Positions 1-64,000 of a stretch of DNA of 64,000 nt are shown one piece after another (within the stretch, counting starts at the first letter, position 1; every line of letters begins with the position of its first letter). Position numbers and translations under genes: made by a program. The stretch is from Gyromitra esculenta (Eukaryota > Ascomycota > Pezizomycetes > Pezizales > Discinaceae). The notes beneath the pieces were generated by a model. That model was not told where the DNA came from. It did not search any database and saw only the letters and a list, made by a program, of their open reading frames with translations. The stretch is taken from positions 3,410,001 through 3,474,000 of the forward strand of contig JBCAML010000001.1 in NCBI GenBank assembly GCA_038503075.1, written 5' to 3'.

Positions 1-257
1 AGTATGAGCCTCAGCATCCCACCTCTCGATAAAGTAATGTGCGTTATGATACGTGACTACCAAGGGTCTCCCATTCCACATTACACTATACATGTTTACC
101 TTGGTAGTTACAGACCAACACAATTGATCGTGCGCAGGATAGGTACATAAAGCTTCTATCAATCCAACCGAAGCCAATTCCATAATCCCAAGCCCCTTAT
201 CCTGTCCGAGCCACCTCTTTAGCCCGCTTAGATCGTCCCTCAGATACACACTTTGGC
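1..257. other. left-edge intergenic sequence
   Basis: No coding region, RNA gene or repeat is recognisable here. It lies downstream of MRPL32 and probably includes its 3' untranslated region. Confidence 0.5.
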
Positions 258-647
258 CTATGGCGTCGCCATATCCTCAGCTCCCAGATCCTTCCTCCAT
301 AGATCTTTAATAGCCCCAACGCAATGCTCACATAATACATTTTTGCGCTTAACGCCCCCGCAAACTGGGCATTTGTTGAGCGCGGTAATGTCCTGCAAAG
401 CCTTTCCTGCCAATTGCCGCATGCGCTTTCTCGAATGACTTTGTTTCTTTTTCGGTACGGCACGGAGGATCGACTCGAATATACCGGGTATGAGTAAGGG
501 GATATTAAGATGGATAGTTGTTGGAATTGTGAAGGTATGAAGTAAGGCGGGGAGGAAAGCCCTGGCCGACGCGAGAAAACCAACGCGCGAGGTAGCAATC
601 GCCAGTGCCATTACGAGCTTGAAATGACAGACGGTAGGAGGAGGCAA
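258..647 (-). CDS. MRPL32: mitochondrial large-subunit ribosomal protein bL32m
   Basis: Single-exon 129-residue protein of the bL32 family, a component of the mitochondrial 54S ribosomal subunit. Residues 1 to about 62 are hydrophobic with basic residues and read as a cleavable mitochondrial presequence. The conserved mature part starts around residue 64 with PKKKQSHSRKRMRQ and carries the zinc-binding pairs CPVC (93-96) and CEHC (106-109). Yeast Mrpl32 is matured by the m-AAA protease just before this block (family knowledge). Met13 (611-609) is an equally plausible start and gives a more typical presequence. The gene is divergent from CDC10, 402 bp between start codons. Nothing looks broken. 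Confidence 0.92.
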   Translation of the reverse strand: MPPPTVCHFKLVMALAIATSRVGFLASARAFLPALLHTFTIPTTIHLNIPLLIPGIFESILRAVPKKKQSHSRKRMRQLAGKALQDITALNKCPVCGGVKRKNVLCEHCVGAIKDLWRKDLGAEDMATP

Positions 648-1049
648 GAGCGACGCAATTCAACTATAGTGTTTAAGTTGATAGACGAAACAACGTTAGG
701 GAGGTATTGCGGTTGCAGCCAATGCATGCAATTTTCATGCTGAGATGTGCAACTGGGTTAGGGCTCCTACAATCTGCATGTCACGTTAGCGACGAACGCC
801 ACTTTTGCAGCCAAGCCAAAAAACTCCCCATTCGCAATACCCAGCCGAACCCCTTTTCGTTGCCTGCTTCCCTGGGTCTTCAGGATTGTTCCTCTGCTTC
901 CCTGAAATTTACATTCAGCTCACTACCTACCGTTGTTCAGGGTGCACTTAGGAGCACATTACTCTGCCTTTCCTCTCCCGACTCTCTGAAAGCTATATAT
1001 CGCTTGCATCTACAGACCACTAGTTCACGCGTTCTTTTCCATTGCAAAT
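648..1049. promoter_or_regulatory. shared divergent promoter of MRPL32 and CDC10
   Basis: A 402-bp gap between two start codons facing away from each other, so it must hold both promoters. A TATA-like stretch (agctatatatcg, 990-1001) lies about 50 bp before the septin start. No coding sequence is credible here: the open frame at 707-1081 overlaps the septin start and resembles nothing known to me. Confidence 0.55.
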
Positions 1050-2376
1050 ATGTCCCAAACAGCAACTGTTTTTCCACGTAGCCATGTCGGTTTCGACAGT
1101 ATCACCTCCCAGATTGAAAGGAAGCTTCTTAAGCGTGGTTTCCAGTTCAATGTTATTTGCGTTGGTATGTAATCCGCTCTTCATTGCGACCACTCATTTC
1201 TTCTCATTATTATCGCGTGTTAATACTATTACGCCCAAATCTTAGGCCAGACTGGTCTTGGAAAATCAACACTGATCAACACCATCTTTGCTGCCCATCT
1301 TATTGATTCCAAGGGTCGCCTTGCTCCTGATGAACCAGTAAGATCAACTACTGAAATTCAAACGGTTTCGCACAGTATGTAGTCTTCGACACAGTCTTGG
1401 TATATTCTTGTAACTAAACTTCTTAAAGTCATCGAGGAGAATGGCGTTCGTCTCCGGTTGAACATAGTCGATACCCCGGGTTATGGTGACCAGGTAAATA
1501 ATGACAGATGGTATGGCATTGAAGCTCCAAGACATTGGTTTGACGAATCAAGAAGCTTATGCAACGAATAGCTGGGACCCCATCGTCAAGTATATCAAGG
1601 ATCAACATTCAGCCTATCTGCGTAAAGAGCTTACCGCTCAGAGGGAACGGTATATTCAAGACACCCGAATTCATTGCTGTCTTTTCTTTATTCAACCATC
1701 TGGGCATGCGTATGTGTTCCTCCTTAAATATTTTTCCATTCCGTTCCGCAGGATGTTTACATGGTCCGAACAGACTCAAGCCAATCGATATTGTTGTTTT
1801 GAAGAAACTATCCGATGTCGTCAACGTTGTCCCTGTAATTGCCAAGTCTGACTCCCTGACGTTAGAAGAGCGTGCTGCGTTCAAGGAAAGGATCAAGGAA
1901 GAATTTGCTTTCCACAATCTCAAGATGTACCCTTATGATAACGACGAGCTCGACGAAGAGGAGCGTGCATTGAATGCGCAAATCAAGAACATCATCCCTT
2001 TTGCGGTTGTTGGTTCCGAAAAGTCAATAATCGTTGATGGCAAGCAGGTTCGCGGAAGGCAAAACAGATGGGGTGTTATCAATGGTACGCAATTTGCAAG
2101 CCGCCTCGTTATACTGCTGCTAACGCTCAGTGCATAGTTGAGGACGAAAAACACTGCGAGTTTGTTTACTTGCGAAACTTTCTCACCCGCACTCATCTTC
2201 AAGACCTTATTGAAACAACGTCCCAGATTCACTACGAGACTTTCCGCGCAAAGCAGTTGCTAGCTTTGAAGGAATCCAGTGCTGCTGGAGCTGGAAGCAG
2301 TAGGCCTATCTCTCCTGCTGCCGAGAGAGAGCTTAGCAGGGGATCTCAGCAAAGAATGACTATGAACGGCTACTAG
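1050..2376 (+). CDS. CDC10: septin, Cdc10/AspD group
   Basis: GTP-binding septin that forms filaments at septation and branching sites. Six exons inferred from reading-frame continuity and splice sites: 1050-1164, 1246-1374, 1429-1510, 1572-1709, 1774-2084, 2138-2376. They total 1014 nt, i.e. 337 residues, close to yeast Cdc10 (about 320). G1 P-loop GQTGLGKS is at 39-46, G3 DTPG at 96-99 and G4 AKSD at 178-181. The N-terminal VGFDSITSQIERKLLKRGF and the block RTHLQDLIETTSQIHYE near the C-terminus match the Cdc10 subgroup. The C-terminus is short with no coiled coil, as in Cdc10 and unlike Cdc3, Cdc11 or Cdc12. In intron 4 an earlier AG (1752) would add ten residues between GH and LKPID; I chose 1773 because it restores the conserved spacing. 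Confidence 0.93.
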
Positions 2377-5300
2377 AGTTCAATTGCCGAACATATTGGT
2401 TCGGTGAACTGTGCATGACTATTAACCAAATCCTTAACAGAGAATAAAAGCGTGGCATGAGCCTTTCATCTTGGAAGCCACTTCCTTCTGCTTTTTTTTC
2501 GCTACTTCTTAATTTTTTTCTTTGGCTGGAGAACTTTGCTGTATTTCTTGATTCCCCATTATATTTCCCCCATCGCTCTTTTGGCTTCCCTACCAGATTC
2601 TTGAACCGTGTATCTAATCACTAGTGTCTTGGAAGTATATGGAGAAAACACCCACTCCGTCTCTGGTCCTCTATTTTAACCTTTTTTTTGTTTTTACACC
2701 TTTCATATCTTCCCTGCTTTCCTATTTTGAACACTAATTATATTTAGTTAGTAATGTCGGGTGTTTTCTGTTTGTGCCAAGTATCCTTGTGAGTCCAACT
2801 AACAATATTCAAATGACTTGGAGGGTGTGGTTAAAGGCTTCGACGATTTATCCACCTTTCTACCTTTTTAAGTACACCTTCATCAAATGTGCATTAATAG
2901 GCATCTCAACCTCTAGTTCAATGGTTCTTTTAGAATACTAGCAGTAAGAGTTTTCGCTTTAATATGAAGATATAAAGCCGGTCGAACCGGTGAGGGGGTT
3001 TTTTTTCAAAGCGAAAACAATCTTTCTAGCTGCCCGCGCAAGTTACCACATATATTTAGACGAATACCAGATACCAATGGGCTTCTTAAAACTTCTGGTC
3101 ATTCCGTACATAATACAACTATGGCCAGTTAGCTGCCGCAAAGAAATACATTTATCCCAAAATGAAATCATAATTGAGCCGACGATTGGTTAAAAATAAT
3201 AATAGGGAAAACGTTCAAGATACCATGTTTCCGATTCTGACGACACGCACCCACCACAGCACCATTATTGACACTACTGTAAGCTTCATGCCAAAGAACC
3301 TATCATAGTACACTATTTTATTCAAAGAATGTTGAGAGAGAAAAAATACTACCTAATTTTTCGTGAAGCCATGACCCAAAATCCATATTTTCTATGCCTT
3401 GCTAAATAAGCTAAAGGGGATAACTGACTGATAGACGACTCAACAAGCAATCTGAGAAATCCATACCCAGGTAAAATTTACGGTCACACTGGGTGGTTAC
3501 ATACACCCCTAGAACACCACCTATCTCATAAAATCAATAGAAATATCAAAACTTCTTCCAATAAACTAAAACCAAGTTTAATCTATAGTTTATCCACAGG
3601 AAATTTTATATCAAGTTTTGGGTACAAGAATTAATTAGTGCAGGCGGTGTATTTTTCACGGTTTGGAATTGGCGAAAATTCTGATGTGTTGTGGGTTGCA
3701 ACGAAGCCTGAAGTCGCATAGCAACCGCAACGGCCCGGACAAAATACCTAGCTGTCATGGTTAGGGGAGCTGCTGAATCTCCCTAATAGGAAAGTTTCTA
3801 GCGTCGCAACTGGCCTCTTTTACTGGTAAAGTAGGTAATCTGTGCCAAATATTAGCTAACCATCAACTGTTTGAGTGGGTAGGATTTTCAGACCGCTTAT
3901 GGAATTGTCTAGCACAGGTTTAGTTGTGATGGGCGAAGTAGGAATGGTATCCTAAACGTTTTCCCAAAAAAGCAACTGCCCAAAAGCGATACCCCAGGTC
4001 AACCTCAATGGAACCAGAAAGCGGTGGTCCTAGTAAAGGACACTGAAAAAGCGGTAGCGGAGCGATTTTATGGAGTATTTTAGCTACATTAGATTCCCAA
4101 ATTTGGAGCCTGGAATTTGAATTCTTGGCAGGCTGTGTAGCGCTATAGGGCACAAGCTAATGAAAAATATAAATTACACTCTTGATCAGGCTGATCCTGT
4201 GGCTTTCATAAAATTCTTGATAGCTTTCGGATTGTTTTTTGGGGGAGGTATAAGTTTTCGCACCATACCTTTTTAAATCGATTCTTAGTGTAGCCAAGTG
4301 CTCGAAATTTGGCCTCGAAATTTGGAAACTTGGCGTAGTCAGCGTAGTTTGCTGAATGATTATGAGTAATTATTCATGTCTGCCGGAAATCGGTGCACCC
4401 CTAGAGAGTCCATACGATGTACAAGATGCCAATACAGATACAATACTTTGTTGGAGAAAATCTAAAGCTACATATCTTTTCAAACTTGCTATAGTATTTA
4501 TGTATGGTAGTATTTATATTGGGAGTAAAGAAGGGCACCCAAGCCCTTAAATATATATATAAATTTACCTACCAAAAGCGCCGAAAGATCATCGGGGAAC
4601 CCATCTATACAAAAGGAAATAGAGAACATAAAAGGCTCAATGTCACAAAATCTCAAAGTACATGTACCCATCAAAATTCACAGCCTAAGGAATTTGAAGT
4701 ATCGAAAAAGGTTTCATAAAACTGATATCTGCTCCCGTATTATTAAATCTGCCCGGTTGATGTGAATTTAAGGCCCACCAGTTGCGGTGACGAGACTAAG
4801 AAACAGTGAGCTGTTCCAGCTAGATATGATACACAGTAACATGGTTAAACTTACGCTTTCGCGGCAAATGGCCAACCGAAGAACACAATATACATCGGCA
4901 AGTACCTATAACTTCCCTTAGTCACTGTGGGATAATGAGCAAAGGTAAACATATGACTTACAATGAAGCTGCACGTGCAACTCTAGCTGTGTAAAACCTC
5001 ATCTGTACGGGGGCGGCCTTCGTTGCCTTTGGGAGGATGAAAAAAGGATGGGGCTCCTTGATCATTCTCCTACCGAATGGGTGCATAAGCTTTATTGTCG
5101 CTTTGAACATCTTGTTATTTATCTACTAAAATCGAAGTACTATTTTGAAGGTATATGATTGGAAATATCGACTCGAGCGACTGAGTGGAGATATTATACG
5201 GTGACAAGCTCGGAGGTATGCGAGTGAGAGGAGATGGAGCTTGAATGGTGGACCTGGGAAGGGTGTTTCATTATGGTAGTATATATAAGAAACCATTGGG

Positions 5301-6526
5301 ATTTATATGTGGGCTCCAGAAAACCACTGGTTGATCCTCAAAGGCACTGACATTGTGGAATGTTAATTGTAGCCTACATCTAGTTTGGTGAACTGGTTGG
5401 GGTGATAGACGCAAAGCCTGGGGGGAAGGGGTGGGCAAAAATATGTGAAAATCAGCCGAGAAAGTGTTAAACAAAGCATTTAGGAAAAAAATCAGGTAAT
5501 ATGTGGTTCGATATCTTGCTATATCGTAGGATGTGGGGTGAGAGGGGAAGTGGTGTGGTATGGTTCGAGTGTTCGTCGGCGACCCCCGACGAAGGCAATG
5601 ATGCCTATGCTCATGTCGCCAGTGCTATTGTCGGTCACGCGATGGATTTGGCCAATCAGAACCGAATTTCCCGCCCATTAGTCAGCCCGCGACCAACATT
5701 AATTCTGGCGACAGGAGTATCTCTTGCGCTGGTGCTTAGAGGCTGCCAGATATGTCAACCTCGATCAGGTAGATAAATGGACGATCTTGCTGTATTGAGG
5801 AGTTTCCTATCCGGATACGAGGCTGAAATGAGACCTTGCGCTCAGCCACCAAACTAGTTGGCAGCTTCACCAGCGTAAGGGATAGTAAAGAGAAGGTACA
5901 TGGGGTCAAGGGGGTGCACGGCGGTTACGGTCGGACGGCGGACAGGAATCTATGCTGGGCAAGGACTATCGATAGGGTACAGGTTTTGGGGGTGTAAAAT
6001 CTGGAAAATAGGGCCCATGATTTAGCTAGGCAAGGACTATTGAGAGGGTACTCGTGATCCAGGGTATGAACAGGAAAACCGGGGGGGTAGGACCAGGGGT
6101 AGGGCCAGGTGTGTGACAGGGGAAAAGAGCCAATCGAGTGTAAAAATAAATTATTGTACTCATGTCGCCGGATTGCTATTGCTTTCCCTTTTCTGGTAAT
6201 TGATCTGCAACCCCCTCCGAGTCCCTATTACAACCGACTATCCCTTATGCTGGTAATGCTGCCAACTTTGGTGGGGGCCGGGTATCACAGAGGCGTAACT
6301 GGCTCGTGAGGCTGTGCAAAATCCGCATTTTAAACGCAAGTCAATGATTATGGCAGCTAGGAGACTCTGAAAGGGACGAAATTAATCACAAAATACAGGA
6401 GAATCAGGGAAAAATGTTCCTCCAGAAGTAAAAACTGCTTCAAACGGGGGTTGGAGCTGGTACTTAGCAGTTTTTATTAAAAACCCTACCAAAACACGGA
6501 CGGAAAACACAACAAAGTGAGATCAA
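2377..6526. other. 4.1-kb region with no recognisable gene
   Basis: Mostly AT-rich sequence with septin 3' UTR at its start. Open frames are short and unrelated to families I know. Small features only: a diverged direct repeat (gcaaggactat...gggtac at about 5958-5981 and 6030-6051), a hairpin around 5574-5596 (TCGTCGG/CCGACGA), and a doubled ctcgaaatttgg at 4302-4325. The last ~200 bp before 6527 probably belong to the 3' flank of the piggyBac element. Old, unrecognisable transposon remains are likely but cannot be shown from sequence alone. Confidence 0.4.
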
Positions 6527-8526
6527 TTAATTACTCTGATGATACAAAATAAAGCACGAGCCTAAGCACAAAAAAGTTTGACAGAGTAGACAATATCCCC
6601 GTGTTTGTGCAGGGCGCTTTCCCAGCCCTCCAGGAACGCTATTACAGTAGTATGATCTTCCTCCACGCCCATTCTCCAGTACTGTCCCAAATTTTCGCAC
6701 TTTTTCCTTTCCCTCATTGCGTTCTTTAGTTCGTACATAACAGCAATATGCACAGTATCCTTTTTTGCCATCAGGTGCTTGCATTGCAATATGGCTGCCT
6801 GGTTGCAAACGTTGTAAAGGTAATTGACTGGTAATAGATCGATGTTTTCGAGTAATGATATTTGCGTTTGGTGTCCCTTTTAGACGCAGCGATGGACTTC
6901 CTATATTATGTCAGAAATAAATTAGAAAGTAGATTGGGTATGAGTATTACCTTTAATAATCAATTCTTGAGATAATTTTTCGCGAGACTGACGATGTGTT
7001 AAGAAGTTCTTGAACTGCTCCCCAGCTGTTATATTTACAACACGATACAGGATAAATGCATTAATAATAGCTGTATCCAGGCACCAAAGAAACAAAGGAA
7101 GCCAATTGCGAGAAACACATAACTGAGTTGGCCAATAACTTCTCCGTTGATCAGCAATATCTACACCACCCATATACAAGTTGTACATATTAATAATGAC
7201 AGGAATCAAAAGCATGCGTGTAAAGTGATCATTAAATACAGGTCTAACAATTTTTGCATTTGTGCTGGTGATTCCTGGACAACGGCGGAGTTGAAGAATG
7301 TAGTTTTCAATACCTTTAACTTGATGAATAGTAGTTAATAGGAGAACATAGTTATTATCCATCCAAATAAGCGCAAGTACTCCATCAATTACCTCTCCTG
7401 CAAGTGTGTTCCATGTAGGTCGAGCCCCCTTTGATGCTTTCATTTTCGCAAATTCTGCAGGATATTTTTTTGATCCTTGTCGAGTAGTTCCGCAAGCACC
7501 AATTCCCAGCAAGCGAAGATATGAAAAGAGGGGGATGTTTGTAAAGTAATTATCCATATACAAATCAAAACGATGTTTTGTATATGGTAGAGTTTTTGCA
7601 AGATGGATAACAGCTGACAAGGATAAAGAATGGTCAGGCAACTTGGTGGTTTGTCCAATCTTTTTTGTACCAGAGCTGTACAGGAACGATGTTGTAAAAC
7701 CACGCCAACACAATGCAAAGATTTTGTAACCTTGTTTAATAGGTTTATTTTTAATTTTGATTGTATGAAGGCTGCGACCCGTGAATCGAACCATCATTTC
7801 GTCGATTGAAAGTTCTGTGGGAAGAAGTAGATACCGAGCTGCTGCATCACGTATTGCTTTACCAAATGGCTCAACTTTTGCGTACCATGGTGTATTTTGT
7901 GGTGGATCCGCTGGTGAAAGGTGAAAAAATCGTTTGATTTGCTGAAACCTCACAAGGCCCATATGTTTCATAGGTTGGAAGGAATGTTGACGATCAGTAT
8001 TCCAGTAGGTATCAACACGGGACCCTTTTGCACCTGTTTTCACCAATCCCATAAAAACCAAAAGTCCAAACCATACCATAATCTCTTTTGCCGTACTTTC
8101 TAGCCAAGGACAAGCAAATTTGGGTTCCCATGGTGGCCGACGTCGCTTGCTATTGCGAGGCTTGGGGCCTTTTAGACGAGCGTATGCGTTGGTGTTGGCA
8201 GAAAATACCTCAAATTCAGTATCCGAGGCGAAAAGCATAAAAAATGCGAGTGGGCTTTTGCTGTTGATAGTAGAGGGAACGCAATGCTGAGCAACATGGG
8301 GTGAAAAGGGTGATACCAGAGGTTTAAATTCCGGAGGTGTATCTAGTGAAGGTGGGTTGTAGGTGTCATTCTTTTTCTCCTCCATCTCTTCTTCCAAGTC
8401 CTCCTCGCTCTCATCAGATCCTTCAAAAACCGGATTGTTCTCATCAAGATTGACCTCCTAGCAGTCAGAACACTCCACATCTTCTTCTAACTCCTTTTCA
8501 TAACTAGATTCTTCGCAATCTGACAT
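6527..8526 (-). pseudogene. piggyBac-type transposase, near full length, one in-frame stop and one intron
   Basis: Cut-and-paste transposase of the piggyBac (PGBD, DDE_Tnp_1_7) family. Exon 1 is 8526-6951, intron 6950-6901 (GT..AG, 50 bp), exon 2 6900-6527; together 649 codons. An acidic N-terminal segment is followed by the catalytic core, numbered from the downstream start at 8397: SIDEMM (Asp199), MDNYF (Asp282) and GGVDIADQ (Asp413), matching the D, D, D triad. Exon 2 encodes the C-terminal cysteine-rich domain (CAYCC, CLLC, LCLGSCF). The ATG at 8526 is followed by an in-frame TAG at 8460-8458 (codon 23); starting at the ATG at 8397 bypasses it and loses only acidic residues, so the protein could still be functional. 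TTAA duplications and terminal repeats could not be located. Confidence 0.88.
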
Positions 8527-8985
8527 TATTGTTGTGTACCGCACAAAAAAAATCGATCAAGAAAAAGTCACACTGCGTGTTTCTGCAAGACTCGGACTTC
8601 CTGGATAAACATGAATTGTGTAAAAACTCCCGGCATGTGATGAGCACCGTCAGTGAGCGGTGTAGGTGCATTTGAACTACTGCAGCAAGGTAAAACACAG
8701 TGGACTCAGCGTTGGCAGCAGTGCCAAACTCGAATGATTTGATTGCACATGATTACTCGTTACTAGTAATCGCAAATTTGAATTGGTAGGCGTCAAATTA
8801 GAAGCGTTCGTTGCCAAAGACTTACGATGATTCTGATATTGCGGGGTCCATTCCGCTCCTGTTTCAGTTCAGCTAGTCACATGAACCACACGGCTTAATA
8901 TTCTTCCATGGCCAGATCTCGGATAAAAGTTGGCAGCATCGGAGTACCAGCATAAGGGATATACATGATTCAACCATCATAATTA
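8527..8985. other. 5' flank of the piggyBac gene
   Basis: Probably the promoter and left or right arm of the piggyBac element. The only TTAA here is near 8897, and no inverted repeat partner was found near the other end. No coding sequence recognised. Confidence 0.35.
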
Positions 8986-9443
8986 TTATTTCCACCATGC
9001 AAAATACATCTCAAGCTTCTCATAAAAGGTAGTACACCGCCTGTCAATTAGAGCTTGTGTGAGTTCCTCCCAAACCCGTACCAGAGTGGCATTAGCCTGC
9101 ATTGCTGTTTCTTGGCTAGCTCCAGTAAATTGATATGTAGCAATTTCATCCTTCTCATCACACCATATTGGCTCAATCTGATTAAAATCAGGGGACCTTG
9201 ATGGTCATTTAAATGTGAAAATACCATGTTTTTCACACTCTTCACAATCAACAGGTTTAGCACATTGATGGTCAGGTGCATTATCTTTGACGAGATATAT
9301 GAGAGGCATACCAGTCCATGCTTGTAGTTCATTGATCCAAGGGTATAGTTTTGGTTCTAAAACCCTTTCTCAATAGGAAACCCAATTAAGACTGCCCTTG
9401 CTACGATATTCCACAGGTGCTACTTTGAATTTTTGGTGAGGAA
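8986..9443 (-). pseudogene. Tc1/mariner-type transposase relic (DDE C-terminal part)
   Basis: On the minus strand a broken frame reads KGSLNWVSY, stop, ERVLEPKLYPWINELQ, then YLVKDNAPDHQ (second catalytic Asp) and, after one more stop, SPDFNQIEPIW (third catalytic residue, Glu), ending FAWWK and a TAA at 8988-8986. This order is the C-terminal half of a Tc1/mariner DDE transposase as found in many ascomycetes. Two in-frame stops show it is dead. The 5' part is missing: the frame is cut at 9444 by another repeat whose end reads CATCAGCAAAAAA. Confidence 0.8.
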
Positions 9444-9490
9444 CATCAGCAAAAAATTCTCAGATCCGGGATGTTTCCACCCAAGGTCCG
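9444..9490 (+). repeat. left piece of the CATCAGCAAAAA-ended repeat
   Basis: Starts with CATCAGCAAAAAA and continues with a segment that also occurs, reversed, at 56412-56459. The sequence is interrupted by a TCE insertion at 9491 and resumes at 10360, so this is the left part of one older repeat. The same terminal motif appears at 14752, 36617, 41674, 42849 and (as CATCGGCAAAAA) 56459. Confidence 0.7.
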
Positions 9491-10359
9491 TCTCAAGGAG
9501 CGACAATCTTGTCAAGCTCTCAGGTATCTCCCGAGATAAGCAGTGCTACTTGAAAGAGAAATTGGCGGCAAGAGTGTATACGGAGATTCTACAGGTTCTA
9601 CGTTTTACTCAAGTTATGATGACTTGATCTCAAGGAACGGGATTTCATCAAGCCCTTTGGTATCCCCAAAGGCGAGCAGTGCTACTTGAACGAGAACCAG
9701 TGACAGGAGTTTAAACGATGATTCCACAGGCTCTACGATGGAGAGGAGTTATGATGACTCCAACAGCGAAACTACGTTGATGTAGTGAAGTGATAGAGCG
9801 CGAAGTATCATGGAGGCGATGAAGGATTGTGTAGGAATCCTGGCTTGTATTGTAGGATACAAGTAAAGTGACAATAGAAGACATTGCTTAAAGAGAAGAA
9901 AAGGAAAAGTACAACAAGAGGGGAAAGCCCTTCGCTTATATACCCATATTCCCTTCCTTCGATGACAAACGTATGACTCATCATAATAGAAACCAAAGGA
10001 AACATAACGAACAACAACAAAATAAGACAACCGAACACCTACGCAATTAACCTTGCAACAAACAACCATCCGTGAAACTTTAGGGCAGCGACAGCGAAGG
10101 ATTACGAGGTGTAATTGAGGTTTGTATTGTAAGATACAAAGAGTGTACAATAGAAGATGTTGCTTAAGGAGAAGAAAAGGAAAAGTACAACAAGAGGGGA
10201 AAACCCCTCGCTTATATACCAACAATCCTATCCTTCGCTGACAGACGTATTACCAATCGCAACGAAAAACCAAAGGAAGCCCAAGGAACAACAACAAAAC
10301 TTAGTAACCGTGTACCCATGTACCCAACCAACCAACCAACGAAACATCCATCCATGAAA
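9491..10359 (+). mobile_element. TCE copy 1 (interrupted by copy 2)
   Basis: TCE element of the TCTCAAGG...CCATGAAA subtype. Its left part is 9491-9627 and its right part 10083-10359, about 414 bp when the inserted copy is removed. Flanks are a perfect 5-bp duplication GTCCG at 9486-9490 and 10360-10364. The uninterrupted target is present in reverse at about 56380-56459, so the insertion boundaries are directly confirmed by an empty site inside the same window. Hairpin arms TCAAGT (end of left part) and ACTTGA flank the place where copy 2 landed. Confidence 0.92.
9628..10077 (+). mobile_element. TCE copy 2, nested in copy 1
   Basis: A 450-bp TCE with ends TCTCAAGG and CCGTGAAA. Flanking 5-mers CTTGA (9623-9627) and CTTTA (10078-10082) agree at four of five positions, consistent with an aged target duplication. 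Hairpins visible: CCTTTGG/CCAAAGG (9654-9660 with 9666-9672), GGAGT/ACTCC and CTAC/GTAG further on. A TATATAAG box lies on the minus strand near 9940. This is the longest copy. Confidence 0.9.
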
Positions 10360-10364
10360 GTCCG

Positions 10365-10502
10365 GGATGGTATGCCCAGTCCACCAAATTGACAGGCCCT
10401 GTATAGTCTATTTTTTAATCCAAGACTGCCAGCCGCTGATCCACATATCTCCATGGACCTTCCTGGACCAACTGCATACTGTCATGGACCTTCATGGACT
10501 AC
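10365..10502. repeat. right piece of the interrupted repeat
   Basis: Continues the repeat begun at 9444. Its first ~60 bp (ggatggtatgcccagtccac and beyond) match the reverse complement of about 56340-56405. TGGACC/GGTCCA words recur here and in the 56-kb copy. It is cut by TCE copy 3 at 10503. Confidence 0.65.
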
Positions 10503-10909
10503 TCTCACGGTTCAGACCTCGTTAAGCCCTTCAGTATCCCTTAAGGTGAGCAGTGCTACTTAAATGAGGTACAGAAGCGATAGAAAGTACGAAGTTTCTA
10601 CAGGTTCTACATGGGGTCTATCTCAAGGCGAGATAAGTGCAATGTATAACTAAGGCAGCGACAGCGAGGATTCTGAAGTAGAATCAAGATAGTATTATAC
10701 GATACAGTAGAAGTGAAACGAGAATGTTGCTTAAGGAAAGAAGAAGAAAAACAACAAGAACGGCCAAAATCCATCACTTAAATACCCTGCTTTTCTTTCC
10801 CTAACCCATAACCAAAAGATAACTGAACAACAAAGACATTATACAAAGCCCTTAGCCCATCGCGACCATTAACAGAAACCCAACCCATTATCCGATTCTA
10901 TCCGTGAAA
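10503..10909 (+). mobile_element. TCE copy 3
   Basis: A 407-bp TCE with TCTCACGG and CCGTGAAA ends. Flanking 5-mers ACTAC (10498-10502) and ACCAC (10910-10914) differ at one position. It carries the conserved hairpins ATCTC/GAGAT and ATTCT/AGAAT, and CTTAAATACC (TATTTAAG on the minus strand) where other copies have TATATAAG. Confidence 0.9.
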
Positions 10910-10914
10910 ACCAC

Positions 10915-11340
10915 CTACCAAATCTTTTGTATTCTCCAACTCTAATTAATTCCACTACTCTCTGAGCAGGACCCCATTGATCAACCATTTTTTTTCTCTG
11001 GATTTCCATGGATGCTGCCAGACTTCCCATTTGTTGTCTCTCATTCTATATATCTGTGGCAATCTTTTGCTGAACCATCGCAGACCTTCTGCCCGTGGTC
11101 TGGGGACCTCTTTGATTGTGCAGTGCTTGAGGACGTTATCTGCAGACCATAAAACTACAGCAACTATTTGTTGAAATTAACTAAGCTGGTAACTAGGGTC
11201 ACAGAATTGTGGAAAAGTCTCTATTCAGATTTCTATAATTAAATAGTGGACCTGTAGTGTACACTATTCTAGTCTTATACAACAACAAAAAACAGATCAA
11301 CTAAGAGAGTATGCGAAATACGTGAACCTTTTGGTCTGGT
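10915..11340. other. region without recognisable gene
   Basis: No coding sequence or repeat family was recognised. Probably decayed transposon sequence, since it lies between mobile elements on both sides. Confidence 0.3.
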
Positions 11341-11500
11341 CTTCCTTGATCTTGAAAGCTGCAGCTGAACCATTTGATCAAATCTTCCTCGGTCTTGAAG
11401 GTTGCAGGTGTTATATCCTTGAACCTTTTGGTCGATTCTTCCTCGGTCTTGAAGGTTGAAGGTAGGATTTTCGATCAAAACTTCCTCGATCCCGATGGTC
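11341..11500. repeat. degenerate tandem repeat
   Basis: Three and a half units starting with cttcct[ct]g[ag]t at 11341, 11383, 11438 and 11481, spaced 42, 55 and 43 bp. Each unit carries a version of cttgaaggttg followed by a gatcaaa or gaaccttttggtc segment. No coding role is apparent. Confidence 0.6.
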
Positions 11501-12509
11501 TGATAGAGAGACAAAGGACTGAATATCGGTGGTTTGGTAGGGGTACAGACCTCTTTGTATGGTTTTTGCTTTTGTGGCTATATATCAGCGTAGTCTGTGT
11601 TTTGTTAGTGTCTCTCCAAACCATTGAGTAGGGCATTCACATGGATTTTTCTTGCTCAATTAGTTAGATACATATAGAAACCCGGTCATCTAGTAAACAT
11701 AGTAGTATGCCTCTAAGTCGATATGGTTGTTGACCAGCCAGGTCTTCGACTTCAAGCTCTCATTTTCTTCGACTAGCTGAACCGGACCTTCAATACTCTC
11801 AATAGAAGCGATAAATCGATCCCTTTGGTCAAATTCCAACTCTACAAATCCGTGAGCAGGATCTGACTTGCTGCTTTGGTTAATGAACTTTGTACCTTAC
11901 ACCATTGCGAGCCCAAGCTCTTCCACCTTCCTCACCAATACTCTTTTTCCTTGAACCAAATGTATTTTCTCAGCCGTCGATACTGTTCCCGGTGCCACTT
12001 GTGGATCTTTGAGGACCCACAGCAGCGGTCTGTAGCCAAAGTACTGAAGAGGGAAACATGCCTTTCGCCCCTGAAAACTATCCACCTCATAATCTTACAA
12101 CTGTCAAACCCAGATTGCATGATCCACGGACCTTCCATCTTCTTTCCGTTTTCCACCTTTGGGGCACCGAAGTAGCTGCTTTTTGATACTGTCCAGGCCC
12201 TGAAACGGATGGTACCAACATGCCACCGTGTTCTATATATTGATCGTGATCTCCCTGAACTCCTAGTCACATATTTTATCTACCAAACTCTGCCCCCACG
12301 TTCACACAAGCCAATCATAGAAAAGCAAACCTAGACCTGTGATTCCATAACGTTCTTCTGCCATTTTCAAGGTTATTTGGCCCCCAAGCTTTCCGGCTAG
12401 GTGGGGAGCAGATGCTCGATTCGCCCACCACTTCTCACAGATCATTGGAATATTAGGTTGAGGTACCTTGTTTTCACACTGTTTCCGCCTTCCTGTCTGT
12501 GTAGTTGCG
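11501..12509. other. probable decayed continuation of the Plavaka relic
   Basis: Follows the recognisable Plavaka C-terminal segment on the minus strand and has several open stretches interrupted by stops. I could not match any of it to conserved blocks, so this is inferred only from position. Confidence 0.3.
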
Positions 12510-13489
12510 TGTCACGTAACTGGGTCCTGCAACTGCAGTATTTTCGCAGTCTCTGGCTTATAGTATCCCCCTACAGCAAGGTATTCTAAACTCCGGACCA
12601 TATATGACAGCCCCAATTGGTGGTTGTTAAAAAGTAGAATCTGTGTTTCATAATCAACGCGATTAGATGCCCAGTATGCTTCTTTGATGCGCTCAACATG
12701 GAATAGTTCCGATATATCTGTCGAAAAATTGTCCGGGGCACCCTTGCGTAGCAAAGGTCTTGGGGTGGGGCAGGGTGGGGCGGACCTCTCTTGCCCTGCC
12801 CCATCGATGGGGCGGGGCGAAAATATTGGTCTCCGCCCCGCCCCGTCAGGGCAATAACTGGCGGGGCCCCGTTGGGGCCCCATTGATTAACATATGTTAA
12901 TGTAGGTTAATGGGGCGGGGCGGGGGATAGGGCGCCCTGTTTCCGCCCTGCCCCAAGACTAACACTACCCATGCGATGGATATTCTCGCCAATATGACTA
13001 GCCAGATGCATCCTTGGAAACGAGAAGTGGTAAATCTCCATCTCAAGCCTTTTCATCTCCGCTTGCTTTCTCTTCTCGGACCATATCACCCCGTTTTCCG
13101 CCAGTAAATCTTCCCACTGAGTGTTGAATGTTGTGGTTAATGCTGCAGTTGCCCTGGTCCCTCGAAATATCGCTTTGGAGCTATTGAACGTCTAGAGCTC
13201 TTTCTGCAGTAGAGACAGGGAATAGTCCGAGTGACTTTGTTGTTGTAAGGTCAGAATCAACTCACACAAAGCCCTGACGCACATTAAGGCTTCCAGCTCT
13301 TCTTGACTCTTTGCTCTGGCAGCACGAGACTTCGGAGCTAGTAATGGACCCACAGTAACCAGAAGAAAGCGCACCATGGTCCGTATCTCTTTCCCTTGCC
13401 ATTGGTTAATGTCGCTGTAGGTCTTGCGAAACTGCTGGAATCCCAGGTATGCAGGCATCGATTTGAATTGGTTGTTGAATCGTTGGTAC
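12510..13489 (-). pseudogene. Plavaka/KDZ-type transposase relic, C-terminal part
   Basis: Minus-strand blocks in order: FKSMPAYLGFQQFRKTYSDI, NQWQGKEIRTMVRFLL, LMCVRALCELILTLQQQ, YHFSFPRMHLASHIGE, then FSTDISELFHVERIKEAYWA and SNRVDYETQI. This order matches the C-terminal region of Plavaka transposases of the KDZ superfamily, where the last block is normally DISERLHI..AKEAYRASNKRDY (family knowledge). Frames shift several times, a GC-rich element is inserted at 12757-12959, and an LTR (13490-14225) abuts the upstream side, so the gene is dead. The N-terminal catalytic half is absent from the window. Confidence 0.75.
12757..12959. mobile_element. ~203-bp GC-rich foldback element inside the Plavaka relic
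   Basis: Begins GTCTTGGGGTGGGGCAGGG and ends with the inverse, CCGCCCTGCCCCAAGAC, giving imperfect terminal inverted repeats. The interior is very GC-rich with GGGGCGGGGCG-type words and a short AT patch (ttaacatatgttaa). It splits the transposase reading between MGSV and the LRKGAPDNFSTDIS block, so it is a later insertion. It looks MITE-like; no clear target duplication could be read. Confidence 0.65.
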
Positions 13490-14225
13490 TGTAACAGGGG
13501 TAGTCCTACTGCTCTGTAGTGGGAATAGGTATAGGAATACAGCCATTGCAAATACTAGAAATCATGTTGGGATGTTAAGAGTATTTTTGTGCAAAGTACT
13601 CAATAATCTTAAGGGCTCTACTCGGTAGTATTCTGCCTGATGAGACTGAGAAGAAGAGCAACAGGTGGCGGGGTCATGCACTATCTTTATAGTGCTGCTG
13701 ACTGGCCATCCTCTTTCTGTTCTACTCTGCTGGGGGCCCGTCAAGACCCTGAGAACATGCCAAGCTATTGCGGGTGGGGCATCTCAGGATTCAGCTAATG
13801 GTCGCTTCAACGCTCTCTAGCACTCCTCGGTTGTACTATCCAGTTAGACCTTCTAGATCTGCCGGCTGCATGCCATGCCTATGCTGAATGCAGGAATTGG
13901 TGCTGATCAGTCTACTGTTGCATGTGAGGTGTCCTGCACTTGATAGTTTCCCTATTGCCGCACCAATGGCCCTGGGCTGCTGGTACATGCACAGATGGAT
14001 TGGGAACACCACCACAGGAGCTTCCTGTGTTTGGTATCACCGGAGATATATCATTGACTTGTCAGCTAATGCTATTCTCGTTGGTTCCACTCCATTGGAA
14101 CAGCAGGGTAGCAGGTATCCTCTAGCATGTGGTAGCTACACCACTCATGCTGATCCTTACTACTTCTCTGCTTGTCCGGCACTATTATGCTTCACTGCAG
14201 ATAAAGGTTCTGTAGATCCGTTACA
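13490..14225. repeat. solo LTR copy 1 (TGTAACGG family)
   Basis: 736 bp with ends TGTAAC[AG]GGG and CCGTTACA, colinear with the copies at 26157, 47397 and (reversed) 50358. Terminal TG..CA and a short inverted repeat are typical of Ty3/Gypsy LTRs. Flanking 5-mers (GGTAC and CGTTA) do not match, so this copy was probably rearranged after insertion. It abuts the Plavaka relic. Confidence 0.85.
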
Positions 14226-14894
14226 CGTTATATAAACAACTCCCAAACCCTGGGCCCCAAGCGCTGCCAGGATTGTGGGATGGGGGATGGGCAGGATTGT
14301 GGAACGGGCAGAATCCAGTGGAGGAGCTGTATCGGGTTGATTAGAATATATACGTTGTACACAGAGCATATAGACCATATAGAGCATATGGACTAGTAAT
14401 AAACATTTTCGCGAAACAAAAAAACTCCACTATCCCAAATAAGTAACGTGACAGCGTGACGGACATGGATTGGACCTGAATCAGCCCTAAATATCACACT
14501 TTGTGACCCTCTCCATGAAGCTCCTGGAGGCGTCCTGGAGGAGACCGCAAGATCTCGAGTAGACGCATGAAGGAGCCAGGAAGCTCTCCAGGAGACTCCA
14601 GGAGAGGGTGTCTGGGTCGCCCTGAGACTCCCGGAGGAAGTGGATCGCCGTGCGCCCCTCCATGAAGGCACATTTACGCCCTGACCTCCCGGGCCTCCCG
14701 GAGCTCCTGGGGCTCCAGGAGGTCAGAGAGGAAAAAATTCTTTTTGCTGATGTACCACAACGTATTTGTTGGGTGTGGTGTACAAGTCAGGTCTGGGTTT
14801 TCCGATTCTAGTTCCACTTGCACTTCCTCAACCCGCATTGTTTGATTAGGATCTTCATTGAGACTGTAGGTCTGCGGTTGGTAGTTGTCTCCCA
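14226..14894. other. repeat-derived spacer before the LINE array
   Basis: Contains a GC-rich stretch (14520-14730) full of CTCC[AT]GGAG and CCTCCCGG palindromic words, then the repeat terminus TTTTTGCTGATG at 14741-14752 (reverse form of CATCAGCAAAAA). A short minus-strand open frame at 14674-14907 is not recognisable. No gene supported. Confidence 0.45.
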
Positions 14895-14909
14895 CCACGT
14901 CCCCCACTC

Positions 14910-16902
14910 CATCCTCCGTCCCCGCTACAACCTCTCCGATTGAAAGTTCACCTCCACCTTTTGCATTGCAACGGCGTTACACACAGACAAAAGTCTTCAG
15001 CACTTTGGCTTCATTTCATTACCCCGCTCATAAAAACAAGTTGGATCCTTGTTTTAACAACACCACTCTGATCGCATGTCTTCAGAAGACACAGCAAGAA
15101 TCTTTACACCTCTCTTCCCCTCTCTCCAAAGAGGCGAAGCCTCTACCACTCCTGCTTCCTCCGCAACTGCCATGGCGGAACCAAGAACCCCCTCACCATC
15201 GAAACAGCAGAGAGCTGACACCTCTCCTCCATCCCCACCTGTCTTTTCCCATCCTACAGACTGAATTAAGTTAATCCTAAACAAGGACAACGGGATCACA
15301 GGAGCCCCCATGACCCTAAAGACAGTTAGCCAGTGCCTTACAAAGGCTGACAAACTGAATCTCACCCACTTCACCTCCCTCCTTAACATGATCCAACATC
15401 TACAAGGCGAGATCACCCTACTGAAAGAGGCTGCTAAGAGTCCAGCACCTCCCCCAGACATGTTTCCAGAATCACCAACTCTGAGCAAACAAGAGCGCAT
15501 GCACCTCCTCACAGTAGGAAAAGCAGCGCCCCCAGCACCACCTGCACCATTTAGTGCTCCTCCTCCTCTTGCACCTGCTGCAGCAATTCCTGCTCCTCCT
15601 GCCCCAAAGCCCTTGCAATGGGCCCAGGTGGCCGCCAGCAAACCCAAGAGAAAACCCCAACCAGCAAAAGCCAAACAGGCTGCGAATGCACCTGCCCCTA
15701 AGACTTCATCTGCCCCTCCCTCAACATCTCCCACCATGCGCGCTCGTCGTTTGATTGCCAAACGCAACGGCTCTCCCCTATCCCAAGGGTCACCCACGGA
15801 ACTCAGAGATAAACTCAACTCTGCCATTGGTTCCATCACCATCCAGTCTGTGGCAATAGACACACATTCCCAGAATGTGTCGTTGACGGTCATGAACAAC
15901 ATGTTTGCCAACACTCATTACAGAAAAGTTGGCCAATTTCTCCACATCATCCCAGGAGCTCGCTCCCTACACCTTGACGAACCACTGCATCAACTCGTTG
16001 TACATAGTATCCCCACTTCTATGGAGCCTCTTGCCATTCAGCAAGAACTCTGCAACTTCAACCCTGGCCTTATCATGGACATTCCTCCCAGATGGCTCAC
16101 TCTACCTGAAAAACGAAGAGGAAAAACAGTTTCCTCAATTGTTATCACACTCTCTGGCCCTAAAGCTAATGAGATCACCAACCACACTCGCTTATCTGCC
16201 TTCTCCACCACTGTTAGATCCGAACGCAAACTCCGTTTTGGACCCTCCACCCAGTGTTCCCAATGTCACAAATTTGGACACCACACAAACAAATGCCCCA
16301 ATCAACCATGCTGCTGCTGGTGTGTTGGACTTCATCCCACTGCTGCTCATAGCTGCCCCACACTCTCTTGCTCAACCAAAGGCCGCCCCTGCCCCCACAC
16401 TCTTGTCAAGTGTGTTAACTGCGACGGACCCCATGAGTCACACCTGAACAGCTGCCCATCACGCCCCTCAAAGGCCTCACCGCCCCTTCTGGCAGATGAC
16501 CAGATGGACCTTTAGGTCACTTTACTTATACTCGTTCAACCCCAACTAACTTTGATTGGAATTTTTTCCTGGCTGCTCTTTACTTCCATTGTGGCTTTAC
16601 TGCGGACCTTCTTCTACTGTTTCTCATTGTTTTTTGGCTGTTGTTTGCAAGTCTCTTCACTCTCATAGGCATTCATTGTCAATTTTCCCTGCACGGTTAA
16701 GTCGTTTATCACTGGAACATCGTCTTGTTCTGTTGGAAGTACTTAGTTCGCTTTTCCTTTGTGTTCTCTCTATGTTACCCAGGTGGATAAGGGTGTCTAC
16801 TTGACAGGGATAGGTTTTTTGACTTCATAACCTTCGTGTTGCATAAGTGGTTTTGTACCTAGAAACAATAATCAAATGATTTAAACAAAAAAAAAAAAAA
16901 AA
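14910..16902 (+). mobile_element. LINE copy 1, ORF1-only (no ORF2)
   Basis: Non-LTR retrotransposon insertion starting CATCCTCCGTC and ending in a poly(A) run (16887-16902). A 15-bp target duplication flanks it: CCACGTCCCCCACTC at 14895-14909 and CCATGTCCCCCACTC at 16903-16917. The ORF1 stop (16513-16515) runs straight into a ~370-bp 3' UTR shared with the ORF2-bearing copy. The element therefore lacks endonuclease and reverse transcriptase entirely and must move in trans. Confidence 0.88.
15076..16515 (+). pseudogene. LINE ORF1 (Gag-like) with one in-frame stop
   Basis: Gag-like RNA-binding ORF1 of a Tad/I-type LINE, starting MSSEDTARIF. An in-frame TGA at 15262-15264 splits it; the frame then continues unbroken from 15310 for 401 codons. 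The order is a serine/proline-rich start, a helical segment (LTHFTSLLNMIQHLQ), a long Ala/Pro linker, a conserved middle (QSVAIDTHSQNVSLTVMNN), and at the C-terminus three zinc knuckles of CCHC type: CSQCHKFGHHTNKC, CCWCVGLHPTAAHSC and CVNCDGPHESHLNSC. ORF1 of this kind coats LINE RNA. It could act in a retrotransposition particle if the stop were read through. Confidence 0.85.
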
Positions 16903-17057
16903 CCATGTCCCCCACTCCATCCTCCGTCTCCTCTACATCATCCCTGATTGAAATTTCAACTCCACTTTTTGTATTGCAACGGCGTTACACACAGCAAAAA
17001 GTCTTTAACAATTAGGCTTCATTACCCCACACTTCAACTCGCTTAGGATCCGAGACG

Positions 17058-18811
17058 ATGTTGGAGTTCAACGCACCCACCCCCCACACTCCCATGAGAA
17101 GCAGCATGCTTCCCCCTCTATCCACCCATCATTCCAGAGCAAACAGTCCCAGAATCACCCTACCCCCTGCCATCATGACACCCATCTTCCCCTCACCCTA
17201 CTCTGGTGTTGCCAACGACCTCAGTGAGGCCATTGGTGAACAAATCCACCCTCACACTGAACTCTTTGACGCCATTTACACTTCTGTTCTTACAGGAAAG
17301 TCTGACATTCAAGCCGTCCTCACTCTCTGCCTTGTTCTCATCCAGGAGAATAAACTCATCAACAGCCACCTGAGAATTATCTCTGACCACACTGACCACA
17401 TCTCTTCCGTCCTTGCACTGCACACCACTGCACTCAATGGCATCAACCAACTCGCTGCTACTGGCGCAGCCAAAACCACTACCACCACACCCTCCAAACC
17501 TCCCCAACCCAACCAAACCTACGCCAATGTTGTCTCAAGGGGTGAGGTTTTTCTTCAAGCTCTCAGGTATCCCCCGAGATGAGCAGTGCTACTTGAAGGG
17601 AAAACTAAGCGACGAGAGTATTCACGATGTTCCACAGGCTCTACGAAGTGTTTCAAGTATAGAGGACTTGAGGGCGGCGACAGCGTAAGGTTATGAGGTA
17701 TAACCGAGGGTTGTATTGTGAAATACAGGAGTGTGCTATAGAAGACGTTGCTTAAGAGAAGAAGAAGGAAAAGTACAACCAGAGGAAAAACCCTTCGCTT
17801 ATATACCATAATCCAACTCGCCTGATGACAAAGACTTGACTCATTGCAACGGAAACCCAAGGAAACATAAAGAACAATAACACGATGTAACAACCTTGTA
17901 TCCATATACCCAACTAACCAACGAAAACATCCATCCATGAAATGTTGCTGCAATTGCCAGCTCCTCAATTTCTCCTCCCAAGGTGAATAAGAAAAGGAAA
18001 GGCAATGCATCTGCATACATTCCCCCTGCTCTCCCCCTGACCAGCGAAGGAATGTCCTCCTCTGAAGCTGCTAGATGGCAGCTGGAGATGACAGACGCCC
18101 GTTCCCGCCCTGGATTCAACAGAAACCTACCTGCAAACCAACTCCCAGCGCCCGCCGGACAAGCTCCCCCAGCTAATAAACCAAAACCACTCCCTGCTTC
18201 CCAACACAGATTCTATGCCACCAGAACTATCCCAGAAGAATTTGAGCTCTCCTCCCAACATGCAGCAATCCTCCCCTCCGTCATTGCAAAGGCCTTGGAA
18301 AAGGTTAATGCAAAGGTCTCACTCGCTTTCACCGCAACTGTTAACTGTAACAGCACTGTCTCCATCCTGGCCTCACCCTTTGCACCCGCAATAGACTATG
18401 TCCCATACTCCTCCCATCTCACCAAAGCAATTAACGAAGCCCTTCCTGTGAATGACAACCACTTCAATGACTTCATCCTTGCCCCAACGCACATGGAATA
18501 TGTTATCCACAATCTTCCAGTTCACGCCCTCCCAAATCCTACTGAAGAGTTATTTGCCACTATGGCAGCTAACATTAAATACTCCTCCGAAATCATCATT
18601 GCAGGTGCCAGATACCTCAAACCACTCCTCTCCGATAGAAACAAAGCCACCACATCAGTTGTTATTTCCCTCGCACCTGAGGAAGCTGCCAAACTCAAAG
18701 ACTCCATCCACCTCTTCTCATGCTCTAGGAAATGTGAAAAGATGCACTCCTTCTCACCCATCACCCAATGTCGCAACTGTTACACCTTTGGACATACTGC
18801 TCCCTTTTGCA
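17058..18811 (+). pseudogene. ORF1 of LINE copy 2, disrupted
   Basis: Gag-like ORF1 with a different sequence from the other copies, starting MLEFNAPTPHTPMRSS. Helical segment at about residues 60-120, then a linker, a Pro/Ala-rich region and one zinc knuckle (CRNCYTFGHTAPFC), after which the sequence is cut by LINE copy 3. A TCE (17533-17942) sits inside; removing it and one copy of the TGTTG duplication restores the frame (ANVV joined to AAIASSS), which proves the TCE is a later insertion. The downstream zinc knuckles are lost. Confidence 0.8.
17533..17942 (+). mobile_element. TCE copy 4, in a LINE ORF1
   Basis: 410 bp with ends TCTCAAGG and CCATGAAA and a perfect 5-bp target duplication TGTTG (17528-17532 and 17943-17947). 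Paired arms here include TCAAGT/ACTTGA and GGTTAT/ATAACC, which differ from other copies but remain complementary. Minus-strand TATATAAG near 17800. Confidence 0.93.
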
Positions 18812-20824
18812 CATCCTCCGTCCCCGCTACAATGTCTTTGATTGAAAGTTCACCACCACCTTTTGCGTTGCAACAGCGTTACACACAGCCAAAAGTCTTT
18901 AGCACTTTGACTTCATTCCATTACCCCTCTTTTACAAACGACTTGGATCATTGTTTATACAACAACCCACGGTCGCAATGCCTCCCAAATGTAAAGGCAA
19001 CATGTTCACACCCATATTCCCCCATCATCAGGTTGAGGGAACTCCAAACCCATTCGTTGCCTCCTCCTCTTCATCTGCGGTGGAACCAAGAACCCCCTCA
19101 CCATCGAAAAGACAGAGAGCTGACACCTCTCCCCCATCCCCTCCTGTTTTTGGAAAGCCAACCCACTGGGCGGGCCTCTGGAATAAACCAGGGGAGGCCA
19201 TTACCACTCACCTAGGCAGTGAGCCAGCCTTTGGGTTTGATGTTTGCAACGCTCTAGCCAGAGCCGACAAGATCAACCTCCTCCACTTCCAAAAACTCCT
19301 TGACATGATACAGCATCTACAAGGCGAAGTCACCACCCTCAAGGAAGCAGCAAGCAAACCAGCTCCTGCACCTCTCCCAGACATGTTTCCAGAGTCTCCG
19401 ACTTTGAGCAAACTAGAGCGTGACCACCTACTGCTCACAGTAGGGAAGACAGCGCCTCCAGAACCACCTGCACCTAGTGCTCCTCTTCCTCCTGCTCCTG
19501 CTATTGCTACCCAAGCACCTCCTCCTGCCCCGAAGCCTCTGCAATGGGCTCAGGTGGCGGCCAGCAAACCCAAGAGAAAATCCCAACCAACAAAGACCAA
19601 ACAGGCTGCCTCTGCACCTGCCCCTAAGACTCAGGTCTCCCCTCTCACCATCACTCCCACCATGCGCGCACGCCGTTTGATTATCAAACGCGACGGCTCT
19701 CCCCTTTCTCAAGGGTCACCCACGGAACTCAGAGATAAACTCAACTCTGCCATTGGTTCCATCACCATCCAGTCTGTGGCAATAGACACACATTCCCAGA
19801 ATGTGTCGTTGACGGTCATGAACAATATGTTCGCCAACACCCATTACAGGAAAGTTGGTCAATTTCTCCACATCATCCCTGGAGCTCGCTCCCTACACCT
19901 TGACGAACCATTGCACCAACTTGTTGTACATGGTATTCCCACTTCAATGGAGCCCGCTGCCATTCAGCAAGAGCTCTGCAACTTCAACCCCGGCCTCACC
20001 ATGGACACTCCTCCAAGGTGGCTCACCCTACCAGAAAAACGAAGAGGAAAAACAATTTCCTCCATTGTCATAACACTCTCTGGCCCCAAAGCTAATGAGA
20101 TCGCTAATCGCACACGCCTTTCTGCTTTTTCCACCACTGTCCGAGCTGAACGCAGACTTCGTTTCCGACCCTCCACCCAGTGTTCCCAATGTCACAAATT
20201 TGGACACCACACAAACAAATGTCCCAACCAACCATGCTGTCCCTGGTGTGTTGGACTTCATCCTACTGCAGCCCATACCTGCCCCACCCTCACTTGCTCA
20301 ATTAAAGGCCGCCCCTGCTCTCACACTCTTGTTAAGTGTGTCAACTGCGACGGACCCCATGAGTCACACCTGAACAGCTGCCCATCACGCCCTTCAAAGG
20401 CCTCACCGCCCCCTCCAGCAGATGACCAGATGGACCTTTAGGTCACTTCACCAATACTTTCCCAACCCCTACTAACTTTGATTGAAAACCTTTTCTGGCT
20501 GCTCTCTGCTTCCTTTGTGGCTTTACTATGGACTTTCTTCTATGGTTTCTCATTGTTTTTCGGTTGTTGGCTGCAAGTCTCTTTACTCTCATAGGCATAC
20601 GCTGTCAACTTTCCCTGCACCTTTAAGTCGTTTTATCGCAGGAACATCGTCTTGTTCTGTTGGAAGTACTTAGTTCGCTTCTCTTTTGTGTTCTCTTTTG
20701 TTACCCAGGTGGATAAGGGTGTCTACTTGACGGGGATAGGTTTTTTGACTTCATAACCTTCGTGTTACATAAGCGGTTTTGTACCTAGAAACAATAATCA
20801 AATGATTTAAACAAAAAAAAAAAA
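18812..20824 (+). mobile_element. LINE copy 3, ORF1-only with intact ORF1
   Basis: Starts CATCCTCCGTC, ends in poly(A) (20813-20824), length 2013 bp, no ORF2. It interrupts LINE copy 2. The flanks (tcccttttgca before, ccagttgag after) do not form a target duplication, so sequence was lost or the junction recombined. It has the same ORF1-to-3' UTR structure as copies 1, 4 and 5. Confidence 0.85.
18951..20441 (+). CDS. intact LINE ORF1 (Gag-like, three zinc knuckles)
   Basis: A 496-residue uninterrupted Gag-like protein, the only undamaged ORF1 in the window. N-terminal Ser/Pro-rich segment, a helix-forming stretch LLHFQKLLDMIQHLQGEV, Ala/Pro linker, conserved central domain, then CSQCHKFGHHTNKC, CPWCVGLHPTAAHTC and CVNCDGPHESHLNSC knuckles and a short acidic tail. 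The start at 18951 (MFIQQPT) is followed in frame by a second Met at residue 10 (MPPKCKG), which may be the real start. Predicted to bind element RNA. Because the element has no ORF2, retention of an open frame suggests recent origin or selection. Confidence 0.85.
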   Translation: MFIQQPTVAMPPKCKGNMFTPIFPHHQVEGTPNPFVASSSSSAVEPRTPSPSKRQRADTSPPSPPVFGKPTHWAGLWNKPGEAITTHLGSEPAFGFDVCNALARADKINLLHFQKLLDMIQHLQGEVTTLKEAASKPAPAPLPDMFPESPTLSKLERDHLLLTVGKTAPPEPPAPSAPLPPAPAIATQAPPPAPKPLQWAQVAASKPKRKSQPTKTKQAASAPAPKTQVSPLTITPTMRARRLIIKRDGSPLSQGSPTELRDKLNSAIGSITIQSVAIDTHSQNVSLTVMNNMFANTHYRKVGQFLHIIPGARSLHLDEPLHQLVVHGIPTSMEPAAIQQELCNFNPGLTMDTPPRWLTLPEKRRGKTISSIVITLSGPKANEIANRTRLSAFSTTVRAERRLRFRPSTQCSQCHKFGHHTNKCPNQPCCPWCVGLHPTAAHTCPTLTCSIKGRPCSHTLVKCVNCDGPHESHLNSCPSRPSKASPPPPADDQMDL

Positions 20825-20844
20825 CCAGTTGAGATACTGGCACA

Positions 20845-23800
20845 CCCCTGACAGCACCAGCTTACTCACTCATTACACCAACCACTACTACCGGCGAAAA
20901 AGTACTTGCCTGCTTCTACATTCTTCATAGCTTTGAATCCAGTGTTTCCTTTGTTCCCTTGTTATTCCCTAGAAATGATTATTGTGGCATTTCCCTTTCT
21001 TTTGTTAACACTGTGTTCAGCCGTTATCTGTCCTCTCTTTCCATTTACTGTGTTTATAATCGTCATGTATCCCGTTACTTGAGATCAGTTTCCCCTGAAA
21101 CTGCATTTCCACCATCCCAATTTCCCACCCTTGTTCTGGGGGACTTCAACATACATCACTACGCTGCCGACCCTGAAAGGAACCTACAGTCATCAGACCT
21201 TTCACAATCATCTTCTTACTTTGAAATGGCCATGGAACACGGCTACTCACTCCTCAATACCCCTGGATCACTCACCAGATACTCCCCGACCCAAACAGAT
21301 GGAATGGTGTAATTGATTTAGCATTTGCCAACATGCCACTCTCGCCCTACATCACCAAATGGCAGAACAAACTCCCAGCCTCAGGCTCCGACTACACTGT
21401 CATCTCAATCACCATCAAAAAACCACAACTCCATCAATCATCTTCTTCGCCCAACTGGGCTCTCACCCCCAGGCCTCTACTCCAAACAAAAGTTGCATCC
21501 TTTACTTGCTCACACATAACCAACGACATCCAAACATGGTTCGATGACAATCTAAAGACATTAACACAACCTATTGTTGCATGCACTCCATCCAAACGTC
21601 CATCCAAGTGGTCAAAAGCCTGGTGGACACCTGACATCTCACAACTTCGCACCATATTTCACTCTATTGCCAGAGATCTCAAAAGGGGAATGGCAACAAA
21701 CTTTGAACTCAAATCAGCAAGGTATGCCTACTTTGGTGCAATCAAAAAGGCCAAAGCAAAACACTGGAATGAATTTATCAGCAACACTGGTGTTAAAGAT
21801 CTCTGGGCAGCCAATCGGATGAAAAAACCCAAAGATGCTGATAACCTCCCCTCCTTCCCAACATTACTTCCTCCACCCAACTCAACAAAGCACTTATCTC
21901 ACACTTCTTCCCACCACAACCACCAACACTTACTCCTCCATGCTTCTACCACCATAACATACCACCCATTACAGCAGAAGAAGTATCCAAAGCACTCAGC
22001 AAATCCTCCAACACCTCCACCCCGGGCCCAGACCAAATCCCATATGGAGTCTGGAAACACATCCACGCCCTCAATCCTGAAGCAATTGCATCACTTCTCA
22101 CCCCCCTCTTACAATATGGCATCCAACCCAGCTCATTAAAGGCAGCCAATGGCATTGTTCTACCCAAAGCTGGCAAACCTTCCTACAGTGAACCATCCTC
22201 CTTTTGCATTATTGTTCTCTTGGAAACAATCTCCAAGATCTTGGAACACATTGCTACATTCCGCCTCTACGACCATGCTCTCACTGCTGGCCTAATCCAC
22301 CCCAATCAACTAGGCTCACTCCCAGGCAGAAGCATCTCTGACGCTGGAACAACACTTCTCCATTAAATCAAGCTACTCCAGGCATCTGAACACAAGGTTT
22401 CATCACTCTTCCTAGACATCAAAGGAGGCTTTGACAACATCAGAGCCAACACCCTCGCCAAACAGCTGAGGAAAAAAGACACTCCTGAATACCTTGTTCA
22501 TTGGGTCCTCTCCTTCCTCTCCAACAGATTCTGCCGCCTACTCTTCAAAGGTAGTCCTTTCACCTTTGAACCAATAGACGTGGGTGTACCTTAGGGTTCA
22601 CCAATCTCTCACGGTTGGGTCCTTCATTAAGCCCTTCTGTATCCCAGAAGGTGAGCAGAGCTACTTAAGCGAGAGGTCAACACGTTTCGAAGAGTGCAAT
22701 GTTTCTACAAGTTCTACGTGATGGTCTATCCCGAGATGGGATAAGTGCAGCGAGGTGAACAGCGACAGTGGGGATTCTGAAGTAGAATCGAAGTGGTATT
22801 GAATAATCTCAGTAGAAGGTAAATGAGAACGTTGCTTAAGGAAAGAAAGGAAAAGTACAACAAGTGACAAAAACCCAGCCCTTAAATACCCCGCTTTTCC
22901 AATACTCCAACGCATAACCGAAACCTAACTGAACAACAAAAGCATTATACAAAAAGAACGACGCGTGACAACTCAAACTTTATCCCTGTCCATTACCTGG
23001 TTTGATCCATGAAACAATCTCTCCACTCCTCTTCATCATCTACGTCGCCCCACTCCATCAGGTCAAACTAGCAAAAGGAATCACCCTCTCCTATGTTGAT
23101 GACTTCAGCCTCACTGTTGCATCCTCCTCAGAAAGATCCAACATACAACAACTGCAACGTGCCTGGAACTATCTACAACATGTGGGGGCAGTTCTAGACA
23201 TTTCTTTCTTCATCTCCAAAACAGATTTCATCCATTGGAGAACAGAAAGGGATCAATCACCCTTCTGCAACCTCCCCATCTCACTTAATAACAATCTCTT
23301 CTTCCCTCTTAAAGTTGTCAAATGGATTGGCCTTTGGTTTGATGCCAATTTGTCGCCATTTCATCACTTCAAACAATGCTTTCTGAAAGCCAATAAAACA
23401 TTCCTCCTCCTCCGCTGCCTATCTCCAGCTGGAACAGGACTCACCTCATACAATAACAGAAGATTGGCCCAGGCTGCCATTCTCCCCACAATGCTCTATG
23501 GCTCTGCTGTCTTTACACCCAACAATTCCTCTCTCACCCTCCTCCAACGCCTTTGGGACAAAGTACTCCGCTGGGTCACCAACTGCTTCACATCAACCAA
23601 CTCACTCACACGATGCCCCAACGCGGCCCTGCTTTCAATCAATGTACTTTGTTACAAATACCGTCTCCAGTTTGCCATTCGCAGCATGGCTGCATCACCA
23701 CATCTTAACCCTGTCTCAGGCAGGTTCCCCAGTAACTTCCCACTTCAGGACCCCTTCAGAGCACCATCACATCACCACCTACTCCTAGGCATCTCAACAA

Positions 23801-24417
23801 ACCTGAAAACATGGACATCCAAAGCCAAAACCAACAAGCCACTCCCAATTGACCAACTGTGTGTTATGATCAACAACGCACTACAAGGCAACCTCACACC
23901 CTCTTCTGAACCACCCACCATCACCTCAGAGATGGTCCAAGACCTCACCATGACTCTTTGGGCCGCCTCACGCCCCCCACCCAGTTACTACACCACCCCT
24001 CTCTCCACCGTTGTACCAACCTTCATGAGATTGGACCGCTTCATGAGTGGGAGACTCCACCAATTCCGTGCCCACAAAAGCTACCTTGCCGCCCACCAGT
24101 CCTGGCACTCCCAGGGCCTCTCCAAACACTGCCCCAGATGCCAAGAGGAAGACGAAGACCTTGAGCATGCCATCCTCCGCTGTCCTGCTAGGACTGAAGC
24201 CAGAGAAAAGTTCATCCCTGACCTAATCTCTATTGAAGATATCTGGAACGATCCTACACAACTACAACCAATTGTCAACTATATCCGCCACACTATGACC
24301 GGCTTTCCACCTAAGTGGAATACCTGGTACCCCCTATCACTCACTGGAACCTCAGATCAATTATCTTCTGCAGTTTCTGTTTCTTCATCTTCTTTTTCTT
24401 TACTTTTTAGTACCTAA
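20845..24417 (+). pseudogene. LINE ORF2 relic: endonuclease, reverse transcriptase and CCHC finger
   Basis: Broken pol of the I/Tad type. The AP-endonuclease C-terminal half carries VLGDFNIHH; reverse transcriptase motifs follow: FLDIKGGFDN (motif A), GVP-stop-GSPIS (motif B, interrupted by a stop and then by a TCE), YVDDFSL (motif C, catalytic Asp pair) and WIGLWFD. A C-terminal finger CPRCQEEDEDLEHAILRC is typical of LINE ORF2. The endonuclease N-terminus is missing and there are frameshifts near 21310 and 21880, plus stops at the motif B site and after GTTLLH. The last 471 codons are open. Not functional as it stands. Confidence 0.88.
22607..23014 (+). mobile_element. TCE copy 5, in reverse-transcriptase motif B
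   Basis: 408 bp, ends TCTCACGG and CCATGAAA, perfect target duplication CAATC (22602-22606 and 23015-23019). Removing it joins GSPIS directly to PLLF in motif B of the LINE reverse transcriptase, so the boundaries are exact. Paired arms CCTTCTG/CAGAAGG (22633-22639, 22645-22651) and ATCCC/GGGAT differ from other copies while staying complementary. Confidence 0.95.
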
Positions 24418-24671
24418 ATTGCTACATCTCCTTACTTATTAAAGTCATTTATTTGCGGGATCATTGTTATGATCATTGGGGTCACTTCCCTATAGGCCTG
24501 CCTATAGGTTTGGTTTATTTATTTTTCTTTTGTATTTTTCTTTTGTTATCCTGGGGCGTGGGTGGTTACTGCTGGGGATAGGTGTTTTGACTTCATATCC
24601 TTCGTGTTGCATAAGCGGTTTTGTACCTAGAAACAATAATCAAGTGATAAAAACAAAAAAAAAAAAAAAAA

Positions 24672-25910
24672 CCAGTTGACTGCTGCTTGACCCTCTGGGA
24701 GGTTACCATTGTAGCGGATCTTAATTGATTCTTGCTGGAAATTGAATGCCTCAATGATGAAGACATTTTCGCAGGAATCGGTCCACATCGCTGGCTTCAC
24801 CCTTAAACTTGCTAGGTTGAGGTGCTTTCGGTTCTCTGCCTCTGCTGGTGGAGGGTGATGTGGTTCCGCCGGACATCATTGCTTCGATAAGTCTGAACAT
24901 TCTGTCTTCCTGCTCCTGTCCCTTTTTGCGAAAATACTTCCTCCACTTCTTCTTATCCTCCCCTCCTCCTTCTGAGCTCCCACTGCTGCTATCATCTCCC
25001 GGGTCTCCACCTTCTCCTCCGGCCAGTCTTCCTCCGTTACCACCACCTATTCCTCCTCCTCCTGCTCCGGTTTCTTCCTCCTTCCTTACTCCTCCACTTC
25101 CACTAGCCTCGCCACTGTTTCCTGGTAGGGGATTAGCCCATGGTGGTGCTGGTGGCGGGGGTCCTGGCGGAGGTGGGTCTTGTCCAAATGCTGTTAAATC
25201 TTCGCCAAATCCAGGAGGCAGCAGCGATGGGGGGAGCGGAGTTGAATTCCTAGGTGGAGCGACAGCAGTATCTCTTGGATTTGATGGCGTCATTGGTTCT
25301 TGGGGGGAGGAGTAGCTTGAATGGTTATAGGAAATTCTTCAGGGGAGAAAGTGTTAGCTCTTTCTCGCTGTTTTCATTTCTTCTTTAATGGCGGCGGGGG
25401 TGCTTGGATGTGTAGCTGGCCGTTATCAATTACTTCCTGAATCTGGAGCAAGAAGTTGGGGGGGAACGAGACTGCTTCCAGGATGTCTAAATCCATTGGA
25501 TCATCGAGAACTTGAGTCTTCTCCGTTAAGAGTTGTTGGATGATCCTCTGGCAGCCCAGTATTTCTTCATTCAGATATTTCATCGCTTCTCCCAGGACAA
25601 ACTCTTCCACTTTCTGCCGTTCCACAAGAATGCTGATTATGGAGGATGACTTTTGAACATTCATGTCAACATAATCCTTCAGTGCTAATTGGACTGTATT
25701 GAAGAAGTCTAGAACGGTAACTGTGGTGCTGTCTGTCCATGGTGGGTTGATTTCGGGGATGTACTTCTGAATGGTAGAGTGTGGGTTTTTGATTAGCTGC
25801 AGGAGATCATCTTGCCCGACCACAAGCTCCTTGGGTTCCCAGGTGATAGCGAGGACCTCAGGGGGTGCTGCAATGGCAGGTGTAGATGATGTATTGGCTT
25901 TTGGAGGCAT
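24672..25910 (-). pseudogene. Ty3/Gypsy gag relic
   Basis: Two minus-strand open frames in order. 25910-25374 (178 residues) is helical with leucine-rich stretches and ends LKKK. 25293-24751 (180 residues) is Pro/Gly-rich, then basic (KKKWRKYFRKKG) and then KFKGEASDVDRFLRKC, a typical start of a Gypsy capsid domain. A frameshift follows, after which ENVFIIEAFNFQQESIKI continues to the junction with the LINE poly(A) at 24672. The rest of gag and pol is absent, so a LINE insertion or deletion truncated it. The ~735-bp LTR at 26157-26892 lies upstream and may be its 5' LTR, but no convincing primer-binding site was seen. Confidence 0.7.
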
Positions 25911-26156
25911 TGTAGGATGTGTAAGGGATATAAGCGTGCTGTGGAACTGATGGTGCTGGTCTACAGTTCTGTAGGAGGTAGGTTTCTTCTAACCAGTCAG
26001 GAAAGGTCTCTTCTAAGAGGGATGACTGGTGGGATTTCCTAGCGTTCCTACAGCAGGTAAGGGATAGAAGTTCCCAAACCCAGGACACAGGCCTGTATCT
26101 GGAGGCTTCGCTTTATCAAAAGGAATCTCAAGGTGATTGAAGCCTTAAGGTTATAC

Positions 26157-26892
26157 TGTAACGGGGGTAGTCCTACTGCTCTGTAGTGGGAATAGGTATA
26201 GGAATACGGCCGTTGCAAATACTAGAAATCAGGTTGAGATGTTAAGAATATTTTCGTGCGAAGTACTCAATAATCTTAAGGGCTCTACTCGGTAGTATTC
26301 TGCCTGATGAGACTGAGAAGAAGAGCAACAGGTGGCGGGGTCATGCACTATCTTTATAGTGCTGCTGACTGGCCATCCTCTTTCTGTTCTACTCTGCTGG
26401 GGGCCCGTCAAGACCCTGAGAACATGCCAAGCTATTGCGGGTGGGGCATCTCAGGATTCAGCTAATGGTCGCTTCAACGCTATCTAGCACTCCTCGGTTG
26501 TACTATCCAGTTAGACCTTCTAGATCTGCCGGCTGCATGCCATGCCTATGCTGAATGCAGGAATTGGTGCTGATCAGTCTACTGTTGCATGTGAGGTGTC
26601 CTGCACTTGATAGTTTCCCTATTGCCGCACCAATGGCCCTGGGCTGCTGGTACATGCACAGATGGATTGGGAACACCACCACAGGAGCTTCCTGTGTTTG
26701 GTATCACCGGAGATATATCATTGACTTGTCAGCTAATGCTATTCTCGTTGGTTCCACTCCATTGGAACAGCAGGGTAGCAGGTATCCTCTAGCATGTGGT
26801 AGCTACACCACTCATGCTGATCCTTACTACCTCTCTGCTTGCCCGGCACTATTATGCTTCACTGCAGGTAACGGTTATTGTGGATCCGTTAC
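26157..26892. repeat. LTR copy 2 (TGTAACGG family)
   Basis: 736 bp, ends TGTAACGG and CCGTTACA, nearly identical to copy 1. It lies about 250 bp upstream of the minus-strand gag relic, so it may be that element's 5' LTR. Flanking 5-mers TATAC and ATAAC do not form a clean duplication. Confidence 0.88.
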
Positions 26893-27442
26893 AATAACTG
26901 CATTTTTAACCCACTAAAGTTCTATCTTTTTCCGCACTACACGCAGCATTCACAACACCTAAAGACATGCAACCATGCTCTCACTTAATTTTAGTAAGTA
27001 CACGTGCTTGGTAGGACATACCATTCTAGAACTCCCCAAAAGCACTTCTCGCCATTCCTAACAAACTCCATATGATTAGTGATAGTGCCTTTCATCACAG
27101 AGCCCTTCTTTATGAGCTCCAACAATGGAGGCTTGTCATATTCACGAACCCAACCACATCTGTGAGATCCTCAACATAGCTTAATACCAAGTCTTGGGGG
27201 TTGCTCAGTTGAATTAGTAGGGATTAGTTTGTAATGGAAACCAATTATCGGCGGCTGCTCGTTCTCAAGGTCTCAACCGATGACTATTGGTTGGAACAAA
27301 AAAGCAGTCATCAAAATCCCTAAGATTCAATCAGTGATCTCGACTCTGTCCAGCAAGAACCCACAGACGATATCAGCAAGGAACATTGAAATAGATGGGT
27401 TTAGACTGATTCAACTTTCAGCGTTGGTGATAGGGCGCAAAG
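26893..27442. other. spacer without recognisable gene
   Basis: No coding sequence or repeat recognised. It may be decayed internal sequence of one of the flanking retroelements. Confidence 0.3.
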
Positions 27443-27790
27443 ACTGTAAGACCGGTACTCCTTACCGCACAGGAAATCTCAGAAAAGCTTCAGATAACAG
27501 TCTAGACTCTATAACCTGCCCGGTTGCTATCCGCAACACAATACACAGGCGCAAGTCCTAACTGCTTCTTATGAACCGCTAAAAGATAACCGTAGGGTTC
27601 AAAGTAGGGATCCAGCAAGGTTCCGTGAAGAACTTCTAATAGTAAGGTTTAAGAACTAACACTGAAGGGCCAAGGCCTTGCTAAGTGAGATAAAAGTAAT
27701 TCACAAGTAATAGAGTGAATTGCACGGGAGTAATTTGCTAGAAACAATATAATATTGATAAGGCTTGTTCTTCGTCGCTAATGATCCGAC
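27443..27790 (+). repeat. dispersed repeat R4, copy 1
   Basis: From TGTAAGACCGGTACT to GCTAATGATC this segment matches 51155-51695 at high similarity at both ends (accgcacaggaaatct..., gttgctatccgcaacacaat..., aatattgataaggct...gctaatgatc). The second copy is longer because a different central segment replaces about 80 bp. It could be an LTR or the end of an element; no protein relic is attached. Confidence 0.7.
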
Positions 27791-27799
27791 TCAGAGTTT

Positions 27800-28209
27800 T
27801 TTCACGGATTAAGGATTGAGGATAGGGTTAGGTTTTGGTGCGACGGGTGTTATGGGTTTCGGGTCTTTTGTTATAATGTTATTGTTCTTCAGTTGTTTTC
27901 GGTTATTGGATTTGTTGGGAAAAGCGGGGTATTTAAGCGGTGGATTTCGTTCGCTTGTTGTTCTTCTTTTCTTCTCTCTTTAAGCAACATTCTCGTTTCA
28001 CTTCTGCTGTATTTGTTATAATTCCACTTCGATTCTACCTCAGAATCCCCGCTGCCACTGTGAAACATCGCCGATACTTCGCCTTGAAGTATACCCTTCG
28101 TAGGACCTGTAGACCATACTGCACTCTTCGAACGTATTGGTTTCCCGCTTAAGTAGCACTGCTCACCTTCAGGGATACTGAAGGGCTTAACGAGAAGCCA
28201 TCCGTGAGA
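27800..28209 (-). mobile_element. TCE copy 6
   Basis: 410 bp, minus orientation, ends TTTCACGG and CCGTGAGA, perfect duplication AGTTT (27795-27799 and 28210-28214). Inner hairpin CCTTCAG/CTGAAGG and the outer arms TTCTCGTT/AAGCGGGAA are kept with G-U type pairs in the reverse-complement reading. It sits just beyond repeat R4. Confidence 0.93.
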
Positions 28210-28214
28210 AGTTT

Positions 28215-29089
28215 ACATCCACTGCGAGAGTATTTATAATGCCTCCTCTCTACTATGTTTGGGTATAGTGTGGTGTAGAGGCGCTAACTACGATGACAAC
28301 ATGAAACCACTTCACCTTATCTCCATACCCAATGCCCCATTGAGTTTTCTGGCCCCGATCCACGATTCTCCTAGCAGTATGCATGTCGGTAACACGGGAG
28401 TTACGTATTCGTCTTCATTGCGTTCGTCTCTTCGAGACAATCATTTCTCCTATCCGAATCATCACGTAGCATTGTGTTCCCTTATCTTTGTCAGTCTGTA
28501 ACTCCGCCAGTTTTGGTCTGATTCGCAATCTGTTTGAACCACAGCGAAGCCAAACACTTCCCCTACATACCCGCCGGGTCCCATTCCGCCGGACGGTTTT
28601 GCTTGACGGCCTAGGGGTTACTTTTGCCCTCCGGGACAGGTCTTTTCTGGTGCTGTCCTCCCTTCTCCAAATACTATACCTGCTGGAAGGATTGGAGGCA
28701 GGGTAACAGGCTCCAGTCCCAATCCGGAAGGTGCTAAAGTAGGGTAACTCCAAAGATAGGGTAACTCCAGGGCCAGGAACTCCTTCAAAAGGTACAGGTA
28801 TAACAAAGACCCAGCTTCTCGGCCAGACATCTCGAGTGGAGGAGAATAAGTGGAAGAAGACTGCATGGATTGAGGTTGATTGAGGTTGAACGATATGTCT
28901 CAAATGCACGTGATGAGTGTCTCACCAAGGACCTCCCCAAGCTCTCATGTCCCTAACCAACCTTTCCTCACTTCCCTCACCAACCCCTCCTCTCCATATC
29001 TCAGCTCCCCTCAGTTCTCCCTTTCTCAATCGTCCCCCCCCCTTCTTGTCCATAGATAGCTACCTTTGATACCCATCCCATATATAAGT
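28215..29089. other. intergenic region with promoter of the next gene
   Basis: No gene recognised. The last ~180 bp are pyrimidine-rich (28938-29049), with a TATA-like catatataagta immediately before the first ATG at 29090. That suits a promoter, though it puts the box very close to that ATG and favours the in-frame ATG at 29126 or another start. Confidence 0.4.
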
Positions 29090-30421
29090 ATGGTTGCAGA
29101 TAGAACTCCTCAGAGAGGTGCTCACATGAACAGGCCAGCGGTGCCCTATAGAACCCCCACCAACGGTGAGAGGAGTCAGCTATCCGTCAGTCCTTTGAGT
29201 TTGCCATGAAAATTATTGTTCTCCAGCCCTTCTTATTCTCAAGACTCCACACAGACAATAGTTGGCAACTCGCAACCCGCAAGGAATAGAAAGTCGACAA
29301 CAAGACCAGAAACTCTTCGTGCCCAAAGCCCCATGCCTAGGTCTCCCCCAAGGCAGCAACGTTTCAAGGAGATCAACGATATCGACGATATATATGATAT
29401 AGAAGCCTCCGATGTGCCTGAAGTGACAAAAAGGGTTACCGTGAAGGTATTTTATATTACCTGGAGTGTCCTCAAGCCCTCTGTTTAACCCGGATATATA
29501 ATCCAGATCCCGCCCCATATGACCACGGAAGAAATCCAGGCGGCAATAGATGGGCACATCTACGAAGAGCCCCCAAAAAACCTTAAATAACGGTGATATG
29601 ATTCCACTAGATTAAACTCCGCTTTTGCGAACGGGGCAGAGGTTTGGTCAGCGCTCAACCGGCGTTGTCGTCTCAGATTTGCTCGGTACCTCAATGTCCA
29701 AGACAATGAAATTCCGGAGTTGATTGATGATGCCGCCAAAGCGGAAGTTGATAAAGATTCTACTGCATACAATAGCACCTATACCAAAATCCTTGAGTGG
29801 AGGAAGAACTGGTATTCCTTGTTCATAACTCAAGTCGATCAGCTCCAGAAATCCATTGAAGACCAGAATGCAGGTTATAGTGGCCTGAGTGTGGAGAAGT
29901 TGCCGGGTGTCTACTCCAAACATTTCGGTTTTGAATCTATCTACTTTCTCTCTCTGAAGACTGTATCTGTATACGTTGATTGGAGGGCCACGCTTTCGGA
30001 TCCAGCAGTCTGTGGTTTCTATCGAACATTGGTGATGTATGCTCTCGTGTCAGTCATTTACCAAAATTCCTTCGTTCTACTCGGTAAGCTGACAAGCAGG
30101 AAATTCAGATACTCCCACAGGTACCACCATGGGCAAGATATGACCAGAACGCATGCGTTGGAGCTTGTTCGCTTGGTAGCATTGGACGGATCCTATAAAG
30201 ACGTTACCACTGAACACCTAAAGCTGCTTCCGCCTAAGCCCATCAATGAAGTTCGCAAACGTAAGGAAAAAGCAAAAACGGGTGAAGATCTCGACCCAAA
30301 TTTTGTTCCATTGGACACGGAGGGAAATGCAATGACCGCTAGGAGATCCCACGGCTCTGACACCGAAGGGGGTAGGAGCCCGTTGTTCAGCCATCCTCTG
30401 TATGAGGGGGATGAGGATTGA
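29090..30421 (+). pseudogene. unrecognised gene, two in-frame stops, probable pseudogene
   Basis: I do not recognise this protein. A consistent model is exon 29090-29165, intron 29166-29243, exon 29244-29446, intron 29447-29506, then one long frame 29507-30421. The long exon holds TAA (29588-29590) and TGA (29594-29596) three bases apart, yet the frame is coherent on both sides (EEIQAAIDGHIYEEPP before, NGAEVWSALNRRCRLRFARY after), and no intron that removes the stops keeps frame. Downstream is a 233-codon open stretch with a helical middle, a hydrophobic segment (YRTLVMYALVSVIYQ) and a basic tail (RKRKEKAK). C-to-T changes could have created both stops. It converges on the C2H2 gene at 30864-32018. 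Confidence 0.55.
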
Positions 30422-30863
30422 TGCGTTTTTGAGTTAGTTTTTCAGTTCTTCGTCATTTTTACATACACTTGTTTCTTTCACTTGTTTCTTTTTTTCCTTT
30501 GAAATATGTTTCCTCTATTTTTTTGCATTTTCACTTTAGTCATAATAATAGCTTGGAGCTTGGAGCTTGGGACTGGACAGCGATGGATTTAGGTGTAGTT
30601 TGATTTGCATACGAGCATATATATGTACATACATTTATGTATTAGTACCCCGACTGTACCCTGACTGTATTTCTTCCGTGTAATACCTGTAGGATGTAAT
30701 TTTAACCCCCCAAACTGAACCAACAGCTTTTTGGTAAACCCAGTCAGTGAAAGTTAGACAAAGGGCTCAGGCATTGACTCACATGCAATACTAAGAAAAA
30801 CACGTAACATTTTGGCTGGGCTTTAAAAGCCTATGATTAAAGTTCTAGTGAAAGCCCTCTTAC
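30422..30863. other. convergent intergenic region
   Basis: Lies between two genes pointing toward each other, so it contains both 3' UTRs. Pyrimidine-rich stretch followed by a doubled cttggagcttgg at about 30553. No gene. Confidence 0.5.
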
Positions 30864-32018
30864 TTAATCTTCTTCATCGTCCGAAGTAGTATCAACCGTC
30901 GAGTCTTCACCCTTGACATTGGGGGGCGTCTCTGGAACCTGGCCGTATGTGAATGGCGATGATGAAGCCAACGGAGAGGATGATCTAAGCTGCGAGGTTC
31001 TTTCGCATGTAGGCTCTTTGCGTTGACGTCTCCACTTAGGGCCCCGTTCATACAAGGCGTAGAGTTCTGCGGCCCTTTTTTCAACTAGCTTCTCGTCGAC
31101 ATACATCTCTGGACTGATGATTTTGTGATCCTCTATGGCTGATTGTTTCTCATGATGCATAACCCTTTCCTCGTAGAATTCTGAATCCCGAACTGCTTGC
31201 TTGTACTTATCATATGCATATGCGAGCATATCTCGCCTTTCCGTGAGAGCGATCTCGATGGCATTAGCTCCTTGCATTTTCAAGGTGAAAGGGGGTAGCG
31301 ACTGCATGCGGTTTGTTGGAGTGGGATTAGAAGCAGGAGAAGACCCCCCAATTAGCTGGGGGCTCAAGTTAGGTGAGTGGGCCAGGGGTTCTTGACCAGA
31401 GGCTGACAGGTTGGAGGAAATCGTGGGAGGTGTAGCACATCCATCTACAAGCATGTTGAGCTCGAAATCGAGGGAGACCTCAAAGCTTGGTACGGTACAT
31501 TCGTTTGGTGTGTTGAGGCCGTGGGTTTGGGAGACCTTGAGGTCTAGTGTTGCGTGTTCCTCCACCATACATGTAGTCTTCTGAGCTTCTTCCAGCGTAG
31601 AAAGCACATCAAACGCGATGAGGTCTCCTACTGTAGCACCAATCAAGACGCGAAGGACAAACTCAACTACAAAGAATGGGTTGAACCGGTCTATCTCCGT
31701 ACTGTTGGGGCTCGGAGGGGCAGGAAGATTTACCCCCCTCGAGATGCGAGCAACTTGCTCCGCTCTTGCTTTCTTGTGCATCCGAGCCATAACCCTACCT
31801 CTTTCGACCTTATCCAGCTTTGTTGCTTTGTGTTTTAAGTAGGCATTGTGGTTTATGGCCTTGGGGTCCTTAAGAGGGCGGATGTGGCTGCGATAGTGCT
31901 CCAGATGCACTTGCTTGCAGTGAGAATTTAGTCGGATTTGTGCCGTTTTACCCCCAAACTGCTTTTCACAGCAGGGGCAAGGGATAGACATGATCATGAC
32001 TGCATGCTGATGTTGCAT
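30864..32018 (-). CDS. C2H2-finger protein of unknown function
   Basis: Uninterrupted 384-residue frame. The N-terminus has one classical-looking C2H2 finger (C14, C17, H33, H38) followed by a basic, helix-prone segment (YLKHKATKLDKVERGRVMARMHKKARAEQ). The middle is Ser/Pro-rich and probably disordered, then a predicted helix (MLAYAYDKYKQAVRDSEFYEERVMHH). The C-terminus is acidic (DTTSDDEED). A single finger plus basic patch suggests nucleic-acid binding, but I cannot name a family. The start at 32018 is followed by an in-frame Met at residue 10 that would also keep the finger. It converges with the broken gene at 29090-30421; the pair is isolated among transposons. Confidence 0.65.
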   Translation of the reverse strand: MQHQHAVMIMSIPCPCCEKQFGGKTAQIRLNSHCKQVHLEHYRSHIRPLKDPKAINHNAYLKHKATKLDKVERGRVMARMHKKARAEQVARISRGVNLPAPPSPNSTEIDRFNPFFVVEFVLRVLIGATVGDLIAFDVLSTLEEAQKTTCMVEEHATLDLKVSQTHGLNTPNECTVPSFEVSLDFELNMLVDGCATPPTISSNLSASGQEPLAHSPNLSPQLIGGSSPASNPTPTNRMQSLPPFTLKMQGANAIEIALTERRDMLAYAYDKYKQAVRDSEFYEERVMHHEKQSAIEDHKIISPEMYVDEKLVEKRAAELYALYERGPKWRRQRKEPTCERTSQLRSSSPLASSSPFTYGQVPETPPNVKGEDSTVDTTSDDEED

Positions 32019-32532
32019 AAATATGGAGCTTTGATTGCTGTGATAGAGGACAAAATCTTGGCTTTACACTAAACGGATGCGTGCGAGTGACATACGCACA
32101 AATCCAAGTCTTGGCTCTACGCAGACTTGACGTGTGTAAGTGAGATACACAAAAAAGACAATCTTGGCCTCACACAAATCAATGCGGTACAAGTCAATAT
32201 AACGTCACGCCAAGAGTTGCCCCGCCCCACACTATAAATGCACCATGAGCCCGCTCAACCTCGACCCTTCCTCCATCACCACATCATCATCAGAGTTCTA
32301 CATGTATTGCCCACACAACACAATGCATTTATGCAACCTGTTACAGCTCACTGGCTAGCACTCGCCTGTTCAAGTTACAATAAACTGTTAGATTCTAACA
32401 GTAGCTAGGAAGCGAGGAAGGCTACGAGGTGGAAGAAGACGATTTAAACTGGCCATAAAAGGCGTCTTAGTTCAGTTTAACAGGTTAGTTAGCTTAATCT
32501 CTCCAACCTGCTTGGGAACTATTCATCAACGC
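32019..32532. other. promoter side of the C2H2 gene
   Basis: Contains a tandem-like pair of segments with aatcttggc[ct]t...cacacaaa/acgcacaaatcc words (32050-32190) and TATA-like actataaatgcacc at about 32232. No coding sequence. Confidence 0.4.
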
Positions 32533-32547
32533 GACAATCTTGTAAGG

Positions 32548-34564
32548 TTTTTTTTTTTTTTTTTGTTTAAATCATTTGATTATTGTTTCTAGGTACAAAA
32601 CCGCTTATGCAACACAAAGGTTATGAAGTCAAAAAACCTATCCCCGTCAAGTAGACACCCTTATCCGCCTGGGTAACAAAAGAGAACACAAAAGAGAAGT
32701 GAACTAAGTACTTCCAACAGAACAAGATGATGTTCCTGTGATAAAACGACTTAAAGGTGCAGGGAAAGTTGACAGCGTATGCCTATGAGAGTAAAGAGAC
32801 TTGCAGCCAACAACCGAAAAACAATGAGAAACCATAGAAGAAAGTCCATAGTAAAGCCACAAAGGAAGCAGAGAGCAGCCAGAAAAGGTTTTCAATCAAA
32901 GTTAGTAGGGGTTGGGAAAGTATTGGTGAAGCGACCTAAAGGTCCATCTGGTCATCTGCTGGAGGGGGCGGTGAGGCCTTTGAAGGGCGTGATGGGCAGC
33001 TGTTCAGGTGTGACTCATGGGGTCCGTCGCAGTTGACACACTTAACAAGAGTGTGAGAGCAGGGGCGGCCTCTAACTGAGCAAGTGAGGGTGGGGCAGGT
33101 ATGGGCTGCAGTAGGATGAAGTCCAACACACCAGGGACAGCATGGTTGATTGGGGCATTTGTTTGTGTGGTGTCCAAATTTGTGACATTGGGAACACTGG
33201 GTGGAGGGTCGGAAACAAAGTTTGCGTTCAGCTCGGACAGTGGTGGAAAAAGCAGAAGGCGTGTGCGATTAGCGATCTCATTAGCTTTGGGGCCAGAGAG
33301 TGTTATGACAATGGAGGAAATTGTTTTTCCTCTTTGTTTTTCTGGTAGGGTGAGCCACCTTGGAGGTGTGTCCATGGTGAGGCCGGGGTTGAAGTTGCAG
33401 AGCTCTTGCTGAATGGCAGCGGGCTCCATTGAAGTGGGAATACCATGTACAACAAGTTGGTGCAATGGTTCGTCAAGGTGTAGGGAGCGAGCTCCTGGGA
33501 TGATGTGGAGAAATTGACCAACTTTCCTGTAATGGGTGTTGGCAAACATATTGTTCATGACCGTCAATGACACATTCTGGGAATGTGTGTCTATTGCCAC
33601 AGACTGGATGGTGATGGAACCAATGGCAGAGTTGAGTTTATCTCTGAGTTCCGTGGGTGACCCTTGAGAAAGGGGAGAGCCGTCGCGTTTGATAATCAAA
33701 CGGCGTGCGCGCATGGTGGGAGTGATGGTGAGGGGGGAGACCTGAGTCTTAGGGGCAGGTGCAGAGGCAGCCTGTTTGGTCTTTGCTGGTTGGGGTTTTC
33801 TCTTGGGTTTGCTGGCCGCCACCTGAGCCCATTGCAGGGGCATTGGGACAGGAGGGGGTGCTTGGGTAGCAATAGCAGGAGCAGGAGGAAGAGGAGCACC
33901 AGGTGCAGGTGGTTCTGGAGGCGCTGTCTTCCCTACTGTGAGCAGTAGGTGGTCACGCTCTAGTTTGCTCAAAGTCGGAGACTCTGGAAACATGTCTGGG
34001 AGAGGTGCAGGAGCTGGTTTGCTTGCTGCTTCCTTGAGGGTGGTGACTTCGCCTTGTAGATGCTGTATCATGTCAAGGAGTTTTTGGAAGTGGAGGAGGT
34101 TGATCTTGTCGGCTCTGGCTAGAGCGTTGCAAACATCAAACCCAAAGGCTGGCTCACTGCCTAGGTGAGTGGTAATGGCCTCCCCTGGTTTATTCCAGAG
34201 GCCCGCCCAGTGGGTTGGCTTTCCAAAAACAGGAGGGGATGGGGGAGAGGTGTCAGCTCTCTGTCTTTTCGATGGTGAGGGGGTTCTTGGTTCCACCGCA
34301 GATGAAGAGGAGGAGGCAACGAATGGGTTTGGAGTTCCCTCAACCTGATGATGGGGGAATATGGGTGTGAACATGTTGCCTTTACATTTGGGAGGCATTG
34401 CGACCGTGGGTTGTTGTATAAACAATGATCCAAGTCGTTTGTAAAAGAGGGGTAATGGAATGAAGTCAAAGTGCTAAAGACTTTTGGCTGTGTGTAACGC
34501 TGTTGCAACGCAAAAGGTGGTGGTGAACTTTCAATCGAAGACATTGTAGCGGGGACGGAGGATG
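32548..34564 (-). mobile_element. LINE copy 4, ORF1-only
   Basis: Minus-strand insertion with poly(T) at 32548-32565 and the CATCCTCCGTC start at 34564. Target duplication of 15 bp: gacaatcttgtaagg (32533-32547) and gacaagcttgtaagg (34565-34579), one mismatch. It landed in one unit of a short tandem duplication of host sequence. No ORF2; ORF1 leads directly into the shared 3' UTR. Confidence 0.92.
32936..34425 (-). pseudogene. LINE copy 4 ORF1 with a frameshift before the zinc knuckles
   Basis: Almost identical to the intact 496-residue ORF1 of copy 3 for the first ~385 residues. A single-base loss near 33262 (cgcctttctgc in copy 3, cgccttctgc here) moves translation into another frame, so the three CCHC knuckles are not translated, although their sequence is still present to 32936. 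All else is conserved, so the copy is young. Protein as read: 473 residues. Confidence 0.88.
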
Positions 34565-34760
34565 GACAAGCTTGTAAGGTACGTGCTACTCCCAGAGGAA
34601 ACATCTTGACCCTGAAGTGTGTGTGCTTAAGTGGATTATAGGTTCAGGATATGCATGATTATACCCCCCCCGAGCTATTCTTCAACGCGACAAGCTTGTA
34701 AGGTACGTGCGACTCTCACAGGAAACATCTTGATCCTGAAGTGTGCTTAAGCGGACATAT
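34565..34760. repeat. short tandem duplication of host sequence
   Basis: The ~110-bp segment containing caacgcgaca[ag]cttgtaagg, acgtgc, ggaaacatcttga[ct]cctgaagtgtg occurs twice in tandem. The first unit is split by LINE copy 4 (its left part is at about 32518-32547) and the second is at about 34670-34750. Confidence 0.75.
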
Positions 34761-35907
34761 ACAATCATAGTGTGCTAAATAGTGTTTATCCATGTGTGTG
34801 CTATGAACTGTATCTGAGATTGATATGTAAAAGAAAATATGGATTTGACCAATCAGGATGTGTGAAACGAATTATGAGATGTACCTCAATGTGACATGTG
34901 AAGTGAAATATTGACTTGACTTCGACACCATGTGTAAGATAATATACGCGATGTACTACACAATGGCAGGTGTAATGGAAAATTGAATGTACACTTATAC
35001 GATCGAGTACAATGTGTTAATAATCTCACACATAATTTAATGAGTACATGGTTATAATAACTGTACCTGTAGGCGATGAGTAAAACAGAATATAGCATTT
35101 ACTCAATTATAATAGGTGAGTTCTGTATTACATTCTTTAGATGCGGCACGACAACAACTAACCTGCCATAGTAGTATCGTATTAGTGCTGTACTGCAATG
35201 ATATTTTTTCAAAAAGCGCATTGATTTTAGAATGCCATATGATAAAACTCTTGTACTTTTTAAAATACTGTACGACTACGGTAACCCTATTCTTGTTTAT
35301 TCTATACATATAGTTAAAAGGACCATACGTATGCGCTTGTGGTACTGATGTTTAAAAACTAGTGCAGTTTAATGATTACCTTTGTGATATGTCTGCACTA
35401 CAGTTATGTATATATTTTCTTTTACAAGCGCACTTATTTAATTGCCGTTCTACTACGTCATAATAACTGTACTTTTTAGAATAGAATACTTTTTGAAGTA
35501 CAGTATCGCAATGGCATTGTTACGGTATTGTTGGAGAGTGCGCATTCTTTTTGCAACCGTTATCCATCAGCAGCCCTTCTATACTTTTAAAACATTGGCT
35601 AATTAAACAAATAGCACTTTTTGAACAATGCTGCCTGAATTGAATTACATGATGTTAAGAATTAAGCACTAATGCTTGATTTTTCAAAAATTCCGCAATT
35701 TATTGAATACGGTAGCACTACACTAATATAACCAGAGCAGATACACCCCCTTTTTTGGTACTGTAGGATCAATCTATTGAAGCGTTCAAAGTAGTACTAG
35801 TATACCATGTGCCACGTGATCACACAATCGAATATCTAAACTTCTGAAGAGACAACACGAATGGGAAAATTCAGGAGGCGGAATCGAATAGTATGGAACT
35901 GGACACC
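34761..35907. other. AT-rich spacer
   Basis: No recognisable gene or repeat; short open frames only. Rich in T-runs and in repeated words such as cataataactgtac (about 35459-35471) that also occur near 35050. Possibly a strongly mutated old repeat. Confidence 0.35.
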
Positions 35908-36324
35908 TCTCACGGTTGTGCCTCAGGTTAAGCCCTTCAGTATCCCTGAAGGTGAGCAGTGCTACTTAAGCGAGGTGACAACACGTTTGAAGAGTGCAGC
36001 GTGTTCTACAAGTTCTACGAGGGGTCTATCTCAAGGCGAGATAAGTGCAGCGAGGTGGACAGCGACAGCGAGGATTCTGAGGTAGAATCGAGATAGTATT
36101 TCGACGATTTACAGCAGAAGGTAACGAGAACGTTGCTTAAGGAAAGAAGAAAGAGAATACACAAACGACAAAACTCCCCCGCTTATATACCCCGCTTTCC
36201 CGTCGCACAAACAACAATCCAACAATAACCGAAACACAACCGAACAACAAAGCCATTATAACCAAGTACCCCTATTACTACAAACCACTTTATCCTAACC
36301 CATTACTCGATCTCATCCGTGAAA
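35908..36324 (+). mobile_element. TCE copy 7
   Basis: 417 bp, ends TCTCACGG and CCGTGAAA, perfect target duplication ACACC (35903-35907 and 36325-36329). Inner hairpin CCTTCAG/CTGAAGG, ATCTC/GAGAT and GATTCT/AGAATC are intact. Minus-strand TATATAAG near 36185. Confidence 0.94.
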
Positions 36325-36329
36325 ACACC

Positions 36330-36617
36330 AGTGGGTCGGCACACGCTCGTCAGAATAGGGTAGCTATCAAAGCCTCTGCCCTGAAGTAATGAGTTATAGA
36401 GAACTGTGCCTGCAGTAAAGAAATAAAAAAGATCTTCTAAAGGAACGATTTGGAAAAAGCTCCCAAAAGGTCTCGCCTGAAGGTGCCGACCTTCCAAAGG
36501 TCGGGGCCAGGAGAGACGAGCAAAATAATTCTTAACAGAAGGACTACATTCCGCCCCTGTCGCCTCGGCCACCTGATGCATCAGGCGGCCTGGGCGACAA
36601 TCGGTTTTTTGCTGATG
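36330..36617. repeat. R3 repeat with internal palindrome, copy c
   Basis: The right ~130 bp (agcaaaataattctta..., tacattccgccc..., palindrome cctgatgcatcagg, ending ttttttgctgatg) match 42720-42849. The terminus is the reverse form of CATCAGCAAAAAA. A TCE inserted exactly at its end (36621). Confidence 0.75.
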
Positions 36618-36620
36618 AAT

Positions 36621-37032
36621 TTTCACGGATAGAAAAGGGTAATGGGTCAAGGCTATTGTGTTGGATGTAATGGTTTTGGTTAGGGAATATAATGTCTTTG
36701 TTGTTTGGTTGTTGTTTGGTTATGGGTTTTCATATGTCAAAAGCGAGGTATTTAAGGGATGGGTTTTCTATCGTTTTGTATCTTCTTCTTCTTCTTTCCT
36801 TAAGCAATGTTCTCGTTTATCTTCTTCTGTACTGTTTAAATTCTACCTTGGTTCCACCCAAGAACCCTCGCTGTCGCTGTTCACTTCCCTGCACTTATCC
36901 CATCTCGAGATAGACCCCTACGTAGGACCTGTAGAAACATCGCACCCATCAAACGTGTTAGAAACCTCGCTCAAGTAGCACTGCTCATCTTCAGGGATAC
37001 TGAAGAGCTTAGCGAGGGACCTAACCGTGAGA
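36621..37032 (-). mobile_element. TCE copy 8
   Basis: 412 bp, minus orientation, ends TTTCACGG and CCGTGAGA. Flanks TGAAT (36616-36620) and TGTAT (37033-37037), one mismatch. Inner arms TCTTCAG/CTGAAGA and outer CCTCGCT/AGCGAGG, both perfect and different from other copies; GGTTC/GAACC replaces GATTCT/AGAATC. Confidence 0.92.
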
Positions 37033-37037
37033 TGTAT

Positions 37038-38392
37038 TCTCTTGCTTCAATTCAACCATCTCGGATAAATTATTCCTGGGTATATATTCACGTACATCTT
37101 GGTTCCTCATCGTCGTCTTCATCCTCATCATAGTTGTCTGCGTCGCTTTCTATGTTTCCTTCCGGTCCTTCTGCAATGTGTTGTCTCTGGATACATCATG
37201 GCTTCATTTGCCGGGTCGAGGTTCTTGCCACTAGTTTAACGTCAGTAGTGGCCATCGACGGAGGCTAGTATTCATTCAATCTTTCACTTTTGTTTTCCTT
37301 CTCGTCTTCACTGACGGCGGACCTGCTGCGTACTGAACGAGGAGGTGGAGGCTGGGGTCTGGCTGAGGCCCTCCGAGCCTGATTAGAGTGTCTTATTTGG
37401 CGTTCATTCTCTTGTGGTGTATCTGCTCTCATTTTGACGTCCTAGGTTGGTGATCTGGTTGAATGAGATATTTGAGTGAAAGAAAAAGAGTGTTGTTGGT
37501 GAGTCTTTGAGAAGGGGGTATTAGAGCGATGAAGAAATGGGGTGACTGAACCCCTCTCTCTCTCTCTCTCGGACGCCTTGATTACATAACGCAGACCCAT
37601 GAATCACCCAGCTTCCCTTGACGTCTGCAGACCGTTTGCGGATCTGAAACGATTGAGTCTTCTGTCAGCGGTCTTAAACGATACCTGTGGACCTTGTAAT
37701 CCGTGCTCTGACACCAGCCCCACTGTGTCTCCCAGAGATATATAATGATCAAGTTAATTGGGTGTGGTGTTTGGCAACAAATGTGAACACGGGTGCAAAA
37801 ATAGCAGTCAAAAAAGACTAGAGCTAGGAAACACATAATTTGGTGTTGGTGAATCGTGGTAGGAAATCTTTGATGGGAGCAGGAAAGGTCTGCTCTGGCA
37901 GGGCGTTATATATATCTACAAACAGCTCATACTTCAGTTACCTTTTGAACTTCCCTGGAGGACACAGATCGAGCAATGGAAAGCTGCATATTAAGCAGAA
38001 AGCGAATCGCAAATATGTCAGGTCTGTTATTTTAACAACAATTGGCATCCCTGTGTTTCTTTCTTCTCCCATTTCTATGGTCTCACATGTATGTTGCATG
38101 AATGATATATCTATCTATCCGTCTACGGTTTGATTGATGTTGATAAACCGAGTGACAGATCATGCTTATTGAGCTGTATCCTTATTTGGGGACTTGCCCC
38201 ATGCTATACCTAATTCAGAAAGACGAGCCGAACCACAGATCCAACCACAAACTCCAAAACGTGGACTCAAAGAATCCATCGAGAAAATGCAATACACCTA
38301 AAATCTATAATGAAAAACCAATACTCCCGTATCTAATACACTTTAGAAATCTACTGTGCTTGTTAGCATAGGTCTCCGAAAACTTGCTCTGA
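37038..38392. other. decayed sequence, possible remnant of a low-complexity coding region
   Basis: On the minus strand 37434-37100 reads as an Arg/Ser/Pro/Asp-rich stretch with stops (for example RRASARPQPPPPRSVRSR and a run of Asp/Glu codons near 37105-37140). A (CT)n run lies at 37551-37571. Nothing else recognised. Confidence 0.35.
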
Positions 38393-38397
38393 ACAGG

Positions 38398-38808
38398 TTT
38401 CATGGATGAGGTCGAATGATGGGGTAGGGTTAGCCATAGGGTTGCAACGAGTTATGATGGTTGGAGAATAATGTCTTTGTTTTTCGGTTATGGTTTGGTT
38501 ATGAGTCAGGGAGGGAAAGTGGGGTATAAAAGGAATGGGTTTATTGGGACTTTTGTTGTTTTTCTTTCTTTCCTTAAGCAACGTTCTCGTTACCTTCTAT
38601 TGTATTTGCTCTAGAATACCATCTTGATTCTACCTCAGAATCCTCGCTGTCGCTGTTCACTTCGCTGCACTTATCTTATCCAAGATAAGACCCTCCCGTA
38701 GATCCTGTAGAAACATCGCACTCCTCTAAACGTGTTGACATCTCGCTTAAGTAGCTCCGCTCACCTTCTGGGATACAGAAGGGCTTAATGAGAGACTCAA
38801 CCGTGAGA
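38398..38808 (-). mobile_element. TCE copy 9
   Basis: 411 bp, minus orientation, ends TTTCATGG and CCGTGAGA. Flanks ACAGG (38393-38397) and GCAGG (38809-38813), one mismatch. Paired arms CCTTCTG/CAGAAGG and ATCTT/AAGAT: the latter is a compensated version of ATCTC/GAGAT. Confidence 0.92.
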
Positions 38809-38982
38809 GCAGGGATCCTACTGACCCATTCTTCGTATCTAGCAAACTGAACACAAGCCTACCTGCAAACCCTATCCTAAGCTAAAATTGACCAACTTGC
38901 AGACCTAACAGAAATTAGAAATAAAATGCTAAACTTAATTTCTCCCAGACCCCTCATTCACAACCAATAGTCAAATGCAGAC

Positions 38983-41557
38983 TTAATCGATAATCATTAC
39001 ATCAGCAGGTACGTCTTTATTCAGAGCTCTCTTCTGCTCGGCTAGGTATGTGATCCTGGCGTTTGTGGCATCCAGTAGCTCCACATACGAAAGATCAGTC
39101 CCGATGATTTTATGCATAAAAAGAGCCTCGAACCTTCCCTGGATCTCTTGAAGCTGCTGCGCCCTATCATCAACCCCTCCAACGGTATGTAGAGTCCAGA
39201 AAGTTGGATTGCATGTCTGGCCGAGGCAATGGATGCCTGCAATTGCTTGTCACTGCCTGTTCAAATTCCTGAATTTCTAGGCTATGATGACATGATTCGT
39301 GGCAAAGAGGTTCAGACCCATTCCGCCAAAAGCTGGAGTGAGGATGAGCATGCTTGGGACGCTGCTCTCGGCGAATTTTTGAAGGATCTCAGTGCACTCT
39401 TTTAGTTCAAGAGCTGCGTGGTAAAGGAAAGGTTTTACAGCCAGGTGAAAGGTGCTTACCCACTAGCCAGGATGTGCATTTTGCCTGGTAGCGGAGCAAA
39501 AACAACAGCCTTATTCGGCAGACCCTCCTTTACAGGCTCCATCAAAATCGGGAGAAACATAGACTCTAGCCAACGAAAGATAGGTCCTCCAATAAACTTT
39601 TTCTCGTCCCATTCACGTCGGAAAACGGTGCTAGTGTCCTCTGTGCGTTCGGTAATAAGGTCACCTAATACAACAAGGTCTTGCGTAAAGGAGCCTAAGC
39701 GCCACTCGTGTACCATGGTCTGGGGTTTGCTCCTATGGGCTATCCTCACCTCTTTTTCGAAAGCTTTGTGTCGCTCATCCTCCTCTGGTGTGAACTCTAG
39801 GCGGACCTCCATGGAGGTAAGCTCAGGAACCTTCATGAGGGCTGTACTGTCGGCGCTTTTGCTCTCTACCCACCGGCGGATAGTCCAGGGCCAGACACTG
39901 TTCTTGACCATTTCATATCTCTCTTCCTTGGACCCCTGTCGCATTTTGCTTTGTTGATGGCCTTCGCTAACGGTTCGGGTCCGTGATCCGTGAGACTGTC
40001 AGCCTTGCAAGAACTGAATAGCCACTAAGTTTGAACGACCCAGTCGAGCAGGGTATGATGCATTGGGGTACCTGATAGCTGGATTCTGTAGGGCGCGTCA
40101 AGCTCCGTCAATGCTGCAAAACCCATAGTCTTGGTGTTTTTGACCCAATGCAATTCATCAAATATCACCATCCCAAATTCACAACCCTTCATTGACTTCT
40201 GGAACCTGCTGCAGAATGTATTGTAAGAGATGAGGCAGACAATATCCTCACGTTCTGGGTGATCCTCGTCAACGTTTATTTCTGCCTCAGTGGGTTTGTT
40301 GTCCTCAAAGATGACTTGCAATGTTAAACCAGTTCCTGTCAGAACTTTCTTGATAGTCGAATCCCAGGTCTGCAGAAGAGATGGTGGCACTACAATCAAA
40401 ATCGGCCTGTGAAGGACATCTGCGTCTTCAGAAAGCAATGGACAGTTGAATTCAAGTTCGGAAAGCTTTTTCTCTTTGTAGAATGGGATGGGTTTGTCGG
40501 CGGCGACTTGTCGGAGGAGCCACTTAATGTGGAGGACTGCAGTCAAGGCTGTATATGTTTTCCCCAGACCCATGTCGTCTGCAATCAACACCCCTGTAAG
40601 TCCAAGCCCATCCTGCTGCATGAAGCGTTGAAGCACAAAGGCTGCACCCCAGACTTCATGTGGTAAAAATCTTGCAGCTGGTATGCCGGATATCTCAAGA
40701 AGGTGATCACCGATATCACCCTCAGCTGGGGCCAACTGACGGGCCCTAAGCTGCCACATTGCGTTGTTGAAGCATTGGTGCTCAAAGTCATTGTTCATCT
40801 GGTCCATGCAATAGCCATGAAGGTCGGAAAGTTTGCTGTATTTTGTCAAGACTGCTTCATTGTCGACAGGGTCATCAATAGGATTTCCTAGGTTCTCATG
40901 TCGATTCCACCCAGACAACGGGTCTGGCTTGTTTTTAAGGATGTCATCTATATCATCAACTGGGATAAGTTTTTTGTCTAGAGGGTCTGCGTCAGTGGTC
41001 AATTTAATATATTAATATATATACAGGTTCCTGTAGCTCTAGTGACCGTCACCATCATCTTCCTTGTCCAAAGACCCACTTCCTTCACCCATATCATCCT
41101 CATTTCCTTCGTCATCGTCCTCCCCTTCTGCTTCCGCATCCTCTATCTTCATCCGCACTTTCAAAGCATCTTATGTCGCTTTCAGCTTCAGCTTGACAAT
41201 CCTTTTGGTCGCAGGGTCTGCTATTTACACTTCCAGTGATTTCTCCTCCTCCAGGTCTGCCGCCCTCTGCTCCTTCCACCTCCTTTCCTTAGCAGCCCTT
41301 GCAGCTTCAGCCACCGCTTTCTCCTTCTCTAATTTCTCCTTCTCCACCTCAGCCTTTGCTCTGGCTTTCACTTCGGCTTTCTCTTTTTCCTCCACTGCCT
41401 TCTTGGCTTCCATTTCCTCCGCGATCTTAGCATCAGCTTTCGCTTTTGCCACTTCTTCCACGTTCTTTCTGTCAATAACCGAAGCCTGGATCACGTCTCT
41501 CATGGGCTCCTTACCTGTTGGCCAGCGAACATTTACACTTAGGTACTTGAAACTCAT
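38983..41557 (-). pseudogene. SNF2-family helicase relic
   Basis: Minus-strand blocks in protein order: an Ala/Lys/Glu-rich helix (41557-41225), an acidic stretch with stops, then 41002-40025 with motif I DDMGLGKTYTA, Ia ILIVVPPSLLQTW, II FDELHWVKN and III QLSGTPMHHTLLDW. 39944-39456 is a helical insert; 39430-38985 is the C-terminal lobe (LILTPAFGGMGLNLFATNHV, motif V). Motif VI reads AIAGIHCLGQ, lacking the arginines usual in SNF2 (R..R.GQ). Stops (TAG, TGA) separate motif V from VI, and further stops and frame changes occur at 40025 and 41220. It is therefore a dead gene. The family is expanded and often found near transposons in ascomycetes (general knowledge). The N-terminal part is probably at 42850-43383. 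Confidence 0.85.
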
Positions 41558-41673
41558 AGTAGGGTCGTAGTTCCATTGGGCATTGATGATGGCATTGTTT
41601 TACGATCGTTGGTCCATGATAGAGGTTTTGGTGGATTTTACAGGTTCCCCGTCAGCGCCATTCCCCATCAGCG

Positions 41674-42849
41674 CATCAGCAAAAACAAAATGCCGCCCCA
41701 AGGCAAACGCTCTTTAGGAAGGGCTACATTCCGCCCAAGGCGAAATGTGGCGCCCACTTGTGTCCAGACGACCCCCATGGCCTGCCACAGGTCGCCTGCT
41801 GTCAAGTTTATAGAGCTTCACGCCCCCAAGCTTTGCTTTAGAGCTCTCGCGCCCGGAAGCTTTGCTTCAAACCTCTCTTGCTTGCGCGCTCCCAGGCGCA
41901 CAGAGCAACCCTAGCCCTGGGGACTTGGCGAAAAAAAAATCCACAAAAAAAATAACTTCACAAAAAATGCTAAGTTGAAACCCTAACCCTGGGGACTTAA
42001 AAAATTCACACGAGAGCTGCAATGCCCGAACCCTAACCCACAGTTACCCTACCTCCGCGGGGTCACCCTACCTCCGAAAGGCAGCGTTGCCTCGACAACA
42101 CCGCAATCTCTCCCTATTCCTTTCCACCCACTCTCCCTTCTGCCCTTCCTTCCATATCAACACCCTTCCCCCCATTCTCTCCATTCTCCACCCCTTCCTT
42201 CCTCCCTATAGGCGAATACTGCTAACATTGTGTGTTTCTAGTACCCAAAGCCTTTGACCCCCCCCAAAATGATCTCGGCTGCTCTTATCTCGCTTCCCCG
42301 CTCACTTCCCCGCTCGCTTTCCAGCCTGCTTTCCAGCCTGCTTTGGGGCCTGTTTCCTGCTCGCTTTCCTGCCTGCTTTGGGGCCTGTTTCCTGCTCGCT
42401 TTCCTGCCTGCTCTGGCGCCTGTTTCCTGCCTGCTTTCCTGCCTGCTTCGGAGCCTGTCTCCTGCCTGCTTCTCCTATATATAGATATCAATGGATAGAT
42501 AGATCAATAGATAGATCAATAGAGAAAAACATATAGAAGAGAAAACTGCCATATGAAGCTCCAATGCGCTGCCAATAGAAGTGGGAGAGAAAGGTTCCTT
42601 TTTAATCTCTAGGCAGTGGTGAGCCCACAACACCTTTGCCCAGAGGTGGACTAATTGCTGGTGTCACCTGTGGCAAGGCTTTAGAAAGAACAGTAAAAAC
42701 TGACACAGAGTAGGGAGCGACCTCCAGGAAGTCGGCGCCTGGAGGGAAGAGCAAAATAATTCTTGACAGGCTGGCTACATTCCGCCCTGAGCGCCTCGGC
42801 CGCCTGATGCATCAGGCGGCCTGGGAGACAATCGGTTTTTTTGCTGATG
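41674..42849. mobile_element. R3-bounded insertion in the SNF2 relic
   Basis: Begins CATCAGCAAAAAC and ends with the inverse TTTTTTTGCTGATG (42836-42849), so the block has matching inverted termini 1.18 kb apart. TACATTCCGCCC is present near both ends (41727, 42777), and the 20-bp perfect palindrome CCGCCTGATGCATCAGGCGG lies at 42801-42820. Inside are three telomere-like ccctaa[cg]cc words (41911, 41980, 42031) and a minisatellite. Because it separates the helicase relic from its probable N-terminus, it is likely an insertion. No target duplication was identified. Confidence 0.6.
42290..42475. repeat. minisatellite, ~35-bp units
   Basis: Four to five degenerate units of the type ggggcctgtttcctgctcgc followed by tttcctgcctgctt. 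The same units occur reverse-complemented at 53868-54120. Confidence 0.85.
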
Positions 42850-43383
42850 TGCCTGAAGCTCAGGATCGCGGATTGGCACGTCCACCCAAACCAGAAGATC
42901 GTCGGTTAGCTCGGTCTCTTCTCAGACCCACTTAACTAGGTCCTCGAATTCGCCGACCGCCTGGTAGCTGATCATTGGACGGACAATCCCATATATGAGT
43001 ACGCATAAAAATGTAGGAAACTCGAGAATGGGATACTCAATCTTTGCCAGCTTACAGGGGGGAAGGCTTGCACTGTCTTCGTCTTCTTCAAGCGACCTTT
43101 TGGGGGTTTCAAACCTTGTAGCACCAATTGGTTTGGATGCCTGTGGCGGTTTTGCGCGCACTTTCTTCATTTGTGCCAGCAGAAACAATTGTGTGTACTT
43201 GCCCCTCTTTTTTCCCCCAGCTACTCCTGGGAAATGATCCATACTCCAGATGTCGGGGTATGCGGTGAACATCTCATGTATGCATTTCTCCCAACTAGCC
43301 TTGTCCCCCACGCCTTTGAAATACTTGTAGCCCTTGCATATCACAGGCCTGGATCCGAGGAAGTTCACTTTGAATGGTGCCAT
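42850..43383 (-). pseudogene. probable N-terminal fragment of the SNF2 relic
   Basis: Open frame 43383-42922 (153 residues, MAPFKVNFLG...), continuing after one stop as EETELTDDLLVWVDVPIRDP up to the R3 insertion at 42849. It has basic segments (KKVRAKPPQASK) and no recognised domain. Assignment to the helicase relic rests on strand, order and the insertion lying exactly between them. Confidence 0.4.
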
Positions 43384-44488
43384 AAATTCCTTCCACTCCT
43401 GACTTCTTCGAGCAAAACCCGAGAGCTACGAAAATATTTTGACCAGTGATTGGCATGTTGATCTGAGGTGGGGTCTGCGGTATGTAAAGGTCTGTGCTTG
43501 GTTAGGTCTGTTGGTTATCTATTGGGTCTGCTACACAAGCAGTAGGAGGTCTATCTGTATAGTCCCTTTAATCGAATATAGCAATATGGTTGATATGGTT
43601 GATATTGGTCAAATATAAATATGTCAAACTTGGTAAATCGTGCCCCTGCCTGATCTGGGACTTTGATCGATAGGAGAGCAAAGCGAGATTTATATAACCT
43701 CTCTCTTCGTCAGACCCTCTCAAGAGAAGCAATACAGAGTTCATCTTGAAAAATATGAGGCTGATGATCTGAAGAAGCAAGGAGCTCTTGTTGAAAACAT
43801 AACATCATGAAAACGGGAAGGTATAAAACATCTCTCCCGTGTAGGCAACGAGCAACAGAGAAGGCAAACAAAGGAGAGATTGTGGCAGTTTGAAGAGAGT
43901 TCAGCTTGGAGAAGCAAACTCCTGCAAGGGGAAGCGAGTTGCTGCTCATCTTGGTGTTTGTCAGGGGTTCGTGAGGTTTGACGTTGGTGGTTGCAAACAC
44001 ACAAAGGTGCGGCGGGGTAGGGTTGTAGACCTGCCAAGAAGTGACACCAATAGTAGATTGCTGTCCGTTCAAAGGGTTGTCAGCAGTCACTTGCTTCAAT
44101 GGGTCACACAAAAACGAGAACCAAGAGAGCCACAAACACACACGAGGACCACACATTCAAGGACCACACAACTATGCCTGCCACTTCATGTTTTTACTGC
44201 AGAAAAAGATGCAAGAGCTCTTGTAGTCTGAAACTCCACCTCAAATACTGCACGGAGGCTAAGTTAACCGACTAGCCCGATGCTTCTCCTCGTGAGCAAG
44301 CCCCTGATCGTATAACCCCTGACCCAAATCACTGGCACTTCTAGGATTCTAACTAAGCAGTCCCTACAGCAACTGCACTCCCTAGTGTATATGATTGGGG
44401 TCTGAATGACTGGTTGGGAAGATGGTATACCACAGTTTGCCCCTGTTGATCGTAGATAGTTATACTGATAGAGCATAGTGGGGGACGT
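43384..44488. other. spacer without recognisable gene
   Basis: If the SNF2 relic started at 43383, this holds its old promoter. A short direct repeat atatggttgatatggttgat lies at 43584-43603. Open frames on both strands here overlap one another and match nothing known. Confidence 0.35.
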
Positions 44489-44490
44489 GG

Positions 44491-44722
44491 TTTTTTTTTT
44501 TTTTTTGTTTAAATCATTTGATTATTGTTTCTAGGTACAAAACCGCTTATGCAACACGAAAGTTATGAAGTCAAAAAACCTATCCCCATCAAGTAAACAC
44601 CCTTATCCACCAGGGTAACAAAGGAGAAAACAAAAAAGAAACGACCCAAGTACTCCCAAGGGAACAAGACCATGTTCCTGCGATTAAACGACTTAAAGGT
44701 GCAGGGAGAATTGACAGTGTTA
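44491..44722 (-). mobile_element. LINE copy 6, 5'-truncated 3' UTR only
   Basis: 232 bp: poly(T) 44491-44506 followed by the shared LINE 3' UTR, cut off after about 215 bp. The sequence just outside its poly(A) is CCACGTCCCCCACT (reverse of 44477-44490), the same 14 bases that flank LINE copy 1. Directly abuts LINE copy 5. Confidence 0.85.
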
Positions 44723-46707
44723 TTTTTTTTTTTGTTTAAATCATTTGATTATTGTTTCTAGGTACAAAACCGCTTATGCAACACGAAGGTTATGAAGTCA
44801 AAAAACCTATCCCCACCAAATAAACACCCTTATCCACCTGGGTAACATGAGAGAACACAAAAGAAAAGCGAACCAAGTACTTCCGACAGAACAAGACGAT
44901 GTTCCTGCGATAAACGACTTAACAGTGCAGGGAAAAATTGACAACAAATGCCTGTGAAAGTAAAGAGACTTGCAAACAACAGCTAAAAAACAATGAGAAA
45001 CAGTAGAAGTAGGTCCACAATAAAGCCTCAGTGGAAGTAAAAAGCAGCCAGGAAAAATTCCAATCAAAGTTAGTTGGGGTTGAGCGAGTATAAGTAGAGT
45101 GACCTAAAGGTCCATCTGATCATCTGCCGGAGGGGGCGGTGAGGCCTTAGAAGGGCGTGATGGGCAGCTGTTCAGGTGTGACTAATGGGGTCCGTCACAG
45201 TTAACACACTTGACAAGAGTGTGAGAGCAGGGGTGGCCTTTGGTTGAGCAAGAGAGTGTGGGGCAGCTATGAGCAGCAGTAGGATGAAGTCCAACACACC
45301 AGCGACAGCATGGTTGATTGGGGCATTTATTTGTGTGGTGTCCAAATTTGTGGCATTGGGAGCACTGGGTGGAGGGTCCGAAGCGGAGTTTGCGTTCGGA
45401 TCTAACAGTGGTAGAGAAGGCAGATAAGCGAGTGCGGTTGGCGATCTCATTAGCTTTAGGGCCAGAGAGTGTGATAACAATTGAGGAAACTGTTTTCCCT
45501 CTTCGTTTTCAGGTAGAGTGAGCCATCTGGGGGGGATGTCCATGATAAGGCCAGGGTTGAAGTTGCAGAGTTCTTGCTGAATAGCAGCGGGCTCCATAGA
45601 GGTGGGAATACCATGTACAACAAGTTGGTGTAATGGTTCGTCAAGGTGTAGGGAGCGAGCTCCTGGGATTAGGTGAAGAAATTGGCCAACTTTCCTGTAA
45701 TGGGTGTTGGCAAACATGTTGTTCATGACCGTTAACGACACATTCTGGGAATGTGTGTCTATTGCCACAGACTGGATGGTGATGGAACCAATGGCAGAGT
45801 TGAGTTTATCTCTGAGTTCCGTGGGTGACCCCTGAGAAAGGGGAGTGCCGTCGCGTTTGACAATTAAACGGCGAGCACGCATGGTGGGAGATGTTGAGGG
45901 AGAGGAAGATGAAGTCTTAGGAGCAGGAGCGTTAGCAGCCTGTTTGGCCTTTGCTGGTTGGGGTTTTCTCTTGGGTTTGCTGGCGGCCACCTGGGCCCAT
46001 TGCAAAGGCTTTGGGGCAGAAGGAGCAGGAATTGCAGCAGAAGGGGCAGGAGCAGGAGGAGCACTTGGTGGTGCAGGTGGTGCTGAGGGCGCTGCTTTCC
46101 CTACTGTGAGAAGGTGCATGCGCTCTTGTTTGCTTAGAGTTGGAGACTCTGGAAACATGTCCGGGAGAGGTGCTGGACTCTTAGCAGCCTCTTTCAGTAG
46201 GGTGACCTCGCTTTGTAGATGCTGAATCATGTTAAGGAGGGAAGTGAAGTGGGTGAGATTCAGTTCGTCAGCCCTTGTTAGGAACTGACAAACTGTCTTG
46301 AGGGTCATGGGGGCTCCTGTGATCCCGTTGTCCTTATTTTGGACTATAGCAATCCAATTAGTGGGGTGGGAGAAGACAGGTGGTGATGGAGGAGAGGTGT
46401 CAGCTCTCTGCCGTTTCGCTGGTGAGGGGGTTCTTGGTTCCGCCATGGCAGTTTCGGAGGAAGCAGGAGTGGTGGAGGCTTCGCCTCTTTGGAGAGAGGG
46501 GAAGAAAGGTTTAAAGATTCTTGCTGTGTCTTCTGAAGACATGCGATCGGAGTGGTGTTGTTAAAACAAGGATCCAACTTGTTTTGTGAGCGGGGTAATG
46601 AAATGAAGCCGAAGTGCTAAAGACTTTTGGCTGTGTGTAACGCCGTTGCAACGCAAAAGGTGGAGGTGAACTTTCAATCGAAGAGGTTGTAGCGGGGACG
46701 GAGGATG
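44723..46707 (-). mobile_element. LINE copy 5, ORF1-only
   Basis: Poly(T) 44723-44733, 3' UTR, ORF1, 5' leader starting CATCCTCCGTC at 46707. No ORF2. The flanks are the truncated LINE copy 6 and a Gypsy pol relic; no target duplication is visible, so copies 5 and 6 may have been joined by template switching or recombination. Confidence 0.85.
45104..46542 (-). pseudogene. LINE copy 5 ORF1 with frameshift
   Basis: Starts MSSEDTARIF like copy 1 but has no stop in the position where copy 1 is broken. A one-base loss near 45510 (gaaaacgaag where copies 1 and 3 have gaaaaacgaag) shifts the frame after residue ~344, so the zinc knuckles are not translated; the read-through protein ends at 45172. 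The knuckle-coding sequence itself is still present to 45104. Confidence 0.87.
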
Positions 46708-46710
46708 CCT

Positions 46711-47396
46711 GCAGAGAGGCAGTATGATGCAGGGAAGAAGGAGTGCAAAGGGCTGCTAAAGCGGTTGAAGAAGCTGCGCTTTGGGCTTTATTGAGTCCTC
46801 TTTAGGGTAGAGATTGACGCCCGAACCTTGGTAAACCAGCTCAACCAGCCTGCCAATGACCTTCCTGGCGCCATGGTTACACAGTGGATCACATGAATAC
46901 ACCTCTTTGACTTTGACGTCGTTCACGTCCCTGGCAAGCAGCATACCGCGGCCGACCAGCTCTTGAGAAGGAAAGGCACAGAGGAAGAGGTGGTGGAGGC
47001 AGAGGCAGAGTATGTAGAAGGGTTGGAGGAGTTCTTGGACAGTCAGTTGTTTGCAGGCCGCGCGCAGGTAGGGGAGTCCGTGTCTACGCGCACTCCTATA
47101 CACCCAGGGGTTCCTCTGGTGAAAGGGGAATACTTCGGGTGCTGGAAGGAGATCGGGGAGTTCCTGGAGAGCCTAAGAATGCCAGAGGATCTGTCAGATA
47201 AGCAAAGGCTTACCTTTCGGCGGGAGGCCAAGAAGTTCCTGGTCCAGGAAGGGCACCTATACCGTTGAGGTAGAGAAAAACAACCCGCAAAGAGGGTGAT
47301 ATGCCGTGGAGCGGAGTGCCAGGAGATCCTGCAGAGCATCCATGACAAGTTAGGACATAGAGGCAGGGAAGGCATATACAGAAAGGTGTAACGGGG
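46711..47396 (+). pseudogene. Gypsy pol relic, RNase H to integrase zinc region
   Basis: Plus-strand order: RQYDAGKKECKGLLKRLKKL (RNase H start), a stop, ARTLVNQLNQPANDLPGAMV, a stop, FDFDVVHVPGKQHTAADQL (RNase H end), a connection segment, then HDKLGHRGREGIYRK, the His half of the integrase HHCC motif. Two in-frame stops lie in the RNase H part and a third (47268) in the connection. The frame is cut by a solo LTR at 47397 and continues at 48540. Confidence 0.85.
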
Positions 47397-48534
47397 GTAG
47401 TCCTACTGCTCTGCAGTGGGAATAGCTATAGGAATAAGGCCATTGCAAATACTAGGATTCAGGTTGAGATTTTAGAGTATTTTCGTGCAAGGTACTTAAT
47501 TATCTTAAGGGCTTTACTCAGTAGTATTCTGTCTGATGAGACTGGGAAGAAGAGCAACAGGGGGCGGGGTCATGCACTATCTTTATAGTGCTGCTGACTC
47601 GCCATCCTCTTTCTGTTCTACTCTGCTGGGGGCCCATCAAGACCCTGAGAACATGCCAAGATATTGCGGGCGGGGCACCTCAGGATTCAGCTAATGATCA
47701 CTTCGGCGCTCTCCGGCACTCCTCGGTTGTTCTGTCCAGTTAGACCTTCTGGATCCGCCAGCTGCATGCCATGCCTATGCTGGATGCAGGAATTGGTGCT
47801 GATCAGTCTACTGTTGCATGTGAGGTGTCCTGCACTTAATAGATTCCCTATTTCCGCACCAATGGCTCTGGGCCGCTGGTACATGCACAGATGGATTGGG
47901 AACACCACCACAGGAGCCTCCTGTGTTTGGTATCACCGGAGATATATCATTGGCTTGTCAGCTAATGTTATTCTCGCTGGTTCCACTCCATCGAAACAGC
48001 AGGGTAGGAGGAATCCTCTAACATGTGGTAGCTACACCACTCATGTCGATCCTTACTACCTCTCTGCTTGCCTGTCTCACGGTTCAGTTTCTCGTTAAGC
48101 CCTTTAGTATCCCTAAAGGTGAGCAGTGCTACTTAAGCGAGATACTAACACGTTCGAGGAGTGCAGCGTTTCTACAGGTTCTACAGTGGGTATACTTCAA
48201 GGCGAAGTATCAGCGATGTTTCACAGCGACAGCGGAAGTTCTGAGATAGAACCGTGGTGGTATTTGGAGTAATACAGGTAGAAGTGAACGAGAACGTTGC
48301 TTAGAGAAGAAAAGAAGAGAACACCAAAACCGTCCTCCTTATATACCCCGCTTTCTTCTATCCAAAACTCATAACCGAACATAACCGAAAGACAAAGACA
48401 TTGTTTAACAAGAGAGAACCCATGACCCACGAACATTACTTCTAACCGAAACCAAACCCATTATCCTTCTTCATCCGTGAAAGCCTGATACTATTATGCT
48501 TCACTACAGGTAACGGTATTGTTGATCCGTTACA
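47397..48534. repeat. solo LTR copy 3, inside integrase, itself holding a TCE
   Basis: LTR of the TGTAACGG family with a perfect 5-bp target duplication AAAGG (47392-47396 and 48535-48539). Removing the LTR joins YRK to ASQRYWWPG in the integrase zinc domain, so it is a genuine insertion. It contains TCE copy 10 (48075-48482); without that it is ~725 bp. This is a three-level nest: TCE in LTR in Gypsy pol. Confidence 0.93.
48075..48482 (+). mobile_element. TCE copy 10, in an LTR
   Basis: 408 bp, ends TCTCACGG and CCGTGAAA, perfect target duplication GCCTG (48070-48074 and 48483-48487). The intact LTR copies at 14.2 and 26.9 kb show the empty site. Paired arms CCTTTAG/CTAAAGG (48111-48117, 48123-48129), ATACTTC/GAAGTAT, GTTCT/AGAAC and GTATT/AATAC. 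Minus-strand TATATAAG near 48340. Confidence 0.96.
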
Positions 48535-49770
48535 AAAGGCGTCCCAGCGGTACTGGTGGCCCGGCATGGCGAAAGAGGTCGAAGAGTATGTGTGAACCTG
48601 TGAGCAATGTCAGCTGAGAGCATCAGCCAGGTATCCAGACGTGCTACACCCTACTTTTGCGACTTGCCTGTTCAAAAAGGTATGTGTAGACATCGTGCAT
48701 ATGCCTATGGGAGCCGACCAGAAGAGGTATCTCGTGGTGGCTAGGGACGACTTCTTGGGGTGGGTAGAAGGGCGTGCTTTAGAAAAGAGCAGCTCAGAGA
48801 AAGTGGCAGACTTCCTGTACCAGGAAGTGATCTCGCACTTTGGTTGCCCAAAGAAGATCATGGTGGACGGTGGCCCAGAGAATAAGGCTTTCACCGAGCG
48901 GCTCTGTGAAAGGTATGGGATCGACAGGAAAGTAGTATCAGCTTATCACTCCCAAGCGAATGATCTACTGGAGCATGGCCATCAACAGGTTGTAGACGCC
49001 CTTCAGAAGATATGCAAGACGCCCAAAGATTGGCCCAAGCACAGGCATTTGGTGCTGTGGGCAGATTGGGTGACAGTCAGAAGACCCACAGGGAAGCACC
49101 CATTCGAGCTCGTCTTTGGGTGGCAGTGTGTCCTGCCCATTGAGGTATCCTTAGCATCCTGGGGCAGCATCCTTTGGGGGATATTCATACCACCGGCGAG
49201 CTGTTGGCAGCACGCACTAGGCAGTTAGAAATGAGAGACAAGGATATAGAGGAGGCGGCAGCTAGGCTGAAGGAGAGCAGGTCCGAGAATAAGAGGTATT
49301 TCGACGCCAACAGGACAAAGAGACCGGCTTCCCAGGCTCTGCGGACAGGTGATCTAGTCCTGCTCCATACCACGAGGCTATACAAACAGTGGAGTGATAA
49401 GCTCGCAAATAGGTGGAAAGGGCCTTTTAGGATCAAGGTCATATCTGCTGTAGGGACTGTTACCCTGGAAGAGCAGGACGGTACCCACCTGGAAGGCACT
49501 GTTCCTCCCGATCGTGTCAAACGCTTTCTCCAGCGCGCGGGGGACCCTACCATGGTCATGGATGTGGAGTCCGGTGTGGAGTCCAATGTAGAGTCAGGCA
49601 TGGAGTCGGGCGCGGAGGAAGGGGGTACAGAGAGCAAGGTGGCGGCGGCGGTGGAGGTGGCAGAGGATCTGGATAAGGGGGGATCGGGGGAGAGTGGATT
49701 GGTGGTAGAAGGTAAGTGTGTAAAACCCAAGAAGGATTGGGGGTTTTACATACAGGTTTAGGAGAGGAAG
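48535..49770 (+). pseudogene. Gypsy integrase relic
   Basis: Continues the pol relic: ASQRYWWPGMAKEVEEYV, stop, TCEQCQLRA (Cys half of HHCC), then the catalytic core with DIVHMP (first Asp), MVDGGPENK (second Asp) and a third position reading NDLLEHGHQ (Glu). A frameshift near 49170 moves into LKESRSENKRYFDANRTKRP and then GDLVLLHTTRL...KWKGPF-type GPY/F sequence. The tail is Glu/Ser/Val-rich. The stop and frameshift make it non-functional. Confidence 0.87.
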
Positions 49771-49784
49771 GGGGAGAGTAGGCG

Positions 49785-50192
49785 TCTCACGGTTCAGTCC
49801 TTCGTTAAGCCCTTCAGTATCCCTGAAGGTGAGCAGTGCTACTTGAACGAAGTTTCAACACATTCAAAGAGTGCGAGGTTTCTACAAGTTCTACGTGGGA
49901 TCTATCTCAAGGCGAGTTAAGTGCAGTGTGATTATGACAGCGATAGTGAGGGTTCTGAGGTAAAACCGAGATCGTATTCGAACAATACAAGAGAAGTGAA
50001 ACGAGAACGTTGCTTAAGGAAAGAAAGAGAAAGTACAACAAGCAACGAAAACCTATCCCTTAAATACTCCACTTTTCCCATACTCCGACTCATAACCGAA
50101 ACATAACCGGACAACAAAGACATTATATAAAAAGAATAACCCGTGACAACCCATAATCCATCCCTGTCCATTACCTGATTCAATCCATGAAA
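49785..50192 (+). mobile_element. TCE copy 11
   Basis: 408 bp, ends TCTCACGG and CCATGAAA, perfect duplication AGGCG (49780-49784 and 50193-50197). It sits in the purine-rich stretch after the Gypsy pol relic. The outer arms are CTTCGTT/AACGAAG, a fully complementary variant; inner CCTTCAG/CTGAAGG (49811-49817, 49823-49829). Confidence 0.94.
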
Positions 50193-50357
50193 AGGCGGAA
50201 GTGGTGGGTATATATATGCTTTTTAGCTGTTTCCTTCAGCATCTGTCTGCAATCTTTCTATTCTTTCGGGATATGTCTGCAGTCTTCCTGTTTCTTCGTT
50301 TCGTCGTTTTCTATTTCTTTGGTATATGTCTGCAGCCTTCGTTTCTTCGTTTCCTAT
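50193..50357. other. possible 3' end of the Gypsy relic
   Basis: Follows a polypurine stretch (gagaggaagggggagagta...aggcggaagtggtggg, interrupted by TCE copy 11) and contains three repeats of ggatatgtctgcag/tgtctgcaatc. It may be the polypurine tract and start of the 3' LTR of the relic. Confidence 0.35.
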
Positions 50358-51091
50358 TGTAACGGATCTACAATACCGTTACCTGCAGTGAAGCATAATA
50401 GTACCGGACAAGCAGAGAAGTAGTAAGGATCAGCATGAGTGGTGTAGCTACCACATGCTACAGCATAGCTGCTACCCTGCTGTTTCGATGGAACGGAACC
50501 AGCGAGAATAACATTAGCTGACAAGCCAATGATATATCTCCGGTGATACCAAACACAGGAAACTCCTGTGGTGGTGTTCCCAATCCATCTGTGCATGTAC
50601 CAGCGGCCCAGAGCCATTGGCGCGGCAATAGGGAAACTATTAAGTGCAGGACACCTCACATGCAACAATAGACTGATCAGCGCCAATTCCTGCATTCAGC
50701 ATAGGCATGGCATGCAGCCGGCGGATCCAGAAGGTCTAACTGGACAGAACAACTGAGGAGTGCCGGAGAGCGCCGAAGTGATCATTAGCTGAATTCTGAG
50801 GTGCCCCGCTCGCAATATCTTGGCATGTTCTCAGGGTCTCGACGGGCCCCCAGCAGAGTAGAACAGAAAGAGGACGGCGAGTCAGCAGCACTATAAAGAT
50901 AGTGCATGACTCCGCCACCTGTTGCTCTTCTTCCCAGTCTCATCAAGACAGAATACTACCGAGTAGAGCCCTTAAGATTATTGAGTATCTTGCACGAAAT
51001 ACTCTTAACATCTCAACCTGATTTAGTATTTGCAACGGCCGTATTCCTATACCTATTCCCACTACAGAGCAGTAGGACTATCCCCGTTACA
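50358..51091. repeat. LTR copy 4, reversed (TGTAACGG family)
   Basis: 734 bp, ends TGTAACGG and CCGTTACA, reverse complement of copies 1-3. No matching 5-bp duplication (CCTAT and GGTGA). Confidence 0.87.
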
Positions 51092-51146
51092 GGTGAATGA
51101 TGCCAAGCTCATGGAGAAGGTGTCAGAGGAGTTCGATCTGTACCTG

Positions 51147-51695
51147 CATTATCAACGGTGTAGGACCAGTACTTCTTACCGCACAGGAAATCTCCAAGAA
51201 GCTTTAGATAACAATCTAGACGCTATAACCTGCCCGGTTGCTATCCGCAACACAATACACAGGCGCAAGTCCTAACTGCTTCTTATGAACCGCTAAAAGA
51301 TAACCGTAGGGTTCAAAGTAGGGATCAAGCAAAGTTCCGTGAAGAACTTCCAATAGTAAGGTTTTAATAACTAACGCTGAAGGGCCCTTGGCCCTGGGTA
51401 TAGTTTGAATATCACTTGCTTTGCTTGTTGGGTATTGTGTTTGTTCGAATATACTCTTCGTCTAACCAATCTGGAAGGACGAGGTCTGTTGTGGACGCGT
51501 CGTGACTTTGAAGTTCGTGTCGCGTGAAGCAACAACAAAGTCTCTTGAAGAAACAAAGGATTCTTTGCATTAAGAAAGTATTAGTTGAAGATGAAACGGA
51601 CACAGGACCTTGAGAGAATGAATGAAAGTCGTATACCGCTAAGCTATACAATATAATATTGATAAGGCTCGTTCTTCGTCGCTAATGATCAGGAA
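51147..51695 (+). repeat. dispersed repeat R4, copy 2
   Basis: Both ends match 27443-27790, but the middle (51395-51645) is different and contains a box-A-like tRNA motif (reverse of 51636-51646, TAGCTTAGCGG). The sequence between the LTR end (51091) and this repeat reads like a short protein relic (VNDAKLMEKVSEEFDLYLHY). Confidence 0.65.
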
Positions 51696-51984
51696 GAAGA
51701 CCCTTCTCAACGGTAGAGCACTGGACTACTTATAGTAGTCAAGTGTCAAATACAAAGGCTATGTAATAACATGAACTAACATGGAAAAATCCCATAGACC
51801 CTGAAACGCTTTCCTTCGCTCTTACCCCTCTCATTATCGTATGGCGTGATTGTCGGAATTAACCGGCGACGCAACGTATAAGCGAATCGGGGAAGTGTCG
51901 ATCGAAAGAGTCGGCCATTGATGACACAAGGAAACCAAACATCCAATCTGAATCTTATTAATAATCAACCAAGATTAATAATAA
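51696..51984. other. spacer
   Basis: No recognised gene or repeat. It contains a short inverted repeat ctacttatagtag at about 51734. Confidence 0.3.
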
Positions 51985-52072
51985 CCGACATGGTCGGGGA
52001 TTGAACGCTAGTCCATATGTGTGCATCGTAAGCGAACTCAAGTCGTAACCAACTAAGCTACCAATAGGTATA
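51985..52072 (-). ncRNA. tRNA-like sequence or tRNA-derived SINE head
   Basis: On the minus strand, TAGCTTAGTTG (52060-52050) fits the box A consensus TRGYNNARNNG and GTTCAATCC (52006-51998) fits box B GWTCRANNC, 43 bp between them. The arms of a cloverleaf do not pair well (T-arm mismatched), so this is not a working tRNA. A polymerase-III-type SINE head or tRNA pseudogene is likelier. A box-A-only twin lies at 51636-51646. Confidence 0.45.
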
Positions 52073-52082
52073 ACAAACAGTC

Positions 52083-53550
52083 GGATCAGAAGGGCTGGCT
52101 GCGCAATTGCTACCACTCGGTCCTGCAACAGGCGGCTAGACAAGACCCGGTGTACTATCTCCTGGTTCTGGCGGCGAGATCGGACGAGGTGTATCGCATG
52201 CTTTCTTGCATTATCACTTCTGCAAGTTATGCCAAGTTTACCCAGAGACAGAACGGATGGTTGTTTTGGTTGGTTGGTTAGGTGTATGGGTTTATGGTTG
52301 TTAGGTTTCGTGGTTGTTCTTTGTGTTTCATTGGGTTCTCGCTGTGATGAGTAAGGTGTTTGTCATCGAAGGAGTGGAGTTTTGGTATATAAGCGAAGGG
52401 TTTTCGCCTCTTGTTGTACTTTTTCTTAACCTGTCTTATCTTCTTATTGTCACTTTCTTGTATCTCTGTACAAGGGGATTCTTACACAATCCTTCGTCAC
52501 CTCCGTGAAACCTCTCATACTTTCACGCCACTACATCAACGTAGTTTTGCCGTCGGAGTCATCATAACTCCTTTCCCCGTAGAGCCTGTGGAATCATCGT
52601 TTAAACTCCTGTCGCTAGTCTTCGTTCAAGTAGCACTGCTCACCTTTGGGGATACCAAAGGGCTTGACGAAACCTCGCTTCGTGAGATAAACCCCCGGAA
52701 GGCAATAGACTCAGGCGTAGGTGTGGACCACATACAGACTTCGGTGTCATTGGATCAGGAGATCCCCGAGGGCTGCACTGCGGTTGTGGAGGGCTTCCAC
52801 AGGAATCTTCGTGCTTGGTGGGAGAGGGTAGAGAAGCGGAAGGAAGCAAAGGATGGTCCCACGGTGCGGACCTCGAAGATCTACTGGCAGGAGGATGTGG
52901 AGGCTTTCGGGGGGGAGACCAACGTCATATGCGCACCGGGAGATCTGCGCATTTCGCTGCCACACCTTATACACGGATCAACAGCAGGGCCAAAGGATCA
53001 GGCGATCCTGCAGCATAGAACGGTCAACAGCTGGCCAATAGGGCTCCAGGGTGACGGGGAGGCGTTGGAGTTCCTGGGTGTCGGCACAAGGACAGAGATC
53101 ACTGAGGCACATAGGTCTTTGGGTGTGCTCCTGAAAAACCCTACTGGGCAGGTTAATGTCCACAGGCGTATGGTGGGGCGCTTTCCTAGCACCCCCGAGG
53201 TACGAGGTGTTTAGGGGGTTGGTGATGCACTTTTTGGCCTGGTAGACTGGGAATCGGCGCGGGTTCGGTGGGAGCTTGAGGTTCTCCTGGGAGCGGACGA
53301 GAAGGCGGCTTGGGGGCTGATCGAGAAGGTTAGGAGGGGGCTGGCAGAAGCGATGTGGGAGGGGTATAGGGTACAGGAGTGGGCCGAGCGACGTGACTTT
53401 GGAAAAGACTCGTTCTTCCAGGCGCGTGATGCGGGCACCTGGGAGCCGCCATTGAGGGTCACCCGGGAAGGACATCAGCAACACCTACAATTTGCGTCTG
53501 ACGCACCTAGTGCACTGGATGCCCAAAACGCACAGGACGGAAATCGATCC
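52083..53550 (+). pseudogene. relic of an unidentified gene, possibly an Fe(II)/2-oxoglutarate-dioxygenase-like protein
   Basis: Coding blocks on the plus strand: DQKGWLRNCYHSVLQQAARQ and DEVYRMLSC (52083-52230), then after TCE copy 12 INPRKAIDSG, SVSLDQE, GCTAVVEGFHRNLRAWWERV, IYWQEDVEAFGG, GDLRISLPHLIHGSTAGP and VNSWPIGLQGDGEALEF. The frame is open from 52688 to 53214, then decays (VFRGLGDALFG..., EAMWEGYRVQEWAERRD). From memory, related fungal proteins have an FRHxDxN block just before INPR, which would be an HxD iron site, with LPHxxHGST as the distal His. Here that block is missing exactly where the TCE sits. I cannot name the family and the assignment is tentative. Confidence 0.4.
52250..52687 (-). 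mobile_element. TCE copy 12
   Basis: About 438 bp, minus orientation. Right end CGTGAGA; the left end has diverged (ACGGATGG at about 52253). It belongs to the TCTCAAGG/TCTCACGAAG subtype with copies 1, 2 and 4. Perfect arms CCTTTGG/CCAAAGG and GGAGT/ACTCC are kept; TATATAAG lies near 52387-52394. No target duplication is readable. Confidence 0.85.
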
Positions 53551-53867
53551 CCCTGACGCCCAGGCCTTTCCGCCTGATGCACATGGCGGGCCCACCAGCG
53601 CGTCAGGCGCAATTGAACGTCTCAGGCGCTCTCACCACTCCGCCCTGAGCCTCTCTGACACTCTCGCTATTGCGCCCTGAGCTCTCCCTAAGCTCGCCTG
53701 ACGACACTGGAGAGTAGATACGGCGTCATGATCTTCAATATTCGTCAAGGCTACTGGTCTATAAGGTACTAATCACTTTGGGACTTGTTCTAGTACTTGA
53801 TAATATGATTTATTCCACTCTCTATTCTAATATATATACACAGCGCGATACGCAAAGCTCCCTAACC
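53551..53867. other. GC-rich stretch with repeated CGCCTGA/TCAGGCG words
   Basis: From 53560 to 53710 the words cgcctga, tcaggcg and cgccctgag occur about eight times, resembling the palindromic part of repeat R3. The rest is AT-rich and leads into the minisatellite. Confidence 0.4.
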
Positions 53868-54120
53868 TCCGACAAACAGGCGCCTAAACAGGCAGGAAAC
53901 AGGCGCCTAGACGAGCAGGAAAGAGAGCAGGAAAGCAGGCCCCGATGCAGGCAGGAAACAGGCGCCCTAGCGAGCAAAAAAGCAGGCAGGAAAGCAGGCA
54001 GGAAAACGAGCAGGAAACAGGCCCCGAAGCAGGCAGGAAAGAGGCGCCCTAGCGAGCAGAAAAGCGAGCAGGAAACAGGCCCCGAAGCAGGCAGGAAACA
54101 GCCCCGGAGTCGATTGGAAG
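53868..54120. repeat. minisatellite, inverse of the one at 42290-42475
   Basis: Degenerate units of aaacaggc[cg]cc[gt]a[ag]gc followed by aggcaggaaa and gcgagcagg, ~35 bp, about seven units. The reverse complement matches the 42-kb array. Confidence 0.85.
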
Positions 54121-55357
54121 CAGGCTCTGATGCAGGTCGGAAACAGGTCGTGAAGGAGGCTCTGAATCGCGAAGAAAGTAGGCACTAAAGCAGTTGATTA
54201 GCAAGCTTCTACGCAGTAAGAATGGGATGTTTGAAGCAGCAGAGAAGGAAAGCAAGGAGGCGGAAGCTATGGGGAAGGCTTTGGGGGCGAACTTTAGGGG
54301 GAGCAATAGGGGTAGCTATAGGGGAGATTGCAGACGGCATGTTGACGGGAGAGGGCCGGGTAACAGGAAAGCTAAGCGACTCATAAAATATCACTCGAAT
54401 TCACAACTTTCGCTGCCAAAGTAAGGGCGACCGACAGCACACCTACCCTGTTGGAGAGCTTTGACAGGAGCTTGGAGAGCATCAGCGAGAGCTTCTAGAG
54501 AGGGTATTCGGGAGAAAATTATGCAGCGGAAGTATACATATGTATCTTTGTCTGACTAGCGACATCAATTATGCAGTTAATCATCGACTTTGTCCGCTAT
54601 AAGACACTTTACTATGACGCTATAGTGGATCTTCGTCTAAAAAGCGACAGTTTAAATGCAAGCTGACATTGCCGCTGTCGGCTACATGACAGGCATGCAT
54701 TCTGTGTACAAGCGACCGATCAAAACTCACGATGAAGAAGAGAAGTCGTATTACTAGTAGTATGGAAGGCTTTTGAGGCTCTGCGAGCGTCTTGAAGCGA
54801 GAGGAATGGTGTAGCGTGCTTGGTGGGGGGGGGGTGCGCAGAGCAAGGGTTTTGACTCCATAGATTTTGCTAAGTGCTCAGGGTCAGGGTTAGAGCTCGC
54901 TTCTGGCGCAGCAGGAGAGACAAGCAATCGATCGGGCACCGCAGAGAACAGTGCAGAAGCTCAGGCCCAGCTGGGGGCACCAGAGATTGCAGCAGAAGAT
55001 CCAGACGTGCCTGACGCACTAGGCTTTTGGAGCACTCCCCAGGGCGCTTGGGGCGCCCAAATGACACGGGGCGGATGGCGTGCGCCCTGGCGCAGCTAAG
55101 CAATCTCATGGCGCAAATGAAGTCTTGTTGATGGAAAGGAGGCTCTCCTACGGAACGGGTTTTCGGTGACGCCATTCCTGCCAGAGGGGGAGGGCGGAGA
55201 GAGCGGGGCGAGTGGGGAGAGCGAGGTGAGTGGTGGGGAAGAGGAGAGAGAAGAGGAGAGAGACTCTACGCTGGGCAGCCGCCCCACTAAGCGGAGTCTT
55301 CCAGGAGGGGAGGAAAGGGTGGAAGGTGGAGGAAAGCGATGGAGGACAGCGGCATAG
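54121..55357. other. unrecognised region, possible gag-like or low-complexity coding remains
   Basis: Two plus-strand open stretches, 54194-54424 (Gly/Arg/Ser-rich) and 55166-55357 (Glu/Gly-rich), and a segment at 54880-55080 reading Ala/Gly/Glu-rich. None matches a known domain. Confidence 0.3.
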
Positions 55358-56030
55358 GCGGTTTATGGTGAGGGGTTCCCTTTGTTTATGTCGTCGTTTC
55401 TTGGCTTGAAAAGGAGGGTTTCTATGTCTCCTAAGGTTAGCTGGTATTCGTATCTTCTTTTTTTGGGGTCCTCGTGGTAAGGGGGGGGTATCTGTTTCCT
55501 TTGGGGATCTGTTTCCTTGGGGGATTCGTTTCCTTGGGGTCTTCACGGTAGGGGGGGGGTTTTCTGGTAAGGTGTTGGCCATGGGACGGCCAATTTTAGG
55601 AGGGGAGGGTTGTGGTGGGGCGTGAGGCTGCAGGCGTGGTAGGGAGGCGATGTCACGTGGTTTATCACGTGACGTGGGTTAGGGTATGGGGTTTGTAGTG
55701 GGGGGGATCGTGTATATCTTTTGGCGGGGTCGCGGCTTTCTGTACATCATCCATCACCATTCTTCTACTATTCTATATATTATTCGCTACTCTACATACG
55801 GGTGTCTACTATCACGAGGCCTATTCTTGGGCGTGCCATTCGGGGGCTCTCGCCTCCTCCCCGCTACTGAGCAAGCTTTAGACATCGCTCGCAGGTGTCG
55901 CTCGCAGAGCCATTGGAGGTAAAGTCCCTAGAAAAGACTTATCTAGTGGAAGTCCGCGTCGACGCGCCCTCCTACCAATAAAAGGGAATACGATGTCAGA
56001 TCTCGAGGTTACTGCTAGGGCGTCCCTACC
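55358..56030. other. G-rich spacer
   Basis: Runs of seven to nine G occur at 55480-55488 and 55551-55559. Two nearby copies of tcacgtg (55651, 55664) form a loose inverted repeat. No gene. Confidence 0.35.
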
Positions 56031-56153
56031 GCCCGCCCACAACGTATGACTCATTGCAACGGAAAACCAAAGAAAACATAAAAGAACAACAACGAAACGT
56101 GACAACCATACACCCATGTACTTCACTGACCAACGAAACAACCATCCATGAAA
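56031..56153 (+). mobile_element. TCE copy 13, 5'-truncated
   Basis: Only the last ~120 bp of the element remain (actcattgcaacgg... to CCATGAAA), matching copies 1, 2 and 4. The left part is missing or replaced by unrelated sequence. Confidence 0.75.
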
Positions 56154-56459
56154 GTCCAGCAGTGTCCATAATAATCCACAAACCATGAACCATTGACCAG
56201 CAGGGTTCGCCTGAAGCTCATAGGGATCCAGTTAAGCCCCAGATTATCGAAGAGATTAAGAGGTGGTCCAGAAAGGTCCAGGACGGTTCGCGGGTGCCAG
56301 TGGTTCAAAATGGTCCATGGTCCTATATGGATCAGGAGCCGGATGCCAGTGTCGTAGTCCCTAAAATAGACTATGCATGGTCCGCCATTTTGGTGGACCG
56401 GGCATACCATCCGGGACCTCGGGTGGAGCCATCCCAGATCAAAAACATTTTTGCCGATG
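56154..56459 (-). repeat. second copy of the repeat at 9444-10502, uninterrupted
   Basis: Reverse orientation relative to the 9.4-kb copy; ends at 56459 with the terminus CATCGGCAAAAA (minus strand). It holds the empty site for TCE copy 1 (ggtcccggatgg on the minus strand, near 56412). Confidence 0.75.
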
Positions 56460-57044
56460 TCTAACTTTAGCGATCAACTTCATGATCTCTCGTTTTACTT
56501 AAATATACCGCTTCACCATAACCCCAACTTCCCCTCTCAACTTTCTAATCTCTCTAATGAGCACCTCATTACTTCGGTGGTACTCGTTTTCGGCAGCCAT
56601 GAGCTTTTAGGCTGGCATGGCTCTGCTCTTGTACCTTTGAATTGACATACTGCGTGATAATAAAGCCGTTGATGTAAATGAAGTTTTTCAAAAGCAGGGT
56701 AGTCAGGTTCTTATTGGCAGGAAACCTGTATCACAAAAAGCTTGGAAGATGAGTCGATTTGTTGGCGACCTGTGATTGGTCGCTTCGTCCTGCAGTGTGG
56801 TTGTCAAGGTAAGAGTTTTTTCTAGTACAGTTGTATCTATCGCGATCCCTCAAGATTATTTCAGCTACTTCACACAACTATTCACATTGCGAGAGCGACT
56901 AATTATTTGGATGAGCTGTGTGAAATTTGACGCGGTGAAGAAAAAAATGGAGAAGAGAAGGACATCTATGGTTTCTTGAGATCACGCTGAATTGTAGCAA
57001 CTTTAGCTAGCCCAGATAGTGGAATCGATAATTTCTACCAAATA
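56460..57044. other. 3' flank of RecQ, no gene recognised
   Basis: AT-rich; the distal part is probably RecQ 3' UTR. Short open frames only. Confidence 0.45.
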
Positions 57045-59066
57045 TCAACATAATTCGTCATAGCAGTCGCTATAAAATGATCCAGCCTCCCGTTGCGTTG
57101 ATATCCACTCCTCATCAACTAATATGTTCCGTTTGGCCCGCCTTAAGGTATCAACGTCTTTACAATGATCACAAGCAAAATTACATGTTGGAACCTTAGG
57201 CTCGCCGAAGTATTTCGATATTGCTAGGTGCCGACAAGTAGAGACGTCTTCGCAATAGTTTACTAACTAATAAACTAAATCAACAATTTTATCTTGCATT
57301 TCGCGAATAAGTATTGGGTTATAAAGCTTGTCATACCGCTTGAAAACTTTTCATCCTCCCTAAAGCTTCCTCTGAGGGTGGTTTCTTATTCGCTTCCAAG
57401 CTAATAAGATATGTTGTCCGGTCTCGGTCTTCCCTACTGTAATAAAGAATGCACCTCGATGCTTTTCCGTCCCTCCCAGCGCGCCCAGCTTCTTGGTAGT
57501 AACCTTCGAATGACTTTGCCATTTGCCAATGGATAATAAAACGCACCTACAAAGATTAGAGGGTAATCAAGGTCAAATAATCGGTCTACAACAAGTTAAC
57601 CCTTACGTTCGGCTTATCCACCCCCATCCCGAATGCTGTCGTTGCTACTATCACATCATAACCAGGCTTGTCAAGTAACCAACATGCAGTGGTATCTTCC
57701 TTTTCTTGATCTTTGATATCCCATTAAGGTTAGTGTTGCAAGCGGATAGTGGACATTGGGAAAGGTGGAAGTGAACATACTCTCAAGCCCCGCGTGATAT
57801 GGTCTGTTCGATTCGGAATTAGTTAGTAGTATTTAAGGTATCTCTTAATTTATGATATTTCCAAACCTGGCTCCTATTCCATGACCTCGAAGGGCCTTCG
57901 AAAGATCTTCACACGTTTGCCGTGTTCGACAATAAATGATTCCTGATACTGCCGTTGATCTCTCAGTTTTATCCTGGTGGACACTTCGCCGTTTATAAAC
58001 TTCTCTCAGCCACGTGATCAAGTCATTAAGTATGTCAACCGAATCATTCGTATATCTTATCTCGTAATGAAGATTGTTTCCTTCGACTAGATATCAGTAC
58101 TACATGTAGTTATCTCCAATAAGAAGTTAGTAGAAACGTACGGGCTGTGGATAGAAGAAATATTTTTAATCCCGGGGGTGGTGTAAATTGAAGTATCTTG
58201 TTTATGTCTACACGTACTCTTTGAGTTGCGGTTGCTGTCACTGCCATAAGTGGAACGGACGGATACTCCGACTTGAAGAACGAAAGTTGTTTAAATGACG
58301 GTCGGAAGTCGTGGCCCCATTCTTCATGATGTACCGGTCAGTTTAGCACTCGTTGGTTGAAATATTTTTTTCAAATCACCAAACTTACCCGATATGCAAT
58401 GTGCTTCGTCGATAACTATACGATTTAATTCGCGTTGTTGATACACTATCGCGATCTTGCGCCGAAAACTCTGAGTTGCACAAAGTTCCGGAGTAACTGC
58501 AATCAATCAATTTACAAATCCCGGGCAGCACCGAGAAGAGGAAAGGAAAATAGCTGTTTCAAAACAAATGATGAGTGCAGACCGTACAACAGGCGAATCT
58601 TCGGATGCCCACACTCTAGTTCTGCTAATATTTTCTGTCTATCTTCGTTGGACACACTACTGTTTAGGGTAGCCGAGTTAATGCCCGCTGCCCGCATTGC
58701 ATCCACTTGGTTCGCCTGAGGAGAAGGAATGCGCTTAGATAGTTGATGAAGCCTTGCGGTCGTGCTGGGTTTGAACTCTCTTACCATGATGCTGAGAAGT
58801 GGTGAAACGACAATAGTCAATCCATGCTCTGCCACCACAGCGGGCATCTGGAAGCACAAAGATTTCCCGAGACCTGTTGCAGCCTGTAAATAAACATCAT
58901 GACCCGCTAAAGCAGCCTATCTCTTCGACATTAGCACGTATTCCAAAGAAATCAGGCAGTTGAGGCAGACCTCTATAACTTCACGTTGAATAGAACGAAA
59001 GGTCTGCTTCTTGAATATGTGTTTCAATGTGAATTCTATATCGGGATATTTTTTCGCTGTGGCCAT
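57045..59066 (-). CDS. RecQ-family DNA helicase, intact, ten exons
   Basis: ATP-dependent 3'-5' DNA helicase of the RecQ family, active in recombination and replication repair. Model: 59066-58971, 58916-58785, 58715-58583, 58496-58389, 58321-58142, 58086-57867, 57803-57781, 57710-57607, 57546-57337, 57266-57045; 1428 nt, 475 residues, no stops. Motif [72 protein letters not shown]; then a RecQ zinc region ([10 protein letters not shown]...CNFACDHC). It has no HRDC domain, so it resembles short RecQ proteins rather than Sgs1/QDE-3. Two introns use GTCTGC donors (58970, 58582); exon 7 is only 23 nt. The exon chain is my inference from frame and motif continuity. Confidence 0.88.
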
Positions 59067-60407
59067 AGTTCCATTAAGATAGACGAAGGAGGTACATGTA
59101 ATTTCTTGGTTTTGGACACAAAGGAATTCTACATATCAGCCGATTACTCGAACGCGTCGCTTTAAGGTTTTAAGCCGCATTATCTTGGCGTTGATCGGAA
59201 TAGCGCGGCAGTCTGGCTTAGCAGATATGCAGGAATGCGAACCAGAAAACAAGTGGGGGTGGCTCGGTACGCCACGGCATTAGACACGAATTCCGTAGCG
59301 TATAAAGCCACTCCCCCTCTTTCCTGTTCGTATGCTTGCTTGCTAACAAGTACATGTAGTAAAGACCCATAGAGAACAGAGCAAGGAACCTCTTGGAGCA
59401 ACAATAATGTTCTATTCACTGTCCTCCCAACCGAATGCCTCTGGAGAGAATACTTATACCCTCCCCTATTAATGTTAACTTAGCTATAACTAATTATCTG
59501 CGCGAGCTTCCTACTGCGTTCGATTTGGACGCTTCACCAATGCAGGCATACATTTGGGATACGTATAGCTAAACCTTGAGAGCTTAATTCCACAAGTAGG
59601 AGGCTATGTAGTATTGAAAGGCTTGCCTCTAAATGCTCATGAGTATTCCAGAGCATTCTAACTCTTGGCACATAGCTATGCAGTGATTAGGGTTTAATTA
59701 GGCTCGCGTACCAAAGACTAGATATATATGTATACCGTAATATCTCGGCGATACCGAACAGAGCTGGGTCGTGAGTGTTGGAAATTGGCCCAGGCCAGAT
59801 TGATATTGAAATATAAAGAGCTGGGCTAGGGCTCAATTACTACAACTGAATGAATGATAATGCTTTGAATATCAGCAAAAAATACTCCTAAATTGGCAGG
59901 ACTTTGCATATATGTATTTTAGTACGATATGTTGAAATAAGTGATCGCTTTCTTGAGGTTTTTGTTTAGAACACAAAATTTACCCAGTATGAGGTTGTGA
60001 AGACACTGGCACGTGGTAGAAACTTGAAGACCCATCAAATAACTAATGAATTGTGCAGCTTGAAGCAAATACCAGGCCAGGTACTAGGGGCTGGCTTAAC
60101 GACGTTGATTTCACCTATCACAGCCTGGACCAATTTCAAACACCCACAACCCAGCCTTGTTCGGTATCGCCGAGATACCACGGTATGCGTGTGGTATAAC
60201 AAATTTAGAGAGATACATACAGTCAAGACGCCCAAATACCTTGCCCGCGCACCAATCGATTGAACCACCTCCTGAGCTTTCTAGGAGTGTCTTGATCTGT
60301 GATCCAAGCTCCACCCTTTTTTTTCCAATAGGGCTTTACCCAAAAGCCTGATCGCCCTTCAGCTTGCAAACCCTCAACATCTGTAACTCAGGAGTCAAAA
60401 TTAACTA
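59067..60407. other. intergenic region between RecQ and the MITE
   Basis: Contains the RecQ promoter. No convincing coding sequence: open frames at 59180-59419 and 59997-60263 match nothing known. Confidence 0.45.
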
Positions 60408-60523
60408 CTCGTGCTGCCGAAAAGTCTTCGGGTCATGTGCAGAATAACGGCTACATATGTAGTTATTAGAGTTTAACTGCATGTTATCCATCACGTAACC
60501 CGAAGACTTTTCGGCAGCACGAG
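60408..60523. mobile_element. 116-bp Tc1/mariner-type MITE with perfect 26-bp inverted repeats
   Basis: Left arm 60408-60433 (CTCGTGCTGCCGAAAAGTCT...) and right arm 60498-60523 are exact reverse complements over 26 bp. The element is bounded by TA on both sides (60406-60407, 60524-60525), the duplication made by Tc1/mariner transposases. It has no coding capacity. Perfect arms suggest a recent insertion. Confidence 0.92.
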
Positions 60524-60689
60524 TACACAAGCACGAAACTAACCAATTATCTACTCACTAATGTGAAATGAGGAGAATCTATATGGTTTTTATGTAAAAC
60601 TGTTCATATTAACTTCTGTGAGCCATGGATGGTACATACATGTATGTACATTTAGTTGAGGTAGCGAATTGGTTACTGCCCACATTTAC

Positions 60690-60942
60690 CTACATTTACC
60701 GTGGTAGTTGTTCAATGAGGCGACAGCAACAATACCCCCCCAGCAACAGGACCAACTTCACCATGCAGACAATGAAGCTTATGTATGAAAATAGACAAGT
60801 GGGTAGAATTCCATAAGAAATATTTTTATCTTGAAGCATAGCTCTAAACTCTCTTGTGAACATAGAGAAATAGCCCACATTGCTGGAGTGTGGTATTGTT
60901 GTTGTCGCCTCATCAAACGACTACCACTGTAATACAAGTAGC
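60690..60942. mobile_element. second foldback element, ~250 bp
   Basis: Imperfect inverted repeats of ~50 bp (gtggtagttgttcaatgagg onward and the inverse ending near 60935, tcaaacgactaccactgtaa), separated by ~140 bp. MITE-like; no target duplication established. Confidence 0.6.
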
Positions 60943-61343
60943 CATGAGCCATGTAACCATGAGCCATGTTGGTGCCTAGCCTATCATACTGTGCTGGGCG
61001 CCTACGTAACAAAACAACTGGTAGGCTGGCCAGTGCGCCAGCCCATCGGGCCGAACGAATGATCCTCGCCAGCAGCCTGCTGTCGCCACCAACCAAGAAG
61101 TGGAACACCTAACAAGAGTGATTTATCTACGAGCTCTCCCTCGAGATTACTACTTCCTCTCTTTCTCTTCTTCAGCTCTCCCTCCTCGACTCTGCTTGCT
61201 AGTAAACCTAGAAGCACTCTATCGCCAAGTTCGAGAGCTATCTGCTACATATTCAGCGGCTTCTTTCACCATTCAAGCTATAAAAACGTTATCGCCATCG
61301 GTATCACTCATCACAACCAACCATTCGCTAGTCTAAGGTTTCG
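60943..61343. other. promoter region of the TAG1 gene
   Basis: No coding sequence recognised. It contains a TATA-like gctataaaaacg at 61275-61286, about 60 bp before the start codon. Confidence 0.5.
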
Positions 61344-64000
61344 ATGTCTTCGCCTAGTGCTCGTTCAATATCAGCGCTTGAAGATACTCCACTCCTACAG
61401 GCTGGCGTTTCCACTCTTTGTCCTACGCACAATGACGCTCTCCCATCTTGCCCAGTACACAACAGTTCTTCATTGAAAACACCAACACCATCGTCAAAGC
61501 CACCCACTGTACGCCAAAAATTGATCTCCGAAGAGACACCGCTTCTTCAGGCTGGCTCCTCAATTGATCCCCCATCATATAATGCCACCACTCCTTATTG
61601 TCCAATTCATACCTCTCCATCATCGCTCCCATCCCTGCCACAACCGTCCCCCCCTCCCTCAACCCCGACTTCAGCGAACCCACGAAGATGGTCGAGTATA
61701 ATTGCTTTGGCTCTCTTGTGCACTAGCATCGTTATCATATTATCAATCGGATTTCTCGCTCCTGCTGCAGCAACGCAGTACGCTAAAGAAGCCGTTATCT
61801 TGGATATTTCCAATCTATCCGTTGAGTCATTCACCGACAACGGAGTGCAAGCTCGGATTCAAGCAGCTGTGGCTGTGGACGCTAGTCGGGTCAGGAATGG
61901 TGTGATTCGGAATTTTGGTAGGCTAGGGACATGGTTGGCGCGCAAGGTCTCAACCGAGGAGTCAAAGGTACACGTTTACCTTCCTGGCTATGGCAACGGT
62001 CTTCTGGGAACAGCGACCGTGCCAGCTATAGTCGTGGATATACGAAACGGTCACATGACATCGATAGACTTCATCTCGGAAGTTGAGACAGGCTCCCTCG
62101 ACGTTGTTCGGAGAGTAGCCAATGATTACTTAAATGGAGGATTGGGATTGGTATTAGTGCGTGGGGAGGCCGATCTCTCTTTGAAATCTGGCATTCTCGG
62201 TTTTGGGATGCAAAGGATATCTAAGGAAATGACCTTTGAAGGTTCTAAATACAAGCAATGACCAATCCCCAAGAAATAGACTAACTTCTTCTTTTCGTAT
62301 CAGAAATACCATCATTGCCTAATTTCCAAGTTAATCGATTGAACTTTGGGGAGGCAACTCTCCCGGGGCAAAAAGCGCTAAGCGCCAATGTCTCAGTTAC
62401 AATAGAAAATCCTTTTCCCCTCGATTTTGAGATACCTTCATTATCTTTCACAGTACTCCTTCCAGGCTGTGAGGCGCACGATCTGGTGTTCATAGCTACG
62501 GCCGAGACTTCACGCCTTTTCGTCAAGCCCAAAACTAACATTGACCTGGATATATCTGCTGTTGTTCGCAATCTCCCCGACAGCTTCATCACTGCGTGCC
62601 CGAAATCCCATACATCTCCTATGGATAACTTTCTTGGAGGCTACCTTCATGGGAATGTTACTACTGTATATGTCCGAGGTTCCGATACCCTAAAAACAGA
62701 TGCGCCTGAGTGGTTACTAGAATTCCTCCGGAGTGTTACCCTCCCTGTTCCGTTTCCAGGACATGCATTTGATAACGTCATAAAATCATTCAGTTTATCA
62801 GATGTCAAATTTCGGCTTCCTGCCCCAGAAGCCAAGCCTGGCTCTCCTGAGTCATCACCGCGTCTAAGTGCGTCTGTGGGGGCAATCGTTAGGCTTCCAG
62901 AAGAAATTAAGTTCCCGATCGATGTCAAGCGTCTCCGAGCAGTGGCAGATGTCTCATATAATGGCAACAAGTTTGGTACTCTCAACTTACAGAAGTGGAT
63001 GCCAGCAAATTCCTCGCGTTCCGATGGCGGCGAATACATTCGGATCCGCGCGGTGGTCGATGATGCGCCATTGGATGTGACAGATTATGATGTTTTTGAA
63101 AAAGTAATGGGGAAATTGGTATTTGGAGGTGGGAAGCCGGTTCAGCTTAGTATCAAAGGCGACGCGGATGTCGATATCAAGACCAACCTAGGTAAGTTTA
63201 TGGTTAGTAAGATACCCGCGGCTGGAAATATCACCATCGATGCCTTCCCAGGTGCCGGTTCGTTACCATTGCCAAAAGCCAATGAGGTGGTAATTGTAGA
63301 CACTACGCCGCAGTCGATTACTCTCCGGATCAATCTTAGTATCAACAACCCCACGCCTTGGGAAGCTGTTGTTCCTTACGTGAGTGTCAATATCTCACAC
63401 GAGAATATGATTCTGGGAAATGCCAGCATTTCCAATATGCACATCTTGCCTGGAAACAATACTATTAATGTATGGGCAATATGGGATCCTCGCACTCATG
63501 GGGGCGTTGAAGCCGAAAAGGCCGGGGCCCAACTCATTGGCGAATATCTTTCTGGTATGTACTATCCACCAGTTACGTTTTTTTCATACTGTCTTAAAAC
63601 TAATAACAGTACCACCTTCAGGTCGTAACACAACACTTACCATTCGTCCGCACGCTGAAAGTTTACCTCCTCTACCCTTATTGTCACGTGCACTTGCAGA
63701 TTTTGAAGTTACAATTCCAACCCCTCGTCTAGGAAAAAGTGATGATCCCAACGATGACACATCATCACGTTTGATAGAATCAGCAACTGTAAGCACCTAA
63801 GTAGTGCACCCTAGATTATCATTAGGATCAAGTTTATTATTGAGAGACTGGAGCTAACATCGTCGTTCCCTTAGATGCATATCTTTACTTCTACAGCCGA
63901 CTTTCTCGTCAGCAATCCGCTCGTAAATAACAAAATTACAGTCAACAAGATAAACGGCACCGCAAAATACAATGGTAGCGATTTAGGGACAATATTATAC
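61344..64000 (+). CDS. TAG1: Tag1-type vacuolar membrane protein (DUF3712), 3' end outside the window
   Basis: Exons 61344-62241, 62304-63554, 63622-63788 and 63875 onward, open to the window end (814 codons so far). Residues 1-115 are cytosolic and Pro/Ser-rich, ~116-141 form one transmembrane helix (SSIIALALLCTSIVIILSIG), and the rest is a large beta-rich domain with LEA-like/DUF3712 repeats. Yeast Tag1 is a single-pass vacuolar protein that ends prolonged autophagy; many databases call the family 'pre-rRNA processing protein' (family knowledge). The cytosolic tail holds an internal duplication with acidic dileucine motifs EDTPLL (13-18) and EETPLL (63-68), classical vacuolar sorting signals. 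The start is the first ATG after a TATA-like box and precedes a conserved reading frame. Confidence 0.8.

Follow-up and report, generated by a model that had tools for sequence, protein, structure and literature searches.

A repeat with covarying hairpins is most likely the long terminal repeat of a self-priming Tf1/sushi-like retrotransposon with a structured RNA leader

We analysed a repeated element, termed TCE, in a stretch of 64,000 nucleotides (the window). Read as its reverse complement, TCE is very probably the long terminal repeat (LTR) of a self-priming chromodomain Ty3/Gypsy retrotransposon of the Tf1/sushi kind, and the window would hold its solo LTRs and fragments. On this reading, the functional strand is the complement of the one written in an earlier account of the DNA (the original prediction). 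The folded RNA proposed there to be under selection appears to be right and would be the leader of the element, as phylogeny-aware covariation in four helices across 60 leaders bears out. The start of the transcript probably pairs with its own primer-binding site (PBS), as in self-priming Tf1/sushi elements. Judged from its sequence, the element would belong to a known kind of self-primed LTR retrotransposon, with further conserved hairpins and ends other than TG/CA. With 60 natural copies from one genome, a self-priming RNA structure, its long-range pseudoknot included, gains support from a comparison corrected for phylogeny. Moreover, strong covariation at the RNA level can occur in an LTR, and such signals in repeats therefore need not point to a new class of RNA.

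Searching the whole window with an LTR profile yielded 14 stretches, comprising 10 complete LTRs (407-450 bp), one near-complete LTR and three fragments (Table 1); the repeat described before was thus recovered, its count of 13 copies was not. All complete copies are solo LTRs with a 5-bp target duplication (TSD) of their own, exact in six and with one mismatch in the other four. The ends previously reported as shared between copies were confirmed by the motif TCTCA[AC]GG, which occurs 22 times against 4.8 expected, a number reached in 0 of 100 shuffles. Gag-pol sequence of the family was not found within the window.

Table 1. LTR copies in the window and features of the example LTR (48075-48482)
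Feature	Position	Strand	Basis	TSD
LTR fragment, 3' part (U5), adjoins copy 9628-10077	9491..9621	-	LTR profile	
Complete LTR, subfamily B, end CCTTGAGA	9628..10077	-	profile	CTTGA/CTTTA, one mismatch
LTR fragment, profile 5' part	10083..10359	-	LTR profile	
Complete solo LTR, subfamily A	10503..10909	-	profile	ACTAC/ACCAC, one mismatch
Complete solo LTR, subfamily B	17533..17942	-	profile	TGTTG, exact
Complete solo LTR	22607..23014	-	profile	CAATC, exact
Complete solo LTR	27800..28209	+	profile	AAACT, exact
Complete solo LTR	35908..36324	-	profile	ACACC, exact
Complete solo LTR	36621..37032	+	profile	ATACA/ATTCA, one mismatch
Complete solo LTR	38398..38808	+	profile	CCTGC/CCTGT, one mismatch
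Complete solo LTR, query for genome search	48075..48482	-	profile	GCCTG, exact
Complete solo LTR	49785..50192	-	profile	AGGCG, exact
Near-complete diverged LTR	52253..52687	+	LTR profile	
Short LTR fragment, profile 5' part	56032..56153	-	LTR profile, E 7.8e-6	
TATA-box-like TATATAA	48339..48345	-	conserved peak across LTRs	
Predicted RNA start and self-primer AAGCAACGT, partner PBS outside LTR	48294..48302	-	leader alignment, conservation	
TCTC, 5' arm of U5-IR-like duplex P2, partner GAGA 48075-48078	48290..48293	-	sequence	
Hairpin H2 GGTTCT/AGAAC	48238..48253	-	covariation test	
Hairpin H3 ATACTTC/GAAGTAT	48192..48210	-	covariation test	
P3 LTR arm GTAGAA-CC-TGTAGA, partner 3' of PBS in full-length elements	48171..48184	-	covariation	
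Near-invariant CTTAAGTAGCACTGCTCACC, proposed U5 three-way junction (H4b/H6/H5)	48118..48137	-	conservation	
Hairpin H5 CCTTTAG-GGATA-CTAAAGG	48101..48119	-	covariation test	
LTR 3' end CCGTGAGA, its GAGA being the 3' arm of P2	48075..48082	-	sequence	

Outside the window, all three full-length elements examined in the 47-Mb, probably ascomycete genome carry a pair of TCEs in the same orientation, 95.2-99.5% identical and about 6 kb apart. Each is bounded by an exact 5-bp TSD (GCTAG, TCCGC and TCGCC) and has a G-rich tract 4 nt upstream of the 3' LTR. Near-identical direct LTRs around a coding region together with a TSD of fixed length characterize LTR retrotransposons; the view, implied in the original prediction, that the element stands outside this class is overturned by the pairs and duplications flanking gag-pol elements. 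In the one element searched for domains, L031, we detected Retrotrans_gag, RVP_2, RVT_1, RNase H, rve, SH3_Tf2-1 and Chromo (E 1.4e-9 for the latter). The order PR-RT-RNase H-integrase followed by a C-terminal chromodomain is that of Ty3/Gypsy chromoviruses. Protein comparison revealed close pol relatives of which some are named fungal Tf2 polyproteins and one Ty3-I; Podosphaera and Morchella are among the fungi represented. The RT of Ty3 was among the best matches to solved structures, which gives no information on the leader, and the only viral contig locus matched by the RT protein was distant (27% identity) and left out of the analysis. Besides, gag and pol of L031 occupy overlapping frames in a -1 relation, which resembles fungal -1 frameshift chromoviruses as far as the class is described in a figure legend (PMC10085805, Fig. 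4).

The LTR ends TTTCA[CT]GG...CC[GT]TGAGA give TT...GA instead of the canonical TG...CA, and GA also differs from the fission-yeast set, where the ends are 'always CA'. TG...CA ends are usual but not obligatory. Other LTR elements with non-canonical ends are on record (PMC5659011).

Occurring singly, with short ends that are nearly inverted (TCTCACGG...CCGTGAAA) and with 5-bp duplications of their own, the repeats of the window could also be taken for a MITE, a SINE, a retrozyme or another independent structured-RNA element. However, the gag-pol elements are flanked by LTR pairs whose outer ends adjoin the duplication, which refutes this reading, and the duplexes P1 and P3 described below require sequence beyond the LTR, so that its probability is practically nil. 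Rfam, proposed earlier as a check, returned no family at gathering score in the window; for 651 bases of L031 spanning the leader it gave three sub-threshold matches. The weak snoRNA matches in the leader (E 0.37-4.5) were treated as chance.

Leaders were collected with a post-PBS anchor and the LTR end pattern, which match at 338 places in the genome. Junctions were taken at 60 distinct places among the matches listed (100 of 299 and 100 of 338 places), and together with loci L001-L033 these gave 69 leader rows. The R start AAGCAA[CT][GA]T was present at the accepted distance in 62 rows, the 7 rows lacking it were left out, and 2 further rows with a nested insertion immediately 3' of the PBS were removed, which left 60 leaders for analysis. 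Selection by these patterns leaves no variation in the PBS and in part of P3b, presence of the R start was a further requirement, and P3 was proposed after inspection of some of the same leaders.

The nine nucleotides at the predicted RNA start (AAGCAACGU) are exactly complementary to the putative PBS (ACGUUGCUU), which is located 2 nt past the 5' LTR. In most leaders this complementarity covers 9/9 nt, and, judging from the TATA box, the R site would be the 5' end of the RNA. Among 41 LTRs not selected for the motif, AAGCAA was followed by CGT, TGT or CAT in 33, 4 and 2, respectively, and was missing in 2; the site forms a conservation peak, ranking 21 of 409 9-mers. When 30 of the 60 leaders were folded without constraints, all nine primer nucleotides were placed on the PBS in 29 and eight in the remaining one. 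The primer:PBS duplex P1 is nearly invariant and therefore receives no support from covariation. Most LTR elements use tRNA primers. Half-tRNA primers are known as well (PMC6317226), and in principle a tRNA or tRNA fragment could prime the element, with the nine-nucleotide match of R arising by chance. Against this, TGG, the complement of the tRNA 3' CCA, was found in the first 20 nt past the LTR in 0 of the 69 leader rows. Moreover, the complement in R lies downstream of a TATA box, is conserved in the LTRs unselected for it and is flanked by both extra duplexes of the pretzel structure discussed below, which makes a tRNA primer very unlikely.

The covarying hairpins are located in R-U5 of the RNA. 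Across the 60 leaders, 96% of the cells in proposed helices pair compared with 36-43% when the partner is slid, and 23 double Watson-Crick changes compare with 0-3. A phylogeny-aware test restricted to the 64 proposed pairs (60 leaders of one genome, two-set E<0.05) gave five significant pairs, two of them in H3 and one each in H2, P3a and H5. The identical five were obtained with a tree built from non-helix columns, and four slid versions yielded none. Thus, four helices covary, namely the long-range duplex P3 and the local helices H2 (GGTTCT/AGAACC), H3 (TACTTC/GAAGTA) and H5 (CCTTCAG/CTGAAGG). No significant covariation was found in these leaders for H1 (GTATT/AATAC-type), H4a, which holds many mismatches, and H6. 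When the test was not restricted to proposed pairs, only two pairs reached E<0.05, of which H3 and H5 hold one each, P3a had E 0.27, and the third-best pair, 86-108 (E 0.10), falls outside the model. H2 fell to E 0.08 with 38 representatives below 92% identity, and subfamily B alone gave one significant pair of 71. Within the window, the previously described stem around the TATCC loop has all 7 bp paired (one G-U counted) in 10 of the 11 complete or near-complete copies, in at least five sequence versions; the copy at 10503, which had gone unmentioned as an exception, breaks it at one pair. The other stems listed at that time are present in some copies; in 8 of 11, one or more 6-5-6 hairpins pair completely.

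Paired changes might also arise through common descent of the copies or through strand-symmetric C-to-T (RIP-like) mutation, in the absence of any structure. The copies are indeed related, several hairpin differences split subfamilies A and B, and the P3a pair 142-279 changes only once on the tree. However, five pairs remain significant under a tree-based null with 0.067 false positives per null alignment (nominal 0.05), and the slid controls remain at zero. Furthermore, A-T/T-A/C-G and C-G/G-C swaps occur in H3 and H5, and changes from A-T to T-A or from C-G to G-C cannot stem from C-to-T mutation. P3, in addition, links the LTR with non-LTR sequence. We consider it extremely unlikely that ancestry or C-to-T mutation alone, which had been named as the refutation of the folded RNA, accounts for the pattern. 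The signal in favour of the RNA strand is modest, with 46 changes from Watson-Crick to G-U compared with 32 to A-C, but in the reverse direction 14 from G-U compared with 36 from A-C.

A structured RNA leader has been published for self-primed LTR retrotransposons (PMC10085805), and the earlier view that mobile elements outside SINEs and retrozymes show no such constraint does not hold. Tf1/sushi chromoviruses, which include Tf1, Tf2, Tj1, Tosmo1-3, Tcry1, sushi-ichi and Tcn1, are described there with a three-duplex 'pretzel' consisting of primer:PBS and two duplexes in which sequence next to the PBS pairs with the LTR; P1, P2 and P3 correspond to these three (PMC10085805). Further likenesses are a Ty3-type gag-pol with chromodomain, an RNA start (here a predicted one) complementary to the PBS and the 5-bp TSD, given for Tosmo elements (PMC10085805, PMC4600332). 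Both additional duplexes were found here, P3 with covariation and P2 weaker in subfamily B. P3 is a 12-bp pseudoknot between the middle of the LTR and sequence just 3' of the PBS, and occurs as GTAGAA/TTCTAC (25), GTAGGA/TCCTAC (14), GTAGAG/CTCTAC (13) and GTGGAA/TTCCAC (1). With its own partner it is fully Watson-Crick over 12 bp in 52 of 60 leaders (55 with wobble), compared with 30% (54% with wobble) of cross pairs between elements. In P2, which lacks covariation, the nucleotides after the primer pair with the LTR terminus; four pairs form only in subfamily A, while in subfamily B the first is C-A and the second U-G. The primer match differs from Tf1, where it comprises the first 11 bases (PMC7175516) and not 9 nt. 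A further possible difference lies in three or more local hairpins with covariation and in a putative three-way junction in U5, which accompany the three duplexes here. As in the retroviral U5-IR/PBS leader, a U5 stem adjoining the PBS would set up initiation, an analogy reportedly drawn by Lin and Levin in 1998; the retroviral primer is a tRNA, whereas in our model it would be the RNA's own 5' end.

Tf1 was the element for which the self-priming model was originally established. Applied to the present family, transcription would start at AAGCAACGU, about 43-53 nt past the TATA box, and the first nine nucleotides would fold onto the PBS. The adjoining duplexes P2, which uses the LTR terminus, and P3 would lock the pretzel, whereupon RNase H of the element's RT would cut after about nucleotide 9 and the released piece would prime minus-strand DNA. 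In the least certain step, the local hairpins and the three-way junction most likely compact the R-U5 region of about 220 nt and may also serve RT/RNase H or Gag as a binding site. Packaging, dimerisation and translation functions are common in retroviral R-U5 leaders, and in a self-primed element H2, H3 and H5/H6 might serve mainly these instead of priming. The primer is on one side of H2 and H3 and the PBS on the other, neither being touched by them, and their sequence varies with pairing kept. We regard this as a serious possibility, though short of an even chance, since conservation is highest in the junction CTTAAGTAGCACTGCTCACC near the LTR end and the PBS, which suits a site of the priming complex better. 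Rather tentatively, we propose that the leader has grown from the three-duplex pretzel into a larger ordered RNA with at least three conserved local helices, in which the near-invariant U5 three-way junction would be a dedicated RT/RNase H docking site and the unusual GAGA terminus of the LTR would be retained for its second role as one arm of the priming duplex.

In all three full-length elements a single LTR occurs within a short segment of the RNase H region. An insertion hotspot in this region was considered and dropped; among 30 fetched RT loci, the four that have an LTR match have it elsewhere. Many of the scored RT matches belong to open frames exceeding 1,200 aa, and the family may therefore still be active and its RNA structure open to testing.

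A search of the 47.1-Mb genome (23 contigs) with one TCE copy (48075-48482) yielded 1650 candidates, 40 of which were scored, and several matches of this approximately 410-bp element lay in the same orientation as pairs about 6 kb apart, three of which were retrieved (L031, L032 and L033). The TCEs within each pair were 99.5, 99.3 and 95.2% identical, an exact 5-bp duplication surrounded each whole element (GCTAG, TCCGC and TCGCC), and the long coding frames lay on the strand opposite to that on which the TCE had been read. Therefore, the TCE as first read is an LTR in reverse complement, its sense ends being TTTCA[CT]GG and CC[GT]TGAGA. In L031, the sole element searched for domains, we found gag, protease, reverse transcriptase, RNase H and integrase together with SH3_Tf2-1 and a chromodomain. 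Named relatives of the reverse transcriptase among the matches listed came from Podosphaera, Morchella, Fusarium and other fungi, and the host is probably an ascomycete. The gag and pol frames of L031 (sense 1009-2379 and 2367-4334) share a 13-nt overlap in -1 relation, a layout that would fit -1 frameshifting. Besides, L031, L032 and L033 each carry one extra single LTR within a narrow part of the sequence coding for RNase H, with the target duplications CCAAG, TTATC and ATCGC; an LTR match was present in four of 30 other reverse transcriptase loci, none of them in that part.

Within the window the LTR profile detected 14 copies or fragments between 9491 and 56153 (10 complete, one near-complete and three fragments). 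The repeated element of the original prediction is thus real, its count being 14 stretches instead of 13. The shared fixed ends were also recovered, as the start motif occurred 22 times in the window versus 4.8 expected. All 10 complete copies have their own 5-bp target duplications; six of these are exact and four contain a single mismatch. The window yielded no gag-pol of the family, and its copies are therefore solo LTRs or fragments. At 9491-10359 a complete LTR is flanked on one side by a U5-side fragment and on the opposite side by a piece from the other end of the LTR, which suggests tandem or recombined LTRs. Of the 11 complete or near-complete copies, 10 pair over the whole 7-bp stem of the predicted hairpin with the TATCC loop, and the eleventh, copy 10503, lacks one pair.

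The LTR sense strand carries a TATA-like box, TATATAA. Among the 11 LTRs in which this strict heptamer was usable, AAGCAA followed 43-53 nt from the box start in 10 and at 114 nt in the eleventh. Two nucleotides past the 5' LTR, full-length elements contain ACGTTGCTT, the exact complement of AAGCAACGT. Like the TATA-like box and the U5 junction, the latter forms a conservation peak; it was present in 33 of 41 LTRs not selected for it (the 30 best matches of one search and the 11 window copies); four had AAGCAATGT, which pairs through wobble, two had AAGCAACAT with one mismatch, and two had none. If a tRNA primed the element, TGG would be expected within the first 20 nt after the LTR, but it was absent there from all 69 leader rows. 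Unconstrained folds of 30 of the 60 leaders kept for covariation placed all nine primer nucleotides on the PBS in 29 cases and eight in the other. The mean fold z-score was -3.05 for the RNA strand versus -1.99 for its complement, the RNA strand being lower in 24 of 30. RNAalifold closed the leader by pairing AAGCAACGU-UCUC with GAGA-UU-ACGUUGCUU; the LTR-terminal GAGA is hence itself a duplex arm (P2, next to the primer:PBS duplex P1).

A third, long-range duplex (P3) was proposed after part of the same leader data had been seen. The sequence UCUACA-CC-UUCUAC directly 3' of the PBS complements GUAGAA-CC-UGUAGA in the LTR about 100 nt upstream of the PBS. As one arm lies outside the LTR, P3 can form only in RNA of elements with an internal part, and as it crosses P1 it is a pseudoknot. 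When about 25 nt beyond the PBS were included, RNAalifold, which cannot draw both duplexes together, replaced P1 by P3. The six outer pairs covary as GTAGAA/TTCTAC (25 leaders), GTAGGA/TCCTAC (14), GTAGAG/CTCTAC (13) and GTGGAA/TTCCAC (1), and seven further combinations, in one leader each, contain one or two non-Watson-Crick cells. When each P3 arm was matched with its own partner, all 12 bp were Watson-Crick pairs in 52 of 60 leaders (55 with wobble), versus 30% of cross pairs (54% with wobble). On a tree built without the P3 columns each varying pair changed in one to five steps, so that independent events are few.

Covariation was assessed by a purpose-written test modelled on R-scape (APC-corrected G-statistic, FastTree tree), in which the null moves the substitutions of each branch to random columns. 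Among 62 R-U5 sequences including the window copies, six of 65 RNAalifold pairs, in three hairpins, reached a two-set E<0.05 (subfamily A alone, 46 sequences, 5/63; subfamily B alone, 16 sequences, 1/71). The 60 leaders extending past the PBS gave five of 64: 55-69 in H2, 111-123 and 112-122 in H3, 141-280 in P3a, a part of P3, and 211-220 in H5. Paired changes in several hairpins, as originally predicted, and covariation in four helices were accordingly found; when the test was not confined to proposed pairs, H3 111-123 and H5 211-220 alone stayed below 0.05. The pair 86-108, among the five best of the whole alignment, lies outside the model. Shared ancestry alone is very unlikely to explain the signal, since the five pairs pass the tree-based null and four versions with slid partners gave zero significant pairs. 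A tree from non-helix columns returned the same five; 38 representatives left four, with H2 weakened to E 0.08. Null alignments had 0.067 false positives each versus 0.05 expected. Moreover, double Watson-Crick changes on single branches numbered 23 over all helices versus 0-3 for slid partners. Strand-symmetric C-to-T mutation cannot produce the A-T/T-A and C-G/G-C swaps present in H3 and H5. P1 and P2 are near-constant, hence no covariation signal is measurable, and in the 60 leaders H1, H4a and H6 had no covariation support, H4a also pairing poorly. The wobble direction (46 events from Watson-Crick to G-U versus 32 to A-C, and 14 returning from G-U versus 36 from A-C) favours the RNA strand only modestly.

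Similar leaders were described for Tf1/sushi elements. According to PMC10085805, a self-primer/PBS duplex and two duplexes between PBS-adjacent and LTR sequence form a "pretzel", to which P1, P2 and P3 correspond one for one. The PBS of Tj1 of S. japonicus is complementary to the 5' end of its own RNA (PMC4600332). Both fungi and vertebrates are known to have self-priming elements, which are also predicted for certain plant lineages (PMC6317226). Because the three duplexes match, we infer that the element self-primes with a nine-nt primer. The complementarity and its conservation were observed directly, as was covariation both in P3 and in the local hairpins. The RNA would start at the AAGCAACGT site, and the self-primer would then be cleaved. 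The main alternative for the extra hairpins is a role in packaging; we favour that they compact the leader, with the near-invariant U5 junction CTTAAGTAGCACTGCTCACC as a putative docking site for RT/RNase H. Judged by published descriptions, the leader would be a variant of the Tf1/sushi type. Its LTR ends are TT...GA, whereas PMC10085805 describes CA as constant in the fission-yeast set. Our search of open-licence papers turned up no publication in which covariation supports a self-priming long-range duplex or in which local hairpins of a self-priming leader covary.

Further features of the window
Feature	Positions	Strand	Remarks
Transposase frame, 511 aa	6922-8457	-	full DDE_Tnp_1_7 domain, E 2.4e-40
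~2-kb repeat, inverted copies	18807-20824 and 32553-34569		98-99% identity
~2-kb repeat, inverted copies	15033-16916 and 44477-46585		
Integrase core fragment	48596-49228	+	rve, E 3.7e-9; between two single LTRs
SNF2-related helicase fragment	40025-41011	-	E 3.8e-25; among repeats
Tag1 C-terminal domain / DUF3712 protein	62285-63628	+	

The domain of the transposase frame is of PiggyBac type. The ~2-kb inverted repeats contain open frames of 416-512 aa, and none of four such frames matched Pfam at E 0.001, three being without a match at E 1; they are an unclassified repeat. The integrase fragment apparently derives from a different retroelement than the TCE family; an integrase stretch with 27% identity at 48542-48973 is likewise not of that family. 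The Tag1/DUF3712 gene is probably a host gene; its protein had six named matches, all from fungi, several of which are lichen formers.
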